DNA of 64,000 nucleotides from Bremia lactucae. Taxonomy: Eukaryota > Oomycota > Peronosporomycetes > Peronosporales > Peronosporaceae. The stretch is taken from assembly GCF_004359215.1 (NCBI RefSeq), contig NC_090625.1, positions 120,247 through 184,246 of the forward strand, read 5' to 3'. Shown here in pieces: positions 1 to 64,000 of the stretch. Position 1 is the stretch's first letter; each line of letters begins with the position of its first letter. A program made the translations under genes and the position numbers. The notes under the pieces were generated by a model. It was not told where the DNA came from, did not search any database, and was given only the letters and a program-made list of their open reading frames with translations.

Positions 1-600
1 AACTTTGACGTTTTAGAGTGCCAATTATAAATTAGCCTGCGAAGGCCATTAATTGGTGAAGTCGTGGTATAAGCGTAGACATTATCTGATTTAAGATATG
101 CAACGCACCAGCTTATGTACTGTTCAGTACCCATAATAGCTGGTCCGAGGTTCTTATCGGTAGCCATAAATTTATAGGTATGATTGTTACGTAGCGAAAA
201 AAATTATTGCATTTGATTAATATCCAAGTTGCTTTTACGTCGAAAGCGAAAAGTGTTTAAACTATCGACCAATTTCTTTTTGGTATTGACCAAAAATTGT
301 GAAAAGGCCTTATCAGCGAGGTCTTGAAGTTTCCAGGTTGTTTTTGGTACATATTTGTTTATTATATGACCGGCAAGTGCCATTGGCATCATGGTCGTTC
401 AACTTTTCAATAGCCACCCTTTTGGCTTTTATACGGCCGTTAAGGGTGACTTTCTACCGAAAGGAGGCATGAATGTGCACATCCAGGAAGGTTGGCAGCG
501 CAATCAACGGGGATTTAAAAGCCTCACCGGATCGCAGCTTAAATCAACGGGAAGTTGATTAAGGTTTAAGTTTTGGTCTATCGAAATAGACATATTCACC
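1..600 (-). pseudogene. Penelope-like retroelement fragment (second copy, runs off left edge)
   Basis: On the minus strand near 170-110 the frame reads ATDKNLGPAIMGTEQY, the same block as ITDKNLGPALFTMEHY in the better copy at 1613-3330. That makes this a diverged second copy in the same orientation, with its RT core beyond the window. Upstream of the block, 392-204 is open in the same frame but closes with a TAA 12 codons before ATDKNLG. The frame simply continues after it, so this is an in-frame nonsense codon in a dead copy. Further upstream (about 600-400) only short stop-interrupted stretches remain. Family assignment is by inference from the copy with RT motifs. Confidence 0.6.
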
Positions 601-929
601 TCCCCTTTGAAAACCGATTGTATAAAAATCTACAAGTGTAATGGATACACGAATCTCAAAAGAAATTCAAAACTGACATATCCTTTCGGCTAGCCTTCAT
701 CAGTGAGAATCCCACGTGTATTTTTTAAGCTATTTCTAGCCTCCCACTTTTTAAGCGGGCTTTGAAAAAACGCTTTAAAGTTCTATACAAAAAAGCAGTT
801 GTGCCAAAAAAGTTAATACCATACTTATTTACGTTTAAATTTAGAAAGTTATGAGTGTTCATACTCGTTATCTTTGACTGTATTTGTGTATGAAATTAAG
901 ATTTTTGTGGAAAATAATCTAAGTGTCAA

Positions 930-1160
930 AAATAATTGTGACATATTATTTACAAAAAATATTTATAAAAAGTATTTATAGAAAAAATTTGTTAAAAAAA
1001 ATTTGTGAAGAATATGTGTGATAAAATGTGTTTGTAAAAAAAGTATTATCGAAAAAGTACTTGTGAAAAATGTTTATAAGAAAAATATTTGTGAAATATA
1101 TTTGTGAAAAAATATAAGTAAGAAGTATTTGTGCAAAACTTTTATGGATAAATATATTTT
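930..1160. repeat. AT-rich degenerate minisatellite
   Basis: Roughly a dozen imperfect copies of a 14-16 bp unit of the type AATATTTGTGAAAA follow one another, with variants such as GTATTTATAAAA and AGTACTTGTGAAAA. It lies in the AT-rich spacer (600-1610) between the two Penelope-like fragments. No gene is seen in that spacer. It could be the 3' untranslated tail of the element at 1613-3330 or unrelated spacer. Confidence 0.6.
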
Positions 1161-1612
1161 ATTATTTTAAAATCTTTTGCAGTCGTAATTGTGAAGTTAT
1201 CAAATACAACATTGTGAAATAGTGTCATATTTGGCTTTGATTAAGAGATAATTAAGTTGCTACCATACAAACTTAAGCTATTCTGAAGCTAGTCTAGAAA
1301 TTAACCTGAAAGACTAACTTTCGCTATCTTGCTTCATCAGTAGGATGTTATTCTTTTTTTAGACTTGGTCCTCACGAACATTGGCGTGTGTATCATAAGT
1401 TGAATTTCCGGTTAAGTTTTAATATATTTTGTTGAGTTTCACAATTTTGTATATCTCAAAATATTGTCTTGTAACTTGAATATCCGGTTTCGTAATGAAA
1501 TATTTTAAAAACTCTACAAATTTGTGAGTTTCCACAATATTGCCGCTAAACTTGAATATTACAATAAAATTTTTATATTTCGAAATATTTCACAAATTTA
1601 TGGGTTTTGGGT

Positions 1613-3330
1613 TTATATTACAGCACTGTACGGTCTTGATAGAGCCGCAGGTGATGGGGCAGTTGTAGGGAGTGTCGTAGGACAGAGCAGAGTCTTAAGA
1701 GTTGGAGGCTTTAGGTAACAGATTTTGATCTGTGTATTGAGTGCTTGTTCCAACAGATCAGCTTGTAGGAGTGATCTAAGTCTCGCTCGTGAAAGTCCAT
1801 TTGGGTCAAATTGGAGCTTGAAGACGATAGGTGCTGTTGTATTCGGCGGCTTCGGCGTCGGGGAGATGTCGAGAGCCTTCTCAAACAGCGGTTTCAGCGT
1901 CGAGGGGGTGTATCCTCGGTCTAGGAGTCGGGCATAAAGTAGCTTGACTATCCGCTTGAAGTTGCGGGGTCTGCTATTTTGTTTGCGAAATTTTCGAACT
2001 AGTCCAAAGATTAGTCCCTTAAGAACGCCTGGCGGGTGAGCACTGTTAGCAGGAATGTACAAGTACAAATTCAGAGCTTTCTGGTATGTACGGGTGTAAA
2101 CCTTGTCGTTGTCTCGGATGATGCAGAGGTCTAAGAAGACGGCTTCAGGTCTTGATGTAGTGCTTGTAAAGCGTAGACCTGATCGTTGAGAAAACTTGGC
2201 TAGGAAGTGCTTGAAGCTGTAAGGGCTGCTTCCGGGGCTCCATAGAAGAAAAATATCATCTATATAACGGTTGAAGTAATGTACATGGGAGGAAAACTCT
2301 GGGAGTAGAGTGTCTTCGACATGAGCTACATAGAGCGAGGCAAAAGCCGGAGCGACCGGTGTACCCATAGCTGTTCCGCGTAATTGTCTCCAGCACGAGT
2401 CTCCGAAGGTGAAATAGTTGTTGTTCATGACCAATCGGAGTCCTGATATGATTACGTCCTTCCATGAGTGTTTTGATAGACGAGCCGAAATAACTTGAAG
2501 TGCTCTTTCGATTGGGATGTTAAAGTATTTCTACATCCACAGTGATAAGCAGCGTATCTGGCGGGAGTGTCTGAGTTGGAAGGTCATGTAGGAGCTGGTC
2601 GGAATTGCGTAAGTATGTCTGCGTGGACTGGTAAATAGGCTGGAGCATGTAGTCGAGCCATTTTGAAATAACTTCAAATACGCTTCCGCTATTGGAGACA
2701 ATGGGACGGATACAAAGTAGAGGCTTGTGGATCTTAGCTAAAGCATAGAATACATTAAGCCTAGCAGTTGGTAAACTTGCTACAATGATCCTTGTAGTAT
2801 CCCAGTCATTATGGTACGCATATGTCTTGGCGACATTTTGGTACCGGGTACGGACGAGTCGGGTAAGAGCTTCAACTGGGGCGCGTTGGCGCTCGTAGGT
2901 GGCCTTATCGGAAAGATGGTCCACACACAGTTGTATGTAATGCTCCATTGTGAAAAGTGCCGGTCCGAGATTCTTATCGGTAATGACAACCTTAAGGTCT
3001 GGACGGCCTTCCAGCAACTGAAATGTGTTGCGTTGCGTCGTATTCAGATTTCTGCACTTTGTAGGAGTCCAGGTTTCATGTTAGACAGCGTCACGGACAC
3101 GTTTCAGGATTTCTTCAAAAAAAACTTTAGCTGATGCTAGTTTGGGTTGAAAAGATGTGTTCGGAACATAGATCTTGCGATTGTATGTTCCGAGAGCGTT
3201 CCCGAATTGAGCGGAGAGTCGTACTCGACGCTCAAAGTGTGGAAGTGCAGCATGAAGATCGGGCGATTGGATAGGTCGAGGAGTCGGGCAGAATTTAAGG
3301 TTGAGGCCTAGTTAACGATTTAGAGCGGGC
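1613..3330 (-). pseudogene. Penelope-like element reverse transcriptase, frameshifted
   Basis: The minus strand encodes an RT of the Penelope-like type. The N-terminal part (3017-2520) has ITDKNLGPAL, FYALAKIHKP, RPIVSNSGS and KWLDYMLQP. The C-terminal part (2434-1613) has GTAMGTPVAPAFASLYVAH, the catalytic YIDDIF, FTSTTS...VFLDL and a HPPGVLKGLIFGLVRK block typical of the RT thumb. The two parts are separated by a one-base insertion near 2530: ITVDVE is followed by a stop in one frame while the next frame continues to NIPIERALQVISARL. An earlier in-frame stop sits near 3075. No GIY-YIG endonuclease signature was found after the RT, so this is an endonuclease-less type or a 3'-truncated copy. 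Confidence is good on RT class, moderate on superfamily. Confidence 0.8.
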
Positions 3331-3388
3331 GGAATAGGTATAGATTTAGGAACATAGTTATGAAAAGCTAAGTTCCTAGCGTAACTAT

Positions 3389-5305
3389 TTAATTCCTTAC
3401 ATTGCTCCTGGCAAAAAGAGCCAGGGCATTACCGCAATCTGATCGAGTTACTTGCCTTTCGCGTTCTTCGCGTTTTTCTGCTTGGCGTTGCTCCCTGATT
3501 TCGACTTGGCGTTTCGCTTTCCGGACTTGTCTGCTCCGGAAGCTTCCGCTTTTCCTTTTGCATTTTGCTTCTTCTTTTGCTGCTGGGGCGTTGCAGTCTT
3601 CTTGCGCCGATCGGTGCCCCGTGAACGACCGGCGCTGTCGCTTAACGCTACCTTGAGACCAGCTACTTGTTTCTTCAAAGGTGCTATCTCTTTTTGGATG
3701 CGTTGGCGGACGAGCTGGTGGACCATCGCCCTCACTCATAGTACATCCACACGCTTGTGGACGCTCCAAGACGTTCATTAGGTGGCCATCTGATGAGCAA
3801 GTGGCAGGCATCTTTACGGATCGATGCTGCCAGCCGATTCTTGGCTCATATTTTCTAAGCCAAGGTAAACCTAGGATGACATCGAATTTGTCATTCAAAT
3901 CCAGTACGATGGAATCATCATCGTACTGTAAATCTTTCAACGTGCAGTGAAATTTCACTACTCGTTTCATTACTGTTGTCGAAGCGCCTGTCGCTAGACG
4001 CACCGTCATCCTTGTTGGAGGGATGTCGCGCTCAACATATTTGAGCCTACGACCCTCTAGCGACTGGCGCCGAATAAAGGTATTTGACGCTTCACAGTCC
4101 ACTAGGGCTCCAAGTGACAAAGTTAGTCACTTTTAACTTTAGGTGATGAGGACTACCTCATCGCCAGATTCAGAAACACATAATGATTGTGTGTCTGGAG
4201 CAACTTTTGTCAAGATATTTGCAAATTCTCTTGATGTTGATATATCAGTAGGGCGCATCGCCCCAACTGACCCCGACCGTCTTTTGGTGTTCCGCCTCGC
4301 TGTTGCGTTTTCGCAACAACTTCGGACCGCGACCGTTGCCCTTTTTGGCATTCGATCCATGATTACGTTTAGTACATCTCGGTACTGGGCGTGGAACACT
4401 ACATTCATGAGCGTAGTGTCCTAACTTTTGACAGCGACCGCATTTCTGCAATCGCTTGTTGTTCTAAAAGCGAGGTTTCTCGCTTACATAAGAGAGGTCC
4501 ATAGGTTCTGCACCTCCAAGCTCGTGTCGTCTTGAAAACGGTACGATGCCGAACTAGCTTGAGCCTGCCTCAAGCTAAAGTCCTCCTGTTCCGCAACGGA
4601 TACTACTTCTTCAAGCGTATCCAGTTCCAAGCGGAACAGGTGGGTCTTTACGGATGAACACCGTAATCAACGTGTGTTCATGGACTAGGTTGTTTGTGAT
4701 ACAACTCGCTAAGAGTCGTATATGCTGGGCATAAGCGTGAACATCACGCTTGTCTTGCTTGAGTTTGAGAGATCTGATCGAGATTTGAACTCAGCCCTAG
4801 TCTGTTTAAACGTCTAGTTTGAGCCGAGCTTTAAAAGCCTCTAGCGACCCAAAGACATATGGGTCGCGCAACTTAAGGCCTAGTGCCCAAATTTTGGCAC
4901 GACCTGCCAAATTTGACTGAGCAAATGCGACTTGCATTTGCTCGTCGACGATGTACGAGCCCTTATGTCATCGTCCAACTCGACAAACTATCTGGGATGA
5001 CGCACACGCGTCATCCCAGATACAGGGTTATGTACCTGTTGTAACCTCAATAAATCTGCCTGTTGAGAGCCTTGCTGATTAAGCAAGGCTACCTTCTCCT
5101 TCGCCTCGTCACGTTCATGTTGTATGAACTTGGCGATGGCCGAATGGAGAGCATCTCCATCCAAACCGGACAGCATGGCCAAGATGGCATCATTCTCTAC
5201 GGTCGACCTCATTCGTTTGACCGCACTCCTTCCGATGAAACTTAGAAAGGAGTAGCTATCGCGCGAAACGTGATGCGTATTCCTACTATCATCTAACATG
5301 CCCAT
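3389..5305 (-). pseudogene. Family-B Ty3/gypsy gag and protease remnant (copy B0)
   Basis: Minus-strand frames in order: gag N-terminal segment (5305-4988), capsid-like stretch broken by stops (about 4950-4460), a CCHC zinc knuckle CGRCQKLGHYAHEC (about 4445-4404) and an aspartic-protease domain from 4120. The protease keeps DLNDKFDVILGLPWLRKYEP, but its active-site triad region reads LVDCEAS where other B copies have DCGAS, so the catalytic Asp-x-Gly is altered. Several frameshifts separate the pieces. The copy is truncated after the protease: no RT follows before the Penelope-like fragment. It belongs to the LTR at 5356-5589 plus 12624-12833. Confidence 0.8.
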
Positions 5306-5355
5306 GTAAGATGATAAAACTCTGGTCCTTGGACGGACTACAAAGTGCTATCAGG

Positions 5356-5589
5356 TGTAACCGGGCAGTGTTGACTTGTGCTGCTTCAGTACAAGTCCAC
5401 TTCACACTGCTTCAAGGCGAGTGGTCCTCACATTACTTCACGTACACTAGTACGTGTAGAAAAGACTTTCTTTAAAACACTTGCTTTAAAGAAAGCTAAA
5501 AGAAAACTGTATTTAACACAATTAAGTTCTTCTGATTCTATGTATTGAATGCTAACTTAATTATAAGCTCATACAAAACATGTAATGAA
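5356..5589 (-). mobile_element. Family-B 5' LTR, distal part (split by A1)
   Basis: This matches the family-B LTRs at 43632-44069 and 60768-61204 (shared blocks around the CAAGTCCAC, CACTAGTACGTG and TTAAGTTCTTCTG stretches). Its minus-strand 3' end is CA at 5356. Next to it, at 5341-5353, is a primer-binding-site-like sequence (minus strand TGGTAGCACTTTG). The LTR is interrupted after 5589 by element A1 and resumes at 12624. Confidence 0.85.
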
Positions 5590-5835
5590 TGTAACAGGGC
5601 ACACATCGGTTGTAGAACCGAACCTTTACTGTATGGATAAAACACCATTTATCCTATTCTAAAACAGTCAATTACTTAAATTCCATTTACTATAGGTAAC
5701 AAATACGGTCGCCGCCAGATAGAAATCCGGCGGCCGAAACTTACTAGTCGTAAACCCATTAGTTTATTAGAACTAAGTGGCTCTTTGAAGCTGAAAGTCT
5801 TCCTCTGACTTTAAGAGCGAGGTAGCTCCGCCATA
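5590..5835 (+). repeat. 5' LTR of A1, internally deleted
   Basis: Starts TGTAACAGGGCACACATCGG and ends near GCTCCGCCATA, the counterpart of the GCTCCGCTACA end of the other A LTRs. It is only 246 bp against 482 bp for the partner 3' LTR. Sequence jumps from GGCCGAAACTTACTA directly to GTCGTAAACCCATTA, so about 236 bp are missing. The PBS-like TGGTAGCACTCGTAGTC follows at 5838. Confidence 0.85.
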
Positions 5836-5837
5836 CC

Positions 5838-5854
5838 TGGTAGCACTCGTAGTC
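5838..5854 (+). other. Primer-binding site of A1
   Basis: TGGTAGCACTCGTAGTC begins two bases after the LTR end. It would pair with a tRNA 3' end reading GAGTGCT-A-CCA. The same start (TGGTAGCACT) follows the LTRs of A2 (49505), A3 and, on the minus strand, the family-B LTRs, so both families appear to use the same or a very similar primer tRNA. Which tRNA cannot be said from the window. Confidence 0.65.
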
Positions 5855-5894
5855 AATTACGCCTTAGTCTTTAAAAGACTAAACCCTCACTCAA

Positions 5895-6909
5895 ATGGAA
5901 GAGGTTCCAGAACTGTCAGAAGCGCAACGCGCCGCTATGATAAGCCCAAAACATTTTTGGGCTTGAGCACGTGGAATTTATTATCTCCCAGGTACGAGAG
6001 GTTCTGCATGCAAGGCTAGAAGCCTTCATGCGATACGAAGCATCCCTGATCGGTCAGGCACAGGACCACTTGATGGCATCTATGCCAACCGGGACATCTC
6101 TGTACCTGACTCAGAGCCGAGAACTCGCCCTCTAGCTGTAAATGTGAAGACATTTGAGGAATAAGAGGGATAAAATCTCCCTTTTTGGATCAAGCAGATG
6201 GAAATATCCATTAATTCCGCCTTGCTCTTAACAGTCGGTAAAAGGTGGCTATGGCCATTTCTACACTTGGAGGTAGAGCCATGCAGTGGGCACTATCGTG
6301 CAGCACGTCCACAAACGACGCTTTTCCCTGATGGGATTCGCTGAAGCAGCAAATGACCAGCATGTTTGCACCGCCTGATCAGGCTTTTCGCATGCGAGCA
6401 CGGCCCCTGGTGACTCGAAAGGGTAAACGAACCCCAGGGAACTTTGTCCAGGAGGTGAAAACTCTCATTGCATCAATGCATATAGACCCGGTGCAAGAAG
6501 CAATTGTCGTAACAATCTTTATGGGGGGTCTCAATGAGGGCGTTGCCCGGACGGAATTATTCGATCTCATCCTGCCACTTGCGAAGAGGTAGTTGCCATA
6601 GTGCCACGCGCAGAGTTCGACTTTAAGTCTGCTCGCGTTAGCACGCCTGTTTACCGAACAAGCTCTCTGAACTTACGGGTTCCGGCTAATAGAGTGGAAC
6701 CCATGGATCGAAGCCTCGTTGAGGAAGGAGAAGAGGCTCTTCAAGCTGTAAAACAGCATAAGGCCATTCGTAGATGTTATATGTGCGGAAGCACGAAACA
6801 TTTACGTCCGGCCTGCCCCCTACGAAATTCGCGTAAAGCTCGAAAGAGCTCCGACTCCGACATATACCAGAGATCTGGTACAGTGCGGGAAAACTTCGAT
6901 ACCCAGTAA
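5895..6909 (+). pseudogene. A1 gag
   Basis: Begins ATGGAAGAGGTTCCAGAACTG ([14 protein letters not shown]), the same start that in A2 has become GTG. A frameshift occurs within the first 20 codons and others follow. The capsid part is recognisable at 6353-6592 (MFAPPDQAFRMRAR). The nucleocapsid zinc knuckle CYMCGSTKHLRPAC (C-x2-C-x4-H-x4-C) lies at about 6775-6817 and is intact. The reading ends at 6909. Confidence 0.8.
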
Positions 6910-7081
6910 GTGCGGGGCGCCCTACTGGGGAAGACCTAGGCTCTGTTGAACCTCAAGGAGGTAAGAATAAATAAATCCTAGCCCCGATCAGCTCGGTACT
7001 CAATGGCACGGGCGAGAGCACAAGCCTGGCTTGCTAGTCTCTCAAGCGACTGTAAATGGCTTTGATAAACCGTGATTAATT

Positions 7082-10000
7082 TTGATTGACTCAGGAGCGT
7101 CTTGCAATTATGATCGACGCCTTTCCCTTGAAGGAAGTCAAACATACGTTGAGGCGCTTAAAGTGCATGAAGATGATACAATCACTGTTCGCTTAGCGAC
7201 TGTGAATTGTGTCACTGTTCCCAAAGTTCCATTGAACTTAGGTATAAAGTTCCGGACTTTGACAGTATGAATCGCTATCGATTCCTTGATTTGGATTCGA
7301 GATATGATCTCATCCTTGGTAAGGCCTAGCTAGAACACCATGAGCCAAGGATCGATTTGAGGTTTAAGGCCTTAGGCGCCACGCGCAATGTACCTAGCAA
7401 AGTTTTGGAGAGTCATGGACCCACCTTTGCTAGGCAATAAAAGCGCTATTGGCGCGGACCATTGAATGAGTCTGTCAGCGTTTTAGACATTAAAATGTCT
7501 GAGCTAATAAAATTTAATGTTAAAACCGTTAATTCTGAGCCCGACTTAGCAGAAATAAGTGGAACGGCACGTACTCCGTCGAGTGACACTCGTTGTAATA
7601 GCGATTCACTGAATTTTGAAAGCATTGACCTTAGGCCGAATCCTCAAGGGTGCATTATTCCTAAGATACGTGGAGTGGCACAGCTAAGTCCACCGAGTAT
7701 GGCCGGCCGAGGTGGCACCATAATGAGTGTCAATAGTAAAACTATTGGCGGTTCGCCAGTGCATTTTGAGTCAAACTCTTCTAATGCACGTGAAGTGACA
7801 CGTAAACGCTCGCTGGATAAGAGAGTTGAGTTACCTAACTCCTTGTCGGGTGTCAAATTAGACACCATGTCTTGCATAGAACCAATACAGGCTGGAAATT
7901 CCGGGGACGTGAATGTCTCGGCCTCTATGAGGCGTATTGTCTCCACTTCAAGACAGGATGGAAACAAAACATGTATACCCTCACAAAGTGATGCGAGTGA
8001 GCAATTACACACGCTTGTATATGGTGTATCCGGTAACATTGAGGGGGGACTTAGTCTTGCGGCAATCCCTTCGTTACATGCTTTTTCAGAGCTAGACGAA
8101 ATGTCTATTGATGAGTGCGGTCGAACCTTAAAGGCTGGCGATTTATCTGAGATGGTGGTCATTCGACCAACAATTGAGTTAAACTCATCGTCACTTCTAG
8201 ACGAAGCTGCCCTGGATGACAAAAGCTGCACTTAGTGCGCAAAATGGGTCATCGATCCTTAACGATCCTAGCGGATCCCTTTTATTCGTTGAGTAAGGAA
8301 TTCCAAGATGTGGTATGTAATAATCCACCATCTGTTTTACCTCCGGATAGAGCTGTTCGTCCTGAAATTGACTTGGTTCCGGGAACCAAGTACTGTGTCA
8401 CAAGACAATGGCCTTTACGAAGGGAGCAGTGTGACGCCATTGACGATTTCTTCCGTGCTAAGCAGGAGGCTGGAATGGTATGAGAGAGCAAATCTCCTCA
8501 TTCGACAACGACATTTTGTGTAAAAAAGCCAAATGGTAAATGGCGCATTGTACATGCTTATAATAAGCTTAATGCTGTCACTTTGCCAGCACAAACCCCC
8601 ATTCCTAGAAAGGATGTATTTCAGAACAATATGGTGGGATGTACAATGTACAGTGCATTGGACTTATTCGATGGTTACTACCAATTTATCATGCGAGCTA
8701 GCGATATCCCGCTTACAGCGGTTAGCACCCCAAGCGGCATCTAATAGGAGTGGCTTGTTATGCCACAAGGGCTTTCCAACGCCCCGGCAACATTTAATCT
8801 TCTAGTGACGCAACTGTTTCGCCCTCATCGAGGTTATGCACAGACTTATTTTGATGAAATTTTTGTCCATAGTCGTGCAAGGCAGGTTCGGTCGGATATG
8901 GACAGCCATTTGGACTATTTGCGAGCAGTGCTTGAGTGTATGCGTACCAATAAATTGTAAGCCAATGCATCTAAATGCATTTTTGGCGCAGACGAAATTC
9001 CTTTTTATGCTTCATTGGAAAGCGAAGCCTTAAAGCGGATCCCGCTAAGGTAAAAACCATAGTAGATTGGCCAGTTCCTAGAAACCAAAAGGATTTGCGT
9101 AAGTGGTTGGGTCTCGCCAATTATATATAGCGAAAATTACGCTGATATGGCTAGGCCATTATCTAATCCCCTTAAAAAGGATACAAAACGGTGCTGGACT
9201 AGCACCGAATATAATGCATTTCGAGCAGTTGAGGATAGTCTTATCTATGCCCTGATTCTGGCACTGCCAAATCCAAATTGGCCTTCCAGTGTCGTCTGTG
9301 ACGCATCAGATTTTGCCATTGGCAGTGCTCTGTTACAAACAGATTTTGATGGGCATGAACGTGTTATTGCATTCGAGTCTAGACAGCTTAAAGCTGCGAA
9401 AAGAATTATCCAGTTCATGACAAAGAGTTGCTATGAAGTATGCTCTCGTCAAATTCAGAGTTCATCTGCTCGGCTCTAAGCCTTTTGTGATATATACAGA
9501 TCACGCGTCATTACGCACGGCGACTAAGTCGCCCCATCGCTCACAGAGAATCGCCCGATAGCTATCCTTTTTCGCGTAATGCAACTTCGAGGTGAAGTAT
9601 AAGCCCGGAAAGCACAATGCTTTGGCCGATGCGTTATCACGCAAGTCGGATTATGGGCTTTCTCATTTAACGACTATCTCGTCGCCTATTCCTGAATTAA
9701 TCCGTTCGAATTACGCCAAGAATGAACAGTGTGTAGCTCTGCTACGAGCTTTAAAGAACTTTGATTCAGGTATCAAAATGCCGACACGTTTGCGTGCAAG
9801 GTTATATCGATTTTCTATCGATTACAACGTCTTGCTTTATTGCACAGACATCGCGGACCCTCGCGTGTCGTTGTTTCTCATGATTAGGATTTAAGTACCG
9901 AATCCTCTATGAGGCACACGATACTGTCCTTGGTGGCCATCTCGGTAGAAAAAGACCTACGGCTCTATAAGTCAGAGTAATTGGTGGCCTAAACTTTATA

Positions 10001-11458
10001 AATGTGTCAGCACATATGCAAAACATGCCAACGGGTTAAACCCTCGGCGCATGCTGCTGCACCACTGGCGAGCCTTCCCGTCCCCATTGGTTGCTGAAAA
10101 GTCCATTCGTATGGATTCTGTTTTCGGTCTACCGGAAGATTCAGCCGGTAACTCCGGTATAGTGGTCTTTAATGACCGATTGAGCAAAATGGCTCACTTA
10201 GCGGCCGTGACGGATTCTATTGATGGAGAGGGTGCAGCTAAGCTGTTTATCGATCGCAAGTTTCGACAACATGGTTTGCCAGTGGCAATTGTCTCTGATC
10301 GGGACCCCCGTTTCACGGGTAAATTCTGGAAATCAATTTCCGAGTGCTTGGAACCAGATTGGATATGTCCACTGCGGACCATCCACAGACCGATGGTCAA
10401 ATCGAACGTGTCAATTGCGTCATTGAAGACGGTTTACGCAGCGTGTGTGCTTAGACACGAAAGCGCTGGAGCTCAATGCTCCCAGTGGTGGAGTTGCGTT
10501 GAATAACGTTGTCCATGCCTCTACAGGCTATATATACTCCGTTTTATGTAAATGGTCTTACCCACCCACGCGTTCCATTAACGATACCACTGCGTAATTC
10601 AGGGCTTGGTGGGGGAGAATAAGCCAATAGGCTTGCTGATATCAGCGCTGTTACCGTTTGGAAACAAGTAAGCGAGTTTCTCGTGACGCGATTTAGTGTC
10701 TAAAGACATGTAAGGGATACGAGGGCTGATAGCCAATACAACAAAAAGAACAAGCAGATGCCAAAGGCAGAAGCTGTATTAGTTGTTATATGGTCGAAGA
10801 TCGAGTTTTACTAAACGCTAAAAATCTAGTTACAACTTGTTTTCCGCCGTCTTCAAGATTATATTGCACCCGCGCTTTATTGGACCATTTACGGTTGTGG
10901 CAAAGAAGGGCCTAGCTTATACGCTAAGCCTTCCTAACAAGCTGCGTACACACCCAGTGTTTTACGGCGGCTTGCTTAAGCCATATCAAGACCCTTCCCA
11001 CAAAGACTTGAAGGCGCTTGCGCCGAGACAGGCGGTCGTACTGCAGATTGCCGCATCCTCACCAGGATATCCAACTGGCCCTCTAAACGAGGCTGCTGAC
11101 GCTCCAGCGTCGAACGACGGTCCCGAACCGCCTCAAAATAGATCTCAACCCGAGCAAGGACCTCACGAAGAAGTTGCACCTCGTGTCGTAGAGCATCAAA
11201 TGCTTCCGCCGAAATGTCGGCCCCCTCCCGCGCTGCTTGATGCGCGGGGGAACCCTCAGTTTCATGTGAAGAAACTTTAAAAGCGACGTCGTCGTGGGTC
11301 AATACCAGTTTCTGGTGAAGTGGCTAGGGTACCCTCCTTTTGAAAATTCTTGGGAGCTCGAGGTACCTCTTTGGCAAGATTGCCCGTATGCCGTAGACAT
11401 TTTTGAGCGCCAAGCTCAGAGTCACCTCGCGTCAAACGACGCTTCTCACCACTAAATG
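7082..11458 (+). pseudogene. A1 pol (protease-RT-RNase H-integrase-chromodomain), broken
   Basis: In order: protease with IDSGAS (about 7085); a long linker (7462-8235); RT from 8235 (PGTKYCVTRQWPL, then MPQGLSNAPATFN) whose catalytic box reads YFDEIF instead of YFDDIF; RNase H (about 9280-9540, CDASDFAIGSALLQTDFDG); integrase (9592-10900, core MDSVFGLPEDSAGNSGIVVF) with C-terminal RFIGPFTVVAKKG and HPVFYGGLLKPY. A Pro-rich linker and a chromodomain (about 11290-11450, QYQFLVKWLGYPPFENSWELE) finish it. A TAA splits linker and chromodomain at 11278. At least ten frameshifts or stops make it inactive. Confidence 0.85.
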
Positions 11459-12030
11459 TGGGATTAGGAGGATCTATAGCCTTAGCGCGGCTTCGATCCA
11501 TGGTTGTACGGTCAACCGAAGCACTGAAATATCGGCTAGGCCTTTCTTCGTTTTGTGGCATCAAATGGCCTTAAGCTTAGCGAAATCGAAGCGAAGCTTC
11601 CGTTTCAAACGAACACCAGCCGTATCCGCAGACTCTGATATTCCAAGTATTACGACCGCGGCGGGCCCGATGAGCTCAGTTCTCAAATGAGACTTCGTTT
11701 TCACTCCATGTTTCGTTTGGAAACAAAACGATCGGAATTTCCCTCATGAAGGTCACTGAAGCCCCACGGGCCTGATCACGTAAACGCGTCAGATACTGAC
11801 TTCGCGTCATTTCTGCTCATGAAGAGCGTCGCGAGCAGCGATCTCCTCCGGCGTCCTCGCCGGGTCACCGGAGATCCAGATGCCCAAGCTGTGACCCGCT
11901 TTTTCTTTGAGACGCTCGTCCGCACTAAGCGGAGTGAATCTATACTCACTATGAGCTTAAGCCTTCGCTATCTCGGCAGCTCGTCGACGAGGAAGGTGCA
12001 AAGAGTCTGTGACTTACGCTTGATTGTCAT
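10976..12030 (-). pseudogene. Antisense ORF of A1 (aORF-A1), broken
   Basis: On the strand opposite gag-pol, an ATG at 12030-12028 lies 112 nt inside the 3' LTR and starts MTIKRKSQTLCTFLVDELPR. After a frameshift the reading continues ERLKEKAGHSLGIWISGDP (about 11920) and then MREIPIVLFPNETWSENEVSF (about 11745-11680). Next come LRFDFAKLKA (about 11590), a block antisense to the chromodomain (11564-11277), and finally a Leu/Glu/Arg-rich coiled-coil-like stretch (HEVQLLREVLARVEIYFEAV) ending at 10976 opposite the integrase HPVFY motif. The stretch 11460-12030 has no sense-strand gene. Copy A2 and the A-type copy at 39582 preserve the same peptide blocks. Function unknown; this copy is dead. 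Confidence 0.6.
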
Positions 12031-12130
12031 GAGACAAAAGAAAGAAAATCGCAACCGAACGGTTAGCTGTTTAAGTTCCAACCTCAAAGAGGAAATGAAG
12101 TAAATGTTGTCACTCGGTGTCAACAGTCTG

Positions 12131-12141
12131 GTGGGGAAGGG
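12131..12141 (+). other. Polypurine tract of A1
   Basis: GTGGGGAAGGG directly precedes the TGTAATGGGG start of the 3' LTR, as expected for the plus-strand primer of an LTR retrotransposon. It confirms the element's orientation, and so shows that the ORF at 12030-10976 is antisense. Confidence 0.75.
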
Positions 12142-12623
12142 TGTAATGGGGCACACATCGGTTGGAGAACCGTTGTTGTGGTACATTTGGTTTATGGGTA
12201 AAATACCCTTTATCCTATTCTAAAATAGTTAGTTACTTAAATCCCATTTATTACAGGTAACAAATACGGTCGCCGCCAGATGTAGATCTGGCGGCCGAAA
12301 TCTACTTTAAATTAGCTAGGGTAAGGTTTTAGATTAAACAATAAAATAAAGTTCAGTTCTTCTTTTGATCTTAAAGCGTTAAGTGCCTTCCGAAGGCTTG
12401 CGCATTGATCTGTAAGAGATAGAAGCCTTTCCAAGGTATATCCTCTTGGGCACTAGTTGCCACTTGGTTCTACGAACCCCTGAATTCCTTGAACTAGAAT
12501 TCCTTAAGCTTAAATAGCTTGTACAACTCCCTGAGTCGTAAACCCATTATTACAATAAAACTTGGTGACTCTCTGAGTCTGAAAGTCTTCCTCTGACTTT
12601 AGGAGCGAGGTAGCTCCGCTACA
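12142..12623 (+). repeat. 3' LTR of A1
   Basis: A 482-bp LTR from TGTAATGGGGCACAC to GCTCCGCTACA, closely matching the A2 LTR at 49018-49502 over its whole length, including the CGCCGCCAGAT and CTCTTGGGCACTAGTTGCC blocks. It is followed by the ATAAA side of the target duplication. Confidence 0.9.
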
Positions 12624-12833
12624 ATAAAGTCTTATCTGTCTCTCTCTTTGCGCGCGTCCAGCGCTGACTGGACCGCGGAGAAAGTAGACATAATGGCCTA
12701 TATTTACCGATGGACAAGCTTTCCGAATTTTACTGCGTAAAGTAATATTCTCCAAATATTATCTACCTGTTAGATAACATATTAATAAATAACCTTTAAG
12801 TGTTAATTTCATGTAACGATACACCCCGTTACA
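12624..12833 (-). mobile_element. Family-B 5' LTR, proximal part (other half of 5356-5589)
   Basis: Continues the family-B LTR where it was cut: GTCTTATCTGTCTCTCTCTTTGCGCGCGTCCAGCGCTGAC and onward to CCCCGTTACA, the minus-strand LTR start TGTAACGGGG at 12833. In the uncut LTR at 43632-44069 the two halves are contiguous (ATGTAATGAAGTCTTATC), which fixes the insertion point of A1. Confidence 0.9.
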
Positions 12834-14395
12834 CATGCACTACACATTTTTATATATGCACTTAACAACAGCAAATTAATATACGGAGTAGTAGAACTCC
12901 AAAAGTAGTTGCTGGGACTAGGTTGTGTGCACTGTACGTATTGCAGTCTTCATAAATGACTATATATTAATCTAAGTATGTAATACGACTGCACACCGCC
13001 CATTCGCGCGTCTAGCAGGTATTGGTGGGGTGATTTATTAAGTTGCATCAGTTGATGAGCAGAACTGTGTCGAATTGCAGCAAAAATATTACCATGCATG
13101 GTAATGTGGACGCCCCGTTACAAGAAGCGCCCGCCTACACTATGCTTTCGGCTAATACCGAATATAATTAGGAAGGTTCTATAATTACTAGTTAATACAA
13201 GCGATATAAAACACATAAATCCGTCTCTTACCTTTTTTCTTTTACGTCTGATCTTTATCATGCTAAAAAGCTGTTAATGTCACTTTTGCGTCGTTAAAAT
13301 GTTGTGATAGCAAAGTAACTGTTTGCGTTTCATATGCAGAAGTTGTATTGATGCAATCAGATTCATGATTACCATAAGTGTGTTGTGATTTGCGGTTTAA
13401 GTCGGTAGGGGCTTTTGATGGAGGCTAAATCGCCTCATCTATTCTTCTGTTGCATAATTACAATGCTGGCAAAAACGGTCTGCGATTTGGTGCGCATTCG
13501 ATGTAAGGGCTGAATAATTCTTTCGGCATAGAATTGACCGAAAAATTCGAAACTGATTTAAGAACACTGCTGGACACCGTCCAATAGCACGAAGAGAAGG
13601 CATAATTAAATCTTTCAATATGTGGCAGCCTGGATGTCAACAACAAACTAACGTGATTTGCTTGCATGTTGTCATGACTATCCATCTCAATGTATACTGT
13701 ATTAACGATTGGAACAAGGTTTTGGATTGTGAAAATACCACTTCAAAAATCTCCTCGTGATTTCCCACCATCGAAATGAAAGTTTGCGCGCTGCGACTTG
13801 GCTACAGTTGAACGAGCCAAAATTTCCAAAAGCCGGAGGACGCTATATGGGACGTGCTGCCGCTAAAAAAGGGCGAATGAAAAAAGCTCGAAACAGAACC
13901 GCACCAGTCGCCGCAGTGCAGTTGTACAGAATTGGTCTGCGCGCAAGTAACACAAGCAGTAGCGATAACACCGTTCTAGTGCAAAACAACTCCAGAGATA
14001 TTTAAATAAGGTCGCGAAGTGTGTTTCAGGTAGAGCTATAATAAGTGAGGTTGTCTTACGTACTGTCTGTCGCAAGTAGTATCTTATAAAATGAATATTT
14101 TGAGCTGCAAAAGTCTAATAAACACGCCCATTTTTTCCTGTAAAAACTGATGCATCTCTCATGTCCAAGAATGAATAGGGCTGTGAAATTTTCACCGTCG
14201 ACGTTTGTTGCACAGCAAGGGCGGGTGGGCGGCCGTAGCCAGAATGGCATCGCTTTAAAGAAAGTAAGCACTTAAGCGCCATTGAAGGAAGCTCAATTGC
14301 ATCGTCTGGAGTATCTCTTTTTACAGGCGCGCGGGGATATATAGCCTTATGCTCAGTCGTCACCGCATATCTTAAGCAATTCGACCTACGGACGG
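12834..14395. other. Intergenic, no supported gene
   Basis: Sequence between the LTR and the DENN-protein gene. It is moderately AT-rich with stop codons in all frames. The longest open stretch on the plus strand (13757-14005) has no recognisable motif and is not supported. A TATATAG stretch at 14336-14342, about 55 bp before the ATG, is the only promoter-like feature and is weak evidence. Confidence 0.5.
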
Positions 14396-17300
14396 ATGCA
14401 GCGCGTGCTGCAGAAGAAGAAGACGAGCGACCCGAGGACGGGTCGTGCCACCACTCCTGTCAGTGCTCAGCCAGATCATTCGGCGCTGGTCTCGTCGCCC
14501 TCACAAATCAGCGCCAGTTCAGGCCGTTTCCATGGTGCCCCTACCTTGCATCACCACAAGAGCTCCAACGTGACGCTATCCAGCGCGCCGGTCCCACCTC
14601 GTGACCAGGTTGTCGTAGGTCTTTCAGCGTCTACAGACGACGAAGTTGAGGACTGGAGCAGCGATTTTCTTTCAATTGATCCACGCCTGCGATGGAGGCG
14701 GCAAACTAGCATCGGCGCCGAGTATTTATTCGCTGACACACTTTTTAAGCGCCAGAGCAGTAGCAGCTCCAATGGCGTGACCGGATGTAGTCGACATGGC
14801 AGTGAATTGGGTGTTTCTAGCAGTAGTAGCAGCTACGAGGATGAGAGCACAGCTGCATACAATTCCTACTCGTCTGTAAAGGAAGCGCGTTCGCAGCTTC
14901 ATCTTGAACAGCTAAGCTGTGCCAGTGAAAGTGACGAAGATTGGGACGCCGAGTTTGGTTTTAATGAATTTGCTGATAGCGCATTAGAGTCATCGGATAG
15001 TATGGACCCGACAAGGCGACGCGCTGAGAATGGCAACTTTTTTTTACCTAATCTTCACGAAGTGTTGGACGGTGAACTACTAATTGATGACGACGAAATG
15101 GACGAAGAAGTTATGTTAAAATGGGACGGAGGCGGATCTAGACGTCAGCGTAGGTCGTCTGAAGAGCCACTATTTCAAAAACGGCGGAGTGAATTTCATC
15201 AATCAAGTGCAAGTGTAGACGGCAGTGTGGTGGATGGAATTAGGTTCAGTATGACGTCCGTCTCGACGTCATCCAGCACGGTAGAGTACACATTAGTCGA
15301 CAAACTGAGACTTTTGGAAGTAGCCAATTCATCGGCATATGCTGTTAGGATAGAGCGGTATCCAAAGCCCTCAAGCACATTTAGTCACTTGGAGCAAGAA
15401 AGCACGATGTTTCCTAGCTTGACAGAAAAGAAGTATGAACAGTGGCTTAAAGATCTCGTTGTGCCGCACTGCAGTGTCGTTTCTCGATGTATGGAACATG
15501 AACGCAGTCGGTTGCCACCACCAAGGCAGTTAAAGAATCAGCAATTCCATGCGCTTGTGTCGTTGCCATTCGGGCGCGACTTTGTTGACATGTTTTTTAT
15601 ACAAATAAGTTACTATCGATATTTTGGCGAAGATAAGGAAAATCGCGAATTATTGCGGATGTATTTCGAAAAAGTCTCAACTACAGGAATGACAGACGAA
15701 AATTGGGCGCAAGAATTGACTCCTGTCGACTTGCACTATGTTGTCGGCTGCAGCGCGGAGATCTTGCAGGAGGCTGCTCGTTTGTACGGTCCTAAGCCTG
15801 TGGTTTCGCTTGCAACTCCTTCATTTTTGTCGATGCTGGCCACGTCGTCTTCAACATTGTCACAAGGCAACAAGACAACAATTTATTGGATCCAACAGTT
15901 TCAAGACATTGTGGTGCATTGTGCCGAGGCGTTTCCGCAATATTCAAATGTCATTGCGCTTATTGAACTTCGGTATGTTTGCCATCATTTGGCAGGTTTT
16001 GCCAGCGGAGAGTACTATTACAAATGGCAGATTTGCAACCAATTACCGGATTTGTTGTCACTAGAAGCAGTCGTGGGCAATTCGGCGTCACAAATTGTTA
16101 ATGAAGTGCTTCAATACTATGGCGCTTTATTTATGCACTTGAATACGAGTTCTGAAAGTCGCACCACTCGATACAAGGAACACACCGTACCAGGCGATAA
16201 GCAAAACCGCCAAGGAGAAGATGAAATGCGACAATTTGCGCTCACTTCGGACGTAATTTGTTTGCAAGCGCTCATTTTGTGCGATATTCAGAGTTTGTAT
16301 GACAGCAAAAGTGCACTGGTGGAGATTTCTCTCCCAGCACTTGAGGAACTTTTTGAGTTTGAGGACGATGAGGCCACTGTTGACCCTAGCCTTGTGGGCT
16401 CAATGCCCATATTTCGTGACAGTCGAAGTAGTTCATCCTCGTCAAATCCGGATCATTTACGCGATAGTGGATTCGAACGAGGTGACTTGTCAAAAGGTTT
16501 AGGTGGCTGGAGTACGAGCTCAACCCTTTTTAAGCTGTTGAGACCGTCGCCTCGCTCGCGAAACTTAGCGCTAAGATTTTTTTACGAGCGAATTGCAGTT
16601 GGGAAATTTTCCCTCGTGAAGGCCAAGTGTGCCTTAGTTTTAGGGACGATGCACGTAACCAGTAATGCTTCTCATGGCAATGTACGAGTGGCAGAATCCC
16701 TCGTTTACGAATCTTTGCGGCTGTTGGAAGCATGTTCAAAGTCTGCTATGGTCAATTTGTCAAAGATGTCTTCGCTATGCGATCAGAAAAAAGGTTCCGC
16801 AGTCTCAGTACTGAGTATATTTAACAATGATGGCCTACTGTCGGACTTGGGCCGCGAAGCTCTCGAAACTTTGGGTAATATCTTGATCAAAAACAATAAG
16901 TATCGATATGGAATATTATGTCTCGAAGCTGCTGGCGCTGTATATAGGTCTTTAAATCAGGGTTGCGATTATCAAAAGTTAGACCGTTTGCTGTGCAAAG
17001 TCACGCTCGAGGCCGACGATGTACATCGAGCATTGCCATTACACGAAAAAGTGACGCTCGCAGCTCAGCAACAGGGCAACATCACAGTGTACGTGTATCT
17101 AACGCAGGAAATGACAAAACTTTGGATACGAGAAGGCAACTTCTCTCGCGCTGAAGAATACTTGGCAACTGCGTGCCATTTCCTGCGAGATAGCACAAAT
17201 TTGCTTCCTCCTCATTTCTTGTCGCCTGCAAGCACCGAGAGCTATTCTAGCAGCGAAACTCCGTCTAGTCGTTGTGGAACTATGATGACGGCTACGTCAA

Positions 17301-20300
17301 GTTCTGTGTCATCTTCTCTATCAGGTTCATTTCATCTGTCGTCCCGAAGTACAGGCAATGCAAATGAAGTGGATGCATGGCTTAATCATGACATAAATCT
17401 CCATTTGCTGATAAGAGATGTATATCGATCAAGTGGTCGATGCTTGGAGGGCATGCGGGTGCTTGAGCACCTTTTGAATTATAGCTCACGATTGCCGCGT
17501 GGTAAGCGTACCCAACTTCGAATGTTGTTGGCTGAAGACACTCTTAAAATGCGAATGTTTGACACTTGTCGTCATATGTTTATGCTCATGGAGAGAGAGG
17601 CAACCGCCTTTTGCGATCGATTGCAGGAGAACATCAAAGGATGTAGTGGGCCAGGAAGCAGCAATGGAACTGGCCCTGGTACAAGTAGTAGCGGTGGTGG
17701 TAGGAGCCTAGGTGGCATGGGCAGCGAGGCTCGATATTGTTTTGACATGTCTTTTTCGCTTCGGTACATGCTTTGTCGCGTCAAAATGCATCTTGAGCTA
17801 GGAGATTTTTGTAATGCATTCGCTTGGCTTTCTTTGGCTCACGTGAAAGTCGATCGTGATAATGTCCGCAAGCAAGCACAGCTTCATATTCTTGATGGAA
17901 AAGTTCTCCGAGCTCTGTGCCAAGAGCATCAGGAGCGCGAGTGGGATGCTCGCCACGAAAACGAAGAGCTACGACGAGGATACGGTGGATCCACGTCTGC
18001 TGGCTGCATGGTGTCTCCAGCTCAGGTCGAGGAAATGCTTAAACCTTTGGGTGTCTCGTTGTACGGCTTAAATTCGGACGAAAAGGCGCGATTAAATGAG
18101 CGAATGATTCAGTTCTATCAATATGTCCGAGATGTTCACAAGGCTGAGGAACAAGCGTCTAATGCTTTCTGGGCGGGTTTTGATCATTATCGTGTTTTAG
18201 ACGACAGCCTTTTTCAGTTGAAAGCTTTGCTTGATATCGTCTCCTTCATGCTCGCGCCTATCCAGCGATCATTTCTGGCGCTTGGTAGTAATCAGGACGA
18301 TGAGATGCTTAAATTTTGTCTGCATCGTCGAAGGCCAGAAACCGAATCTTCGGGTGCGCTGGAGCTTAAAGATCTTGGTGGCGATGATACAATTGAAAAA
18401 ACTCGAAAGACGCTGTTAGAAGTTCAGAAGCTCTTACGTCCTGCCCTAAATTTGGCAAAGCAAGTGGCGTATCCGGCGTGCTTCTTGCAAACGTTAATTT
18501 TTTGCAGCGAGGTCTGGGTATGGCTCGAACGCATTGCATCGTATAAGAGTGAGAAGCATTTGAAAGAGGCGACTGCTTTCTGGGAAGAGGCTGTTCGTGT
18601 CATTAAAGGCGTATTCTTTCGACGCGTAGCTTTTCACGACATTGCAAATGCGCATACGTTGCACTTATCCGGATTTGGTACGGATGTTTCCATGCCATTC
18701 GGGCGCAACAAAGGAAGGTTCTGTGTGGTCCCGATTTTAAATTTTAGCGAAGGATTTATTCGTAGACTTGAAGGCATGACTCTACAGCTCATTCTTGCGG
18801 CCTGTCAGCTTCAGCAGTTCCAACGTGTGCCGGAATATATAGAACAGACAGTATTGGCGCATCTGGATGAGCTGCTGAGCGCTCGTATGTGTTTAAGCAG
18901 TATTGTCCATCAGCTGCAAACCTTTCGTGCATTACAGAAGTCATGCAAACGGTTGCCTCCCAGCGGATCAGCTTCGAATTTGGCAGCTGCAGGGCTTCCT
19001 TCAGGCTCAAGTGTCTCAAGCGTTGGTAGTAGTAATAACTCGAGATCATCGTCTTTTTCGGCTGTGATAACCGCTTTGTCACCTCAAAGAAGTGCAAGTG
19101 GGAAGCAAACAATGCCCAATTCCTCTCCGAGTAGTGCCGGCATAGTGGGAATAAAGCGAGGTGGACACAAGAAAAATCAGTCCATGTCGTCTATTTCCGA
19201 GTTGTTGGCGTCAAACGTGCCTTCTAGATACCAAGAGGCTGCGGCTTTGTATGGCGTATCGGCTAGTTTAAAGAGCTCATCGACGCCTCGAACGGGGTTG
19301 GCCTCATTAAGTGAACGACCAAATGCCCCTCCTCCTGCAGGAAAGGTGGGGGCTACCATTCATGGTTCGAAAAAGAGTAACGAAAGGAAATCGCAGCGGT
19401 ATACGCGTGAGCGGTCGAGCTCAGCTCCCCAGCCGGCAGTGCCCAACCACGCGAGTTTGAATGGCGAGCTCTTATTGTCGCAAAATATAGCAACACATAA
19501 TTTAGAGGAGGGGAAAGTACCAATTGTGGCTGAGCATAGAGTTAGTCGTGACAACTCACTGAAGCGCACGTTTTCTATGAAGTTTATTGATCTTTGCGAT
19601 CTAGGCACGTTGCTGCCGGGTGATGATTTTGTTTCAAAACGAAGCGATGGGTTGAGACGTGACGAAGGTAGCAGTTCAAATGGTGCCATTGGACTGTGCG
19701 ACTTTGATGAAGTGCAATCTGAGAAGCTTTGGTGGATTTTTAATCGCTGGCGTAATGCCAAGTCTAAGTATGTGGAAGGAAAAATTGAGACCTCTGAATT
19801 TTATACGTGCAACATACGGTACTTGCGGACGTTGCTAGATGCATTTGACCCACAGCAAATTGCTGTGCTTTATTTTGGTGGAAACGAAAGCTCGTCGGCT
19901 AAGTCGGTCCTGCCAGCAGGTGGGACGAGCATTTCACCAGCTAAGAACGCTGGAAACCCAAATGGAATGTTGGATTTTGACGTCTCGCGAATGAATACGC
20001 ACGCGTTGATACAAGATCATCGACTTGTGCTGTCGATTGGATATGAGTATATACGTGACGATCATACTTCGTTTGGCTCGCACCCGAAGCTTCAATTTAA
20101 GGTTTTTGGAGTATGTGATGGTGACACAAGAGCGTGGCGCCAAGAGATCCCGCGACCAGAATGGTATCTGTCGGAGTACGACATGCTCGAAGCTGAAGAC
20201 GCCGCTGTGGGTGCTGGAGTTTTACGGACGTTACGAATTTTTGGAGCAAAACTGTTGGTTAAGCTTTTGGGTTTCCTACTGCTTGAAAATTCAGTTGTAG

Positions 20301-21628
20301 TCGTCGGAAACTCTTACCCACAAATTCAAGAGGTCACTACAAGCTTGTTGAAGCTGTTGGAGCCATTTCGATGGCAACACACGTTCCTGCCCTTTGTACC
20401 AGTTTCTTCGTGGCGGTTCCTCTATGATGCCGCTTATCAGCATGCGCAAGCAGAATTAGCAGCTCGACCAAAAAGTCGTAGATCATTTACTAGACTTTCA
20501 CATGATTGGCGAGCTTGGAGCAGCGGAATTGGAGGCAGTGGAGGAGAAAGTTCGTTCTCATCGTCACATGGCAGCACCAATAGTCTCGCTTGTGGAAGTT
20601 TGATTTCCGGGGAGAAAGCTGAGGAAGAACCTCCATTTTTGCTTGGGGCTACAGCCGACACGTGGCACAATTGCTTAGCATTTTCAAGAAAGTGTGGCAA
20701 TGATCCTCGCGTTTTGTCGACATGTTTAGTGGTAGTTGATCTAGCCGATGTGGATGCTCTTACAACAGATAAGTCGCTTCGGAATGCAGTGCCCCTGCCT
20801 AGAAAGTGGCGGAGACAGTTTTTGGAGCGGATGCAGAAGATTGCAAAACAGCGACACAAAACGCGAGTAAAAACGAGTCGCCGGCACATGGCTCAGCAGC
20901 TCGTGGGGGATGAAGGATCAGCAACTCCCGCTTCGGCTTCAAGAGTGGCGGTCTCACGCTCGGTCAAGGATACTCCATTATCGGCAGCGAATGTCACTCA
21001 GCGAAACCTTGATGACTCTCTGTGCTCAAGTCAATCAGGATCAAGCTGGATGATAGCATCGGTATCAGCCAGCTCCGTGTCTGGATCGGATAATCACAAT
21101 CATAGTGTGCAGGCAAGCACGCAGCCATTAGATCTTTGTGGAATAAATGATAGGCATCATTATGACTCGGAGTTTGCTGCATTGTTTGTGAGCGGAGTGC
21201 GCGACTTCTATGACAAGCTTTTTGCGTTATGTGTGGAGAAAAATCACAAAGCGAAGGGCTCCAACAAGACAAAGAATTCTACTAGCAGCGGTCATTCCAA
21301 GCGACAGGAGATTAAGTCGTGGTTTTTATCTTCGCACGACTTTGACGCGTTTGTTGACCACTTTGAGAATTCGAGTCTTTTTAAGGCATTTGAAAAGGAC
21401 AAGGCCAAAGCGCATGAAGAAACAAAATCGCAGGCTCGGTCTTTGCATCGGAGTGAGCGCCTGAGCAGCGAGCACGAGTTTAACTCTTTGAAAAGTAGTC
21501 GAAGTGCACTGTATAGTCCAACTCCAAAAGCGGTTGTCAACTTAAATACTTCACAGCCGCTTAAAAGTTTCGGGAGTTTCAATAGTTTGATGGCATTTAA
21601 TCGCACTCCACGGGGTGGTGAGCGATAA
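14396..21628 (+). CDS. Large DENN-domain protein (putative Rab GEF)
   Basis: A single uninterrupted frame of 2410 codons. Residues 1-270 are Ser-rich and acidic, probably disordered. Residues 300-1500 are largely helical with Leu/Ala-spaced repeats that look TPR-like, interrupted by Ser/Gly linkers. Residues 1520-1740 are low complexity. The C-terminal third carries the DENN signature. The cDENN core is at about 1940-2005 (KLLGFLLLENSVVVVGNSYP, then LEPFRWQHTFLPFVP), followed by VVVDLADVDA near 2115 and a dDENN-like helical end near 2250-2345 (FVDHFENSSLFKAFEKDK). DENN domains of known families exchange nucleotide on Rab GTPases in membrane traffic. The Rab partner cannot be inferred. The first ATG was taken; no better internal start is evident. 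No introns are needed, as is common in oomycetes. Confidence 0.85.
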   Translation: MQRVLQKKKTSDPRTGRATTPVSAQPDHSALVSSPSQISASSGRFHGAPTLHHHKSSNVTLSSAPVPPRDQVVVGLSASTDDEVEDWSSDFLSIDPRLRWRRQTSIGAEYLFADTLFKRQSSSSSNGVTGCSRHGSELGVSSSSSSYEDESTAAYNSYSSVKEARSQLHLEQLSCASESDEDWDAEFGFNEFADSALESSDSMDPTRRRAENGNFFLPNLHEVLDGELLIDDDEMDEEVMLKWDGGGSRRQRRSSEEPLFQKRRSEFHQSSASVDGSVVDGIRFSMTSVSTSSSTVEYTLVDKLRLLEVANSSAYAVRIERYPKPSSTFSHLEQESTMFPSLTEKKYEQWLKDLVVPHCSVVSRCMEHERSRLPPPRQLKNQQFHALVSLPFGRDFVDMFFIQISYYRYFGEDKENRELLRMYFEKVSTTGMTDENWAQELTPVDLHYVVGCSAEILQEAARLYGPKPVVSLATPSFLSMLATSSSTLSQGNKTTIYWIQQFQDIVVHCAEAFPQYSNVIALIELRYVCHHLAGFASGEYYYKWQICNQLPDLLSLEAVVGNSASQIVNEVLQYYGALFMHLNTSSESRTTRYKEHTVPGDKQNRQGEDEMRQFALTSDVICLQALILCDIQSLYDSKSALVEISLPALEELFEFEDDEATVDPSLVGSMPIFRDSRSSSSSSNPDHLRDSGFERGDLSKGLGGWSTSSTLFKLLRPSPRSRNLALRFFYERIAVGKFSLVKAKCALVLGTMHVTSNASHGNVRVAESLVYESLRLLEACSKSAMVNLSKMSSLCDQKKGSAVSVLSIFNNDGLLSDLGREALETLGNILIKNNKYRYGILCLEAAGAVYRSLNQGCDYQKLDRLLCKVTLEADDVHRALPLHEKVTLAAQQQGNITVYVYLTQEMTKLWIREGNFSRAEEYLATACHFLRDSTNLLPPHFLSPASTESYSSSETPSSRCGTMMTATSSSVSSSLSGSFHLSSRSTGNANEVDAWLNHDINLHLLIRDVYRSSGRCLEGMRVLEHLLNYSSRLPRGKRTQLRMLLAEDTLKMRMFDTCRHMFMLMEREATAFCDRLQENIKGCSGPGSSNGTGPGTSSSGGGRSLGGMGSEARYCFDMSFSLRYMLCRVKMHLELGDFCNAFAWLSLAHVKVDRDNVRKQAQLHILDGKVLRALCQEHQEREWDARHENEELRRGYGGSTSAGCMVSPAQVEEMLKPLGVSLYGLNSDEKARLNERMIQFYQYVRDVHKAEEQASNAFWAGFDHYRVLDDSLFQLKALLDIVSFMLAPIQRSFLALGSNQDDEMLKFCLHRRRPETESSGALELKDLGGDDTIEKTRKTLLEVQKLLRPALNLAKQVAYPACFLQTLIFCSEVWVWLERIASYKSEKHLKEATAFWEEAVRVIKGVFFRRVAFHDIANAHTLHLSGFGTDVSMPFGRNKGRFCVVPILNFSEGFIRRLEGMTLQLILAACQLQQFQRVPEYIEQTVLAHLDELLSARMCLSSIVHQLQTFRALQKSCKRLPPSGSASNLAAAGLPSGSSVSSVGSSNNSRSSSFSAVITALSPQRSASGKQTMPNSSPSSAGIVGIKRGGHKKNQSMSSISELLASNVPSRYQEAAALYGVSASLKSSSTPRTGLASLSERPNAPPPAGKVGATIHGSKKSNERKSQRYTRERSSSAPQPAVPNHASLNGELLLSQNIATHNLEEGKVPIVAEHRVSRDNSLKRTFSMKFIDLCDLGTLLPGDDFVSKRSDGLRRDEGSSSNGAIGLCDFDEVQSEKLWWIFNRWRNAKSKYVEGKIETSEFYTCNIRYLRTLLDAFDPQQIAVLYFGGNESSSAKSVLPAGGTSISPAKNAGNPNGMLDFDVSRMNTHALIQDHRLVLSIGYEYIRDDHTSFGSHPKLQFKVFGVCDGDTRAWRQEIPRPEWYLSEYDMLEAEDAAVGAGVLRTLRIFGAKLLVKLLGFLLLENSVVVVGNSYPQIQEVTTSLLKLLEPFRWQHTFLPFVPVSSWRFLYDAAYQHAQAELAARPKSRRSFTRLSHDWRAWSSGIGGSGGESSFSSSHGSTNSLACGSLISGEKAEEEPPFLLGATADTWHNCLAFSRKCGNDPRVLSTCLVVVDLADVDALTTDKSLRNAVPLPRKWRRQFLERMQKIAKQRHKTRVKTSRRHMAQQLVGDEGSATPASASRVAVSRSVKDTPLSAANVTQRNLDDSLCSSQSGSSWMIASVSASSVSGSDNHNHSVQASTQPLDLCGINDRHHYDSEFAALFVSGVRDFYDKLFALCVEKNHKAKGSNKTKNSTSSGHSKRQEIKSWFLSSHDFDAFVDHFENSSLFKAFEKDKAKAHEETKSQARSLHRSERLSSEHEFNSLKSSRSALYSPTPKAVVNLNTSQPLKSFGSFNSLMAFNRTPRGGER

Positions 21629-23364
21629 AGAAGATGAGAAGAATTTAGTTTTTATAAGCAGCTTCTAAAAACACTTATTTATTCGCATGCTTTGCGACGC
21701 TGCTGGCTGATTGTTTGCATGTTGCTGGTTGATATATCAGGTGATCGGTAGATGCGTGGAGTCTGAATGTATAGAAAGAACTTTTCAGGAATGCTTCAAA
21801 CAAAAAAGGGCAATCCACGCTATTTTAACTAATCCGACATCCCTCCGTCTTAGTTTAGACCTATTTTTCCACTTATTCTTTTTTCACGATAATGGGAACA
21901 AACGCAAGCATATAAATGTGTGTTGCTGTTTATAATCGTTGCAGATACGTAGCCAAAGTGTGATCAATACGCTGTTCAATGTCGGGTTTTGTCATGGCGA
22001 CTAAATGAATTGGGTTTCTAGAGAGAATTTTTTACGTTGGATTTATATTTGATAAAAAGTGTAATACAGCTGCTTGTGTTTGTTTTTCTCATTAATTTAC
22101 AATTCGTGATTTAGTCCGCTTACAGCAGACTACCAATTTTGTTTGGGTAACACGATGACGACTTAAATGCGACGGTTACCCTTTTGGTTCTTTTACTTGT
22201 GAAATTGAGTACCATGGGTGACAAATCCAATAAATTAAGTTGCAAGTTAATTTTGTCATGCAATCCGACAATCCTATCTAATAATAGTCATTCTAAGCCA
22301 GAATCAGGACATTGCCAAATGCTCCCGAAAAAAACGCCTTTCATCCTAAATAATTGTAATATTCAGCTGGGCAGGAAGATATAAATTGCACTAAATAGAG
22401 AACTGAATATCAGATATTAAACCAAGGACACATCCTTCCTATCTACCTCTATAATAACTCGAGTATTGTAATGGTTGTGGCTTCCATGGGCACATCAGAA
22501 ACCGTGCTGACGTTTGCCGCATCTTGGTGCCCTTGTTTTTGTACTCACCATGAGCTCAAGCACTTGTTTAGTATTTGTCGGTTTTCCAGCGTAATTTCTT
22601 TATTGGATAACCATCATGCTATTCAGCAAAAAAGTACGCGCCTGTTTAGAAGCCTTTGAGCTGGCCTATGTAGTTCACTCACCGAGAACTTGCATTCCCA
22701 TTACACTAGACTCATATATACAGAGGCAGGGGCAGAAAATTAGGGTGTGCGGCTACACCTGTCTAATATTAGTAAAGGTGTGGAGATATCAAAACGTTTA
22801 TAGCAGTTCCCTAAATTATGCAACAAAGCGTGCAAACCGGTATTAACTAACCTAGCTAAATATGTGTAATTTATTAATTATAGCAAATATCAGAGTTTTA
22901 TTTTTCATGATGCAGTTTCGGTCCCTTGTACATTTATTCAAATATAATTTATAATGGTGGGATGCTTCCGACAATAAAGAGCAGCACTGAATTTTTTTCG
23001 CTACATATAATAAATGGTAACATTTGCTTCATAGCAGCCTACAGTATCTTATTATTCTTACAATTTTCAGAGTGATCAAAAAGTTGTCAAATAACATAAG
23101 AAACTCGTGTAACATTCCCGCTAGCGACTGCATTCCGGCTTTAACTCAAATGGTTGACATTTACTTCATAATTTGCCTTGTAAGTAATACTTGAAATTCT
23201 TCTCAACATCTTATCTAACAGTTTATCTGTAGATTTATGTAACAAAGAAAAGCTCGTAAATTCGTTTTCCATTTTTAATAAAACAAATCTACAATACCCA
23301 CCTCTTTCGAGTGTAAAAAATACATTTGTCGGTCAAGAATAATTTGCAGCCACTTTTCTACCAG
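21629..23364. other. Intergenic, no supported gene
   Basis: AT-rich spacer between the DENN-protein gene and the DHHC gene, with short open frames only. None has a recognisable motif and I see no RNA gene or LTR sequence. It presumably contains the DENN gene's 3' end signals and the DHHC promoter. Confidence 0.5.
23350..23356 (+). promoter_or_regulatory. Initiator-like element of the DHHC gene
   Basis: CCACTTT fits the oomycete initiator consensus YCAYTYY, with a T/C-rich stretch following as in the Inr-FPR arrangement. Transcription from the A at 23352 would give a 13-nt leader before ATG 23365, short but within the oomycete habit. It favours ATG 23365 over an upstream non-ATG extension of the open frame. 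Confidence 0.4.
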
Positions 23365-25464
23365 ATGGACGTAGAATATGACGGGCAGACGGCGTTTGAT
23401 GCTGCCGCTAATGGAGATTTCCCGCTGGTAGTTCTTTTGTGGGGTATGTCTATGGCTGTACATCCTCAGCCTGTGGATTTGCTTGCAGTCAAGGACTCTG
23501 GCGGGAATACACTTGTGCATTACGCAGCTGCGAGTTGCGAGGACACTTGCGACACGTTGCATTTCTTGATGCAGCAGATGCACGTCTCCGGAAGAGAGGA
23601 GGCGTTAACGGATGCGAGAAATGATGCTGGAGAGACACCACTTATGTAAGTTTATTGACGAACGCAAGCCTTGTAGGAGAGCTGAGCGAATTACTGGCTA
23701 TGTATGATGAGTGCATAAAGGAGAGCAGCCCATGCTGGCAATCTGCTGCTGGCAGGCGCGCTTCTTCATTCAGGTTTCGTAGACATTTTGGCTCAGGACG
23801 CGCGAGGTAATACGCCTGCACATCATGCCGCGGCGGAAGGTCATCTCTGGATGTTGCACTTTTTGCTAGAGGCGGAGCAGAGGCACAATATGGTCAGTAC
23901 CAATGGAGAGAAAGCAAAAAAGTCTACCACACTTGGCGGCTACTCTTTAAAACGTCAAAATGTGCTCTTTTACGCCTGCATGAGCGAGTCCAAGCCTACT
24001 GTGCAGTATGCGCTGACGAGAGGTTTCGACGCCAATGAAATGGATGCAGAAGGGAAAAAATGTCTGGACATAGCGAAGCAGCGCAACTTGCTATGGCTCG
24101 AAGATCTGTTGTCAGACAAAGCGAAGACGGCCGATCCACCCACGCACTTACGCCAAACGCGCAGAATAGTGGCGGTGGTGCAAGGAGTGTTGCTGTTGTT
24201 TGTATTGGCAACAGCTTACTGGCTGGTGTGGTGGCTGGCTCTCCCCTTTATTGTCATAGTGTTGAGCATATTACTATTGGCATTTCGTCAGCATGGTCAG
24301 GATCGCAGTCTCAGTGGTCACTCCCATGAGGCAGCATCTTCGGCGTTGGGCAATGTGCATCCGTCCAAGAAAAATGCCGTGGTGGCAAAGAATGTTTCAC
24401 TTGAACAAGTTGAAGTTGGTCTTTTGAAAGACGTCTCGGCGCGTAGCAAAAAGAGTAGTGTCAAGTTGAGGGTGGGAATACGTACATTCGTAAGTGCGCA
24501 GCCGGAGTCTATGATGGGTATTTGGATAGCTTGGTTGGGTGTATTCATTCTGATGTACGTTATGCTTTGGGTCGACCCGTGCTACAAAGATTTCAGAAAC
24601 AGCTACGCTTTTTTTCTGGCCATTACCGGCGGAATCAAAGCTGTGTTCGTTATAGTCTGGGCGCGTTTGGCTTTTATTTGCCCAATCGATCCTGGAACAC
24701 TAAAAACATACGACCGAGACGTCAAGGCAATGCTGGAAAAGGCATCTCGTTGCGAGGTTCCCGACATGACCAAATTTTGTCGTACGTGTCTTATCATGAA
24801 ACCCATTCGTTCGAAGCACTGCGCCCAATGTAACATATGCGTTGCTCGACACGACCACCACTGTGCGTGGATAAATCGATGTGTGGGTTTCGGCAACCAC
24901 CGATTTTTTTTTGCCTTTTTAATTCTTCATTGCATTGTACTGGGACTCTACGCAGTGCTTTGCACACTTGTACTTCACGATGCCACGCATAATTTACACG
25001 CTAAACGAGTGGATACTGATGGCAGCGGTGACAGGGAGAATCTGTCGACGTTTGACGTATGGATTGAGATTCCGTCACTGCTAAAGAACCACCTGTTGGT
25101 TATTATAGTACTGCTGTGGGATGTAATGGCCTTTTTCGCTCTTGCTCTGATGGTGACTCAGCATCTGAATAACATTGAACATAATCTTACAATTAATGAG
25201 CGGATGAACTGGCGGCGATACTCCTACTTGAACCCAGAACTTGAAAATAACAAGAAGTCATCGCCTGAAGCGATTTCTAATCCGTTCGACCATGGAATGA
25301 AGAATAATGTGGCGGAGTTCTTTATTCGCTCGGGTAGATTTGCAGTTAACTACCGAAACTTGTTTACGATCCCGAATTCAAGCTTAAATCTTACAAGTCC
25401 TGCCAGTTCTGAGGTGTCAGCTAAATCTGAATACGTCTCAGAAGAAGCTGACTATGTTGTTTAG
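23365..25464 (+). CDS. Ankyrin-repeat DHHC palmitoyltransferase (one intron)
   Basis: Two exons, 23365-23645 and 23724-25464, join to 673 codons. The 78-bp intron has GTAAGT at its start and AG at its end. Splicing restores an ankyrin repeat across the junction (ETPL...AAHAGN...LLHSG). Residues 1-230 hold ankyrin repeats (GQTAFDAAANGDFPLV; GNTPAHHAAAEGHLWMLHFL). Two membrane segments lie at about 240-283 and two at about 357-410. The Cys-rich domain follows at 444-494 with DHHC at 471-474 (CVARHDHHCAWINRCVG), then two more segments (487-510, 551-575). A TIxE variant of the TTxE motif (NLTINERMN) follows. This is the layout of the HIP14/Akr1 class, which S-acylates cytosolic-side cysteines, usually at Golgi or vesicle membranes; the ankyrins recruit substrate. 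Confidence 0.9.
23646..23723 (+). other. Predicted intron in the DHHC gene
   Basis: Starts GTAAGT and ends AAAGGAG. Without removal the frame hits TAA at 23647. With removal the codon AT/A joins and the ankyrin consensus continues as IAAHAGN. Another AG five bases downstream would shift the frame away from the repeat, so this acceptor is preferred. Confidence 0.75.
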
Positions 25465-25853
25465 CTAATGACGTAAAAAACAGAATTGGTCTTTGATTTG
25501 AGGACGCAACGTTAAAAATCTTAAGCGTTACAATGTTGTGCACGCAGTACTTGTCCTATTCGCAAGCAATACTTCAACAAAGAAATACGTAAGAGATACA
25601 ATACGTAAAAGATACTTTCTTTGAGAGAAATTGCAATGCAGCTAAAATGTCGGCTAGATGCAATATCGTCAGGCAGCACATTATGTCCAATCATCTCGCG
25701 AATTTTTATTGTCCGGAGATAATTTTACTTAACGAACTTTAATTTTGCTGGTGTAGGAGCGTTTTTGGGCTCCGAAGTGCTTTTTGACGATACTAGCTGC
25801 TGATTTCGACACTTAACGAGAGAAGGCTTCTGCCCATCAAAATTGCTGGAAAG
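25465..25853. other. Intergenic between DHHC gene and A3 LTR
   Basis: No gene is seen. An open minus-strand stretch (25991-25725) overlaps the A3 LTR start and has no recognisable domain. Confidence 0.5.
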
Positions 25854-26123
25854 TGTCATGGCGTACACTTCAGTTGGTAAACCGCTAAGGTAGTAATTTT
25901 CACATAATGGATAATTACCATCTTTTCTATTTAAAATAGGCATTATCATTAAACCCCCATTTGTAAAATGGGTAATTGTAGTAATCGCCACCAGATTTCT
26001 ATCTGTGGCATAAATTTGTTTTGATTGTTATTAGGTAAGGTTTATATTTAAAATTTAAAAAAAAATGTTCTCCTTTTGATCTTCGCGTGTCTCTGACTTT
26101 AGGAGCGAGGAAGCTCCGCTACA
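25854..26123 (+). repeat. Diverged family-A LTR (A3, 5' end of a chimeric element)
   Basis: Starts TGTCATGGCGTACAC and ends TAGGAGCGAGGAAGCTCCGCTACA, followed by CCTGGTATC, the eroded primer-binding site. Blocks such as AATCGCCACCAGATTTCTATCTG correspond to the CGCCGCCAGAT stretch of A1 and A2. It is shorter (270 bp) and much more diverged than either, so it is an older copy. Confidence 0.75.
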
Positions 26124-26184
26124 CCTGGTATCTTTTCATAGTCAATCTGCGCTTGAGTCTTTATAAGACTAAGCCTCTGCCGAA

Positions 26185-29100
26185 ATGAACACCTTCCCCG
26201 AACTTTAAGGGGCGAAACGCGCAGCTTTTGAGAAGCTCAAAACCTAGGTCGGACTAGAACACATTGAGTTCATCAGCTCTAGAGACCAGAGGTTCTGGAT
26301 GCAAGACTTGAAGCCTTTAATCGTCCGTTCCAGGACCACTTAGCGGTATCTATGCCGATTCGGTACATTTCTGCTCCTGATCCAGAGCCTAAGGCTTATC
26401 CTCTTGTTAACAATTGTTACGACATATGATAGTAAAGAGAGATAAACCTTTTTTGGATCAAGCAAACGGATATGCTCGTAGACTCTGCCATATTCTTAAC
26501 AAATCGACAAAAGGTGGCCATGGCCATCTCTAATTCGGTGGTAGAGCCATAAAATGAGCACTCACGTGCAGCACGTCCAAACGACGCTTTTCCCACGTGA
26601 ACTTCGCTTAAGCAGCAAATGGTCAGCATGTTTGCACCGCCTGATCAGGCTTTTCGTACGCGATCACGACTCATAGCACCTCGTCAGTTTAAACGAGCCC
26701 TAGAGGACTATATCCAGGAGTTGAGAACTTTTATTGCCGCTATGCATCAAGACTCAGTGCGATCAGAAAATTTAGTATCTGTCTTAATGGGGGAATCAAT
26801 GAGGGCGACGCCAGGACGGAATTATACCGATCTCATCCCGTTACGATTGGAGAGGCAGTTGTCACAGCGCTACGCGTGGAGTTCAACTCTAAGACCTTAC
26901 ATGTTAGTACGCCTGTTTACCGTATAATCTCTTTAAGCACATCGGCTTCATCTAATACGCAAAAACTCATGGTTTTAAGCCTCGATCAGGACAGACAAGA
27001 AACTTTAGGTACGGTGAGACGACTTTCAGTCGCTAAGCGAATAATAATCGAATCATATTCATGCGCTTTAAAACGCTTCAGCGTATCGCTCTTTCTCTTC
27101 AAGGGAACGACATCGAGCATAATTGCAAATAGTTCCTGAATCAATTAAAATTGACCATTGTTTATCGAAGCCCTTAACAATCGCTCTCGCGACTATTAAG
27201 CCGGACTAGTATTCACGCCCCAAGCTATTAAGCACAGAGCTCTTTGGGGCTGGGCTCTGTTGGCATTTACCTCCTAGATATCCCGCACAGCCTAATTCTA
27301 CCCCAGAAGGCTATATAATAACTATATAACAACATGCACTTTATATCTATACTATGCTTATAATTCCGTAACTGACATCACCTGTTTAATTTCCTATACT
27401 AATTTCCGTAGTTATAATTCATACTGGGTATCTGCATTTTCCCGCACCGTACCAGATTTTTCGTATGAGGTGGAGTTATTGCTTTTTCGAGCATTGCACG
27501 CGTTTCGCAACGGACAAGCCGGGTGTAAGTGCTTCGTATTTAACTTTTACGAATGTTTTAATGCTATTCACAACTTGAAGTTCTCTTTTGAAGTTGGGTA
27601 TTGAATTTCTGGACTTTGACAGTATGGAACACTGTCTCGTCCTTGATATGGATTCGAGATATGATCTCATCCTCGGCATGGCTTGGCTTGAACGCCATGA
27701 ACCATGGATTGATTGGAGGTCAAAGACCTAGGTTCCAGGCGCAATATTCCAAGCGAGGCTCTGAAGAGTCATGAATCCACAACAAAAGCGAACTTGGCGT
27801 GAGCCAACGAATGAATCTTTCAGTGTGTTAGACATTGAAATATCTGAGTAAAGTAACCACAATATTGAGAACATTATTAGTGAGCGTGGCTCATTATTTG
27901 TTGGTAAACAGCACGGACTCCGTTGAGTAATACTGAGCGAGTCATCAAGGATGTAATTACCCAGATGCACGAAGGACGTTCTTTAGAGGAATACGGTGGG
28001 ATGTACGATGTACAGTGCGCTCGACTTAGCCAATGGTCATTATCAATCTATCACCCGAGCTAGTGACATCTCGCTTACAGCGATTAGCAGCCCAAGCGGC
28101 ATGCTATGGGAGTGGATGGTAATGTCACAAGGGCTTTTTAATGCCCCGACTACTTTCAACCGTATAGTAACGCAACTATTCCGCCCTCACAGAGGCTATG
28201 CACAAATTTACTTTGAAGACATGTCCGTCAACAGTCGTGCAGAATAGAGCCGATAAAATTTAGAGAACCACCCGTTTACGAGCTGTATGCGCACAAATAA
28301 GTTGTGTCCCTTTGGAATTTTAATGCCCCGGCGTCTACAAATATCTGGTGACGAAACTGTTCTGACCTTAGAGAGATTTTGTACAGAAATGTATTTTAGA
28401 TATTATATATGTCCATAGCCATTCGGAGCAGAGTCGGTAGGATGTGCATTACCCCATAGACTATTTACGAGCTATGCTTGCGTGCATGCGCACCAACAAG
28501 TTATATCGAAACGCATAAAACGCATCCTCGGTGCAAAACATATCGCCTTCTTACAGTACTTTATAGAAAAGCGAGGACTTAAAGCGGATCTTGCTACGGT
28601 GAAGCCATAGTAGATTGGCCGGTTCATAAATACCAACAAAATTAATGCATGGTTTAGCCTTGCCAACTAAGCTTGGCTCCCAGTATTTGCGATCATGCGT
28701 ATATACGCACTGCGACTCAGTCGCCTTATCTCTAAAAAAGGACGACCCGGTGACTTTCATTCTTTGCATAATATACTTCTAGGTGAAGTATAAGCCAGGA
28801 AAGCAAAATACTTTGGCTGGTGTGTTCGCGCGCAGACCTTATTATGAGCTAACTCATGTCACGGCTCTGTATTTGCCCAGTCACTGACTTTATCTTTGCG
28901 GCTTATGCCACGGATGAACAAGGTGTAGATGCTACGGGCTCTTCAAGAAATGAGCTTTAAGATTCGAACATTTAGTTATCGGCTCGATTAAGCGCGGTTT
29001 TACACGAGTGCTCTATCGATGAGGCCTTCAAGCTATTGCACGGATGGTATATAAATTTTGAATTTTCAATGGAGCACATGATGCTGATTTTAGCGGTCAT

Positions 29101-29890
29101 GTCGGTCGAGAGAAGACCAGCGGCTCTATGCGCTGGAGCACAAACTTCCTTTTGTTGAGCTTGAGTAAAATAACGCTATTAATAACTCTACAGGCTATAA
29201 TCCGTTGTATGTGAACAACTTCACACACCAACGCGTTTCTTTCATGCTAACACTTCGTGGCCCATGGCTTGGTGGGGGTAACATTGCCGATCGGCTTGCT
29301 GATATCAACCCTGTCACTTCTTGCAAACAGGTCAACGAACGAACGACATGGGCTTGACGCGATAGCTGATAGCGAAGACAAACAAAACGAACAAGCGGTT
29401 GATAAAGCCACCAGCAGTGTTTATTATTATGCGGTCGGTGACCGAGTCTTACGAAATGCCAAAATCTACCTTCAAATGTTGTTTTTGCGGCTTTAAGTCC
29501 AAATCGCGTCCATATTTTATCGGATAATTTCTGGTCTTGGTAGGGTCTTGCTTACACGGTAAACCTCTGCGCAATGTGCGCACACACAGTGATTTAATTC
29601 GCTTTCCTTGAGACAAATCGGGATCCGTCCCAGCTGATTTGGAGGCGCTTAAGCTGATAACGACGGCTGTGCCATAGATTTCTGCATTATCAGGATGTCC
29701 AGCGGTCCCTCTTATCGAGGTGGTTGACGCTTGCGTCAAAAGACGGGATCGGACACCGCTAATTTTTTCGGATTCAAAATGAGACTATCACGGAGAAGTT
29801 GCACCTCGTGCCTAACCTTTAACAAGAGCTGTCGCCAGCATTTCGGCCCCCTTCTGGTTGCTCGATGGGATAGGGAACCTTCAGTTCCAC
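26185..29890 (+). pseudogene. Family-A gag-pol remnant (A3), heavily decayed
   Basis: Plus-strand fragments in order: gag (ATGAACACCTTCCCCGAAC at 26185, capsid MFAPPDQAFRTRSR at 26619), protease-linker remnants (27600-27720), and RT pieces (27990-28250, with YSALDLANGHYQS and YFEDMS replacing the YFDD box). Scrambled RNase H and integrase (28590-29500) follow, then the Pro-rich linker (29760-29890). Stops occur every few dozen codons. At 29890, just after the codons for NLQFH that normally precede the chromodomain, the sequence switches to family-B integrase. Confidence 0.75.
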
Positions 29891-31480
29891 TTCCGCCAGA
29901 ATGTTGGCAGTGGACTTCGTCTTCGAATTTCCCGAAGGCGATCACAAAAACAATGGATCCTTGTTTTTGTAGACAGATTCAGCAAGATGGTACATCTTGT
30001 TGCAGTACCAGAGTCGATCAAGGCTGCGGGCTGTGCCCGTGTCTTTATCGACACGGTATTAAAATTCCGCGGTTATCCCGTGGAGCTTTGGCAATCCGTG
30101 TTCCGATCTCTCGGAACACGGCTGACTATGTCAACTTCTGATCAAATATCCAGAGACAGGTGGTCAGACGGAACGCGTTAATCGCGTCCTCGAAGAGATA
30201 CTTCGAGGTTACGTCCAATCGTATCCGAATTGGAGCAAGTTTTACCAATGGTGAAATTCGCCATCAATGATTCGGTGCATGCCTCTACAACGCATACACC
30301 GTTCTTCGTGAATGGCTTACGCCATCCACGCATACCCATCCACTTAAAGGGATCCTCTACTTGAAGGGGGGGGCTCGCACAAGCAAAGCCATTTCTGGTT
30401 CATGCTCATTACGCGTCGAAGTAACCAACGACGCGAATAACGTTGATGTCAAAACAATCGATATCGAAGATGAGTAAGATCTCATGGCAGTGCGCACAAA
30501 GCGTATGAAAAAGATAAAACAAACGAGTCAGCAGAGGAATTTCTGCTGGCTCGAGAATCAGTAATTCATTTCGTAAAGGATTCCATTGCTAACGCAGTAT
30601 ACCGTCTGAAACGGAACGCAGACAAACATGGACGAGCAAATGTTCTTTCATTTAAATTAATGACCTAGTACTACTCTCTACGGTAAACTTACCTAAGCGT
30701 GTAGTCACTAATGTGGGTACTACTCAAGTTCATTGGGCCTTTCCGTGTACTGCATCGAAGAGGCAATGCGTACACAATAGAATTGCCACGTAGGATGCGA
30801 ACGCATCCTACGTTTTATGTTGGTCGGCTCCGCCCTAACCATCAGTACGCAGATTCTGACCAAGCTTTTCAATAATCCCTAGAAGGACCTTGTGGTCACG
30901 AACCAGATTTTCATGTTGGATCTGGCGATTCTCCCGTCGAGTCCGAAGATCAGCGAAACCGCGATGAGCTGACGACAGCTCATCACGAAGAGCGTGATAA
31001 TTCCGTCCGTACTCCAAGATGGAGTACGCACTCTTCGAACGGTCTTCCAACCGTTCGATATAGTGATCCTGCACCGTTTGCTCCAACGAGCGACGCTTAC
31101 CGCGCTCGTGATCAAGTCCCTCCTCCAAATAATGGAGGAAGTGATCGAGTTTGTCGAATTTCGACTCTAGGGGCAGCGAACGAGTTATCTTGTGCGCTGG
31201 CGCGGTTTATCCACCTTCACTTGACAGCTGGGAGCCTCGTTTCCAGGTGGTTGTTGACGTTGAGAGCCTCGTCCGTAAGTATGACGAGACCCATCCGATA
31301 AATCAGAAGGTCCATCGGAAAACATGCGCCCATGGCACCTGTAAATCGATTGCAAAACGTCAATCGCAACGCGCATCTCGATTGAGATGCGAACCCTTCC
31401 CCAGGGCGAAGAAAGGTAATAGACATCCCTTTTTACTCGCTTCGTGTTGTCAACACAACACGGACAGGGATCACCTCACG
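29890..31480 (+). pseudogene. Family-B integrase and chromodomain remnant (B1)
   Basis: Begins with the family-B integrase core, recognisable in shifting frames as PPECWQ, VDFVFEFPEGDHKNN, VDRFSKMVHL and a TDGQTERVNR-like segment. The integrase C-terminus follows (30650-30840, LLSTVNLPKR, then HPTFYVGRL-like) and the linker and a chromodomain remnant (about 31130-31300). The preceding element part is family A, so this is the 3' half of a chimera. Frameshifts are frequent. Confidence 0.75.
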
Positions 31481-31777
31481 TGAGGCACGGAAGTCCTGCT
31501 TTACGTGACAACCGATGCAATTTAAACATTGCACCCGCCTGACGATGATCAGGCGACTGTTCTGTTCTCCTTAAGTTAGCCATTTCGTCCGACTCGCATT
31601 CGTAGTCGACCTCCAAAGAGGGGTCGCATTCACCCGCAACAATTAGAATTGCGGGAGAAGATGACACTACGGCAGACGGACGTCTGCAGCAAGAGACAAT
31701 AATGCGTCGCCCGCGGCTGCATGAACCGCAGCCGACGACGCCGCACTATTCGCATACCGCATGGACTTGTTAACCAT
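30835..31777 (-). pseudogene. Antisense ORF of B1 (aORF-B1), broken
   Basis: ATG at 31777-31775, 118 nt inside the 3' LTR, starts MVNKSMRYANSAASSAAVHA. After a frameshift, one frame runs from 31667 to 31185 with a single TGA at 31478-31476. It contains GECDPSLEVDYECESDEM, then FKLHRLSRKAGLPC, GDPCPCCVDNTKRVKRDV and RISIEMRVAIDVLQSIYR. A further frameshift leads to a coiled-coil segment (31128-30835) with EEGLDHERGKRRSLEQTV and DELSSAHRGFADLR. Sense-strand coding over this stretch is the chromodomain and linker; beyond about 31480 there is no sense gene. Unknown function; multiple Cys could bind metal (inference). Confidence 0.6.
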
Positions 31778-31894
31778 GCGATAGAATTAAAAGTGATGGT
31801 TCTGACAAATCAACATCAATTTTAATTAAGTTGTCTGATAGTTAATACTCTATCCAATGACAGTTAGAGTGATCGTTGTTTAAGGGAGAAGTGA

Positions 31895-32256
31895 TGTAAC
31901 GGGGTGTATCGTTACATGAAATCGACACATAAAGGTTTTTAATTAATATATTATCTAAAAGGTAGATAGAATATGGATAATATTACTTTACATGGTAATA
32001 TTCTAAAAGCTATCCAGTCAGCGCTGGACGCGCGCAAAGAGAGAGACAGATAAGACTTTATTACATGTTTTGGATTAGTTTATAATTAAGTTATTATTAA
32101 ATGGATAGCAACAGAAGAACTTAATTATATAAGATACAGCTTTTAATTTACCCTCTGAAGCAAGTGTTTTCTTAATAGAGTCTTCCTCTGCACGTACTAG
32201 TGTACGTGAGGCACCTCTCGCACTGAGGCAGTTCAAGTCAGTAGTGCCCAGTTACA
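31895..32256 (+). repeat. Family-B 3' LTR (B1)
   Basis: Starts TGTAACGGGGTGTATCG after the purine-rich TTTAAGGGAGAAGTGA and ends CCCAGTTACA at 32256. It shares the GCGCTGGACGCGCGCAAAGAGAG and CACGTACTAGTGTACGTG blocks with the other B LTRs. It is 362 bp, shorter than the 437-438 bp of B2 and B3. Confidence 0.85.
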
Positions 32257-34020
32257 CGCCTATACTTGGTAACACTTGAATTCCTTCCCACGACCCGCAT
32301 CTCTGCGTGTGTACGTGAGCCTCCGTATCGATTGGGCTCACGTCCCCCACTTCTCCGAACATCATCGGGAGGTGGGTGGCAGGGCATATGGCGCAGGGAC
32401 ATGGTGAACAAGCCCTGTCCAGGCTCCGACGCAGTCCTCCTGATATACAAAATGTTGCTCAGTTGAAGCAGTGTTAGGCATTCGTGCTCGGACAGCGAAG
32501 AGCCGCGTCCGAGGCACCCTGCCATGCTGCGGCGGAGTCCGTCACTCAGACTCAGGTGAGCTGGGGCATGAGCAGGCTCGGAGCGAGGCTCTCTGCTCGG
32601 CCGCATCAGCCAGGGCCCATTTGGATAGACCCGCCTAAGTTTGATGGAACTGCAGCGCACACGATTGTCCACTGGCTGTTAACCGTGGAGCAATGGGATG
32701 TCGCGAAGCTCATCGATGACGTCGGATATTGTCGTACGCCATATCGCACCTGCGCGGTAAGCCCACTCTGAGGCATCTTAAAAACGGACAAAAAGAAACG
32801 GCTCGCTGCTCAAGGATGGGATGCCTTGAGAGACAATCCGTTCTGTGGAAACATGGTAGACATAACCTAGCAAGCTGCGTACACACCCAGTGTTGTACAT
32901 CGGCTTGCTTAAGCCATATCGGGACCTTTCCACGCGGACGTAAAGGCGCTTGCGCCGAGACAGGCCGTCGTGCCGGAGATTGCTGCATCCTCACCAGGAT
33001 GTCCAGCTGGATCTCTAAACGAGACTGTTGACGTTCCATCGTTAAATGACGGGTTTGGACCGCATCAAAAGAACCTCAATTCGAGCTAAGCCTTTGCGAA
33101 GAAGTTGCACCTCGTGCTTTAAAGCGTATTGGCGCTTGTGACGACGTCGCTTTATTAGCTTCTCCACGTGAAAGTGAAGGATCCCACGCTTATCGAGCGA
33201 CGCGGGAGGGGGTCGCGATTTCAAACCCTCCTGCGTCACTCGCTCGCGATGTGTTCCCAGTGGAAGTGCCGAGCCGCCTACCAGCAGATTGGGGCACCAG
33301 GCGCGAAAAGACCTCGAACCTGGCACCAAGTATTGTGTGACCAGGCAATGGCCGTTGCCGAAAGAACAAGTCGATTATATCGATGAGTTCTTCGACAAGC
33401 GAGTTAAGGCGGGATATGTGCGTGAGAGCAAATCGCCTCACTGCAGCCCGAACTTTTGTGAGCGTAAAGCCACATGTGGATGGCATCTGGTTCATGCTTA
33501 CAATAAGCTGAACACGGCGACCATACCGGCTCAAACGTCAATTTCGTGTAAAGATTATTTATTGAACTTCATGGGAAAGTCAACTATATTTTCCGCGTTC
33601 ACTTTAGAGGATGGCTACTATCAGGTACTCATGAGAGAGTCTGATGTAGCCAAAAAACTGCAAGCACCCCAAGCGGTATGCTTTGGAAGTGGCTTGCGAT
33701 GCCCCAAGGGTTGAAAAACGCACCGGCGACATTCAACGGAGTGGTGGCTCACGTGATGCGACAGGACCGTGCTTACGCACCCCATTACTTTGAAGATGTA
33801 TTCGTGCATAGTAGGGTCGAGGACGGGCTGAGCGCGATAGAGTCGCACAAGCGTCATCAAGACGCTGTGTTGCAGACTTTGAAGGACGCCCAATTGTGCG
33901 TCAACTTGCAAAAGTGCATCATAGGGGTCCCTGAGATACCTGTGCGGGGTTGTATCGTTATAACACAGCGCGTGAAAGGTTCACTCATCTGAAGGACCTT
34001 GCATAGAGAGCGATCGAACG
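32257..34020 (+). pseudogene. Mosaic of gypsy fragments (gag, family-A pol tail, third RT)
   Basis: Three unrelated pieces in a row. 32480-32770 is a gag N-terminus (DPPKFDGTAAHTIVHWLLTVEQ). 32870-33170 is a family-A integrase-tail and linker fragment. 33290-33990 is an RT not from A or B (EPGTKYCVTRQWPL, then LVHAYNKLNTATIPAQT, LEDGYYQVLMRESDVAK, GLKNAPATFN and YFEDVFVHSR). The catalytic box has YFED for YFDD. The joints are abrupt, so the stretch looks like successive deletions or template switches. Confidence 0.65.
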
Positions 34021-35990
34021 CATAACTTCGGTCGCAGGCGGGACAGCGTCGATGCCATTCTATTTATTCTATACACAAATGAACAACATTCGCCCATAGC
34101 TGAGTTCATACAACATGAACTCGACGTGGCCACAAAAATAGTCTTGCTTCACCAGCAAGGCTCTCCACACGCGGATGCGTTGAGAGAATAGGGTGCTCAA
34201 CAATTCGAACTGTAGAGACAGAAGCATTTACAATCTGCTAGCGGGCCGACGCTTCTACGTCGACCCAAAAGCTGAAAGATTGATTTCTCTAAGTTTAAGG
34301 CAGTCGAAGGCGAATCCCTTTTAAGATGGTTCGTCGAATTAGACGACGCCATTGAAGCTCGCCGCATCAATTATGATGCGACGAAAGTGAAATTTGGCAT
34401 GTCTAACTTAGCCGGACGTGCCAAATCTTGGGCCTTGGAGCTCAAGCTTCACGACCCGTTGTTTTTTGGGTTGTATGATGTCTTAAAGACCCAGGTCAGG
34501 CAAAAATTTGAGCCGCCACGTGCCGAATTCAGGGCTCGAGACGATCTCCGGGATTTGAAACGAGGCAAGCGTGATCTTCATGTTTATGCTCAACATATTG
34601 AGTTCTTACGAAACCTTGAAGCTGTATTCAATAAAATGAACAAACACAAATGACAGCGAGATCCTCTACGATCGACGCTCTAGTCGCACTGTCTCTTATA
34701 AATAGGCGTTTCCAGCTCATTTAATTTTGCTTTCTGCCGATGGAAAATGCCTCATCTTGCATCAAATGGACGAAAGCATTCGTCTGGATGTGGCGGCGAG
34801 TTTTCTATGGTGCAGCCTACGCCGACGCCTCGTTTGTACGAGTTCTTTCCCTAGTCTCACCTGTCCAGCTAATCTTAAACAGGCTTTCGTCTACTCGGGT
34901 GCTTATCGTCCTCCGAGACGACAAGAAAACGGAGGTCTAGCACCTACGGACTTCTCGTTTGTAGATAGCAAAAATCTCGCTCTTCAAGTTATGAACGTTT
35001 GCATAACAATGCAATCGTTGTCGAAAGACGGGCCGCTACGCCTATGAGTGTGGTGCCCCACGTCCATTACCTAGAAACATTAAGCGAAACGATCGACCTC
35101 CCACTAGAAACAGCGGGACGCGGCTCCGACGCTGTTGCGAAATCGCAACGGCATTCAGACCATAAGAGAAACGTTTGGGTCGGAAGGTGCGGAGCGCCAT
35201 ACTGATCCAGCAACGCAAAAGCATTTGATGACCTGGCCTTTTCAAGGTGATGAGGTTAGCTGCATCACCTTGTAAATTATAGTGGCAAATGACTTGCCAC
35301 TAAAGTCCTAGTCGATTGTGGGGCGCCGAACAATTTTTTTGACGCCAATTGCTAAAAGATCGCAGGCTCAATTTTGTTGAGCGTGATATACCTCTAACGA
35401 GGATGGCAGTGCCTAGCAACAAGCGCATCTGTAACAGTAAATAAACGTGTTGTGGGTATCCAATACACGTTTATGGGTGAGCAGTACGATGATAATTTCA
35501 TCGTACTTGATTTGAATGACAAATTTAATGTCATCCTAGGATTACCCTGGCTAAAAAAGTACGAGCCATGCATAAATTGGCAGCATCAAACCGTGACGAT
35601 GTCTGTCTTTCGTTCATCAGAGAGTCGTCTGATGATCGTCTTGGTGCGTCCCCAAGCGTGTGGATATCCTTACTTGTGGTTGAGTCGTTTAAGAATCGAT
35701 ACACAACACGCATTGGTTTACTCTATCACACAGCCGTTTCTGGCGACACACCTCGTGTCATCATCGCCACACATAATGATTTACGTTTACGAATCATGTT
35801 TGAGAACCAAGAAGTGTGCATCGTGGACGTGACACCTATCTCACGAAAAGTCGCGACATTTATTGGCCACGCCAGTATGAGCTCGTCCGCAAGTGCTAGT
35901 AGCCTCGTCCCAACTGGTGATGAACGTCCCGGGTCTCGTTTGGCAGTTCGACAAGACCAAGACCCGTCCTCCTCGACTTAGGTCCATCGG
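34020..35990 (+). pseudogene. Family-B gag-protease-integrase remnant (B4)
   Basis: Plus-strand gag (34387-34653, MSNLAGRAKSWALELKLHDP), a degraded zinc-knuckle region and a protease. The protease is entered by LVDCGAPNN at about 35310 and continues 35452-35640 (DLNDKFNVILGLPWLKKYEP). At about 35680 it passes directly into the integrase N-terminal region (NDLRLRIMFE, then a zinc-binding remnant to about 35880), skipping RT and RNase H. An internal deletion of roughly 2 kb is implied by comparison with B2. Confidence 0.65.
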
Positions 35991-36860
35991 AGAACGAGCG
36001 CGGGAAGCGCTCGTAAATTTTTAAGGGTCTCAATACATTCCCGCATCTCACAAGAGATGAGCGCCCTCTAACGAGGATCTTTAGGGAGTATGTTACATCA
36101 TCGATGAGATCCTGTACGAAACGGACCACTGCTTCTCTAGTCAGCATGATAATTTTTGTCGCACAGCGGAGATGTCATTCTCCTCATTAGTGAGAGTATT
36201 GTTACTCTCACTAACATTTTTGATTTCAACACTGAGTATTTCAGCATCTTTATCAAAGTAAGTAATAGCCATAAGGCTATTAATGAGTTTTTCCACTTCA
36301 GAGTGATTTAATCAACATTGGAATGCTTCGCATTGGGAGTTCACGGGGTAACCTATCGAGTCGAAAAGTCGTGTCAAGAAAGACACGAGCCCAGCCTTTG
36401 GCTGGTTTTGAAAATCTGTGTTCAAATCAGTGAGAAATGTCAACTTCAGACCATCCTGAACAGATGATCGGACAGAACGTGCAAATCGTATCCTCGAAGA
36501 GATACTTTTCGGATACGTCCGCTCTTTTTCGAGATGGATCGAGTTCTTGCGGATGGTAGAATTTGCCATCAACAATTCAGTGCATCCTATAACAAAGGAT
36601 ACAATGATTTAACAAAGGATACAATGATTTCCGCGAATGGCTTACGCTATCCTCGTATAACCACTCTGCATGAGACTGACTCTTATTTAAGGAGGGTAGG
36701 GAGAATACCATTACTTTTTATCGTTTCGTGAAGTCCGAAGACGAAGTCCATAGATACAGACTGCCGGAACATGCAGAGGTTGTGACGGACTGGGCTTCAC
36801 CCGTTGACAAGCTTCGCTAGCACGTATGTTATCATGCGAGGGGGATACCTTCTTCATCGA
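35990..36860. pseudogene. Inverted integrase fragments of family-B type
   Basis: 36147-35990 (minus) reads LTREAVVRFVQDLIDD, the stretch after the integrase core. 36440-36700 (plus) is the integrase core end (Gln/Asn/Val-rich remnant, then VEFAINNSVH-like and NGLRYPRI). 36830-36715 (minus) is the integrase zinc/core border (CQRVKPSPSQPL). The pieces alternate in orientation, so this block is rearranged. A 20-bp sequence with AACAAAGGATACAATGATTT occurs twice in tandem at about 36590-36630. Confidence 0.6.
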
Positions 36861-37344
36861 ACAAGTTATTTCATTCGAACCCCCTTCACTCCGTGGGTGT
36901 AAGAAGCGTTCCACTAGGAAATTCTGGTCACCACTCGAATCCGTCAATGAATGTGAAGTGTGAGAAAATTAATCGGTATGCCTCGTTCGCCGAACTCGAC
37001 GTTGATCACGAGCGATCTCGTCGTCGCGAGTTAGCGGTGACGGCCGAGTGTGTTTCTCGTGACCAGTTGAAAACCTGTGCGCAAGTTGCGGTTGGTCAAC
37101 TGGCAAAGGAACGGACACATCAATCATTTCAAGACGAGCTGATGAAAGCTCGTCAAAGATATGATCCTTAGAGGATATAGAGGACCGTCTGGTTCGTGAT
37201 AACCAGGCTCTGTCCCGAGACTATCATTCTTTAGCTCGGGACTATCAGGATTTGGCAGACGCCTTAGATCGTTCCGGTGTGATTCAGAACCGGAAGAAGC
37301 CTCGTACTGATGGTAGGGACGTAGACGCCCGACATGAAACGTAG
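36860..37344 (+). pseudogene. Antisense ORF C-terminal part (aORF-E left), coiled coil
   Basis: Opposite the integrase linker, plus-strand frames 36893-37171 and, after one frameshift, 37172-37344 read a charged heptad-like protein. Segments are ELDVDHERSRRRELAV, then EDIEDRLVRDNQALSRDYHS and ARDYQDLADALDRSG, ending RKKPRTDGRDVDARHET at TAG. B2's equivalent ends with the same RKKPRTDG block and its TAG falls opposite the same sense codons (HPTF). The conserved tail could be explained by sense-strand constraint; the coiled-coil part less easily so. Confidence 0.5.
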
Positions 37345-37498
37345 GGTGCGTACGCATCCTACATGACAGCTCAATCGCGTACGCAATGCTTGGCGGTACA
37401 GTACATGAAACGGGCCGATATGCTTGGGCAACAATTTATTACTGCCCACTTTCGTCACCATATGTTTTGGTAGGTTTCTCGAGGAAAGTAGGACAAGA
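36860..37498 (-). pseudogene. B-like integrase C-terminus and chromodomain start (E, left part)
   Basis: Minus strand: LPKHMVTKVGSNKLLPKHIG (37480-37420), HPTFHVGRLRPYHQYEASS (about 37345-37290), Pro/Ser-rich linker, then the start of the chromodomain (NFLVERFLHPRSEGG, about 36925-36880), which breaks off. Similar to B2 at 56494-55853 but clearly diverged. Orientation is opposite to the adjoining piece 37499-39097. Confidence 0.7.
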
Positions 37499-38498
37499 TC
37501 ATTGCCTGACCTGCACCCTTAAAACAGCATGGGCAGGAGTCCCCCCATGATAAGGAAGGTGACTCTACCTCTCTAGACAAAGGGTGCAGCTTGTAGCGTG
37601 CACCGAGCACGATCCGTTTTCCGAACTGATCACGGATAGCAATCAGTTTGTCAAGCCAGGCCTCGCGGCCTATGCTTTGCACATTCTTTACAAATTCTTC
37701 TCAAGCTTGGGACAAGGAGTGACATCCTTTGCCCGCTTACAAATGTAACACCTATGCCAAAAAAGGCACCGATAAAGTACTTCCTTCGTCCTCCCCAGGC
37801 TTGTGAAGCCTGACTGAGTAGAACAACGGAATCTGGTACCGGTCATTGGTCATATCAGACCAGACCAACGCGTTAGGAAGCCCTTAGAGGGCAACCAAGG
37901 CTTCTTCTCGGTAGCAAACCGCAAAACATTGCGGTCCCTATCCGATTAACTCATGTTAGCATTAACGCTACTATGATTCTCGGCGCGATCTTTAGGATCA
38001 CTCCATTTCTGGTGATGCATACTAGCACCACCAGTAGTATGCGTACCGAAGTGACCTTCACAATCACTTCATTCCTGGTGATGTATGCTGACATCATCAG
38101 AGCTATCATCATTCGTGGAGTAATCACAAGTCGACTCCGCATCAAAAAAGGTCTGACCAGGTATCAAAAACTTCGACATCACCTCTTTGTTTGTCACGTT
38201 AGAACCTGTACGTTTAATAGACGTCCCCGGTTGATCCGGAGGCCTTAACAGCTGCCACCGAGTCGGGTAATGACGCCGACTCGGCCCAATAACTTGAATA
38301 GGAGTAGCAGATGACTTGTCACAGTCACCTGCAATGGGCATTGGGCCAATCATCTCCAGATAGAGTAGGAAGTGACCTATTTTTCTTAGCAGACGCATTA
38401 GCGTCAACTGAAACATTTGCATCGCTAGCAGCTGCACTGAACTGTGCAGCTGCCAGCTTTGCGGCCTCACAGGCGACACGCACGGGTTTTGAAACCAT
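37499..38498 (-). pseudogene. Antisense ORF N-terminal part (aORF-E right)
   Basis: ATG at 38498-38496 is 118 nt inside the plus-oriented 3' LTR at 38616, exactly as in B1, and starts MVSKPVRVACEAAKLAAAQF. A frameshift near 38330 leads into the frame 38320-38069 (GPSRRHYPTRW, NVTNKEVMSKFLIPGQTFF, DYSTNDDSSDDVSIHHQE). There a TGA stands where the following repeat has TGG (HHQ-E-stop-SD against HHQ-K-W-SD). Downstream comes 37682-37500 with EAWLDKLIAIRDQFGKRI, YKLHPLSREV and WGDSCPCCFKG, the counterpart of KLHRLSR...GDPCPCC in B1. The sense strand here shows no gene. It is cut at 37499 by an inversion joint. Confidence 0.6.
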
Positions 38499-38615
38499 GT
38501 GCAATTAAAAGTTGAATTAAAATTAAACCAAGAAGTGTTGATTTACAGAGACAGACGTAGTTATACACTCTGTCACTTTAAATCAGTCACTTAAGTGATG
38601 TTTGAGGGGCAATGG

Positions 38616-39097
38616 TGTAACGAGATGCCCAGTAGAATATATGATATTTCTTACAAGACGAATAATACATTTTATTTCCTGTGAAAGGCAATACATAAAG
38701 AAGTACAAAATTAGTACCTTTTTATTTTATCGTAATAGTTCCAATATTTTCAAAACTGGTAATATTGACGCAATTAGATGTTAGCTCTATTGATCGATTA
38801 ATTTTAGTTTGAATCAACCCCGCCACTCGTCAGAAGACACGCTTAGGCGTCACGCAAGGAGGTGCATTGTATAGTAATCATTAATATATTAGAGCCAGTA
38901 GATAGAAGATCGTCACCAAAGAGCTTGTATAATAATACAATTTCGTTTTTCCCTAGTCTAAAGCCTTAGAATTTATCCTTAGTAGCCCTTCCTCTGCACG
39001 TCGTTTACGAGAAGTAGTCGAGGCACACCACCTTCACTGTAATTAGTGTAGGTTGACTAGTACTATTATTAGCACTAGCATAAGGTGCCCCGTTACA
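38616..39097 (+). repeat. 3' LTR of B-like element E
   Basis: Begins TGTAACGAGATGCCC after the purine-rich TTTGAGGGGCAATGG and ends GGTGCCCCGTTACA, 482 bp. Ends resemble family-B LTRs but the body is diverged. A fragment of the same LTR type (CCAATATT...GGTAATATTGACGC...TTTTAGTTTGAATCAACC) recurs inverted at 44076-44165. Confidence 0.75.
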
Positions 39098-39470
39098 TAG
39101 AGCCACATAGTCACATAAGTAAATACATACTAATAATCTGGAGAGTCGCACAAGCTCACTAGTCCTGGTTCAGGGACTAGACGATGGCAACTTTTGCCTG
39201 AGAGTATATGCCTTCAAACAGGCTTTAGTTCTTAAAGATCGCAGGGCAAGCCTTAGGAAGGCTTAAAAGGGGAGCTAGTCTACTTCTACATGTTAAATGT
39301 AACTACCTAACCTTTACAATCCTTGAATAGACCCTGCCATCAGATCTCTATCTGGTGACTGGCTGACACGTGTATTACTCATAACTAAATATACTCGAAT
39401 ATAAATATATAAAGTATATTATACCGAGTGTGTAGCACACACACAACCTCAATTGTTAAATCGTGTAACA
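39098..39470 (-). repeat. A-type LTR, truncated (3' LTR of the B3/A chimera)
   Basis: Minus-strand start TGTTACACGATTTAACAATTG at 39470. Internal blocks (CACCAGATAGAGATCTGATGGC; GGGCAAG/CTTAGG series; CTTGTGCGACTCTCCAGATTATTAG) correspond to blocks of the A LTRs in the same order. The far end is cut by the abutting LTR of element E at 39097. Confidence 0.65.
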
Positions 39471-39581
39471 CTGTCACATCTTCCCATCAGAGTGTTGACT
39501 CCGCGCGTTGGCACACCTCCTCATTGAGGCCAATTAAAATATTCAGCCTCACAGTTGTTTTCTGAGCACCTTTGTGTCACC

Positions 39582-40208
39582 ATGACGTCACATCCCAACG
39601 AGTCACTGACTCTCTGTCGTTTCCTCGAGGAGGACGTGATCATGGACTACGATGGCCACACTCCCTTTAAGAGGAGGATGAGGAATCTGAACCAACCGCG
39701 CTTGAGCGTGAAGGTGACTATAGTCAAGCACCAAATCCGCTCGATGAGCAGCAAAAGCGAAAAGTGCCCAAAGAGGAACAAGCTCGTCGTCGGTGTATGG
39801 TAATTGCGACCGCAAATGCTCACTAAAACTACTTCTTCAAGCTACTTAGGGAAGGTTAATGTCTTCGAAAGCTTGCAGGCCAAACGTTGGCAACCTGTAT
39901 CACTGGTTTTAAAGTGATGACAACAGAGTGGCTCGCGATACAAAAAGCTTCCATCAAGAGATATTTAAATCTAAGGATCATCTACATGATAAAACAGTGG
40001 TGCCGCGTTGTCTCCCATGAGGACTATACCTACTATCTTATTTCCCGAAAAACCGGTGTCAGAATATGATTGTGTGTTCATCCGATGGGTAACCAAACCC
40101 GACGTTAAAGAAATTAATGAGCTTTACGAGCCAGCGCCAACACGGCGGGTGTTTGCCGAACGGAATCTCCGCTATGATTTCGTAAAGTTGATGGCTAGGG
40201 ACTATTGA
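39582..40208 (+). pseudogene. Antisense ORF of an A-type element (aORF-F), broken
   Basis: ATG 39582 is 112 nt from the LTR edge at 39470, identical to the spacing in A1. It starts MTSHPNESLTLCRFLEED, aligning with MTIKRKSQTLCTFLVDE of aORF-A1. After frame changes (39840-40000), KVMTTEWLAIQKASIKRYL aligns with KVMTRSQYLTRLRDQA of A2. Then 40008-40208 reads MRTIPTILFPEKPVSEYDCV, FIRW and APTRRVFAERNLRYDFVKLM. These align in order with MREIPIVLFPNETWSENEV, FENW and ADTAGVRLKRKLRFDFAKLK of the A copies. No sense-strand gene covers this stretch. This is protein-level similarity between strongly diverged copies and the best evidence that the antisense frame was once coding. Confidence 0.65.
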
Positions 40209-40269
40209 GATCCGTGTATCGTACACAGTATGAGTCTTTTACTAGCTATCGGGTTCAAGCTATAAAATG

Positions 40270-40484
40270 ACCGAGGATCCGTCCATTACCCATCTATCAG
40301 TGGGAAGCATTGATTGTTGCAAGCTGAACATGGCGTTTATATACGTCAACGGGTAAGGCCAATCTTGCTGAAAGAGTACCTCGTACTCCCAAGAGTTTTT
40401 AAACGAGCGGTACCCGTGCCTCTTCACCAAATACTAGAATTAATCATTACGACAACGACGCTTCAAAAGGTTCCTTGCGTGAAA
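40270..40484 (-). pseudogene. A-type chromodomain remnant joined to B3
   Basis: Minus strand reads FHARNLLKRRC, then YLVKRHGYRSFKNSWEYEV and FQQDWPYPL, the family-A chromodomain with a few stops. Immediately upstream, at 40485, the sequence is family-B RNase H (IGCALMQYDTDGAERVV, ending PAERN). Integrase is missing entirely. Confidence 0.75.
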
Positions 40485-43400
40485 TTGCGTTCAGCTGGTT
40501 GCAGCTGACGCGATTGGTAGCAGACGACGCGCTCCGCGCCGTCTGTATCGTATTGCATTAATGCACAGCCGATTGCAAAATCGCTGGCGTCACAGACCAC
40601 ATTATTAGTCTGTCCTGATCTGCAATCGCCAAGATAGGCGATTGCATCAAGCTTTGCTTGATACCTTTAAAGGAACGCTGGCATCAGTGTTCCGTTACCA
40701 TTTCTCGTCTTTTTCAAGAGACGAGAGTGATGAACTGTCAGCTCGGCATAATTGCGGGAGTACTTGTGCAAGTACGCCGATAACCCAAGGAGCTTTCAAG
40801 TCCTTTGACATCGACTGGAACTGGCCAGTCGGTGATTGGTTTGATCTTTTCGGGATAAGGACGCACGCCGTGTTTACCGACGATGCACCCAAGAAGTGGT
40901 ATTTTGCTTGCAGCTAATATACACTTCTTGAGATTTGCGTACAACTTATGCTTTCGCGTAATTGTAAGAACCTAACGAACGGCAGATTTATGAACTTCGA
41001 CATCCGTCTTTCCATCCATGGCTCGGCTATGGACGAATACATCGTCAAAATAACTCGGTGCGAATTCTCACACCGGTCTCAACATATTCCTAACGCATCT
41101 GTTAAATGTTGCAGGGGCGTTACTAAGCCCCTGAGTCATCACTAGCCATTCCCAGAGCCCCACTGGGGGTGCTCACTGCTGTGTACGGAATATCCCGTTC
41201 ACGCATAAGGATCTGATTAATTCCATTAATCAGATCCATAGACGAAAAGATGATACTCTCAGACATACCATCTATGATTACGTCTTCACACGGTATCGGT
41301 GTATGAGCCGGTACCGTTACAGCATTCAGTTTATCGAATGCGTGCTCTATCCCAACATGTAGCTATTCGCACACGGAAGTGCGGAGAGCAATGTCGGGAG
41401 GTTGACTCCCTCACATGTCCCGCTTTTAATCAATCGATAAAGAATTTATCGATAGGTACTTGTTCACGAGGTAGTGGCTACTGCTTCATGACACAGTACT
41501 TCAAGCCCGGTTTGAGCTCGATCTCATGTCGAGTGCCTTTATCCTTAGGCAACTCGCATGGAACTGTTTCAGGGAATACATCCCTGAATTCAATCAAATC
41601 CATATATGTAGGATTTGTCTTAAGTGACTCCCAGGATGGAGTATTATCTCTCTCAATCCGAGTCTATACATCGAGGACACTTCGTCCATCGATGAGCTGC
41701 TGAGAACCCGTTCGTTCTCTGCAAAAATTACCGCCGACCGAATATCGGTTACGTATTCGTCCTCTGGGACGAGTACGCAGATCTACTTGATTGTACCACT
41801 ATGCGGTTTTCTCTAGAACCGCTTGGGTTCTAGGGTTGGTAATTGAGTTATCTCCGAAGGAGATTTCTCCTCAAGTACGTGAAGACTTATTCCGTCAACG
41901 TCTTCCGATTGTGATTGACCAGTCGGGTCCTCTACGGTCGACTCTCTACTCGATTTAGGATCATCGTATTGTCCATTTTGGACAACCGGTATCTTCCTTG
42001 AATCTCGCTTGCTAGGCGTACATTCATGTCTCAATCCACTCGACCGAGTGGTGGACCTTCGACGCTGCCTGTGCATTCGCACAGCCGCCGGCAGCTGACT
42101 ACACAGGGTGATTTATAAGCACACTGTGATCTTGTGCAGTCGTACTAACGACCGTACCACAAGTGAGGCTATCGCACTCACTCGTAGTACATCCACACGC
42201 TTGTGGACCCTCCAAGGCGTTTATCAGATGGCCATTTGATGAACAAGTGGTAGGCATCTTTACGGATCGATGCTGCCAGCTGATCCTTGGCTCATATTCT
42301 CTGATCCAAGGTTCTAGCAACTGGCGCCGAATTAAGTTATTCGACGCCCCACATTCCACTAGAGCTCTATGTGAAAATTATTTGTCACTTTTAACTTCAA
42401 GGTGATGAGGGATACCTCATCACCAGGTGCAGAGACAGATAATGATTGTGTGTCTGGAACAACTATCGCAAGAGATTTGCAAATTCTCTTGAAGTTGCTG
42501 GCTTGGTAGGGCGTTGGGCCCCTATTGACCCCGACCGTTTTCTGGCGGTTCGTCTCGCTGTTGCAATTTGGCAACAACGTCGGACCCGCGACCGTTGCCT
42601 TTTTGGCATTCGGTCCATAATTACGTTCAGTACCTCTCGGTACTGGGCGCGGAGCACTACACTCATGAGCGTAGTGTCCTAACTTTTGACAGCGATTGCA
42701 TTTCAGCAATCGCTTGTTGTTTCAAAAGCGAGGTTTCTCGCTTTCGACATAAGAGAGGTCCATAGGTTCTGGACCTTCCAGTTCGTGTTGTCTTGGAAGA
42801 CGATAAGATGACGAATTAGCTTGAGCCTGTCTCAAGCTAAAGTCCTCCTGTTCCGCAACGGATATTGCTTCTTCAAGCGTATCCAGTTCCAAGCGAACAG
42901 GTGGGTCTTTACGGGACCATCCGTAAGACCTTGCATGAACACCGTAATCAACGTGTGTTCTTGGACTATGTTATTTGTTATACAACTCGCTAAGAGTCGT
43001 ATGTGCTGAAAATATGCGTGAACATCACGCTTGCCTTGCTTAAGTTTCAGAAGCTCTGAACGAGCTCTGAACTCAGCCCTTGGCGGTTCAAACGTCTGTT
43101 TGAGCCGGGCTTTAAAAGCCTATAGCGACCCAAAGACGTATGGGTCGCGCAACGTAAGGCTCAATGCCCAAGTTTTGGAGCGACCTGCCTAATCTGATTG
43201 AGCGAATGCGACTTGCATTTGCTCGTCGACGATGTGACGTGCCCTTAATGCATCGTCCAACTCGACAAACCATCTCAAGAGAGAGTCTTCTTCGACTCCC
43301 CTATACTTAGAGATGTCAATCTTTCAGGTTTCCGGACGACGCGTGTGCGTCATCCCAGGTACAGGGTTCTGTACTTGTTGTAACCTCAACAATTCTGCCT

Positions 43401-43631
43401 GTTGAGAGCCTTGCGGATTAAGCAAGGCTACCTTCTCCTTCGCCTCGTCATGTTCATGTGTATGAACTTGGCGATGATAAATAGAGGGCATCTTTGTCAA
43501 AATCGGACAGCATGGCCAAGATGGCATCGTTCCCTACGGTCGAACTCATTCGTTTGACCGCACTCCTTTCTATGTCACTTAGAAAGGAGTAGCTATCACG
43601 CGAAACGGACGAACTACAAAGTGCTACCAGG
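40485..43631 (-). pseudogene. Family-B gag-PR-RT-RNase H remnant (B3)
   Basis: Minus strand from the 5' LTR: gag with zinc knuckle CNRCQKLGHYAHEC (about 42704-42663); a protease that keeps DCGASNN-type residues as ECGASNNLIRRQLLE but jumps to PWIREYEPRISWQ, losing its middle (42359-42099); the RT N-terminus (about 41690-41450, ELPKDKGTRHEIELKPGLKY); RT C-terminus (40944-40738, MYANLKKCILAASKIPLLGC); RNase H to 40485. From 41270 to 42951 it is almost identical to B2. Confidence 0.8.
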
Positions 43632-44069
43632 TGTAACGGAGCACTACTGACTTGTACTGTTTCAATAAAAGTCCACTTCGCACTGCCTCGGTGCGAGTGG
43701 TGCCTCACGTCAGTTCACGCACCTAGTACGTGCAAAGGAAGACTCTCTTTATAGCACTTGCTTAAAAGAGGTTGATAAAACCGTATTTAATATAATTAAG
43801 TTCTTCTGCTTCTGTCTATTAAGTACTAAATTAATTTTAAACTAATACAAAACATGTAATGAAGTCTTATCTGTCTTTTTCTTTTGCGTGCGTCCAGCGC
43901 TGACTGGACCGCGGAGAAAGTAGATATAATGGTGTATATCTACCAATAGATAAGCTTTTAGGAAATTACCACGTAAAGATATATTCTCCAAATATTCTCT
44001 ACCTTTTAGATAATATACAATTAACAACCTTAAAGTGTTAATTTTCTTGTAACGATACACCCCGTTACA
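43632..44069 (-). repeat. 5' LTR of B3
   Basis: 438 bp, minus-strand TGTAACGGGGTGTATCG (at 44069) to TCCGTTACA (at 43632). The primer-binding-site-like TGGTAGCACTTTG lies just inside at about 43617-43629. This uninterrupted copy shows what the LTR split by A1 looked like. Confidence 0.9.
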
Positions 44070-44075
44070 CGTGTA

Positions 44076-44165
44076 GATCGGTTGATTCAAACTAAAATCA
44101 ACCAATTAAAAGAATCACTGTCTTATCGCGTCAATATTACCAAAATTGGTAATATTGGAACTGTT
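44076..44165 (-). repeat. Fragment of an E-type LTR
   Basis: GGTTGATTCAAACTAAAATCAACC followed by GCGTCAATATTACCAAAATTGGTAATATTGG is the reverse complement of an equivalent order inside the LTR at 38616-39097. B3 therefore seems to lie next to, or within, an older E-type LTR. The stretch to 44508 shows nothing further. Confidence 0.55.
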
Positions 44166-44508
44166 AAGTCGAATTTGATAAAAGACCAAAAAATCTATTG
44201 ATTTTCTCTTAAAGGAAATCGTATTTATTATTCCTCTTACCGAAAATAATATTTATGAAACGGAAACACCATTACAATGTACTTACAGGGCTTTTTAAAT
44301 ATGACCTGAATGCCTTTAAGAAATTACCCCGTATTCACCTAACATATGCTCCAGCGCAATTAACAAATTGACGAAATTGACAACCAGAAATAATTCGGAG
44401 TGTACTACTTCAATAGCTTTTAAATGTCAAGTAAAATTTGACGCTTACAGATTTAATTAATACATCAACATTAAATTACGTAGCATCATTGTTGTTTGTA
44501 TTATCCTT

Positions 44509-44934
44509 TTAGTTGTCATCTGTATTGAGCTTTTCCATGCCATTTTCAAGATCTATTCTCTTTCTTGCATCGGCTCTTTTTCTTCTTTTTGCTGCCATTG
44601 TTTTTTCAACTGGGTCTATCTCTCTTTTTACAGTCTCTGATTTGCTTGTAGCTCCTTTTGCGGTTGAAGCTGTATCAGTAATCTCTTTCGCGGCTTCTTG
44701 GAACAACTTCTCGTCTTCTTTGGAGAATTTGAATAGTTTGGAGCTGGAAAACATTCTCTCCTCAGATTTCGCAGATTTGCGCAGTTCTCCAGCTTTCAGG
44801 TATCTAGCAACTGGCGCGACTGGGATTGTGTCACGCATTTCCTGCTCTATATTAGCGGCTACGAGGAAAGCACTCGAATCTCCGAGGGAAATCGCAGACA
44901 CAAAAATACTGCTAATCAGGAGCATACGCACCAT
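44509..44934 (-). CDS. Candidate secreted RXLR-like effector
   Basis: A 141-codon intact gene. Residues 1-22 form a signal peptide (MVRMLLISSIFVSAISLGDS). Then comes a degenerate RXLR-type leader: RYLK at 44-47 and GELR at 49-52, followed by EER at 58-60 (ARYLKAGELRKSAKSEER). Position and spacing match the oomycete host-translocation leader, though a canonical RXLR is absent; downy mildews often have such variants. The rest is Lys/Glu-rich and helical, with a bipartite-like basic run AAKRRKRADARKR at 114-126 that would suit nuclear import. The open frame extends 33 codons upstream, but the signal peptide and the Inr-FPR at 44980-44994 choose ATG 44934. It lies between repeat blocks, with no gene nearby. 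No WY fold can be judged by eye. Confidence 0.65.
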   Translation of the reverse strand: MVRMLLISSIFVSAISLGDSSAFLVAANIEQEMRDTIPVAPVARYLKAGELRKSAKSEERMFSSSKLFKFSKEDEKLFQEAAKEITDTASTAKGATSKSETVKREIDPVEKTMAAKRRKRADARKRIDLENGMEKLNTDDN

Positions 44935-44979
44935 GTCGCTCGTTGAAATAAGAAAGAAAGAGATCTTACTGAGACGGAA

Positions 44980-44994
44980 GCAAAATGATAATGA
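44980..44994 (-). promoter_or_regulatory. Oomycete Inr plus FPR before the effector candidate
   Basis: Minus strand TCATTATCATTTTGC: TCATTAT differs from the initiator consensus YCAYTYY at one base, and ATTTTGC is a perfect match to the flanking promoter region MWTTTNC, in the proper adjacent arrangement. Transcription from the A at 44992 gives a 57-nt leader to ATG 44934 and excludes most of the upstream open frame. Confidence 0.6.
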
Positions 44995-45034
44995 CTCGCT
45001 CCAATTAAAACTGTAGCGGTCTCTTGAAAACAAA

Positions 45035-46640
45035 AATTAAAATTAGACGAGTCATGCAATCGATTGCCACCAATGAAGTGGTGGTAGCCTTGTCGCAGTA
45101 GACCTAATGCGAAAAAGATTAGATTTTTTATGCAAGTTGTAAGGGATAGTGACGCTAACAATAGCAAGTATGAGCTAATATAACGAGACTTTCGAAAAAC
45201 TCCGATCAGGTGGAAGATCCAATACCATTTATCTTGCTTGAAATAGAATGGGGGACCTGACTGTGCGGTGACCATAGGCTTTGTTAGTTTGCAGTGGCTA
45301 TCGGGCAATAAATATCTTATGATAGATAAAGAGTAGACATGACAGTCCTGTTTATCATACAAGAATGTCACTGTTTAGCAATTTGTGCCTCCCCCAACCG
45401 AAGTTTCTTAAAAAAAGAACGAGCGGATAACGTGATGCGCTGGCATGCGCGAATCCACTTTTATGGACAAGACGTGAGCGGGACGACATCCTCCCGTTCC
45501 TGGACGGAGATAAAGCCTTTTAGCGTAGGACACGTGGAAATCTTGACTTTTTCGTTGCGACAAATAGAGCCGGCATCTGATTCATATAAATATGATGGCT
45601 TCTTTTTGCACGAAAATTAACGACACGTTTGCTTAACAAATAAGACAAAGCACAACATATTGAATATTTTGCAGCCAATATCACGTGCTTAGGTATTTAA
45701 TAGACTCATTGCGCCATTAAGATATAAAGTAATGTCATATCGAACCATTGTACAAGCTCAACAATTGCTGTGGTCACAATATCGGAAGCAAGCCGACAAC
45801 TAATCGAGATGCCGTAAAAAAAACTTCCAGCAACTTTCTTGGACTGTTCGGAAATGGATGCGACATTCATGCGTTATTTCGCATCGCAAGCATTGAGCTG
45901 GAAAAAAGTTCAGATTAATTAAGACCATGTTTTTACCACCAGCTGCAGAAACGAAATTTCAAATATATACATCACGCTCATCGATAATTGAAATCATCTG
46001 GAAGAGAAAATTGGGTATTCATGCGACGATTGAGCGACCAGATGACTTAACACCATGCGACAACACCAAAATATAGTTAGCCCCGGGAGTGATGACACAG
46101 CCATTTTAAAAAGTTGCGTTTTAACCAATATTGTGTCGACACACGCTTCACCACGAGAAATCAAAGCTCCATATATCCTTTTGCAAGGCAAACGATATTT
46201 TTACTTGCGCGTAAAGCATGAGATGCAGTTTTGAGGACAAGAAGTATCCTATAATAGCGTCATTGATATTGGAGATCCGCAAGGGAATTTTAGATTTATA
46301 TGCCCGATAAACAATTTAGGCAACAATAAAAGTATTATTTTGTCCCCAATGATGCAGCAAATGAAGTGCAAGCCACTAAGTAGGAGTGAAGTATGAAAGT
46401 AGAATACCTTCACTCGTCTTTTTGGATCCTTTTGACAAATGATGTGGCTAGATTAAAACTAGACACTGTTTTATTCACGTTCGACTAGGGAAATATATTT
46501 AAACCAAATGTAATTAAATATAAACTTTATCCAATGATTGGATGCCATCTGTAGATGTGTATTCCTGCATGGCGAGCTTACTTTTTTAAATCGCAGATGA
46601 TGTCTTGATCCCCTTAAATGCGAAAGCACATTAAGACACA
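45035..46640. other. AT-rich spacer, no supported gene
   Basis: Short open frames only (for example 45371-44916 minus, 45339-45620 plus), without recognisable motifs and with Phe/Tyr/Ile-rich composition expected of AT-rich noncoding DNA. No LTR or RNA gene recognised. Confidence 0.5.
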
Positions 46641-47394
46641 AGGGTGGGTGTAGACAGGTGCTACTATAGCAGCCACGCTCTACTTACGCACACACCTTTA
46701 GGCACAGTGAGAAGGCGGTTTGACCGTCTTCTCACACGTGCAGTGAGATTGTTGGTGGGCCCCTAAGCGACCTCACCCAACGAGCTAAGTACTTTAGTAC
46801 AAGTGTCGTCACGGAAGCGGTAATCCGTCTTCACGTGCGCACTTCTTAAGTTGAAAGTTGTAGGTGGGCAAGTCTTTATGGGGGCACGCTCTACTTAAGC
46901 ACACACCCTAGCGCAGCGGAGAAGCTGTTTGACCGTCTAATTTCGTGTGCCGTGAGGTAATTGTGGTGGGCGCCTTAGCGACCTCATCCAACGCACTAGG
47001 TACTCTGGTAAACGTGTCGTCACGGGAGCGGTGATTCGACTCCTCGTGCGCACTTGATAAGTAGAAAGTAGTTTGAGACCGATTTAAATATAATCGCATT
47101 AAATATAAATTCCAATTTTTACCAAATTGAACTGTCATCTCTATTGATTACACTAATATGTTTTGCGAGCGTATCTCTATATATCTCGCGTAACGGATGA
47201 CGCTAGGCGACATCCCTCCTAATGTGAATGCACCTATGTGCATCACATACACAAGGGTTGGTCACAAATGTGAACCACACTCAAGTGGTGGGTCTAATTA
47301 CTTTATTTAAGAAATTGACCATCCCCTTGAGTACACCAAGTGTATTTAACGGGGACTGTGTAACATTAGGGCAACTTTAGCCAGTTACACTATC
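46640..47394 (-). repeat. Family-C 3' LTR with internal tandem duplication
   Basis: Minus-strand start TGTAACTGGCTAAAGTTGCC at 47394, preceded inside the element by the purine-rich CTTTAAGGGAGTGGATAG. Toward the far end two copies of a unit with a period of 211 bp occur (CACGCTCTACTTA at 46674 and 46885, each followed by ACACACC, the GTGAG(G/A)T...GGTGGGC stretch and GTGTCGTCACGG). A single-unit version lies at 61205-61570. The outer end near 46640 is not sharply defined. Confidence 0.65.
46674..47090. repeat. Two tandem 211-bp units in the family-C LTR
   Basis: 46674-46884 and 46885-47090 align along their length with scattered substitutions. Both contain TTTGACCGTCT, CGACCTCA(C/T)CCAACG and CTAAGTAC/CTAGGTAC blocks. 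The equivalent LTR fragment at 61205 has only one unit. Enhancer-like LTR duplications are known in LTR elements; a role here is inference. Confidence 0.75.
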
Positions 47395-47491
47395 CACTCC
47401 CTTAAAGAACGAAGTTACATTTTAAACTTCGATAAAGTGGAAGGAAGAACTATGCTGCTTGACGCGCCGCTAAGTCTCTGATTCACTCTAG

Positions 47492-48486
47492 CGACCTCTG
47501 TTTTCATACACGGCGCCAAAGGTGCCACCTACATGGGCAACGTTGGAGGGTCGTCTGCGAAGACGCCCACTAACTCTTGCATTTAGCGCGCGCGCCGCGT
47601 TAACACGCCCTGCAGCGTCCAATGCCTTAGCTGAAACGCCGACCGCTACTGCTGCTGTCGCGTTAACGGGGCTTAAGGATTCATCCCACTTAATCAGTGA
47701 GGATGTTGATCCGTCGCTCATTGTCGACTACAATGAGTCGAGACCGTTGCCGTCACCTCAAAGTAATGATGCGGACAAGGATCTCACGAGGAAGGATGAT
47801 GGCACATTATTGCCCATCCAAACTTCTATCATTGCTCATAACATGGAGACAGCAACACTTACGAATGCTGTCTCGTCGTCTGCGCTGGATAGCGCAGCGA
47901 CGGTTATTGCGAGCGCTGCCCATAAAGGCGCAGCCGCTTCTCCGTTGGGTAAAACCACACCGTCTTTTGCTCAGACCATTATCCATAATGGTTCTGACAT
48001 AGAGGATTCTGAGCGTAACGCTCCGCCGACGACGCGTGAATGTGCTTAGTCGCTGTCACAAGCCAGCCGTATTAAACGTGGCTGTGTGACGGGTGGCATA
48101 TCACTTATGCTCCCTCTCTCTGAATGGCCTCGTGTAAACGGGACAATAGCGTCGCTCAAAAAACGCGCTTTTCTAAATGCTCAAAACTATTATGGTGTCA
48201 TTAAATTATGGAAGACCCGGTCGTGTTGCGTTTAAATGAAACGCCCGACCAATACGAGGCGAAATTCTTGCGCCGCATTCATCCGCATTCCGATGCGATG
48301 ATACAGCGGTCGCAGCGAATTAATATCGCCCGCTTGCGTGTGAAAGAAATCATGGGCGGTACTGTACCCCCTGTTTCTTCTCACTACGCTACTTCTGCTA
48401 GTCCATTTGAGACTAGCGAAGAGGCCTCAGCTGGTGCTCCTTTTCATAGGCAGTCACCAAGTAAATTCACCGTCTCCCTCATCTGA
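47492..48486 (+). pseudogene. Antisense ORF of family-C element (aORF-C), broken
   Basis: Opposite the pol strand of element C. The frame 47492-48049 is open but has no ATG at the expected place. It is Ala/Thr/Ser-rich and contains ISEDVDPSLIVDYNESRPLP, which matches ECDPSLEVDYECES of aORF-B1. After a stop and frame change, 48208-48486 reads MEDPVVLRLNETPDQYEAKF, LRRI and INIARLRVKEIMGG. This follows the pattern of IPTILFPEKPVSEYDCVFIRW and RNLRYDFVKLM in the A-type copies, though weakly. It could be mistaken for a gag, but the LTR, polypurine tract and integrase show that the element runs on the other strand. Confidence 0.5.
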
Positions 48487-48547
48487 TCGCCGCTAGACTC
48501 ACAGTCGGCGTCACCATCGTCTTCTTCGACGAATGGGGGTATGAGGC

Positions 48548-48967
48548 TCATTTGAGTCTACATACCGTTTCAGACGACCCACTTAAAATACGGCGCGTCT
48601 TTATATACGAGGGAAGGGTGAGCCTATAATTTGAGTCACCAACCTCTATTACCACCTTAAAGGGCCCAATGAAACGGTGCAACAACTTCGTAGTACCTCC
48701 AGGTAGTACAAAAATTGCATTTTTAGGTAGGGTAGCAATACTTAATAGTACTTTTTCACCCACTTTAAAGCGTTCGTTAATTTTGAGACCATTTCGGTCA
48801 GCATATTCTTTTTGCTTGTCCTGTGCGCTTGCCATCTCGTCACGGACTTTTCGTGTGATGGCTAATCGCTTAATCAAAAAGCGTTGAGCCTCGCTCACGC
48901 TTTTAGCATCAAACTCGCCTATGATACCGCCGAGAGGTCGGTCATAGGACGTAGTTTTATTGACCAC
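48548..48967 (-). pseudogene. Family-C integrase C-terminus
   Basis: Minus strand: SVSEAQRFLIKRLAITRKVR, MASAQDKQKEYADRNG, FKVGEKVLLSIATLP, TTKLLHRFIGPFKVVIEVGD and YRLTLPSYIKT, the typical Ty3/gypsy integrase C-terminal end. A frameshift follows, where a VGRLKRYVDSNEPHTP-like linker continues. The upstream part of pol is missing because A2 begins at 49018. Confidence 0.8.
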
Positions 48968-49017
48968 TGCTAAACTGGCAGGGTCACTAGGGAAAGTTCA
49001 TGTCTTTAAGCTGATAG

Positions 49018-49502
49018 TGTAATGGGGCACACATCGGTTGGAGAACCGTTGTTGTGGTACATTTACTAAATGGGTAAAATACCCTTTATCTAATTTTAAA
49101 ATAGTTAGTTGCTTAAATCCCATTAAATATGGGCAATAATTATGTGGTCGCCGCCAGATATAAATCTGGGGCCGAAATCTATTTTAAATTAGCTAGGGTA
49201 AGGTTTTTAGATTTAAATAATTAAATAAAGTGCAGTTCCTCATTGATCTTAAAGCGTTAAGTGCCTTCCTAAGGCTTGCGCATTGATTTGTAAGAGATAG
49301 AAGCCTTTCTAAGGTATATCCTCTTGGGCACTAGTTGCCACTTGGCTTTACGAACCCCTGAATCCCTTGAACTAGGATTCCTTAAGCTTTAATAGCATGT
49401 ACGACTCCCAGAGTTGTTAAACCCATAAGCTCAATAGAACTAAGTGACTCTCTGAGTCTGAGAGTCTTTCTCTGACTTTAGGAGCGTGATAGCTCCGCTA
49501 CA
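49018..49502 (+). repeat. 5' LTR of A2
   Basis: 485 bp, TGTAATGGGGCACACATCGG to GCTCCGCTACA, collinear with the A1 3' LTR. The primer-binding site TGGTAGCACTCGTAGTC begins at 49505. Confidence 0.9.
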
Positions 49503-49562
49503 CCTGGTAGCACTCGTAGTCAACCTACGCCTGAGTCTTTACAAGACTTATTTTTTACGACA

Positions 49563-50581
49563 GTGAAAGAGGTTCCAGAATTGTCAGAAGCGCAACGCGC
49601 CGCTTATGACAAGCTCAAAATCTTATTCGGGCTTGAGCACGTGGAATTTATTATTTCCCAGGGACCAGAGGTCCTGCATGCAAGGCTTGAAGCTTTCATG
49701 CGGTACAAAGCCTCCCTGATCGGTCAGGTACAGGACCCTTTAGCGGCATCTATGCCTACCCGGTACATCTCCGTACCTGACTCAGAGCCGAGGGCTCGCC
49801 CTCTAACTGTAAATGTAAAAAAAAATGAGGGAAAAGAGGGAGAAAATCTCCCTTTTTGAATTGAGCAAATGGAAATGTCCATTGATTACGTCTTGTTCTT
49901 ACCAGAAAGGCAAATGTGGCTATGGCCATGTCCAAACTTGGAGGTAGAGCCATAGAGTGGGCATTAATGTGCAGCACATCCATAAACGACGCTTTCCCCT
50001 CATGGGATTCGCTGAAACAGCAAGTGACCAGCATGTTTGCACCGCCTGATCAGGCTTTTTGCATGCGAGCACGACTCCTAGCGACTCGGCAGGGTAAAAG
50101 AACCCTGGGGGTCTTTGTCCAGGAGTTGAGAACTCTCATTGCATCTATGCATCAAGACCCGGTGCAAGAGGCAATTGTAGTGACCTTTTTTATGGGGGGT
50201 CTCAATGAAGGCATTGCCCGGACGGAATTGTTCCGATCTCATCCGGCTACGTTCGAAGAGGCAGTTGCCATAGCGCTACGCGCCGACTTTGACTTTAAGT
50301 CTGCCCGCGTTAGCACGCCTGTTTACCGAACAAGCTCTTCGAGCACATGGGTTCCGTCTAATAGAGCGGAACCTATGTTTATAAGCCTCGTTGAGGAAGG
50401 AGAAGAGGCTCTTCAAGCTGTGGAACAGCATAAGACCATCCGTAGATGTTATGTGCGCGAATGCACGAAACATTTACGCCCTGCCTGCCCACTTCGAAAT
50501 TTGCGTAAAGCCCGAAAGAGCTCCAACTCCGACCTATACCAGAGATCTGGTACGGTGCGGGGAAACGTCGATACCCAGTAG
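49563..50581 (+). pseudogene. A2 gag
   Basis: A frame that begins GTG where A1 has ATG ([18 protein letters not shown]). The first part ends at a TGA at 49857. The second, 49916-50581, holds the capsid (WDSLKQQVTSMFAPPDQAF, then FVQELRTLIASMHQDP). The zinc knuckle reads CYVRECTKHLRPAC: the second Cys is displaced relative to CYMCGSTKHLRPAC in A1, so the knuckle is damaged. Two breaks make it inactive. Confidence 0.8.
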
Positions 50582-50709
50582 ATGCGGGGCGCCCTTCTGG
50601 GGAAGACCTAGGCTCGGTTAAACCTCAAGGAGGTGAGAATAAATAGAACCTTGCCCCAATTAGCTTGGTGCTCATTTCGATTGTAAAGGGCTTTGGTAAG
50701 CCGTGGTCA

Positions 50710-53700
50710 ATTTTAATTGACTCAGGAGTGTCTTGCAATTATGCTCGACGCCTTTCTATTGAGGGAAATCAACAATACGTGGAGGTACTTAGAGCGCATG
50801 GAGATAATACAATAACACTGTTTGCTTAGGGACAGGGACTCGGGTCACTGTTCCCAAAGTTCCATTGAACTTAGGTATAAAGTTTCTGGACTTTGACAGT
50901 ATGGAACGCTGTCTCGTCCTTGATTTGGATTCGAGATATGATCTCATTTGTTGCCTAGCAAAGGTGGGTCCATGACTCTCCAAAACTTTGCTAGGAATAT
51001 TGCGCGTGGCGCCTAAGGTCTTAGACTTCCAATTGATCCACGGTCAGGGGAGTGAAGACAGTAAAATGTCTCATCTCGCCCCTGAAAAGAAGCCGTGGCT
51101 TTTGCCAGAAAGGCTTATCAATAGCTTGTCTGGAGAAGCTACTCCTCACAATAAATATTACTAATTCGGTTCATGATGTTCTAGCCAGGCCATACCAAGA
51201 ATGAGTCTGTCACTGTTTTAGACATTGGCATGTCTGAGTTAATAAACTCTAATGTTAAAAACATTAATTTTGAGCCCGACTGAGCAGAAATAAGTAAAAC
51301 GGCACGTACTTCGTCGAGTAACACTCGCTATACTAACGATTCACTAAATGCTGAAAGCAGCGTGCAATATCCCTGAGATACGTGGAGTGGCACGTCTAAG
51401 TCCACCGAGTATGGTCGGCCGAGGTGGCACCATCCTAAGTGTCAATAGTGACACTATTGGCGGTTCGCCAGGGCATTTTGGGTCAAATCCTCCTAATGCA
51501 CGTGAGGCGACACGTAAACGTTCGCTGGATAAGGAAGTTGAGTTTTTTAACTCTTTATCGGATGTCAAATTAGACACCATGTCTTGTATAGAACCAATAC
51601 AGGCTGAAAACCCTGGGGACGTGAATGTCCCGGCCTCTAAAAGGCGTATTGTCTTCATCTTCACTCCAAGACAGGATGGACACGAAGCGTGTATACCCTC
51701 ACAAAGTGATACGAGTGAGCAAGTACATACGCTTGTAAATGGCGTAACCGGTAACATTGAGGGGGAAGTAAGCCTTGCGGCAATCCTCTCGTTACATGCT
51801 CTTTTAGAGCTAGACGAAATGTCTATTGATGAGTGCGGTCGAGTCTTAAAAACTGGTGACTTATCTGAAATGATGGTCATTCGACCTATGGTTGAGTTAA
51901 ACTCATCGTCACTTCTAGACGAAGCTGTCCTGGATGACACAAAAGGTGCACTTTGTGCGCGAAATGGGTCACCGATCCTGGAAGATCCTACGGATCCTTT
52001 TTATTCCTTAATTAAGGAATTCCAAGATAAGGTATGTAATAACCCACCATCTGTTTTAGCTCCGGATAGAAGTGTTCATCATGAAATTGACTTAGTAATG
52101 GGAACCAAATACTGTGTCACAAGAACAATGGCTTTTACCAAAGGAGCAGTGTGACGTCATTGACGATTTCTTCCATGCAAAGCACGAGGCTGAAATGTTA
52201 CGAGAGAACAAATCTCCTCATTCGACACCGACATTTTTGTGTCAAAAAGCCAAATGGTAAATGGCGCATTGTACATGCTTATAATAAGCTTAAGGCTGCC
52301 ACTATACCAGCCCAAACCCCCATTCCTAGAAAAGATGTTCTTTAGAACAATATGGTGGGATGTACAATGTACAGTGCATTGGACTTAGTCAATGGTTACT
52401 ACCAAGTGCTTATGCGAGCTAGTGATATCCCGCTTACAGCGGTTAGCACCCAAAGCGGCATGTAATGGGAGTGGCTGGTTTTCCACAATGGCTTTCCAAC
52501 GCCCCGGCAACATTTAATCGTCTAGTGACGCAACTGTTTCGCCCTCATCGAGGTTATGCACAGACTTATTTCGATGACATTTTTGTCCATAGTCGTGCGG
52601 AGCAGGGTCGGTCGGATATGGAAAACCATTTAGACCATTTGCGAGCAGTGCTCGAATGCATGCGCACAAAAAAATTGTATGCCAATGCATCTAAATGCAT
52701 TTTTGGCGCAGACGAAATTCCTTCTTTAGAAAACTTCATTGGAAAGCGATGCCTTAGAGCGATTCCGCTAAGGTAAAAGCCATAGTAGATTGGCCGGTTC
52801 CTAAAAACCAAAAGGATTTGCTTAAGTGGTTGGGTCTCGCCAATTATTTACACAAATATAGCAAAAATTACGCTGATATGGCTAGGCCATTATCTAAACT
52901 CCTAAAGAAAGATATAGAATGGTGCTGGACTAGCACCGAAAATAATGCTTTTCGAGCAGTTAAGGGTAGTCTTATCCATGCCCCGATTCTGGTACTGCCA
53001 AACCCAAATTGGCCTTTCAGTATCGTCTTTGACGCATCAGATTTTGCCATTGGCAGTGCTCTGTTACAAACAGATGTTGATGGGCATCAACGTGTTATTG
53101 CGTTCGAGTCTAAAAAGCTTAAAGCTGCGGAAAAGAACTACCCAGTTCATGACAAAGAGTTCCTTGTTATGAAGTATGCTCTCGTCAAATTCAGAGGTCA
53201 TCCACTCGGCTCTAAGCCGTTTGTGATTTTTACAGATCACACATCATTGCGCACGGCGACTAAGTCGCCCCATCTCTCACAGAAAATGGCCCGATAACTA
53301 TCTTTTTTTGCGGAATCCAACTTCGTGGTGAAGTATAAGCCCGGCAAGCAAAATGCTTTGGCCGACGCGTTATCACGCAGGCCGGATTATGAGATTCTCA
53401 TTCAACGACTATCTCGTCACCTATTCCTGAATTAATCAGTTCGGCTTACGCCAAGGATAAACAGTGTGCAGCTCTGCTACGAGCGTTATAGGACTCAAAT
53501 TGGGTATTAAATTGGCGGCACGTTTGCGTGCAAGGTTACATCGATTTCTATCGATAACAACCTGTTGCACAAACATCGCGGACCCTCCGCGTGTCATTGT
53601 TCCTCATGATGAGGAGGTGAAGTACCGGATCCAATATGAGGCACACGATACTGTCCTTGGTGGTCATCTCGCTTGAGAAAAGACCTACGGCTTCATAGGC

Positions 53701-55180
53701 CAGAGTCGGTGGCCCAAACTTTAAAAATGGGTCAGCACATATATTCGCACATGCGAAACGTGCCAACGGATTAAACCCTCGACACATGCTGCTGCGCCAC
53801 TGGCGAGTCTTCCCGTCCCCATAGGATTGTGGGAGTCCATTAGTATGGATTTCGTCTTTGGGCTACCGAAAGATTCAGCCGGTAACTCCGGTATAGTGGT
53901 CTTTGTTGACCGTTTGAGCAAAATGGCTTACTAAGCAGCCGTGCCAGATTCCATTGATGGAGACGGTACAGCTAAGCTGTTCATCGATCGCGTGTTTCGA
54001 AAACATGGTTTGCCAGTGGCAATTATCTCTGATCGGGATCCCCGATTTTACGGGTAAATCTGGAAATCAATTTTCCGAGTGCTTATAACCAGATTGGAGA
54101 TGTCCACTGCGGACCATCCACAGACCGATGGTCGAACTGAACTTGTCAATCGCGTCATTGAAGACGTTTAACGCAGCGTGTGTGCTCAGACACCAAAGCG
54201 CTGGAGCTCAATGCTCCCAGTAGTGGAGTTTGCGTTCAATGACGCTGTTCATGCCTCTACAGGCTATACTGTGTTCTATGTAAACGGTCTTACCAACCGC
54301 GCGTTCCATTAACGATACCACTGCAGGGTTAAGGGCTTGGTGGGGGAGAATCGGCCGATAGGCTTGCTGATATCAGCCCTGTTACCGTTCGGAAACAAGT
54401 AAGCGAGTTTCTCGCGACGCGATTTAGTATCTTAAGACATGTAAGAGATACGATGGCTGATAGCCAAGACAAACAAAAACAAGAAGCAGATGCCAAAAGC
54501 AGAAACTGTATTAATTCGTATATGGTCGGAGACCGAGTTTTACTAAACGCTAAGAACCTACCTACCAACTTGGTATCCGCGGTCTTCAAGACCAAATTTC
54601 GCCCGCGCTTTATTGGACCATTTACGTTCGTGGCCAAGAAGGGCCTAGCTTATACGCTAAACCTTCCCAACAAGCTGCGTACACATCCAGTGTTTTACGT
54701 TGGCTTGCTTTAGCCATATCGGGACCCTTCCCACTTGGACTTGAAGGCGCTTGCGCCGAGACAGGCGGTCGTGCCGCAGATTGTTGCATCCTCACCAGGA
54801 TATCCAACTGGCCCTCTTTACGTGGTAAAAGCGATTTCGGCGAAAGACGCCCGAACCGCCTCAAAAGAGCTCCCAACCCGAGCAAGGACCTCACGAAGAA
54901 GTTGCACCTCGTGTCGTTGAGCATCAAATGCTTCCGCCGAAATTTCGGCCCCCTCCCGCACCGCTTGATGCGCGGGGAAACCTTCAGTTTCATGTGGAGA
55001 AACTTTTAAAGCGACGTCGTCGTGAGGGTCAATACTAGTATCTGGTGAAGTGGCTAGGGTAACCCTCTTCCAAAAACTCTTGGGAGTTCGAGGTACCTCT
55101 TCGGCAAGATTGCCCGTACAACGTTGACATTTTTGAGCTCCAAGCTGAGGGTCAACTCGCGTCAAACGTCGCTTCCCACT
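50710..55180 (+). pseudogene. A2 pol (protease to chromodomain), broken
   Basis: Protease entry IDSGVSCNYARR (DSGA to DSGV) at about 50718; linker 51348-52154; RT 52000-52780 with YFDDIFVHSR intact at about 52567; RNase H (52818-53297, DASDFAIGSALLQTDVDGHQ, TDHTSLRTATKSP); integrase zinc remnant near 53750 and core (MDFVFGLPKDSAGNSGIVVF) near 53850. The integrase C-terminus is at 54453-54713 (VGDRVLLNAKNLP, RFIGPFTFVAKKG, HPVFYVGLL). A chromodomain follows at about 54990-55170 (YLVKWLG, NSWEFEVPLRQDCPY) with two stops. Fewer lesions than A1, but still at least eight. Confidence 0.85.
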
Positions 55181-55628
55181 ACTAAACGTGGGATTAGGTG
55201 GATCTAAAGCCTCAGTGCGGCTTCGATCCTTGGTTGTACGGTCAACCGTAGCACTGAAATATCGGCTAGCCTTACTTCGTTTTGTGGCATAAATGCTGAA
55301 CGTAACTGGCCTTTGGCCTAAAGCTTAGCGAAGTCGAAGCGAAGCTTCACCTTAATCCGCAGACTCTCTGATATTCCAGATATTACGGAGTTTGCGGGCC
55401 CGGTGAACCCAGTTCTCAAATGAGACTTCGTTTTCACTCCTTGTTTCGTTTGGAAACAAAACGATCAGAATCTTTCTCATGCAGGTCACCGAAGCCCCAC
55501 AAGCTTGATCACGTAAACGCGTCAGATACTGGCTTCGCGTCATTACCTTCGGCGTAAGGTAATGCTCATGAAGAGCGTCGCGGGCAGCGATCTCCTCCGG
55601 CGTCCTCGCCGGGTCACCAGTGATCCAG
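54818..55628 (-). pseudogene. Antisense ORF of A2 (aORF-A2), 5' part lost
   Basis: Starts at the B2 joint as ITGDPARTPEEIAARDALHE and keeps one frame to about 54818 with only two stops, at 55352 and about 27 nt later. Segments: KVMTRSQYLTRLRDQA, IVLFPNETRSENEVSFENW, SRYFSATVDRTTKDRSRTEA, LGAQKCQRCTGNLAEEVPR (antisense to the chromodomain) and AFDAQRHEVQLLREVLARVG (coiled-coil-like, antisense to the linker). About 190 codons after the second stop are uninterrupted. The part 55180-55628 has no sense gene. Confidence 0.6.
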
Positions 55629-55629
55629 G

Positions 55630-56343
55630 GGAAGGGCTCGCATCTCTATCGAGATGCGCGATGAGATTGACGTTTTGCCATCGATTTACAGGCGCCAGAG
55701 GCGCGTGTTTTCTGATAGACCTTATGATCCATTGGATGGGTCTCGTCATACTGACGGACGAGGCTCTCAACGTCAACAACCAGCTGGGAACGAGGCTCCC
55801 TGCTGTCATGTGAAGGTTGTAAACCGCACCAGCGAACAAGATAACTTGTTCGCTACCCCTTCACATCACGGAGTATACGTTCCACAAGGAAACGTTGACA
55901 GCCTTGGAAATTCACCAATGGTTGTGGCGGAGGAGTGAAAATTAAATCCGACCCATGTGTCGGATCTAGTGTCGATGGTCGACAAACTCGATCGCTTCCT
56001 CCATGATTTGGAGGAGGGACTTGACCACGAGCGCGGTAAGCGTCGCTCGTTGGAGCAGACGGTGCAGGCTCACCATATCGAGCGGTTGGAAGACCGTTCG
56101 AAGAGTGCGTACTCCTTGTTGGAGTACGAGCGGAAGTATCATGCTGTCCGCGATGAGCTGTCGTCAGCTCATCGTAGCTTCGAGGATCTTCGAAACCGGC
56201 CTGAGAAACTTCAGGTTCAACATGAAAATCTGGTTCGCGATCACAATAATCTTTTGGGTATTCTTGTAAAGAGTGGTCAAATCCGTCCTCGGAAGAAGCC
56301 GCGTACTGATGGTACGGCCGGAGCCGACCAACGTAAAACGTAG
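55630..56343 (+). pseudogene. Antisense ORF of B2 (aORF-B2), one nonsense codon
   Basis: A single plus-strand frame of about 238 codons opposite the chromodomain and integrase linker, broken only by TGA at 55936-55938. First part: RISIEMRDEIDVLPSIYRR, DGSRHTDGRGSQRQQPAG, VYVPQGNVDSLGNSPMVV. Second part (from 55957): DKLDRFLHDLEEGLDHERGK, RRSLEQTV, EDRSKSAYSLLEYERKYHAV, RDELSSAHRSFEDL and HENLVRDHNNLLGILVKSG, then RPRKKPRTDG and a TAG opposite the sense HPTF codons. Heptad-like Leu/Glu/Arg spacing indicates a coiled coil, and the tail is basic. B1 and E carry the same blocks. The 5' part known from B1 and E lies beyond the 55628 joint and is lost. Confidence 0.6.
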
Positions 56344-59300
56344 GATGCGTTCGCATCCTACGTCGCAATTCTATTGTGTACGCATTGCCTCTTCGATGCA
56401 GTACACGGAAAGGCCCAATGAACTTGGGTAGTAGTTTAATGCTACCCACATTAGTGACTAATCGTTTAGGTAAGTTTACCGTAGAGAGTAGCACTAGATC
56501 ATTAATTTGAATGAATTAACATTTGCTCTTCCATGTTTGTCTGCATTCCATTTCTGTCGGTCCACTGCGTTAGCAATAGAATCCTGAACGAAACGGATAA
56601 TTGATTCTCGAGTTAGCAGAAACTCTTCCGCTAACTCATTTGTTTTGTCTTTTTCAGTACGCTTAGTGCGTACTGCCATGAGATCAATCTCATTTTCGAT
56701 GTCGTTTTCTTCGACATTGACATCACTCGCGTCGTTGTTATTTTCGACGCGTGTTGAGCATGAGCCAGAATTGGTTTTGCTCCTGCGAGTCCCCCCCCCT
56801 TAGACTAGAGGATCCCTCTAATTGGGTCGGTATGCGAGGATGGCGTAAGCCATTCACAAAGAACGGTGTATGCGTTGTAGACGCATGCACCGAATTATTG
56901 ATGGCGAATTCGACCATCGGTAAAAACTCGCTCCAATTCGGATACGATTGGACGTAACCTCGAAGTATCTCTTCGAGGACGCTGTTTGATTATCCGTTTC
57001 TGGGTGATCGGATGTTGACATAGTCAGCCGTGTTCCGAGAGATCAGAATACGGATTGCCAAACTCCGCCGATAACGGTGGATCTCTATCCGAGACCAGTT
57101 CACGGAGTAAACCGTGGAATTTGAATACCGTGTCGATAAAGACACGGGCACAACCCGGAGCCGTAATCGACTCTGGTACCGCAGCAAGGTGCACCATCTT
57201 GCTGAATCTGTCTACAAAAACAAGGATTCCATTATTTTTGTGGTCGTTTTCGGGAAATCCGAAGACGAAGTCCACAGATACGGACTGCCAACACTCTGCT
57301 GGAAGTTGTAGAGGTTGGAGAGGTGCACGGGATGAAGGGCTGGGCTTCACCCGTTGACATACTTCGCAAGCACGAACGTACTTGCGCATAAACTGATACT
57401 GGCGGGGCCAATAAAAGTCGCGACTTACTGTGAGTTAAGTTTTCTCACGTCCACGATGCCCAGTTATTGGTGCATCGTGACGCTCATACATGATGCGCAA
57501 GCGCAAATCATTGGGATTTGGGATGGAGTGTCGCCTGCAAGGGCTGTGAAATACAATATGCCGTTGCGTGTTGTGTATCGATCGGATGACGATCGATATA
57601 AAGCCGGTAAATATTAAAAAAGTATTATCGGATGCATTTATCTGATAATCCAATAAACGCAACGGACCCTTATCTTCTTCGTAGGCTTTTTTTTAAGTCA
57701 TCAAACAAGGTTGATGACAGAACACTTGAAATGAGTGTTGCAACAGTGGGATTATTTTCACTGTTGGAACGCGCAGCCGGCTCGAAATCGGGTCGGCATG
57801 GAATGGTCTGTCTTGATCTGCAATCGCGAAGATGGGCGATTGCATCAAGCTTTGCTTGATACCTTCGAAGGAATGCCGACAATCGGCGATCCATAGCGTT
57901 TTATCGTCTTTTTTTCAAAGACAAGAGAGATGAACTGTCATCTCGGCATAATTGCGGAAGTACTTATGCAAATACGCAGGAACTTTCCAAGTCCCTTGAC
58001 ATCGACTGGAACTGACCATCGGTAAATGCCTTGATCTTTTCGGGATCAGGGCGCACGCCGTGTTTACCGACGTTGCACCCAAGAAGTGGTATTTCGCTTG
58101 CAGCGAATATGAACTTCTTGAGATTTGCGTACAACTTATGCTTTAGAATAAACGTGACTTTAAGGAACTCCCACGTCCGTCTTTCCGTCATAAGTCCGGC
58201 TATAGACGAATACACCGTTAATAACTCAGAGCGAATTCTCGCACCGGTCTCAACAGATTCGTTACGCATCTATCGAATGTTGCACTAAGCCCCATATGGC
58301 ATTACTAGCCATTCCCAGAGCATCCCACTGGGAGTGCTCACTGCTGTGTACGGGATGTCTTGTTCTCGCATAAGGATCTGATAAAATCCATCCATCAGAT
58401 CCATAAACGATAAGATGGTACTCTTAGACATACCATCTATGATTACGTCTTCACACGGTATCGGTGTATGAGCCGGTACCGTTACAGCATTCAGTTTATC
58501 GAATGCGTGCTCTATCCCAACATGTAGCTATTCGCACACGGAAGTGCGGAGAGCAATGTCGGGAGGTTGACTCCCTCACATGTCCCGCTTTTAATCAATC
58601 GATAAAGAATTTATCGATAGGTACTTGTTCACGAGGTAGTGGCTACTGCTTCATGACACAGTACTTCAAGCCCGGTTTGAGCTCGATCTCATGTCGAGTG
58701 CCTTTATCCTTAGGCAACTCGCATGGAACTGTTTCAGGGAATACATCCCTGAATTCAATCAAATCCATATATGTAGGATTTGTCTTAAGTGACTCCCAGG
58801 ATGGAGTATTATCTCTCTCAATCCGAGTCTATACATCGAGGACACTTCGTCCATCGATGAGCTGCTGAGAACCCGTTCGTTCTCTGCAAAAATTACCGCC
58901 GACCGAATATCGGTTACGTATTCGTCCTCTGGGACGAGTACGCAGATCTACTTGATTGTACCACTATGCGGTTTTCTCTAGAACCGCTTGGGTTCTAGGG
59001 TTGGTAATTGAGTTATCTCCGAAGGAGATTTCTCCTCAAGTACGTGAAGACTTATTCCGTCAACGTCTTCCGATTGTGATTGACCAGTCGGGTCCTCTAC
59101 GGTCGACTCTCTACTCGATTTAGGATCATCGTATTGTCCATTTTGGACAACCGGTATCTTCCTTGAATCTCGCTTGCTAGGCGTACATTCATGTCTCAAT
59201 CCACTCGACCGAGTGGTGGACCTTCGACGCTGCCTGTGCATTCGCACAGCCGCCGGCAGCTGACTACACAGGGTGATTTATAAGCACACTGTGATCTTGT

Positions 59301-59524
59301 GCAGTCGTACTAACGACCGTACCACAAGTGAGGCTATCGCACTCACTCGTAGTACATCCACACGCTTGTGGACCCTCCAAGGCGTTTATCAGATGGCCAT
59401 TTGATGAACAAGTGGTAGGCATCTTTACGGATCGATGCTGCCAGCTGATCCTTGGCTCATATTCTCTGATCCAAGGTTCTAGCAACTGGCGCCGAATTAA
59501 GTTATTCGACGCCCCACAGTCCAC
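55853..59524 (-). pseudogene. B2 pol (protease remnant, RT, RNase H, integrase, chromodomain)
   Basis: From 59524 down: protease with DCGASNNLIRRQLLE running straight into PWIREYEPRISWQ, so its middle, including the flap, is deleted as in B3; RT N-terminus at about 58860-58600; RT C-terminus (58269-57964, LYANLKKFIFAASEIPLLGC); RNase H remnants (57894-57670); integrase zinc (RACEVCQRVKPSP) and core (57389-57024, VSVDFVFGFPENDHKNNGI, VSDRDPPL); integrase C-terminus and linker (56494-55853, KLLPKFIGPFRVLHRRGNAY, HPTFYVGRLRPY); chromodomain start (RFLVERILRDVKG) frameshifted near 55850. Confidence 0.8.
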
Positions 59525-60859
59525 TAGAGCTCTATGTGAAAATTATTTGTCACTTTTAACTTCAAGGTGATGAGGGATACCTCATCACCAGGTGCAGAGA
59601 CAGATAATGATTGTGTGTCTGGAACAACTATCGCAAGAGATTTGCAAATTCTCTTGAAGTTGCTGGCTTGGTAGGGCGTTGGGCCCCTATTGACCCCGAC
59701 CGTTTTCTGGCGGTTCGTCTCGCTGTTGCAATTTGGCAACAACGTCGGACCCGCGACCGTTGCCTTTTTGGCATTCGGTCCATAATTACGTTCAGTACCT
59801 CTCGGTACTGGGCGCGGAGCACTACACTCATGAGCGTAGTGTCCTAACTTTTGACAGCGATTGCATTTCAGCAATCGCTTGTTGTTTCAAAAGCGAGGTT
59901 TCTCGCTTTCGACATAAGAGAGGTCCATAGGTTCTGGACCTTCCAGTTCGTGTTGTCTTGGAAGACGATAAGATGACGAATTAGCTTGAGCCTGTCTCAA
60001 GCTAAAGTCCTCCTGTTCCGCAACGGATATTGCTTCTTCAAGCGTATCCAGTTCCAAGCGGAACAGGTGGGTCTTTACGGGACCATCCGTAAGACCTTGC
60101 ATGAACACCGTGTGTTCATGAGCTGGGTTGTTCGTGATACAACTCGATAAGAGTCGTATGTGCTGGGCATAAGCGTGAACATCACGCTTGCCTTGCTTGA
60201 GTTTCAAAGCTCTGATCGAGCTCTGAACCTAGCCCTAGGAGGTTCAAACGTCTGTTTGAGCCGAGCTTGAGAAGCTTCTAGCGACCCAAAGACATATGGG
60301 CCGCGCAACTTAAGGCCTAGTGCCCAAGTTTTGGCACGACCTGCCAAAATTTGATTGAGCAAATGCGACTTGCATTTGCTCGTCGACGATGTGACGAGCC
60401 ATTATGGCATCTTCCAGCTCGACAAACCATCTTAAGAGGGAGTCTTCTTCAACTCCCCTATACTTGGAGATGTCAATCTTTATGGTTTCGGGACGACACG
60501 TGTGCATCATCCCAGATACAGGGGGGGGTCTGTACCTGCTGTAATCTCAACAATTCTGCCTGTTGAGAGCCTTGCTGATTAAGCAAGGCTACCTTCTCCT
60601 TCGCCTCGTCAAGTTCATGATATATGAACTTGGCGATGGCTGAATTTAGGGCATATCTGCCCAAATCGGACAGCATGGCCAAGATGGCATCGTTTCCTAC
60701 GGTCGAACTCATTTGTTCGACCGCACTCCTTTCTACGTACTTGGACGGACTACAAAGTGCTATCAGGGGTAACGAGACACTTCTGACTTGTACTGCTTCA
60801 GTACAAGTCCACTTCGCACTGTCCCAGTGCGAGTGGTGCCTCACGTCACTTCGTGACAC
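59524..60859 (-). pseudogene. B2 gag
   Basis: Minus-strand N-terminal segment 60859-60473 (AIAKFIYHELDEAKEKVALL, then NQQGSQQAELLRLQQ, which is coiled-coil-like), a capsid region 60510-60310 with a frame change, 60207-59887 (KRDVHAYAQHIRLLSSCI, TLEEAISVAEQEDFSLRQAQ) and the zinc knuckle CNRCQKLGHYAHEC (about 59869-59828). Broken by several stops. Confidence 0.8.
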
Positions 60860-61204
60860 TAGTACGTGCAGAGGAAGACTTTTTAAAATACTTGCTTTGA
60901 AGAGGGTTAAATAACAACTGTATTCAATAAAATTAAGTTCTTCTGTTCCTATCTAATTGATAGTAACTTCAGTATGAACTAATACAAACATGTAATAAAG
61001 TCTTACCTGTCTCTCTCTTTGCGCGCGTCCAGCGCTGACTGGACCGCGGAGAAAGTAGATATAATGGTCTATATCTACCAATGGATAAGCTTTTAGAATA
61101 TTACCATGTAAAGTAATATTCTTCAATTATTATCTACTTTTTAGATAATATATGAAATAACAACCGTTAAGTGTTAATTTCATGTAGCGATACATCCCGT
61201 AACA
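60768..61204 (-). repeat. 5' LTR of B2
   Basis: 437 bp, collinear with B3's LTR. Its terminal dinucleotides are eroded (CGTAACA and GGTAAC in place of CGTTACA and TGTAAC). The primer-binding-site-like GTGCTA(T)CA lies inside, at about 60755. Confidence 0.85.
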
Positions 61205-61570
61205 AGGCGGGCACGTCTTAATGCGGCCACGCTCTACTCAGACACACACCCTAGCACAGAGAAGAAGGGGTTAGACCGTCTGCTCTTGCGTGCAGTGAGG
61301 TAATTGTGGTGAGCGCCTCAGCGACCTCACCCAACGCACTAAGTACTCTGGTAAAGTGTCGTCACGGGAACGGTAATCCGGCTCCTCGTCTCAGTTACCA
61401 AGTAGGAAGTAGTTATTAGACTGATTTTATATTTAATCGCATTAAATATAAAAACCTATTTTTACCAATTAAAAATGTCACCTATGTAGATAGCACTAAT
61501 ATGTAAATGCGAGTGTAACGGATAACGCTAGGCGTTATCCCTCCTAATGTGAATACACCCATGTGCATTC
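61205..61570 (-). repeat. Family-C LTR fragment
   Basis: Matches 46860-47250: CACGCTCTACT, ACACACCCTAGC, GTGTCGTCACGGGA, the AATCGCATTAAATATAAA stretch and GCTAGGCG(T/A)(T/C)ATCCCTCCTAATGTGAAT. Only one copy of the 211-bp unit is present. It ends near 61570, about 190 bp before the HERP-like gene's initiator. Confidence 0.75.
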
Positions 61571-61761
61571 CTTCGGCGACTGGTCGATAAGACGACAGAC
61601 TTTGCTCGGGGTCCATCTCCTGAAATATTTGTTCGATTTTCCAGAATTCTCATTTAAGTCTATTTCAGATGTGATCCCAAGTCATGGATTGGCTAATTTC
61701 TTCTTTCAGAATGCTCCAATCCGCTCCGGCCGTGCATCGCCGCGTGGCTTGCACTCCGGCT

Positions 61762-61768
61762 TCATTCT
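61762..61768 (+). promoter_or_regulatory. Oomycete initiator deciding the start of the HERP-like gene
   Basis: TCATTCT fits YCAYTYY exactly and is followed by the T-rich TTCTTG. Transcription from the A at 61764 gives a 22-nt leader before ATG 61786. The upstream in-frame ATG at 61684 would then be outside the transcript. Confidence 0.55.
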
Positions 61769-61785
61769 TTCTTGAAGCCTTCACA

Positions 61786-63006
61786 ATGGACGCTTCTCCC
61801 GCTCCTCTGCCCCACGTGAACCTCGTGGTACGCAACGTTTACTCGCCGTCGCAGTCATTGGCACTCACGATCGACCCGAAAACACTGGTAAGCGAATTAA
61901 AGCGCCGACTCAGCGTCGAGTTCGTTTCTGCGCCCGCCATTTCAGACCAGAAGCTCATCTTTGGCGGCAAAATTTGTCGCGACGATGAGCCGCTGGAGGT
62001 GCTCCTGTCTAAATTGCAAGAAAAAGACCCGAAGGATGGTGAAAACAGAGAGGAACCCGTAGTGATTCACCTGCTGGTGAGCTCGACTCGAGGCGTTGAG
62101 CTTAATGCTTTATCTCAACACGATGCAATGGCACAGGACTCTCCGAGACCTACAGTCGGTGCTGTCCAGCATTCACCACTCTCTAATTTACAGCCAGAAG
62201 ATCCGGTATTATTGCAGCATCCACACTTGATGAATCCCCAGACACAACAGCATCAAAATTACTTTAGACAGAGTGTTCTCATGCAACAGCAGGCGATGGT
62301 GCTCCACCAGATACAATACTTGCAGATGATGCTCATGCAGCAGCAACAAGCAGCGCCAATGCCGAATGCCCAGCAAAACCTATTTGGTGCCCAGCACGCG
62401 GCTCTTTATGGAAATTTCTATGGCATGATGCATCAGCAGATGCTCCACGCTAGGCCTGCCGTCGCCACTCATGCCACCGCGCAGGTACCTGCAGCTCCGG
62501 CGTCTGCTTTGAACCAAGCATCTGCCATGGAGGCGCCTGTAGAGGCGCCGGCATGCTCGATGCTTACGGAAATCGTGCGGGAAGTATTCCGGCTGCTAGA
62601 CTTCCGCGTAGCGTTTAAGATGGCGCTTATGCTGCTAATTATTGGACAGGACACTCCAATAGACCGAATCGCTATGCTAGTACTTCTGTCGATTATCTCT
62701 TACCTGCACATTACCGGCATTTTTGCCAAAATCTACGAAGTGTACAACCGGCGTCGTGGTGCCAATGACAGTGCAAATTTGAATGGAGCTGTGGCGGCTG
62801 CGGGCGCTGCGATTGTCACCCAATATGGCGATTTGACGCGTATTTTGCAGATTTCGGCAGACGGTGGACTCGCTTGCGATATTAAGTATTTCCTGGCCGG
62901 GTTTTTCTTGTCGCTGGTGCCAGCGTGGCGTCCACAGCCGATTCACGGCGCAGTGCCCGTAGTTGATAATGCTATTCCGAATGACGTGCCTTTGCAGGGA
63001 ATTTAA
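61786..63006 (+). CDS. HERP-like ubiquitin-domain ER membrane protein
   Basis: 406 codons from ATG 61786 (440 if 61684 were used). Residues 10-85 are a ubiquitin-like fold: VNLVVRNVYSPSQSLALTID, then TLVSELKRRLSVEF and DQKLIFGGKICRDDEPL, i.e. the beta-grasp KLIFxGK block. Residues 140-200 are Gln/Met-rich low complexity. Hydrophobic segments lie at about 272-285 and 292-315 (RIAMLVLLSIISYLHITGIF), a hairpin-like pair, and another at 367-381 (YFLAGFFLSLVPAW). N-terminal UBL plus a C-terminal membrane hairpin is the plan of HERPUD proteins, which organise the Hrd1 complex in ER-associated degradation; the role here is inferred. It converges on TrpD with 376 bp between stops. Confidence 0.7.
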   Translation: MDASPAPLPHVNLVVRNVYSPSQSLALTIDPKTLVSELKRRLSVEFVSAPAISDQKLIFGGKICRDDEPLEVLLSKLQEKDPKDGENREEPVVIHLLVSSTRGVELNALSQHDAMAQDSPRPTVGAVQHSPLSNLQPEDPVLLQHPHLMNPQTQQHQNYFRQSVLMQQQAMVLHQIQYLQMMLMQQQQAAPMPNAQQNLFGAQHAALYGNFYGMMHQQMLHARPAVATHATAQVPAAPASALNQASAMEAPVEAPACSMLTEIVREVFRLLDFRVAFKMALMLLIIGQDTPIDRIAMLVLLSIISYLHITGIFAKIYEVYNRRRGANDSANLNGAVAAAGAAIVTQYGDLTRILQISADGGLACDIKYFLAGFFLSLVPAWRPQPIHGAVPVVDNAIPNDVPLQGI

Positions 63007-63382
63007 AGTGGCTGTGATTGGGTCGTGGTAAGCGAAACAGTGTAAACTATTGGTAGAATTCGTGGAAGGATGAATAGGAACTCTTGCACGAAATCAATTT
63101 TGATTCCAAATATAACGATTAATATTGTATTGGAGGTTGCACTGAGATTGACATTGTCGGAAGCAGACGCCACCTCATCGCAGCAGCATTAATACTGTGA
63201 TTAGGCAGTGCTATATTATATTTTTACTCTTCCAATGTGCAATTTATCTATCAGACTCTTAAGAGCACTTGCAAAAGGTCGCCAATTATCATACTGGCTG
63301 TTTACATTAACCGAAGCTAATTATACTGCGAATTAAGAAATATCTCAACACTTAAGTATCCAAAGTGAGGCAAAAAACATAC
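63007..63382. other. Convergent intergenic region
   Basis: AT-rich, holding the 3' ends of both flanking genes. No ORF, repeat or RNA gene recognised. Confidence 0.5.
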
Positions 63383-64000
63383 TTAAGATTCAACGTGCAG
63401 TTTTTGTGCGGCTTGAATCCACTTGTCGAGCGTATTAAGCGCTTCGCCCGAAAAGAGTTGCCGCTTGGCTATCTCATAGCCGCTCTTGATACTATCGGCG
63501 AGACCGTACACATACAAACCTGCGCCAGCATTATATGCGATCGTGTTGCCGATTGCGCCATCGCAATCAACTCCACCTAAAAACACTTTCCGAATTATTG
63601 CTGCATTCTCCGTTGCATTGCCTCCTTTCAATCCATCAAGAGTCACGGCTGGCACGCCCACGGCTCTGGGATCCAACTGGTAGCGCCGGCATGGCATCTC
63701 AGCTCCCAGACGGATCTCCACTATATCAGCCATCCCCATCGAATTAAGCTCATCCAGACCAGCACAGTGCACGACGAGGCCGTGCTCCACGCCCAATGCT
63801 AGCAATACTTGCCCAAAAACATCCAGCAAAGTGGGCGTATACACGCCAACGACCACGCGCTTGCATCGCGCTGGATTCAGTAGCGGCCCGAGTACGTTAA
63901 AGATGCTACGAACGCCCATAGCTTTGCGCACAGGAGCTACAAAGCGCATCGCTGGGTGGAAGTACGGCGCATACATAAAGGCAATTCGCGCTGATTCGAG
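63383..64000 (-). CDS. trpD: Anthranilate phosphoribosyltransferase, C-terminal part
   Basis: The frame is open from the window edge (LESARIAFMYAPYFHPAM) to the stop at 63383, 205 codons, about the last 60 percent of a usual 330-350-residue enzyme. Family blocks seen: FHPAMRFVAPVRKAMGVRSI, FNVLGPLLNPA, HGLVVHCAGLDELN and GGNATENAAIIRKVF, in order and without breaks. The enzyme joins anthranilate to PRPP in tryptophan synthesis. The glycine-rich PRPP loop would be upstream, outside the window. No fusion partner is visible at the C-terminal side. Confidence 0.92.
   Translation of the reverse strand, partial: LESARIAFMYAPYFHPAMRFVAPVRKAMGVRSIFNVLGPLLNPARCKRVVVGVYTPTLLDVFGQVLLALGVEHGLVVHCAGLDELNSMGMADIVEIRLGAEMPCRRYQLDPRAVGVPAVTLDGLKGGNATENAAIIRKVFLGGVDCDGAIGNTIAYNAGAGLYVYGLADSIKSGYEIAKRQLFSGEALNTLDKWIQAAQKLHVES

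What the first reader, a model, noticed from the sequence alone, without database searches (positions are those of the whole stretch)
10976..56343. A conserved gene antisense to gag-pol in the 3' part of several gypsy families
Minus-sense (relative to the element) coding remnants occupy the same place in A1 (12030-10976), A2 (55628-54818), the A-type 3' end at 39582-40208, B1 (31777-30835), B2 (55630-56343), E (38498-37499 and 36860-37344) and C (47492-48486). All begin just inside the 3' LTR. They cross a post-pol region empty of sense genes, then the chromodomain and linker, and end opposite the integrase HPxFYVG motif. Orientation is secured by LTR ends, polypurine tracts and pol. Antisense genes driven from the 3' LTR are known in some retroviruses and in some plant LTR retrotransposons; I know of none described for oomycete chromoviruses. 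This is the best candidate for an undescribed system in the window.
Basis: partly seen in the sequence, partly recalled or inferred. Interest (0 to 1): 0.93.

Follow-up and report, generated by a model that had tools for sequence, protein, structure and literature searches.

The report
Backward gene in oomycete gypsy retrotransposons
Jumping genes of an oomycete (a water-mould relative of the downy mildews) carry what looks like a real protein gene written backwards at their 3' end, partly on top of their own chromodomain; plants and fungi have comparable backward genes, but I found none described in oomycetes.

Summary
The observation largely holds. Profiles of database relatives recover the antisense remnant in A1, A2, A3, B1, B2 and E (part of E is inverted); C is not confirmed. 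In A copies of the same genome the frame starts at an ATG about 111 bp inside the 3' LTR edge; in one copy it runs 444 codons with a single stop, crossing the region free of sense genes and the chromodomain and ending opposite the SH3-like domain. Full-length relatives (432-451 aa) exist at 43-64% identity. I read it as a protein-coding accessory gene. It is not one gene: A- and B-type proteins share slot, phase and end point but no detectable homology. Heptad coiled coils and short basic clusters suggest a nuclear regulator or integration cofactor; promoter and function are untested. In-genome dN/dS is modest support once its bias is simulated. Antisense genes in this slot are known in plants (Grande, RIRE2, Retand, PvRetro13) and fungi (Boty brtn), so this is a new variant of a known kind. 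A2 and B2 lie in one 15.5-kb unit present at least 57 times, apparently spread by recombination into B-family elements.

The parts
10976..12030 (-). A1: broken A-type antisense gene (ATG at 12030, 111 bp inside the 3' LTR edge at 12142; about 230 bp missing relative to other A copies)
12142..12623 (+). A1 3' LTR, preceded by a polypurine tract
10822..11277 (+). A1 sense pol end (SH3_Tf2-1 domain), overlapped by the antisense frame
   Evidence: PF24626, E 2e-9
54712..55627 (-). A2: broken A-type antisense gene, truncated at 55628, inside the 15.5-kb repeat unit
39582..40495 (+). A3: decayed A-type antisense remnant
   Evidence: profile pieces 39728-40495
30835..31777 (-). B1: broken B-type antisense gene
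55630..56343 (+). B2: B-type antisense gene with one TGA, truncated at 55630, inside the repeat unit
55856..56515 (-). B2 sense pol end (SH3_Tf2-1 domain) opposite the B-type antisense gene
37499..38498 (-). E: N-terminal part of a B-like antisense gene
   Evidence: E about 1e-8 to B1, N-terminus E 0.003, both in a comparison of a handful of pieces
36863..37338 (+). E: C-terminal part of a B-type antisense gene, inverted relative to the part at 37499-38498
47492..48486 (+). C: candidate antisense remnant, not confirmed
   Evidence: no hit; E 0.078
42894..58425 (.). Amplified unit carrying A2 and B2
41261..42893 (.). Left copy of the 1633-bp direct duplication flanking the unit (1 mismatch)
58426..60058 (.). 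Right copy of that duplication

Best explanation
Chromodomain-bearing Ty3/gypsy elements of this oomycete carry an accessory protein-coding gene on the antisense strand between the 3' LTR and pol. SHOWN: an ATG about 111 bp inside the 3' LTR edge (A family), a frame of about 444 codons (one stop in L004), overlap of its last ~160 (A) or ~230 (B) codons with the pol chromodomain and linker, a stop opposite the integrase SH3-like domain, relatives at 37-89% identity including two full-length A-type ones, and heptad repeats. INFERRED: it is transcribed from a promoter in or next to the 3' LTR on the antisense strand and makes a nuclear coiled-coil protein (short basic clusters in 8 of 10 homologues) that dimerises and acts in trans on the element. 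Most likely it is a regulator of sense LTR transcription or a partner of the preintegration complex, comparable in logic to HBZ of HTLV-1 or gene23 of maize Grande. That the gene is protein-coding I hold at about 0.9; nuclear regulator or integration cofactor at about 0.45; transcription from the 3' LTR at about 0.65.
For: Relatives of naturally open pieces: 8 proteins for A2 (50-89% identity), 32 for B2 (55-89%), 14 for the open A piece L082, including P0041 (451 aa, 64%), P0043 (432 aa, 43%) and two Hyaloperonospora arabidopsidis proteins (37 and 44%). P0041, P0043 and the genome copies share N- and C-terminal ends. All 10 A loci scanned carry the A profile on one strand, covering 206-421 of 428 positions (7 of them were fetched by DNA similarity to A1, 3 were picked from rows without stops). 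L004 covers 421 positions in one frame with one stop. Own-genome protein searches, top 150 rows each: B-type, 45 of the 93 rows outside the 57 same-score unit rows have no stop over about 230 codons; A-type, 30 of 150 (my counts). In the region free of sense genes the antisense frame has 7 stops in 1691 codons against 40-154 in the other five frames. The conserved core (P0041 residues 111-255, 57% identity to P0043 against 41% and 44% at the two ends) lies, by alignment to the genome copies, opposite no sense gene. Heptads exceed shuffles in all 10 proteins tested (0-1 of 200). B overlap: antisense omega 0.59 (CI 0.43-0.88), sense 1.05; sense-only constraint excluded, 0 of 300. Chromodomain and SH3-like domain on the other strand.
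Against: In-genome selection is weak. Omega in the non-overlap region is 0.54-0.56 against a neutral simulation mean of 0.76 (2 of 300 as low), and antisense stops are what neutral decay from an intact ancestor gives (100 of 300 as few). The frame on the other strand that mirrors it also has low omega (0.67, CI 0.49-0.92). In the A overlap antisense omega is about 1.0; in the B overlap neutrality is not excluded (33 of 300). Variable sites by codon position do not differ significantly in any of the regions tested (A non-overlap p 0.058, A overlap 0.20, B overlap 0.38). A short neutral frame can survive: 15 of 200 runs stay open at 64% identity, and 10 and 4 of 200 sense-constrained B runs at 70% and 58%. 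Database proteins are themselves predicted open frames, a bias. No transcript data. No oomycete INR-FPR core motif (recalled pattern) on the antisense strand of 8 LTR regions; the sense strands gave one 4-mismatch hit, so the test has little power. No Pfam or PDB relative beyond generic coiled coils and weak matches. Basic clusters absent from 2 of 10 proteins. Structure prediction never ran. The DNA of the ENA relatives could not be seen.
Confidence: 0.62

Rival explanations
1. The antisense frame is a shadow of the conserved sense chromodomain/linker, kept open by sense codon constraint.
For: In the overlap both frames are nearly free of stops (A: antisense 2 of 1576 codons, sense 8 of 1566). 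Other long antisense frames opposite pol occur in the window (e.g. 51347-52000 -). Sense-constrained simulations of the B overlap leave the antisense frame open in 10 of 200 runs at 70% identity and 4 of 200 at 58%.
Against: About two thirds of the A-type protein lies outside any sense gene. Sense-only constraint on the B overlap predicts antisense omega 1.43 against 0.60 observed (0 of 300). Neutral drift to 50% identity leaves the 171-codon non-overlap frame open in 1 of 200 runs.
Confidence: 0.04
2. The antisense RNA, not the protein, is the functional product (for example dsRNA/siRNA control of copy number), and the frames are incidental.
For: Antisense transcripts without coding capacity are known for other retroelements (review passages, PMC7264820).
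Against: A 43% identical full-length relative keeps start, end and coiled coil; an RNA function does not ask for that.
Confidence: 0.1
3. The protein is an assembly or nuclear-import factor of the particle or preintegration complex rather than a transcriptional regulator.
For: Basic clusters in 8 of 10 proteins and coiled coil; nuclear import by accessory proteins is proposed for plant antisense ORFs (PMC7264820 section 7).
Against: No direct evidence either way.
Confidence: 0.25
4. The A-, B- and possibly C-type genes are separate captures of other genes into the same slot, some of them passengers.
For: No detectable A-B homology. Capture of additional ORFs is reported for bdelloid rotifer LTR elements (listing of PMC5408684 only).
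Against: Same reading phase and same end point in the SH3-like domain in A and B; frames persist in deep relatives. The profiles behind one search are shallow (Neff about 2), so distant homology may be missed.
Confidence: 0.2

Closest known systems
Plant antisense aORF-3R genes: maize Grande gene23, rice RIRE2, Silene Retand ORF4, PvRetro13 (PMC7264820, passages and sections 5 and 7 read; PMC11963269, passages read)
   Same: Antisense gene between pol and the 3' LTR of LTR retrotransposons, present in many copies; nuclear location reported for gene23
   Different: Retand is a non-chromovirus lineage whose protein has a TRP28 domain (PF04195), which is not found here. Here the gene overlaps the pol chromodomain by about 160-230 codons; the passages read report no such overlap (0 occurrences of 'overlap' in PMC11963269)
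brtn of Boty-like elements in Botrytis cinerea (Zhao et al. 2011; seen only as cited in PMC7264820 and in passages and the reference list of PMC8365987)
   Same: Antisense additional gene in a gypsy-type element of a filamentous plant pathogen
   Different: Sequence not compared (paper not held); host is a fungus
HBZ of HTLV-1 (recalled, and a passage in PMC11963269)
   Same: Antisense gene at the 3' end, with a nuclear protein that has a leucine zipper (zipper recalled)
   Different: No sequence relation found; HBZ mRNA is spliced and starts in the LTR (recalled); splicing was not tested here
Oomycete Chronos Ty3/gypsy elements with chromodomain (PMC5348765, passages and section 5 read)
   Same: Peronosporales gypsy elements with a chromodomain at the end of pol
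   Different: Chronos has a second, archaeal-type RNase H, not found in the broken pieces scanned here (inconclusive); 'antisense' does not occur in that paper's main text

Membership tests
Antisense additional ORF of LTR retrotransposons (aORF-3R) | Antisense to gag-pol, between pol and the 3' LTR | tested here: met
   the C-terminal third (A) or more (B) also overlaps pol
Antisense additional ORF of LTR retrotransposons (aORF-3R) | Conserved in many copies and in relatives | tested here: met
Antisense additional ORF of LTR retrotransposons (aORF-3R) | Transcribed from its own antisense promoter | not testable with these tools
   no RNA data; motif scan negative and of little power
Retand-type antisense protein | TRP28 domain (PF04195) | tested here: not met
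   no hit at E up to 1 among the 12 antisense proteins scanned
Chromovirus / chromodomain gypsy | Chromodomain at the end of pol | tested here: met
   PF00385 E 4.1e-14 (L085), 1.2e-12 (L005); a reverse transcriptase tree that would place them among Chromoviruses was not made
Chronos | Dual RNase H with archaeal-type RNase H | tested here: inconclusive
   only RT_RNaseH found in broken fragments
HBZ-like bZIP protein | bZIP domain | tested here: not met
   heptads present but no bZIP Pfam match among 12 proteins; one weak HALZ match, E 0.11

The most novel reading that the evidence does not exclude
Peronosporales chromodomain retrotransposons are an ambisense clade. A fast-evolving coiled-coil accessory gene lies on the opposite strand to the chromodomain in a fixed reading phase, so chromodomain and antisense protein evolve under mutual constraint, and the antisense protein works with the chromodomain-integrase to decide where or whether the element inserts. 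Unrelated proteins (A-type, B-type, perhaps C-type) have taken the same slot.
Probability: 0.25. Interest if true: 0.78.

Novelty: new variant of a known kind. Interest (0 to 1): 0.56.

Why it matters
It extends antisense accessory genes of LTR retrotransposons to oomycetes, gives a case where the gene lies directly on the chromodomain, and points to a gene, open over most of its length in dozens of copies of this genome, that annotation by sense frames alone would miss. It makes the function of this class testable in another group of eukaryotes, and lets public oomycete RNA-seq be re-read strand by strand.

Tried and rejected
Chance open frame and sense shadow: rejected for the whole A-type gene, less firmly for the B overlap alone. 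dN/dS as main proof: downgraded after the neutral simulation showed a bias to about 0.76. A test by codon position was not significant. A and B as one family: not supported. C as a member: not confirmed. Viral relatives: one scan of viral contigs with the B-type alignment gave 26 pattern matches and no confirmed relative; the A-type alignment was not accepted for such scans. Ordinary LTR retrotransposition of the 15.5-kb unit: rejected, because its two flanking repeats are identical only over 1633 bp (window, 1 mismatch) or 939 bp (C13) and about 83-84% alike elsewhere, gaps counted. Promoter motif in the LTR: nothing. Structure prediction: never ran.
Full report
SETTING. The window is contig C16:120247-184246 of a 116-Mb genome in 220 contigs.

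OBSERVATION. The listed stretches were translated in six frames. Each has stops in every frame. Natural open pieces were then used as queries. The 168-aa A2 piece found 8 proteins and the 134-aa B2 piece 32. Profiles of such relatives (16 A-type, 12 B-type rows), run against the open stretches of the window, recover A1, A2, A3, B1, B2 and part of E. E's two parts lie on opposite strands, so E is rearranged; its N-terminal part resembles B1. C is not recovered.

ANATOMY. In the A family the LTR edge, polypurine tract and antisense ATG are in fixed order: the ATG lies 110-111 bp inside the edge in A1 and in 5 of 6 relatives; L007 has no ATG there. In L004 the frame runs 444 codons from ATG to the last residue with one stop. 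Pol ends in SH3-like and chromo domains, then a stop. About two thirds of the antisense protein is opposite no sense gene. In the B family (L085) the antisense frame overlaps pol by about 230 codons and both frames are open in the stretch seen. L082 to L085 were picked from rows without antisense stops. In A and B the phase is the same (sense position 1 opposite antisense position 1), and the antisense stop falls opposite the SH3-like domain. A1 lacks about 230 bp here that the other A copies have.

IS IT CODING? Deep relatives are the main argument: P0041 (451 aa) and P0043 (432 aa) share both ends with the genome copies and are 64% and 43% identical to the open A piece. Identity of P0041 to P0043 is 41% over residues 1-110, 57% over 111-255, 19% over 256-300 and 44% over 301-451; by alignment to the genome copies, the conserved core is in the part without a sense gene. 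Heptad repeats are found in all 10 A- and B-type proteins tested. In this genome, 45 of the 93 B-type rows outside the 57 same-score unit rows, and 30 of 150 A-type rows, have no stop (my counts; near-duplicates included, frameshifts not seen, top-scored rows only). Across 11 A copies the antisense frame has 7 stops in 1691 codons, the other frames 40-154.

RESULTS THAT WEAKEN THE SELECTION ARGUMENT. Omega is 0.54-0.56 in the non-overlap region, but neutral simulations average 0.76 (2 of 300 as low), and stops are as expected from neutral decay after insertion (100 of 300 as few). The mirror frame on the other strand also has low omega, 0.67. In the A overlap antisense omega is about 1.0. In the B overlap antisense omega is 0.59-0.60 and sense 1.05; sense-only constraint is excluded (0 of 300) but neutrality is not (33 of 300). 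Counts of variable sites by codon position are not significant. Neutral drift leaves the 171-codon A frame open in 15 of 200 runs at 64% identity and 1 of 200 at 50%; sense-constrained drift leaves the B overlap open in 10 of 200 at 70% and 4 of 200 at 58%. These simulations have no insertions or deletions, and database proteins are predicted open frames, so the deep relatives carry some selection bias.

ONE GENE OR SEVERAL? A- and B-type profiles do not align (probability 0.3%), with shallow alignments (Neff about 2). Slot, phase and end point agree. A short DPSLxVDY stretch shared by B1 and C (E 0.078 in a tiny comparison) is at most a hint.

MECHANISM. Shown: position, frame, relatives, heptads, short basic clusters in 8 of 10 proteins. 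Inferred: antisense transcription from or near the 3' LTR, nuclear entry, dimerisation, action in trans on LTR transcription or on the integrase-chromodomain complex. No promoter motif was found and no RNA data were at hand.

PRIOR ART. Antisense ORFs in this slot are known in Grande, RIRE2, Retand and PvRetro13, and in Botrytis Boty (PMC7264820 passages and sections 5 and 7; PMC11963269 passages; brtn named in PMC8365987 passages). Nine paper searches listed no report of one in oomycetes; four of them found more papers than were listed (15 of 46, 10 of 64, 10 of 117, 12 of 39). PMC5348765, on chromodomain gypsy elements of oomycetes, does not use the word antisense (section 5 read), nor does PMC11540230 on spinach downy mildew (passages). 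The library holds only open-licence papers.

THE REPEAT UNIT. A2 and B2 are tail to tail at 55629 and travel together. The 40 scored copies of each of three stretches are 100% identical over the query, and 57 of 150 protein rows have the same score and the same TGA. Of 60 fetched stretches of 3.7-3.8 kb around A2 and B2 (overlapping sets, the window's own included) 54 are identical to the window, one differs by one base and five are 95-98% alike. Against the C13 copy the match is perfect in the two pieces fetched, from 42896 to 44500 and from 57000 to 58431, and falls to about 85% outside; the whole 15.5 kb was not compared. Outside lie B-family LTR-gag-pol sequences, in every copy scored with queries that include the flank. 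At six loci the two flanks share a stretch next to the unit: window 1634 bp, C13 941, C129 781, C8 277, C131 241, C2 186 (at most 1 mismatch), against 62-214 bp between flanks of different loci. The first four stand out; C131 and C2 hardly do. C17 holds two units in tandem. This looks like entry of a linear or circular DNA into resident B-family elements by homologous recombination with gap repair. Gene conversion after insertion, or an assembly artefact, are not excluded. It also means that A2 and B2 cannot themselves testify for function.

Noticed in passing
42894-58425, flanks 41261-42893 and 58426-60058; L069-L081: A 15.5-kb unit of dead gypsy pieces occurs at least 57 times (same-score protein rows); 54 of 60 fetched stretches of it are identical to the window. 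Copies scored with flank queries sit in B-family elements, with locus-specific flanking duplications of about 0.2-1.6 kb at six loci; looks like spread by homologous recombination.
   Followed up: partly
G000:C17:589500-627900 (L079-L081): Two copies of the unit in tandem (period about 17.6 kb) sharing one B-family repeat.
   Followed up: partly
26091-29889 joined to 29889-32232: The 'B1' locus looks composite: an A-like element part (with an A-type antisense remnant at 29781-29894) followed by B-type sequence.
   Followed up: no
5590-12623 within 3725-12833: A1 appears to be an A-family element inserted into a B-family element on the minus strand.
   Followed up: no
51347-52000 (-) and 51348-52151 (+); 7647-8231 (-): Long open frames on both strands over the same stretch of A pol; no Pfam match for the plus frame 51348-52151.
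   Followed up: no
P0005: Database protein that joins an integrase part to A-type antisense protein on one strand, so inversions of this segment may recur (compare E).
   Followed up: no
14396-21628; 23788-25464; 61684-63006: Apparent host genes: DENN-domain protein (2410 aa), ankyrin-DHHC palmitoyltransferase, ubiquitin-like-domain protein.
   Followed up: no
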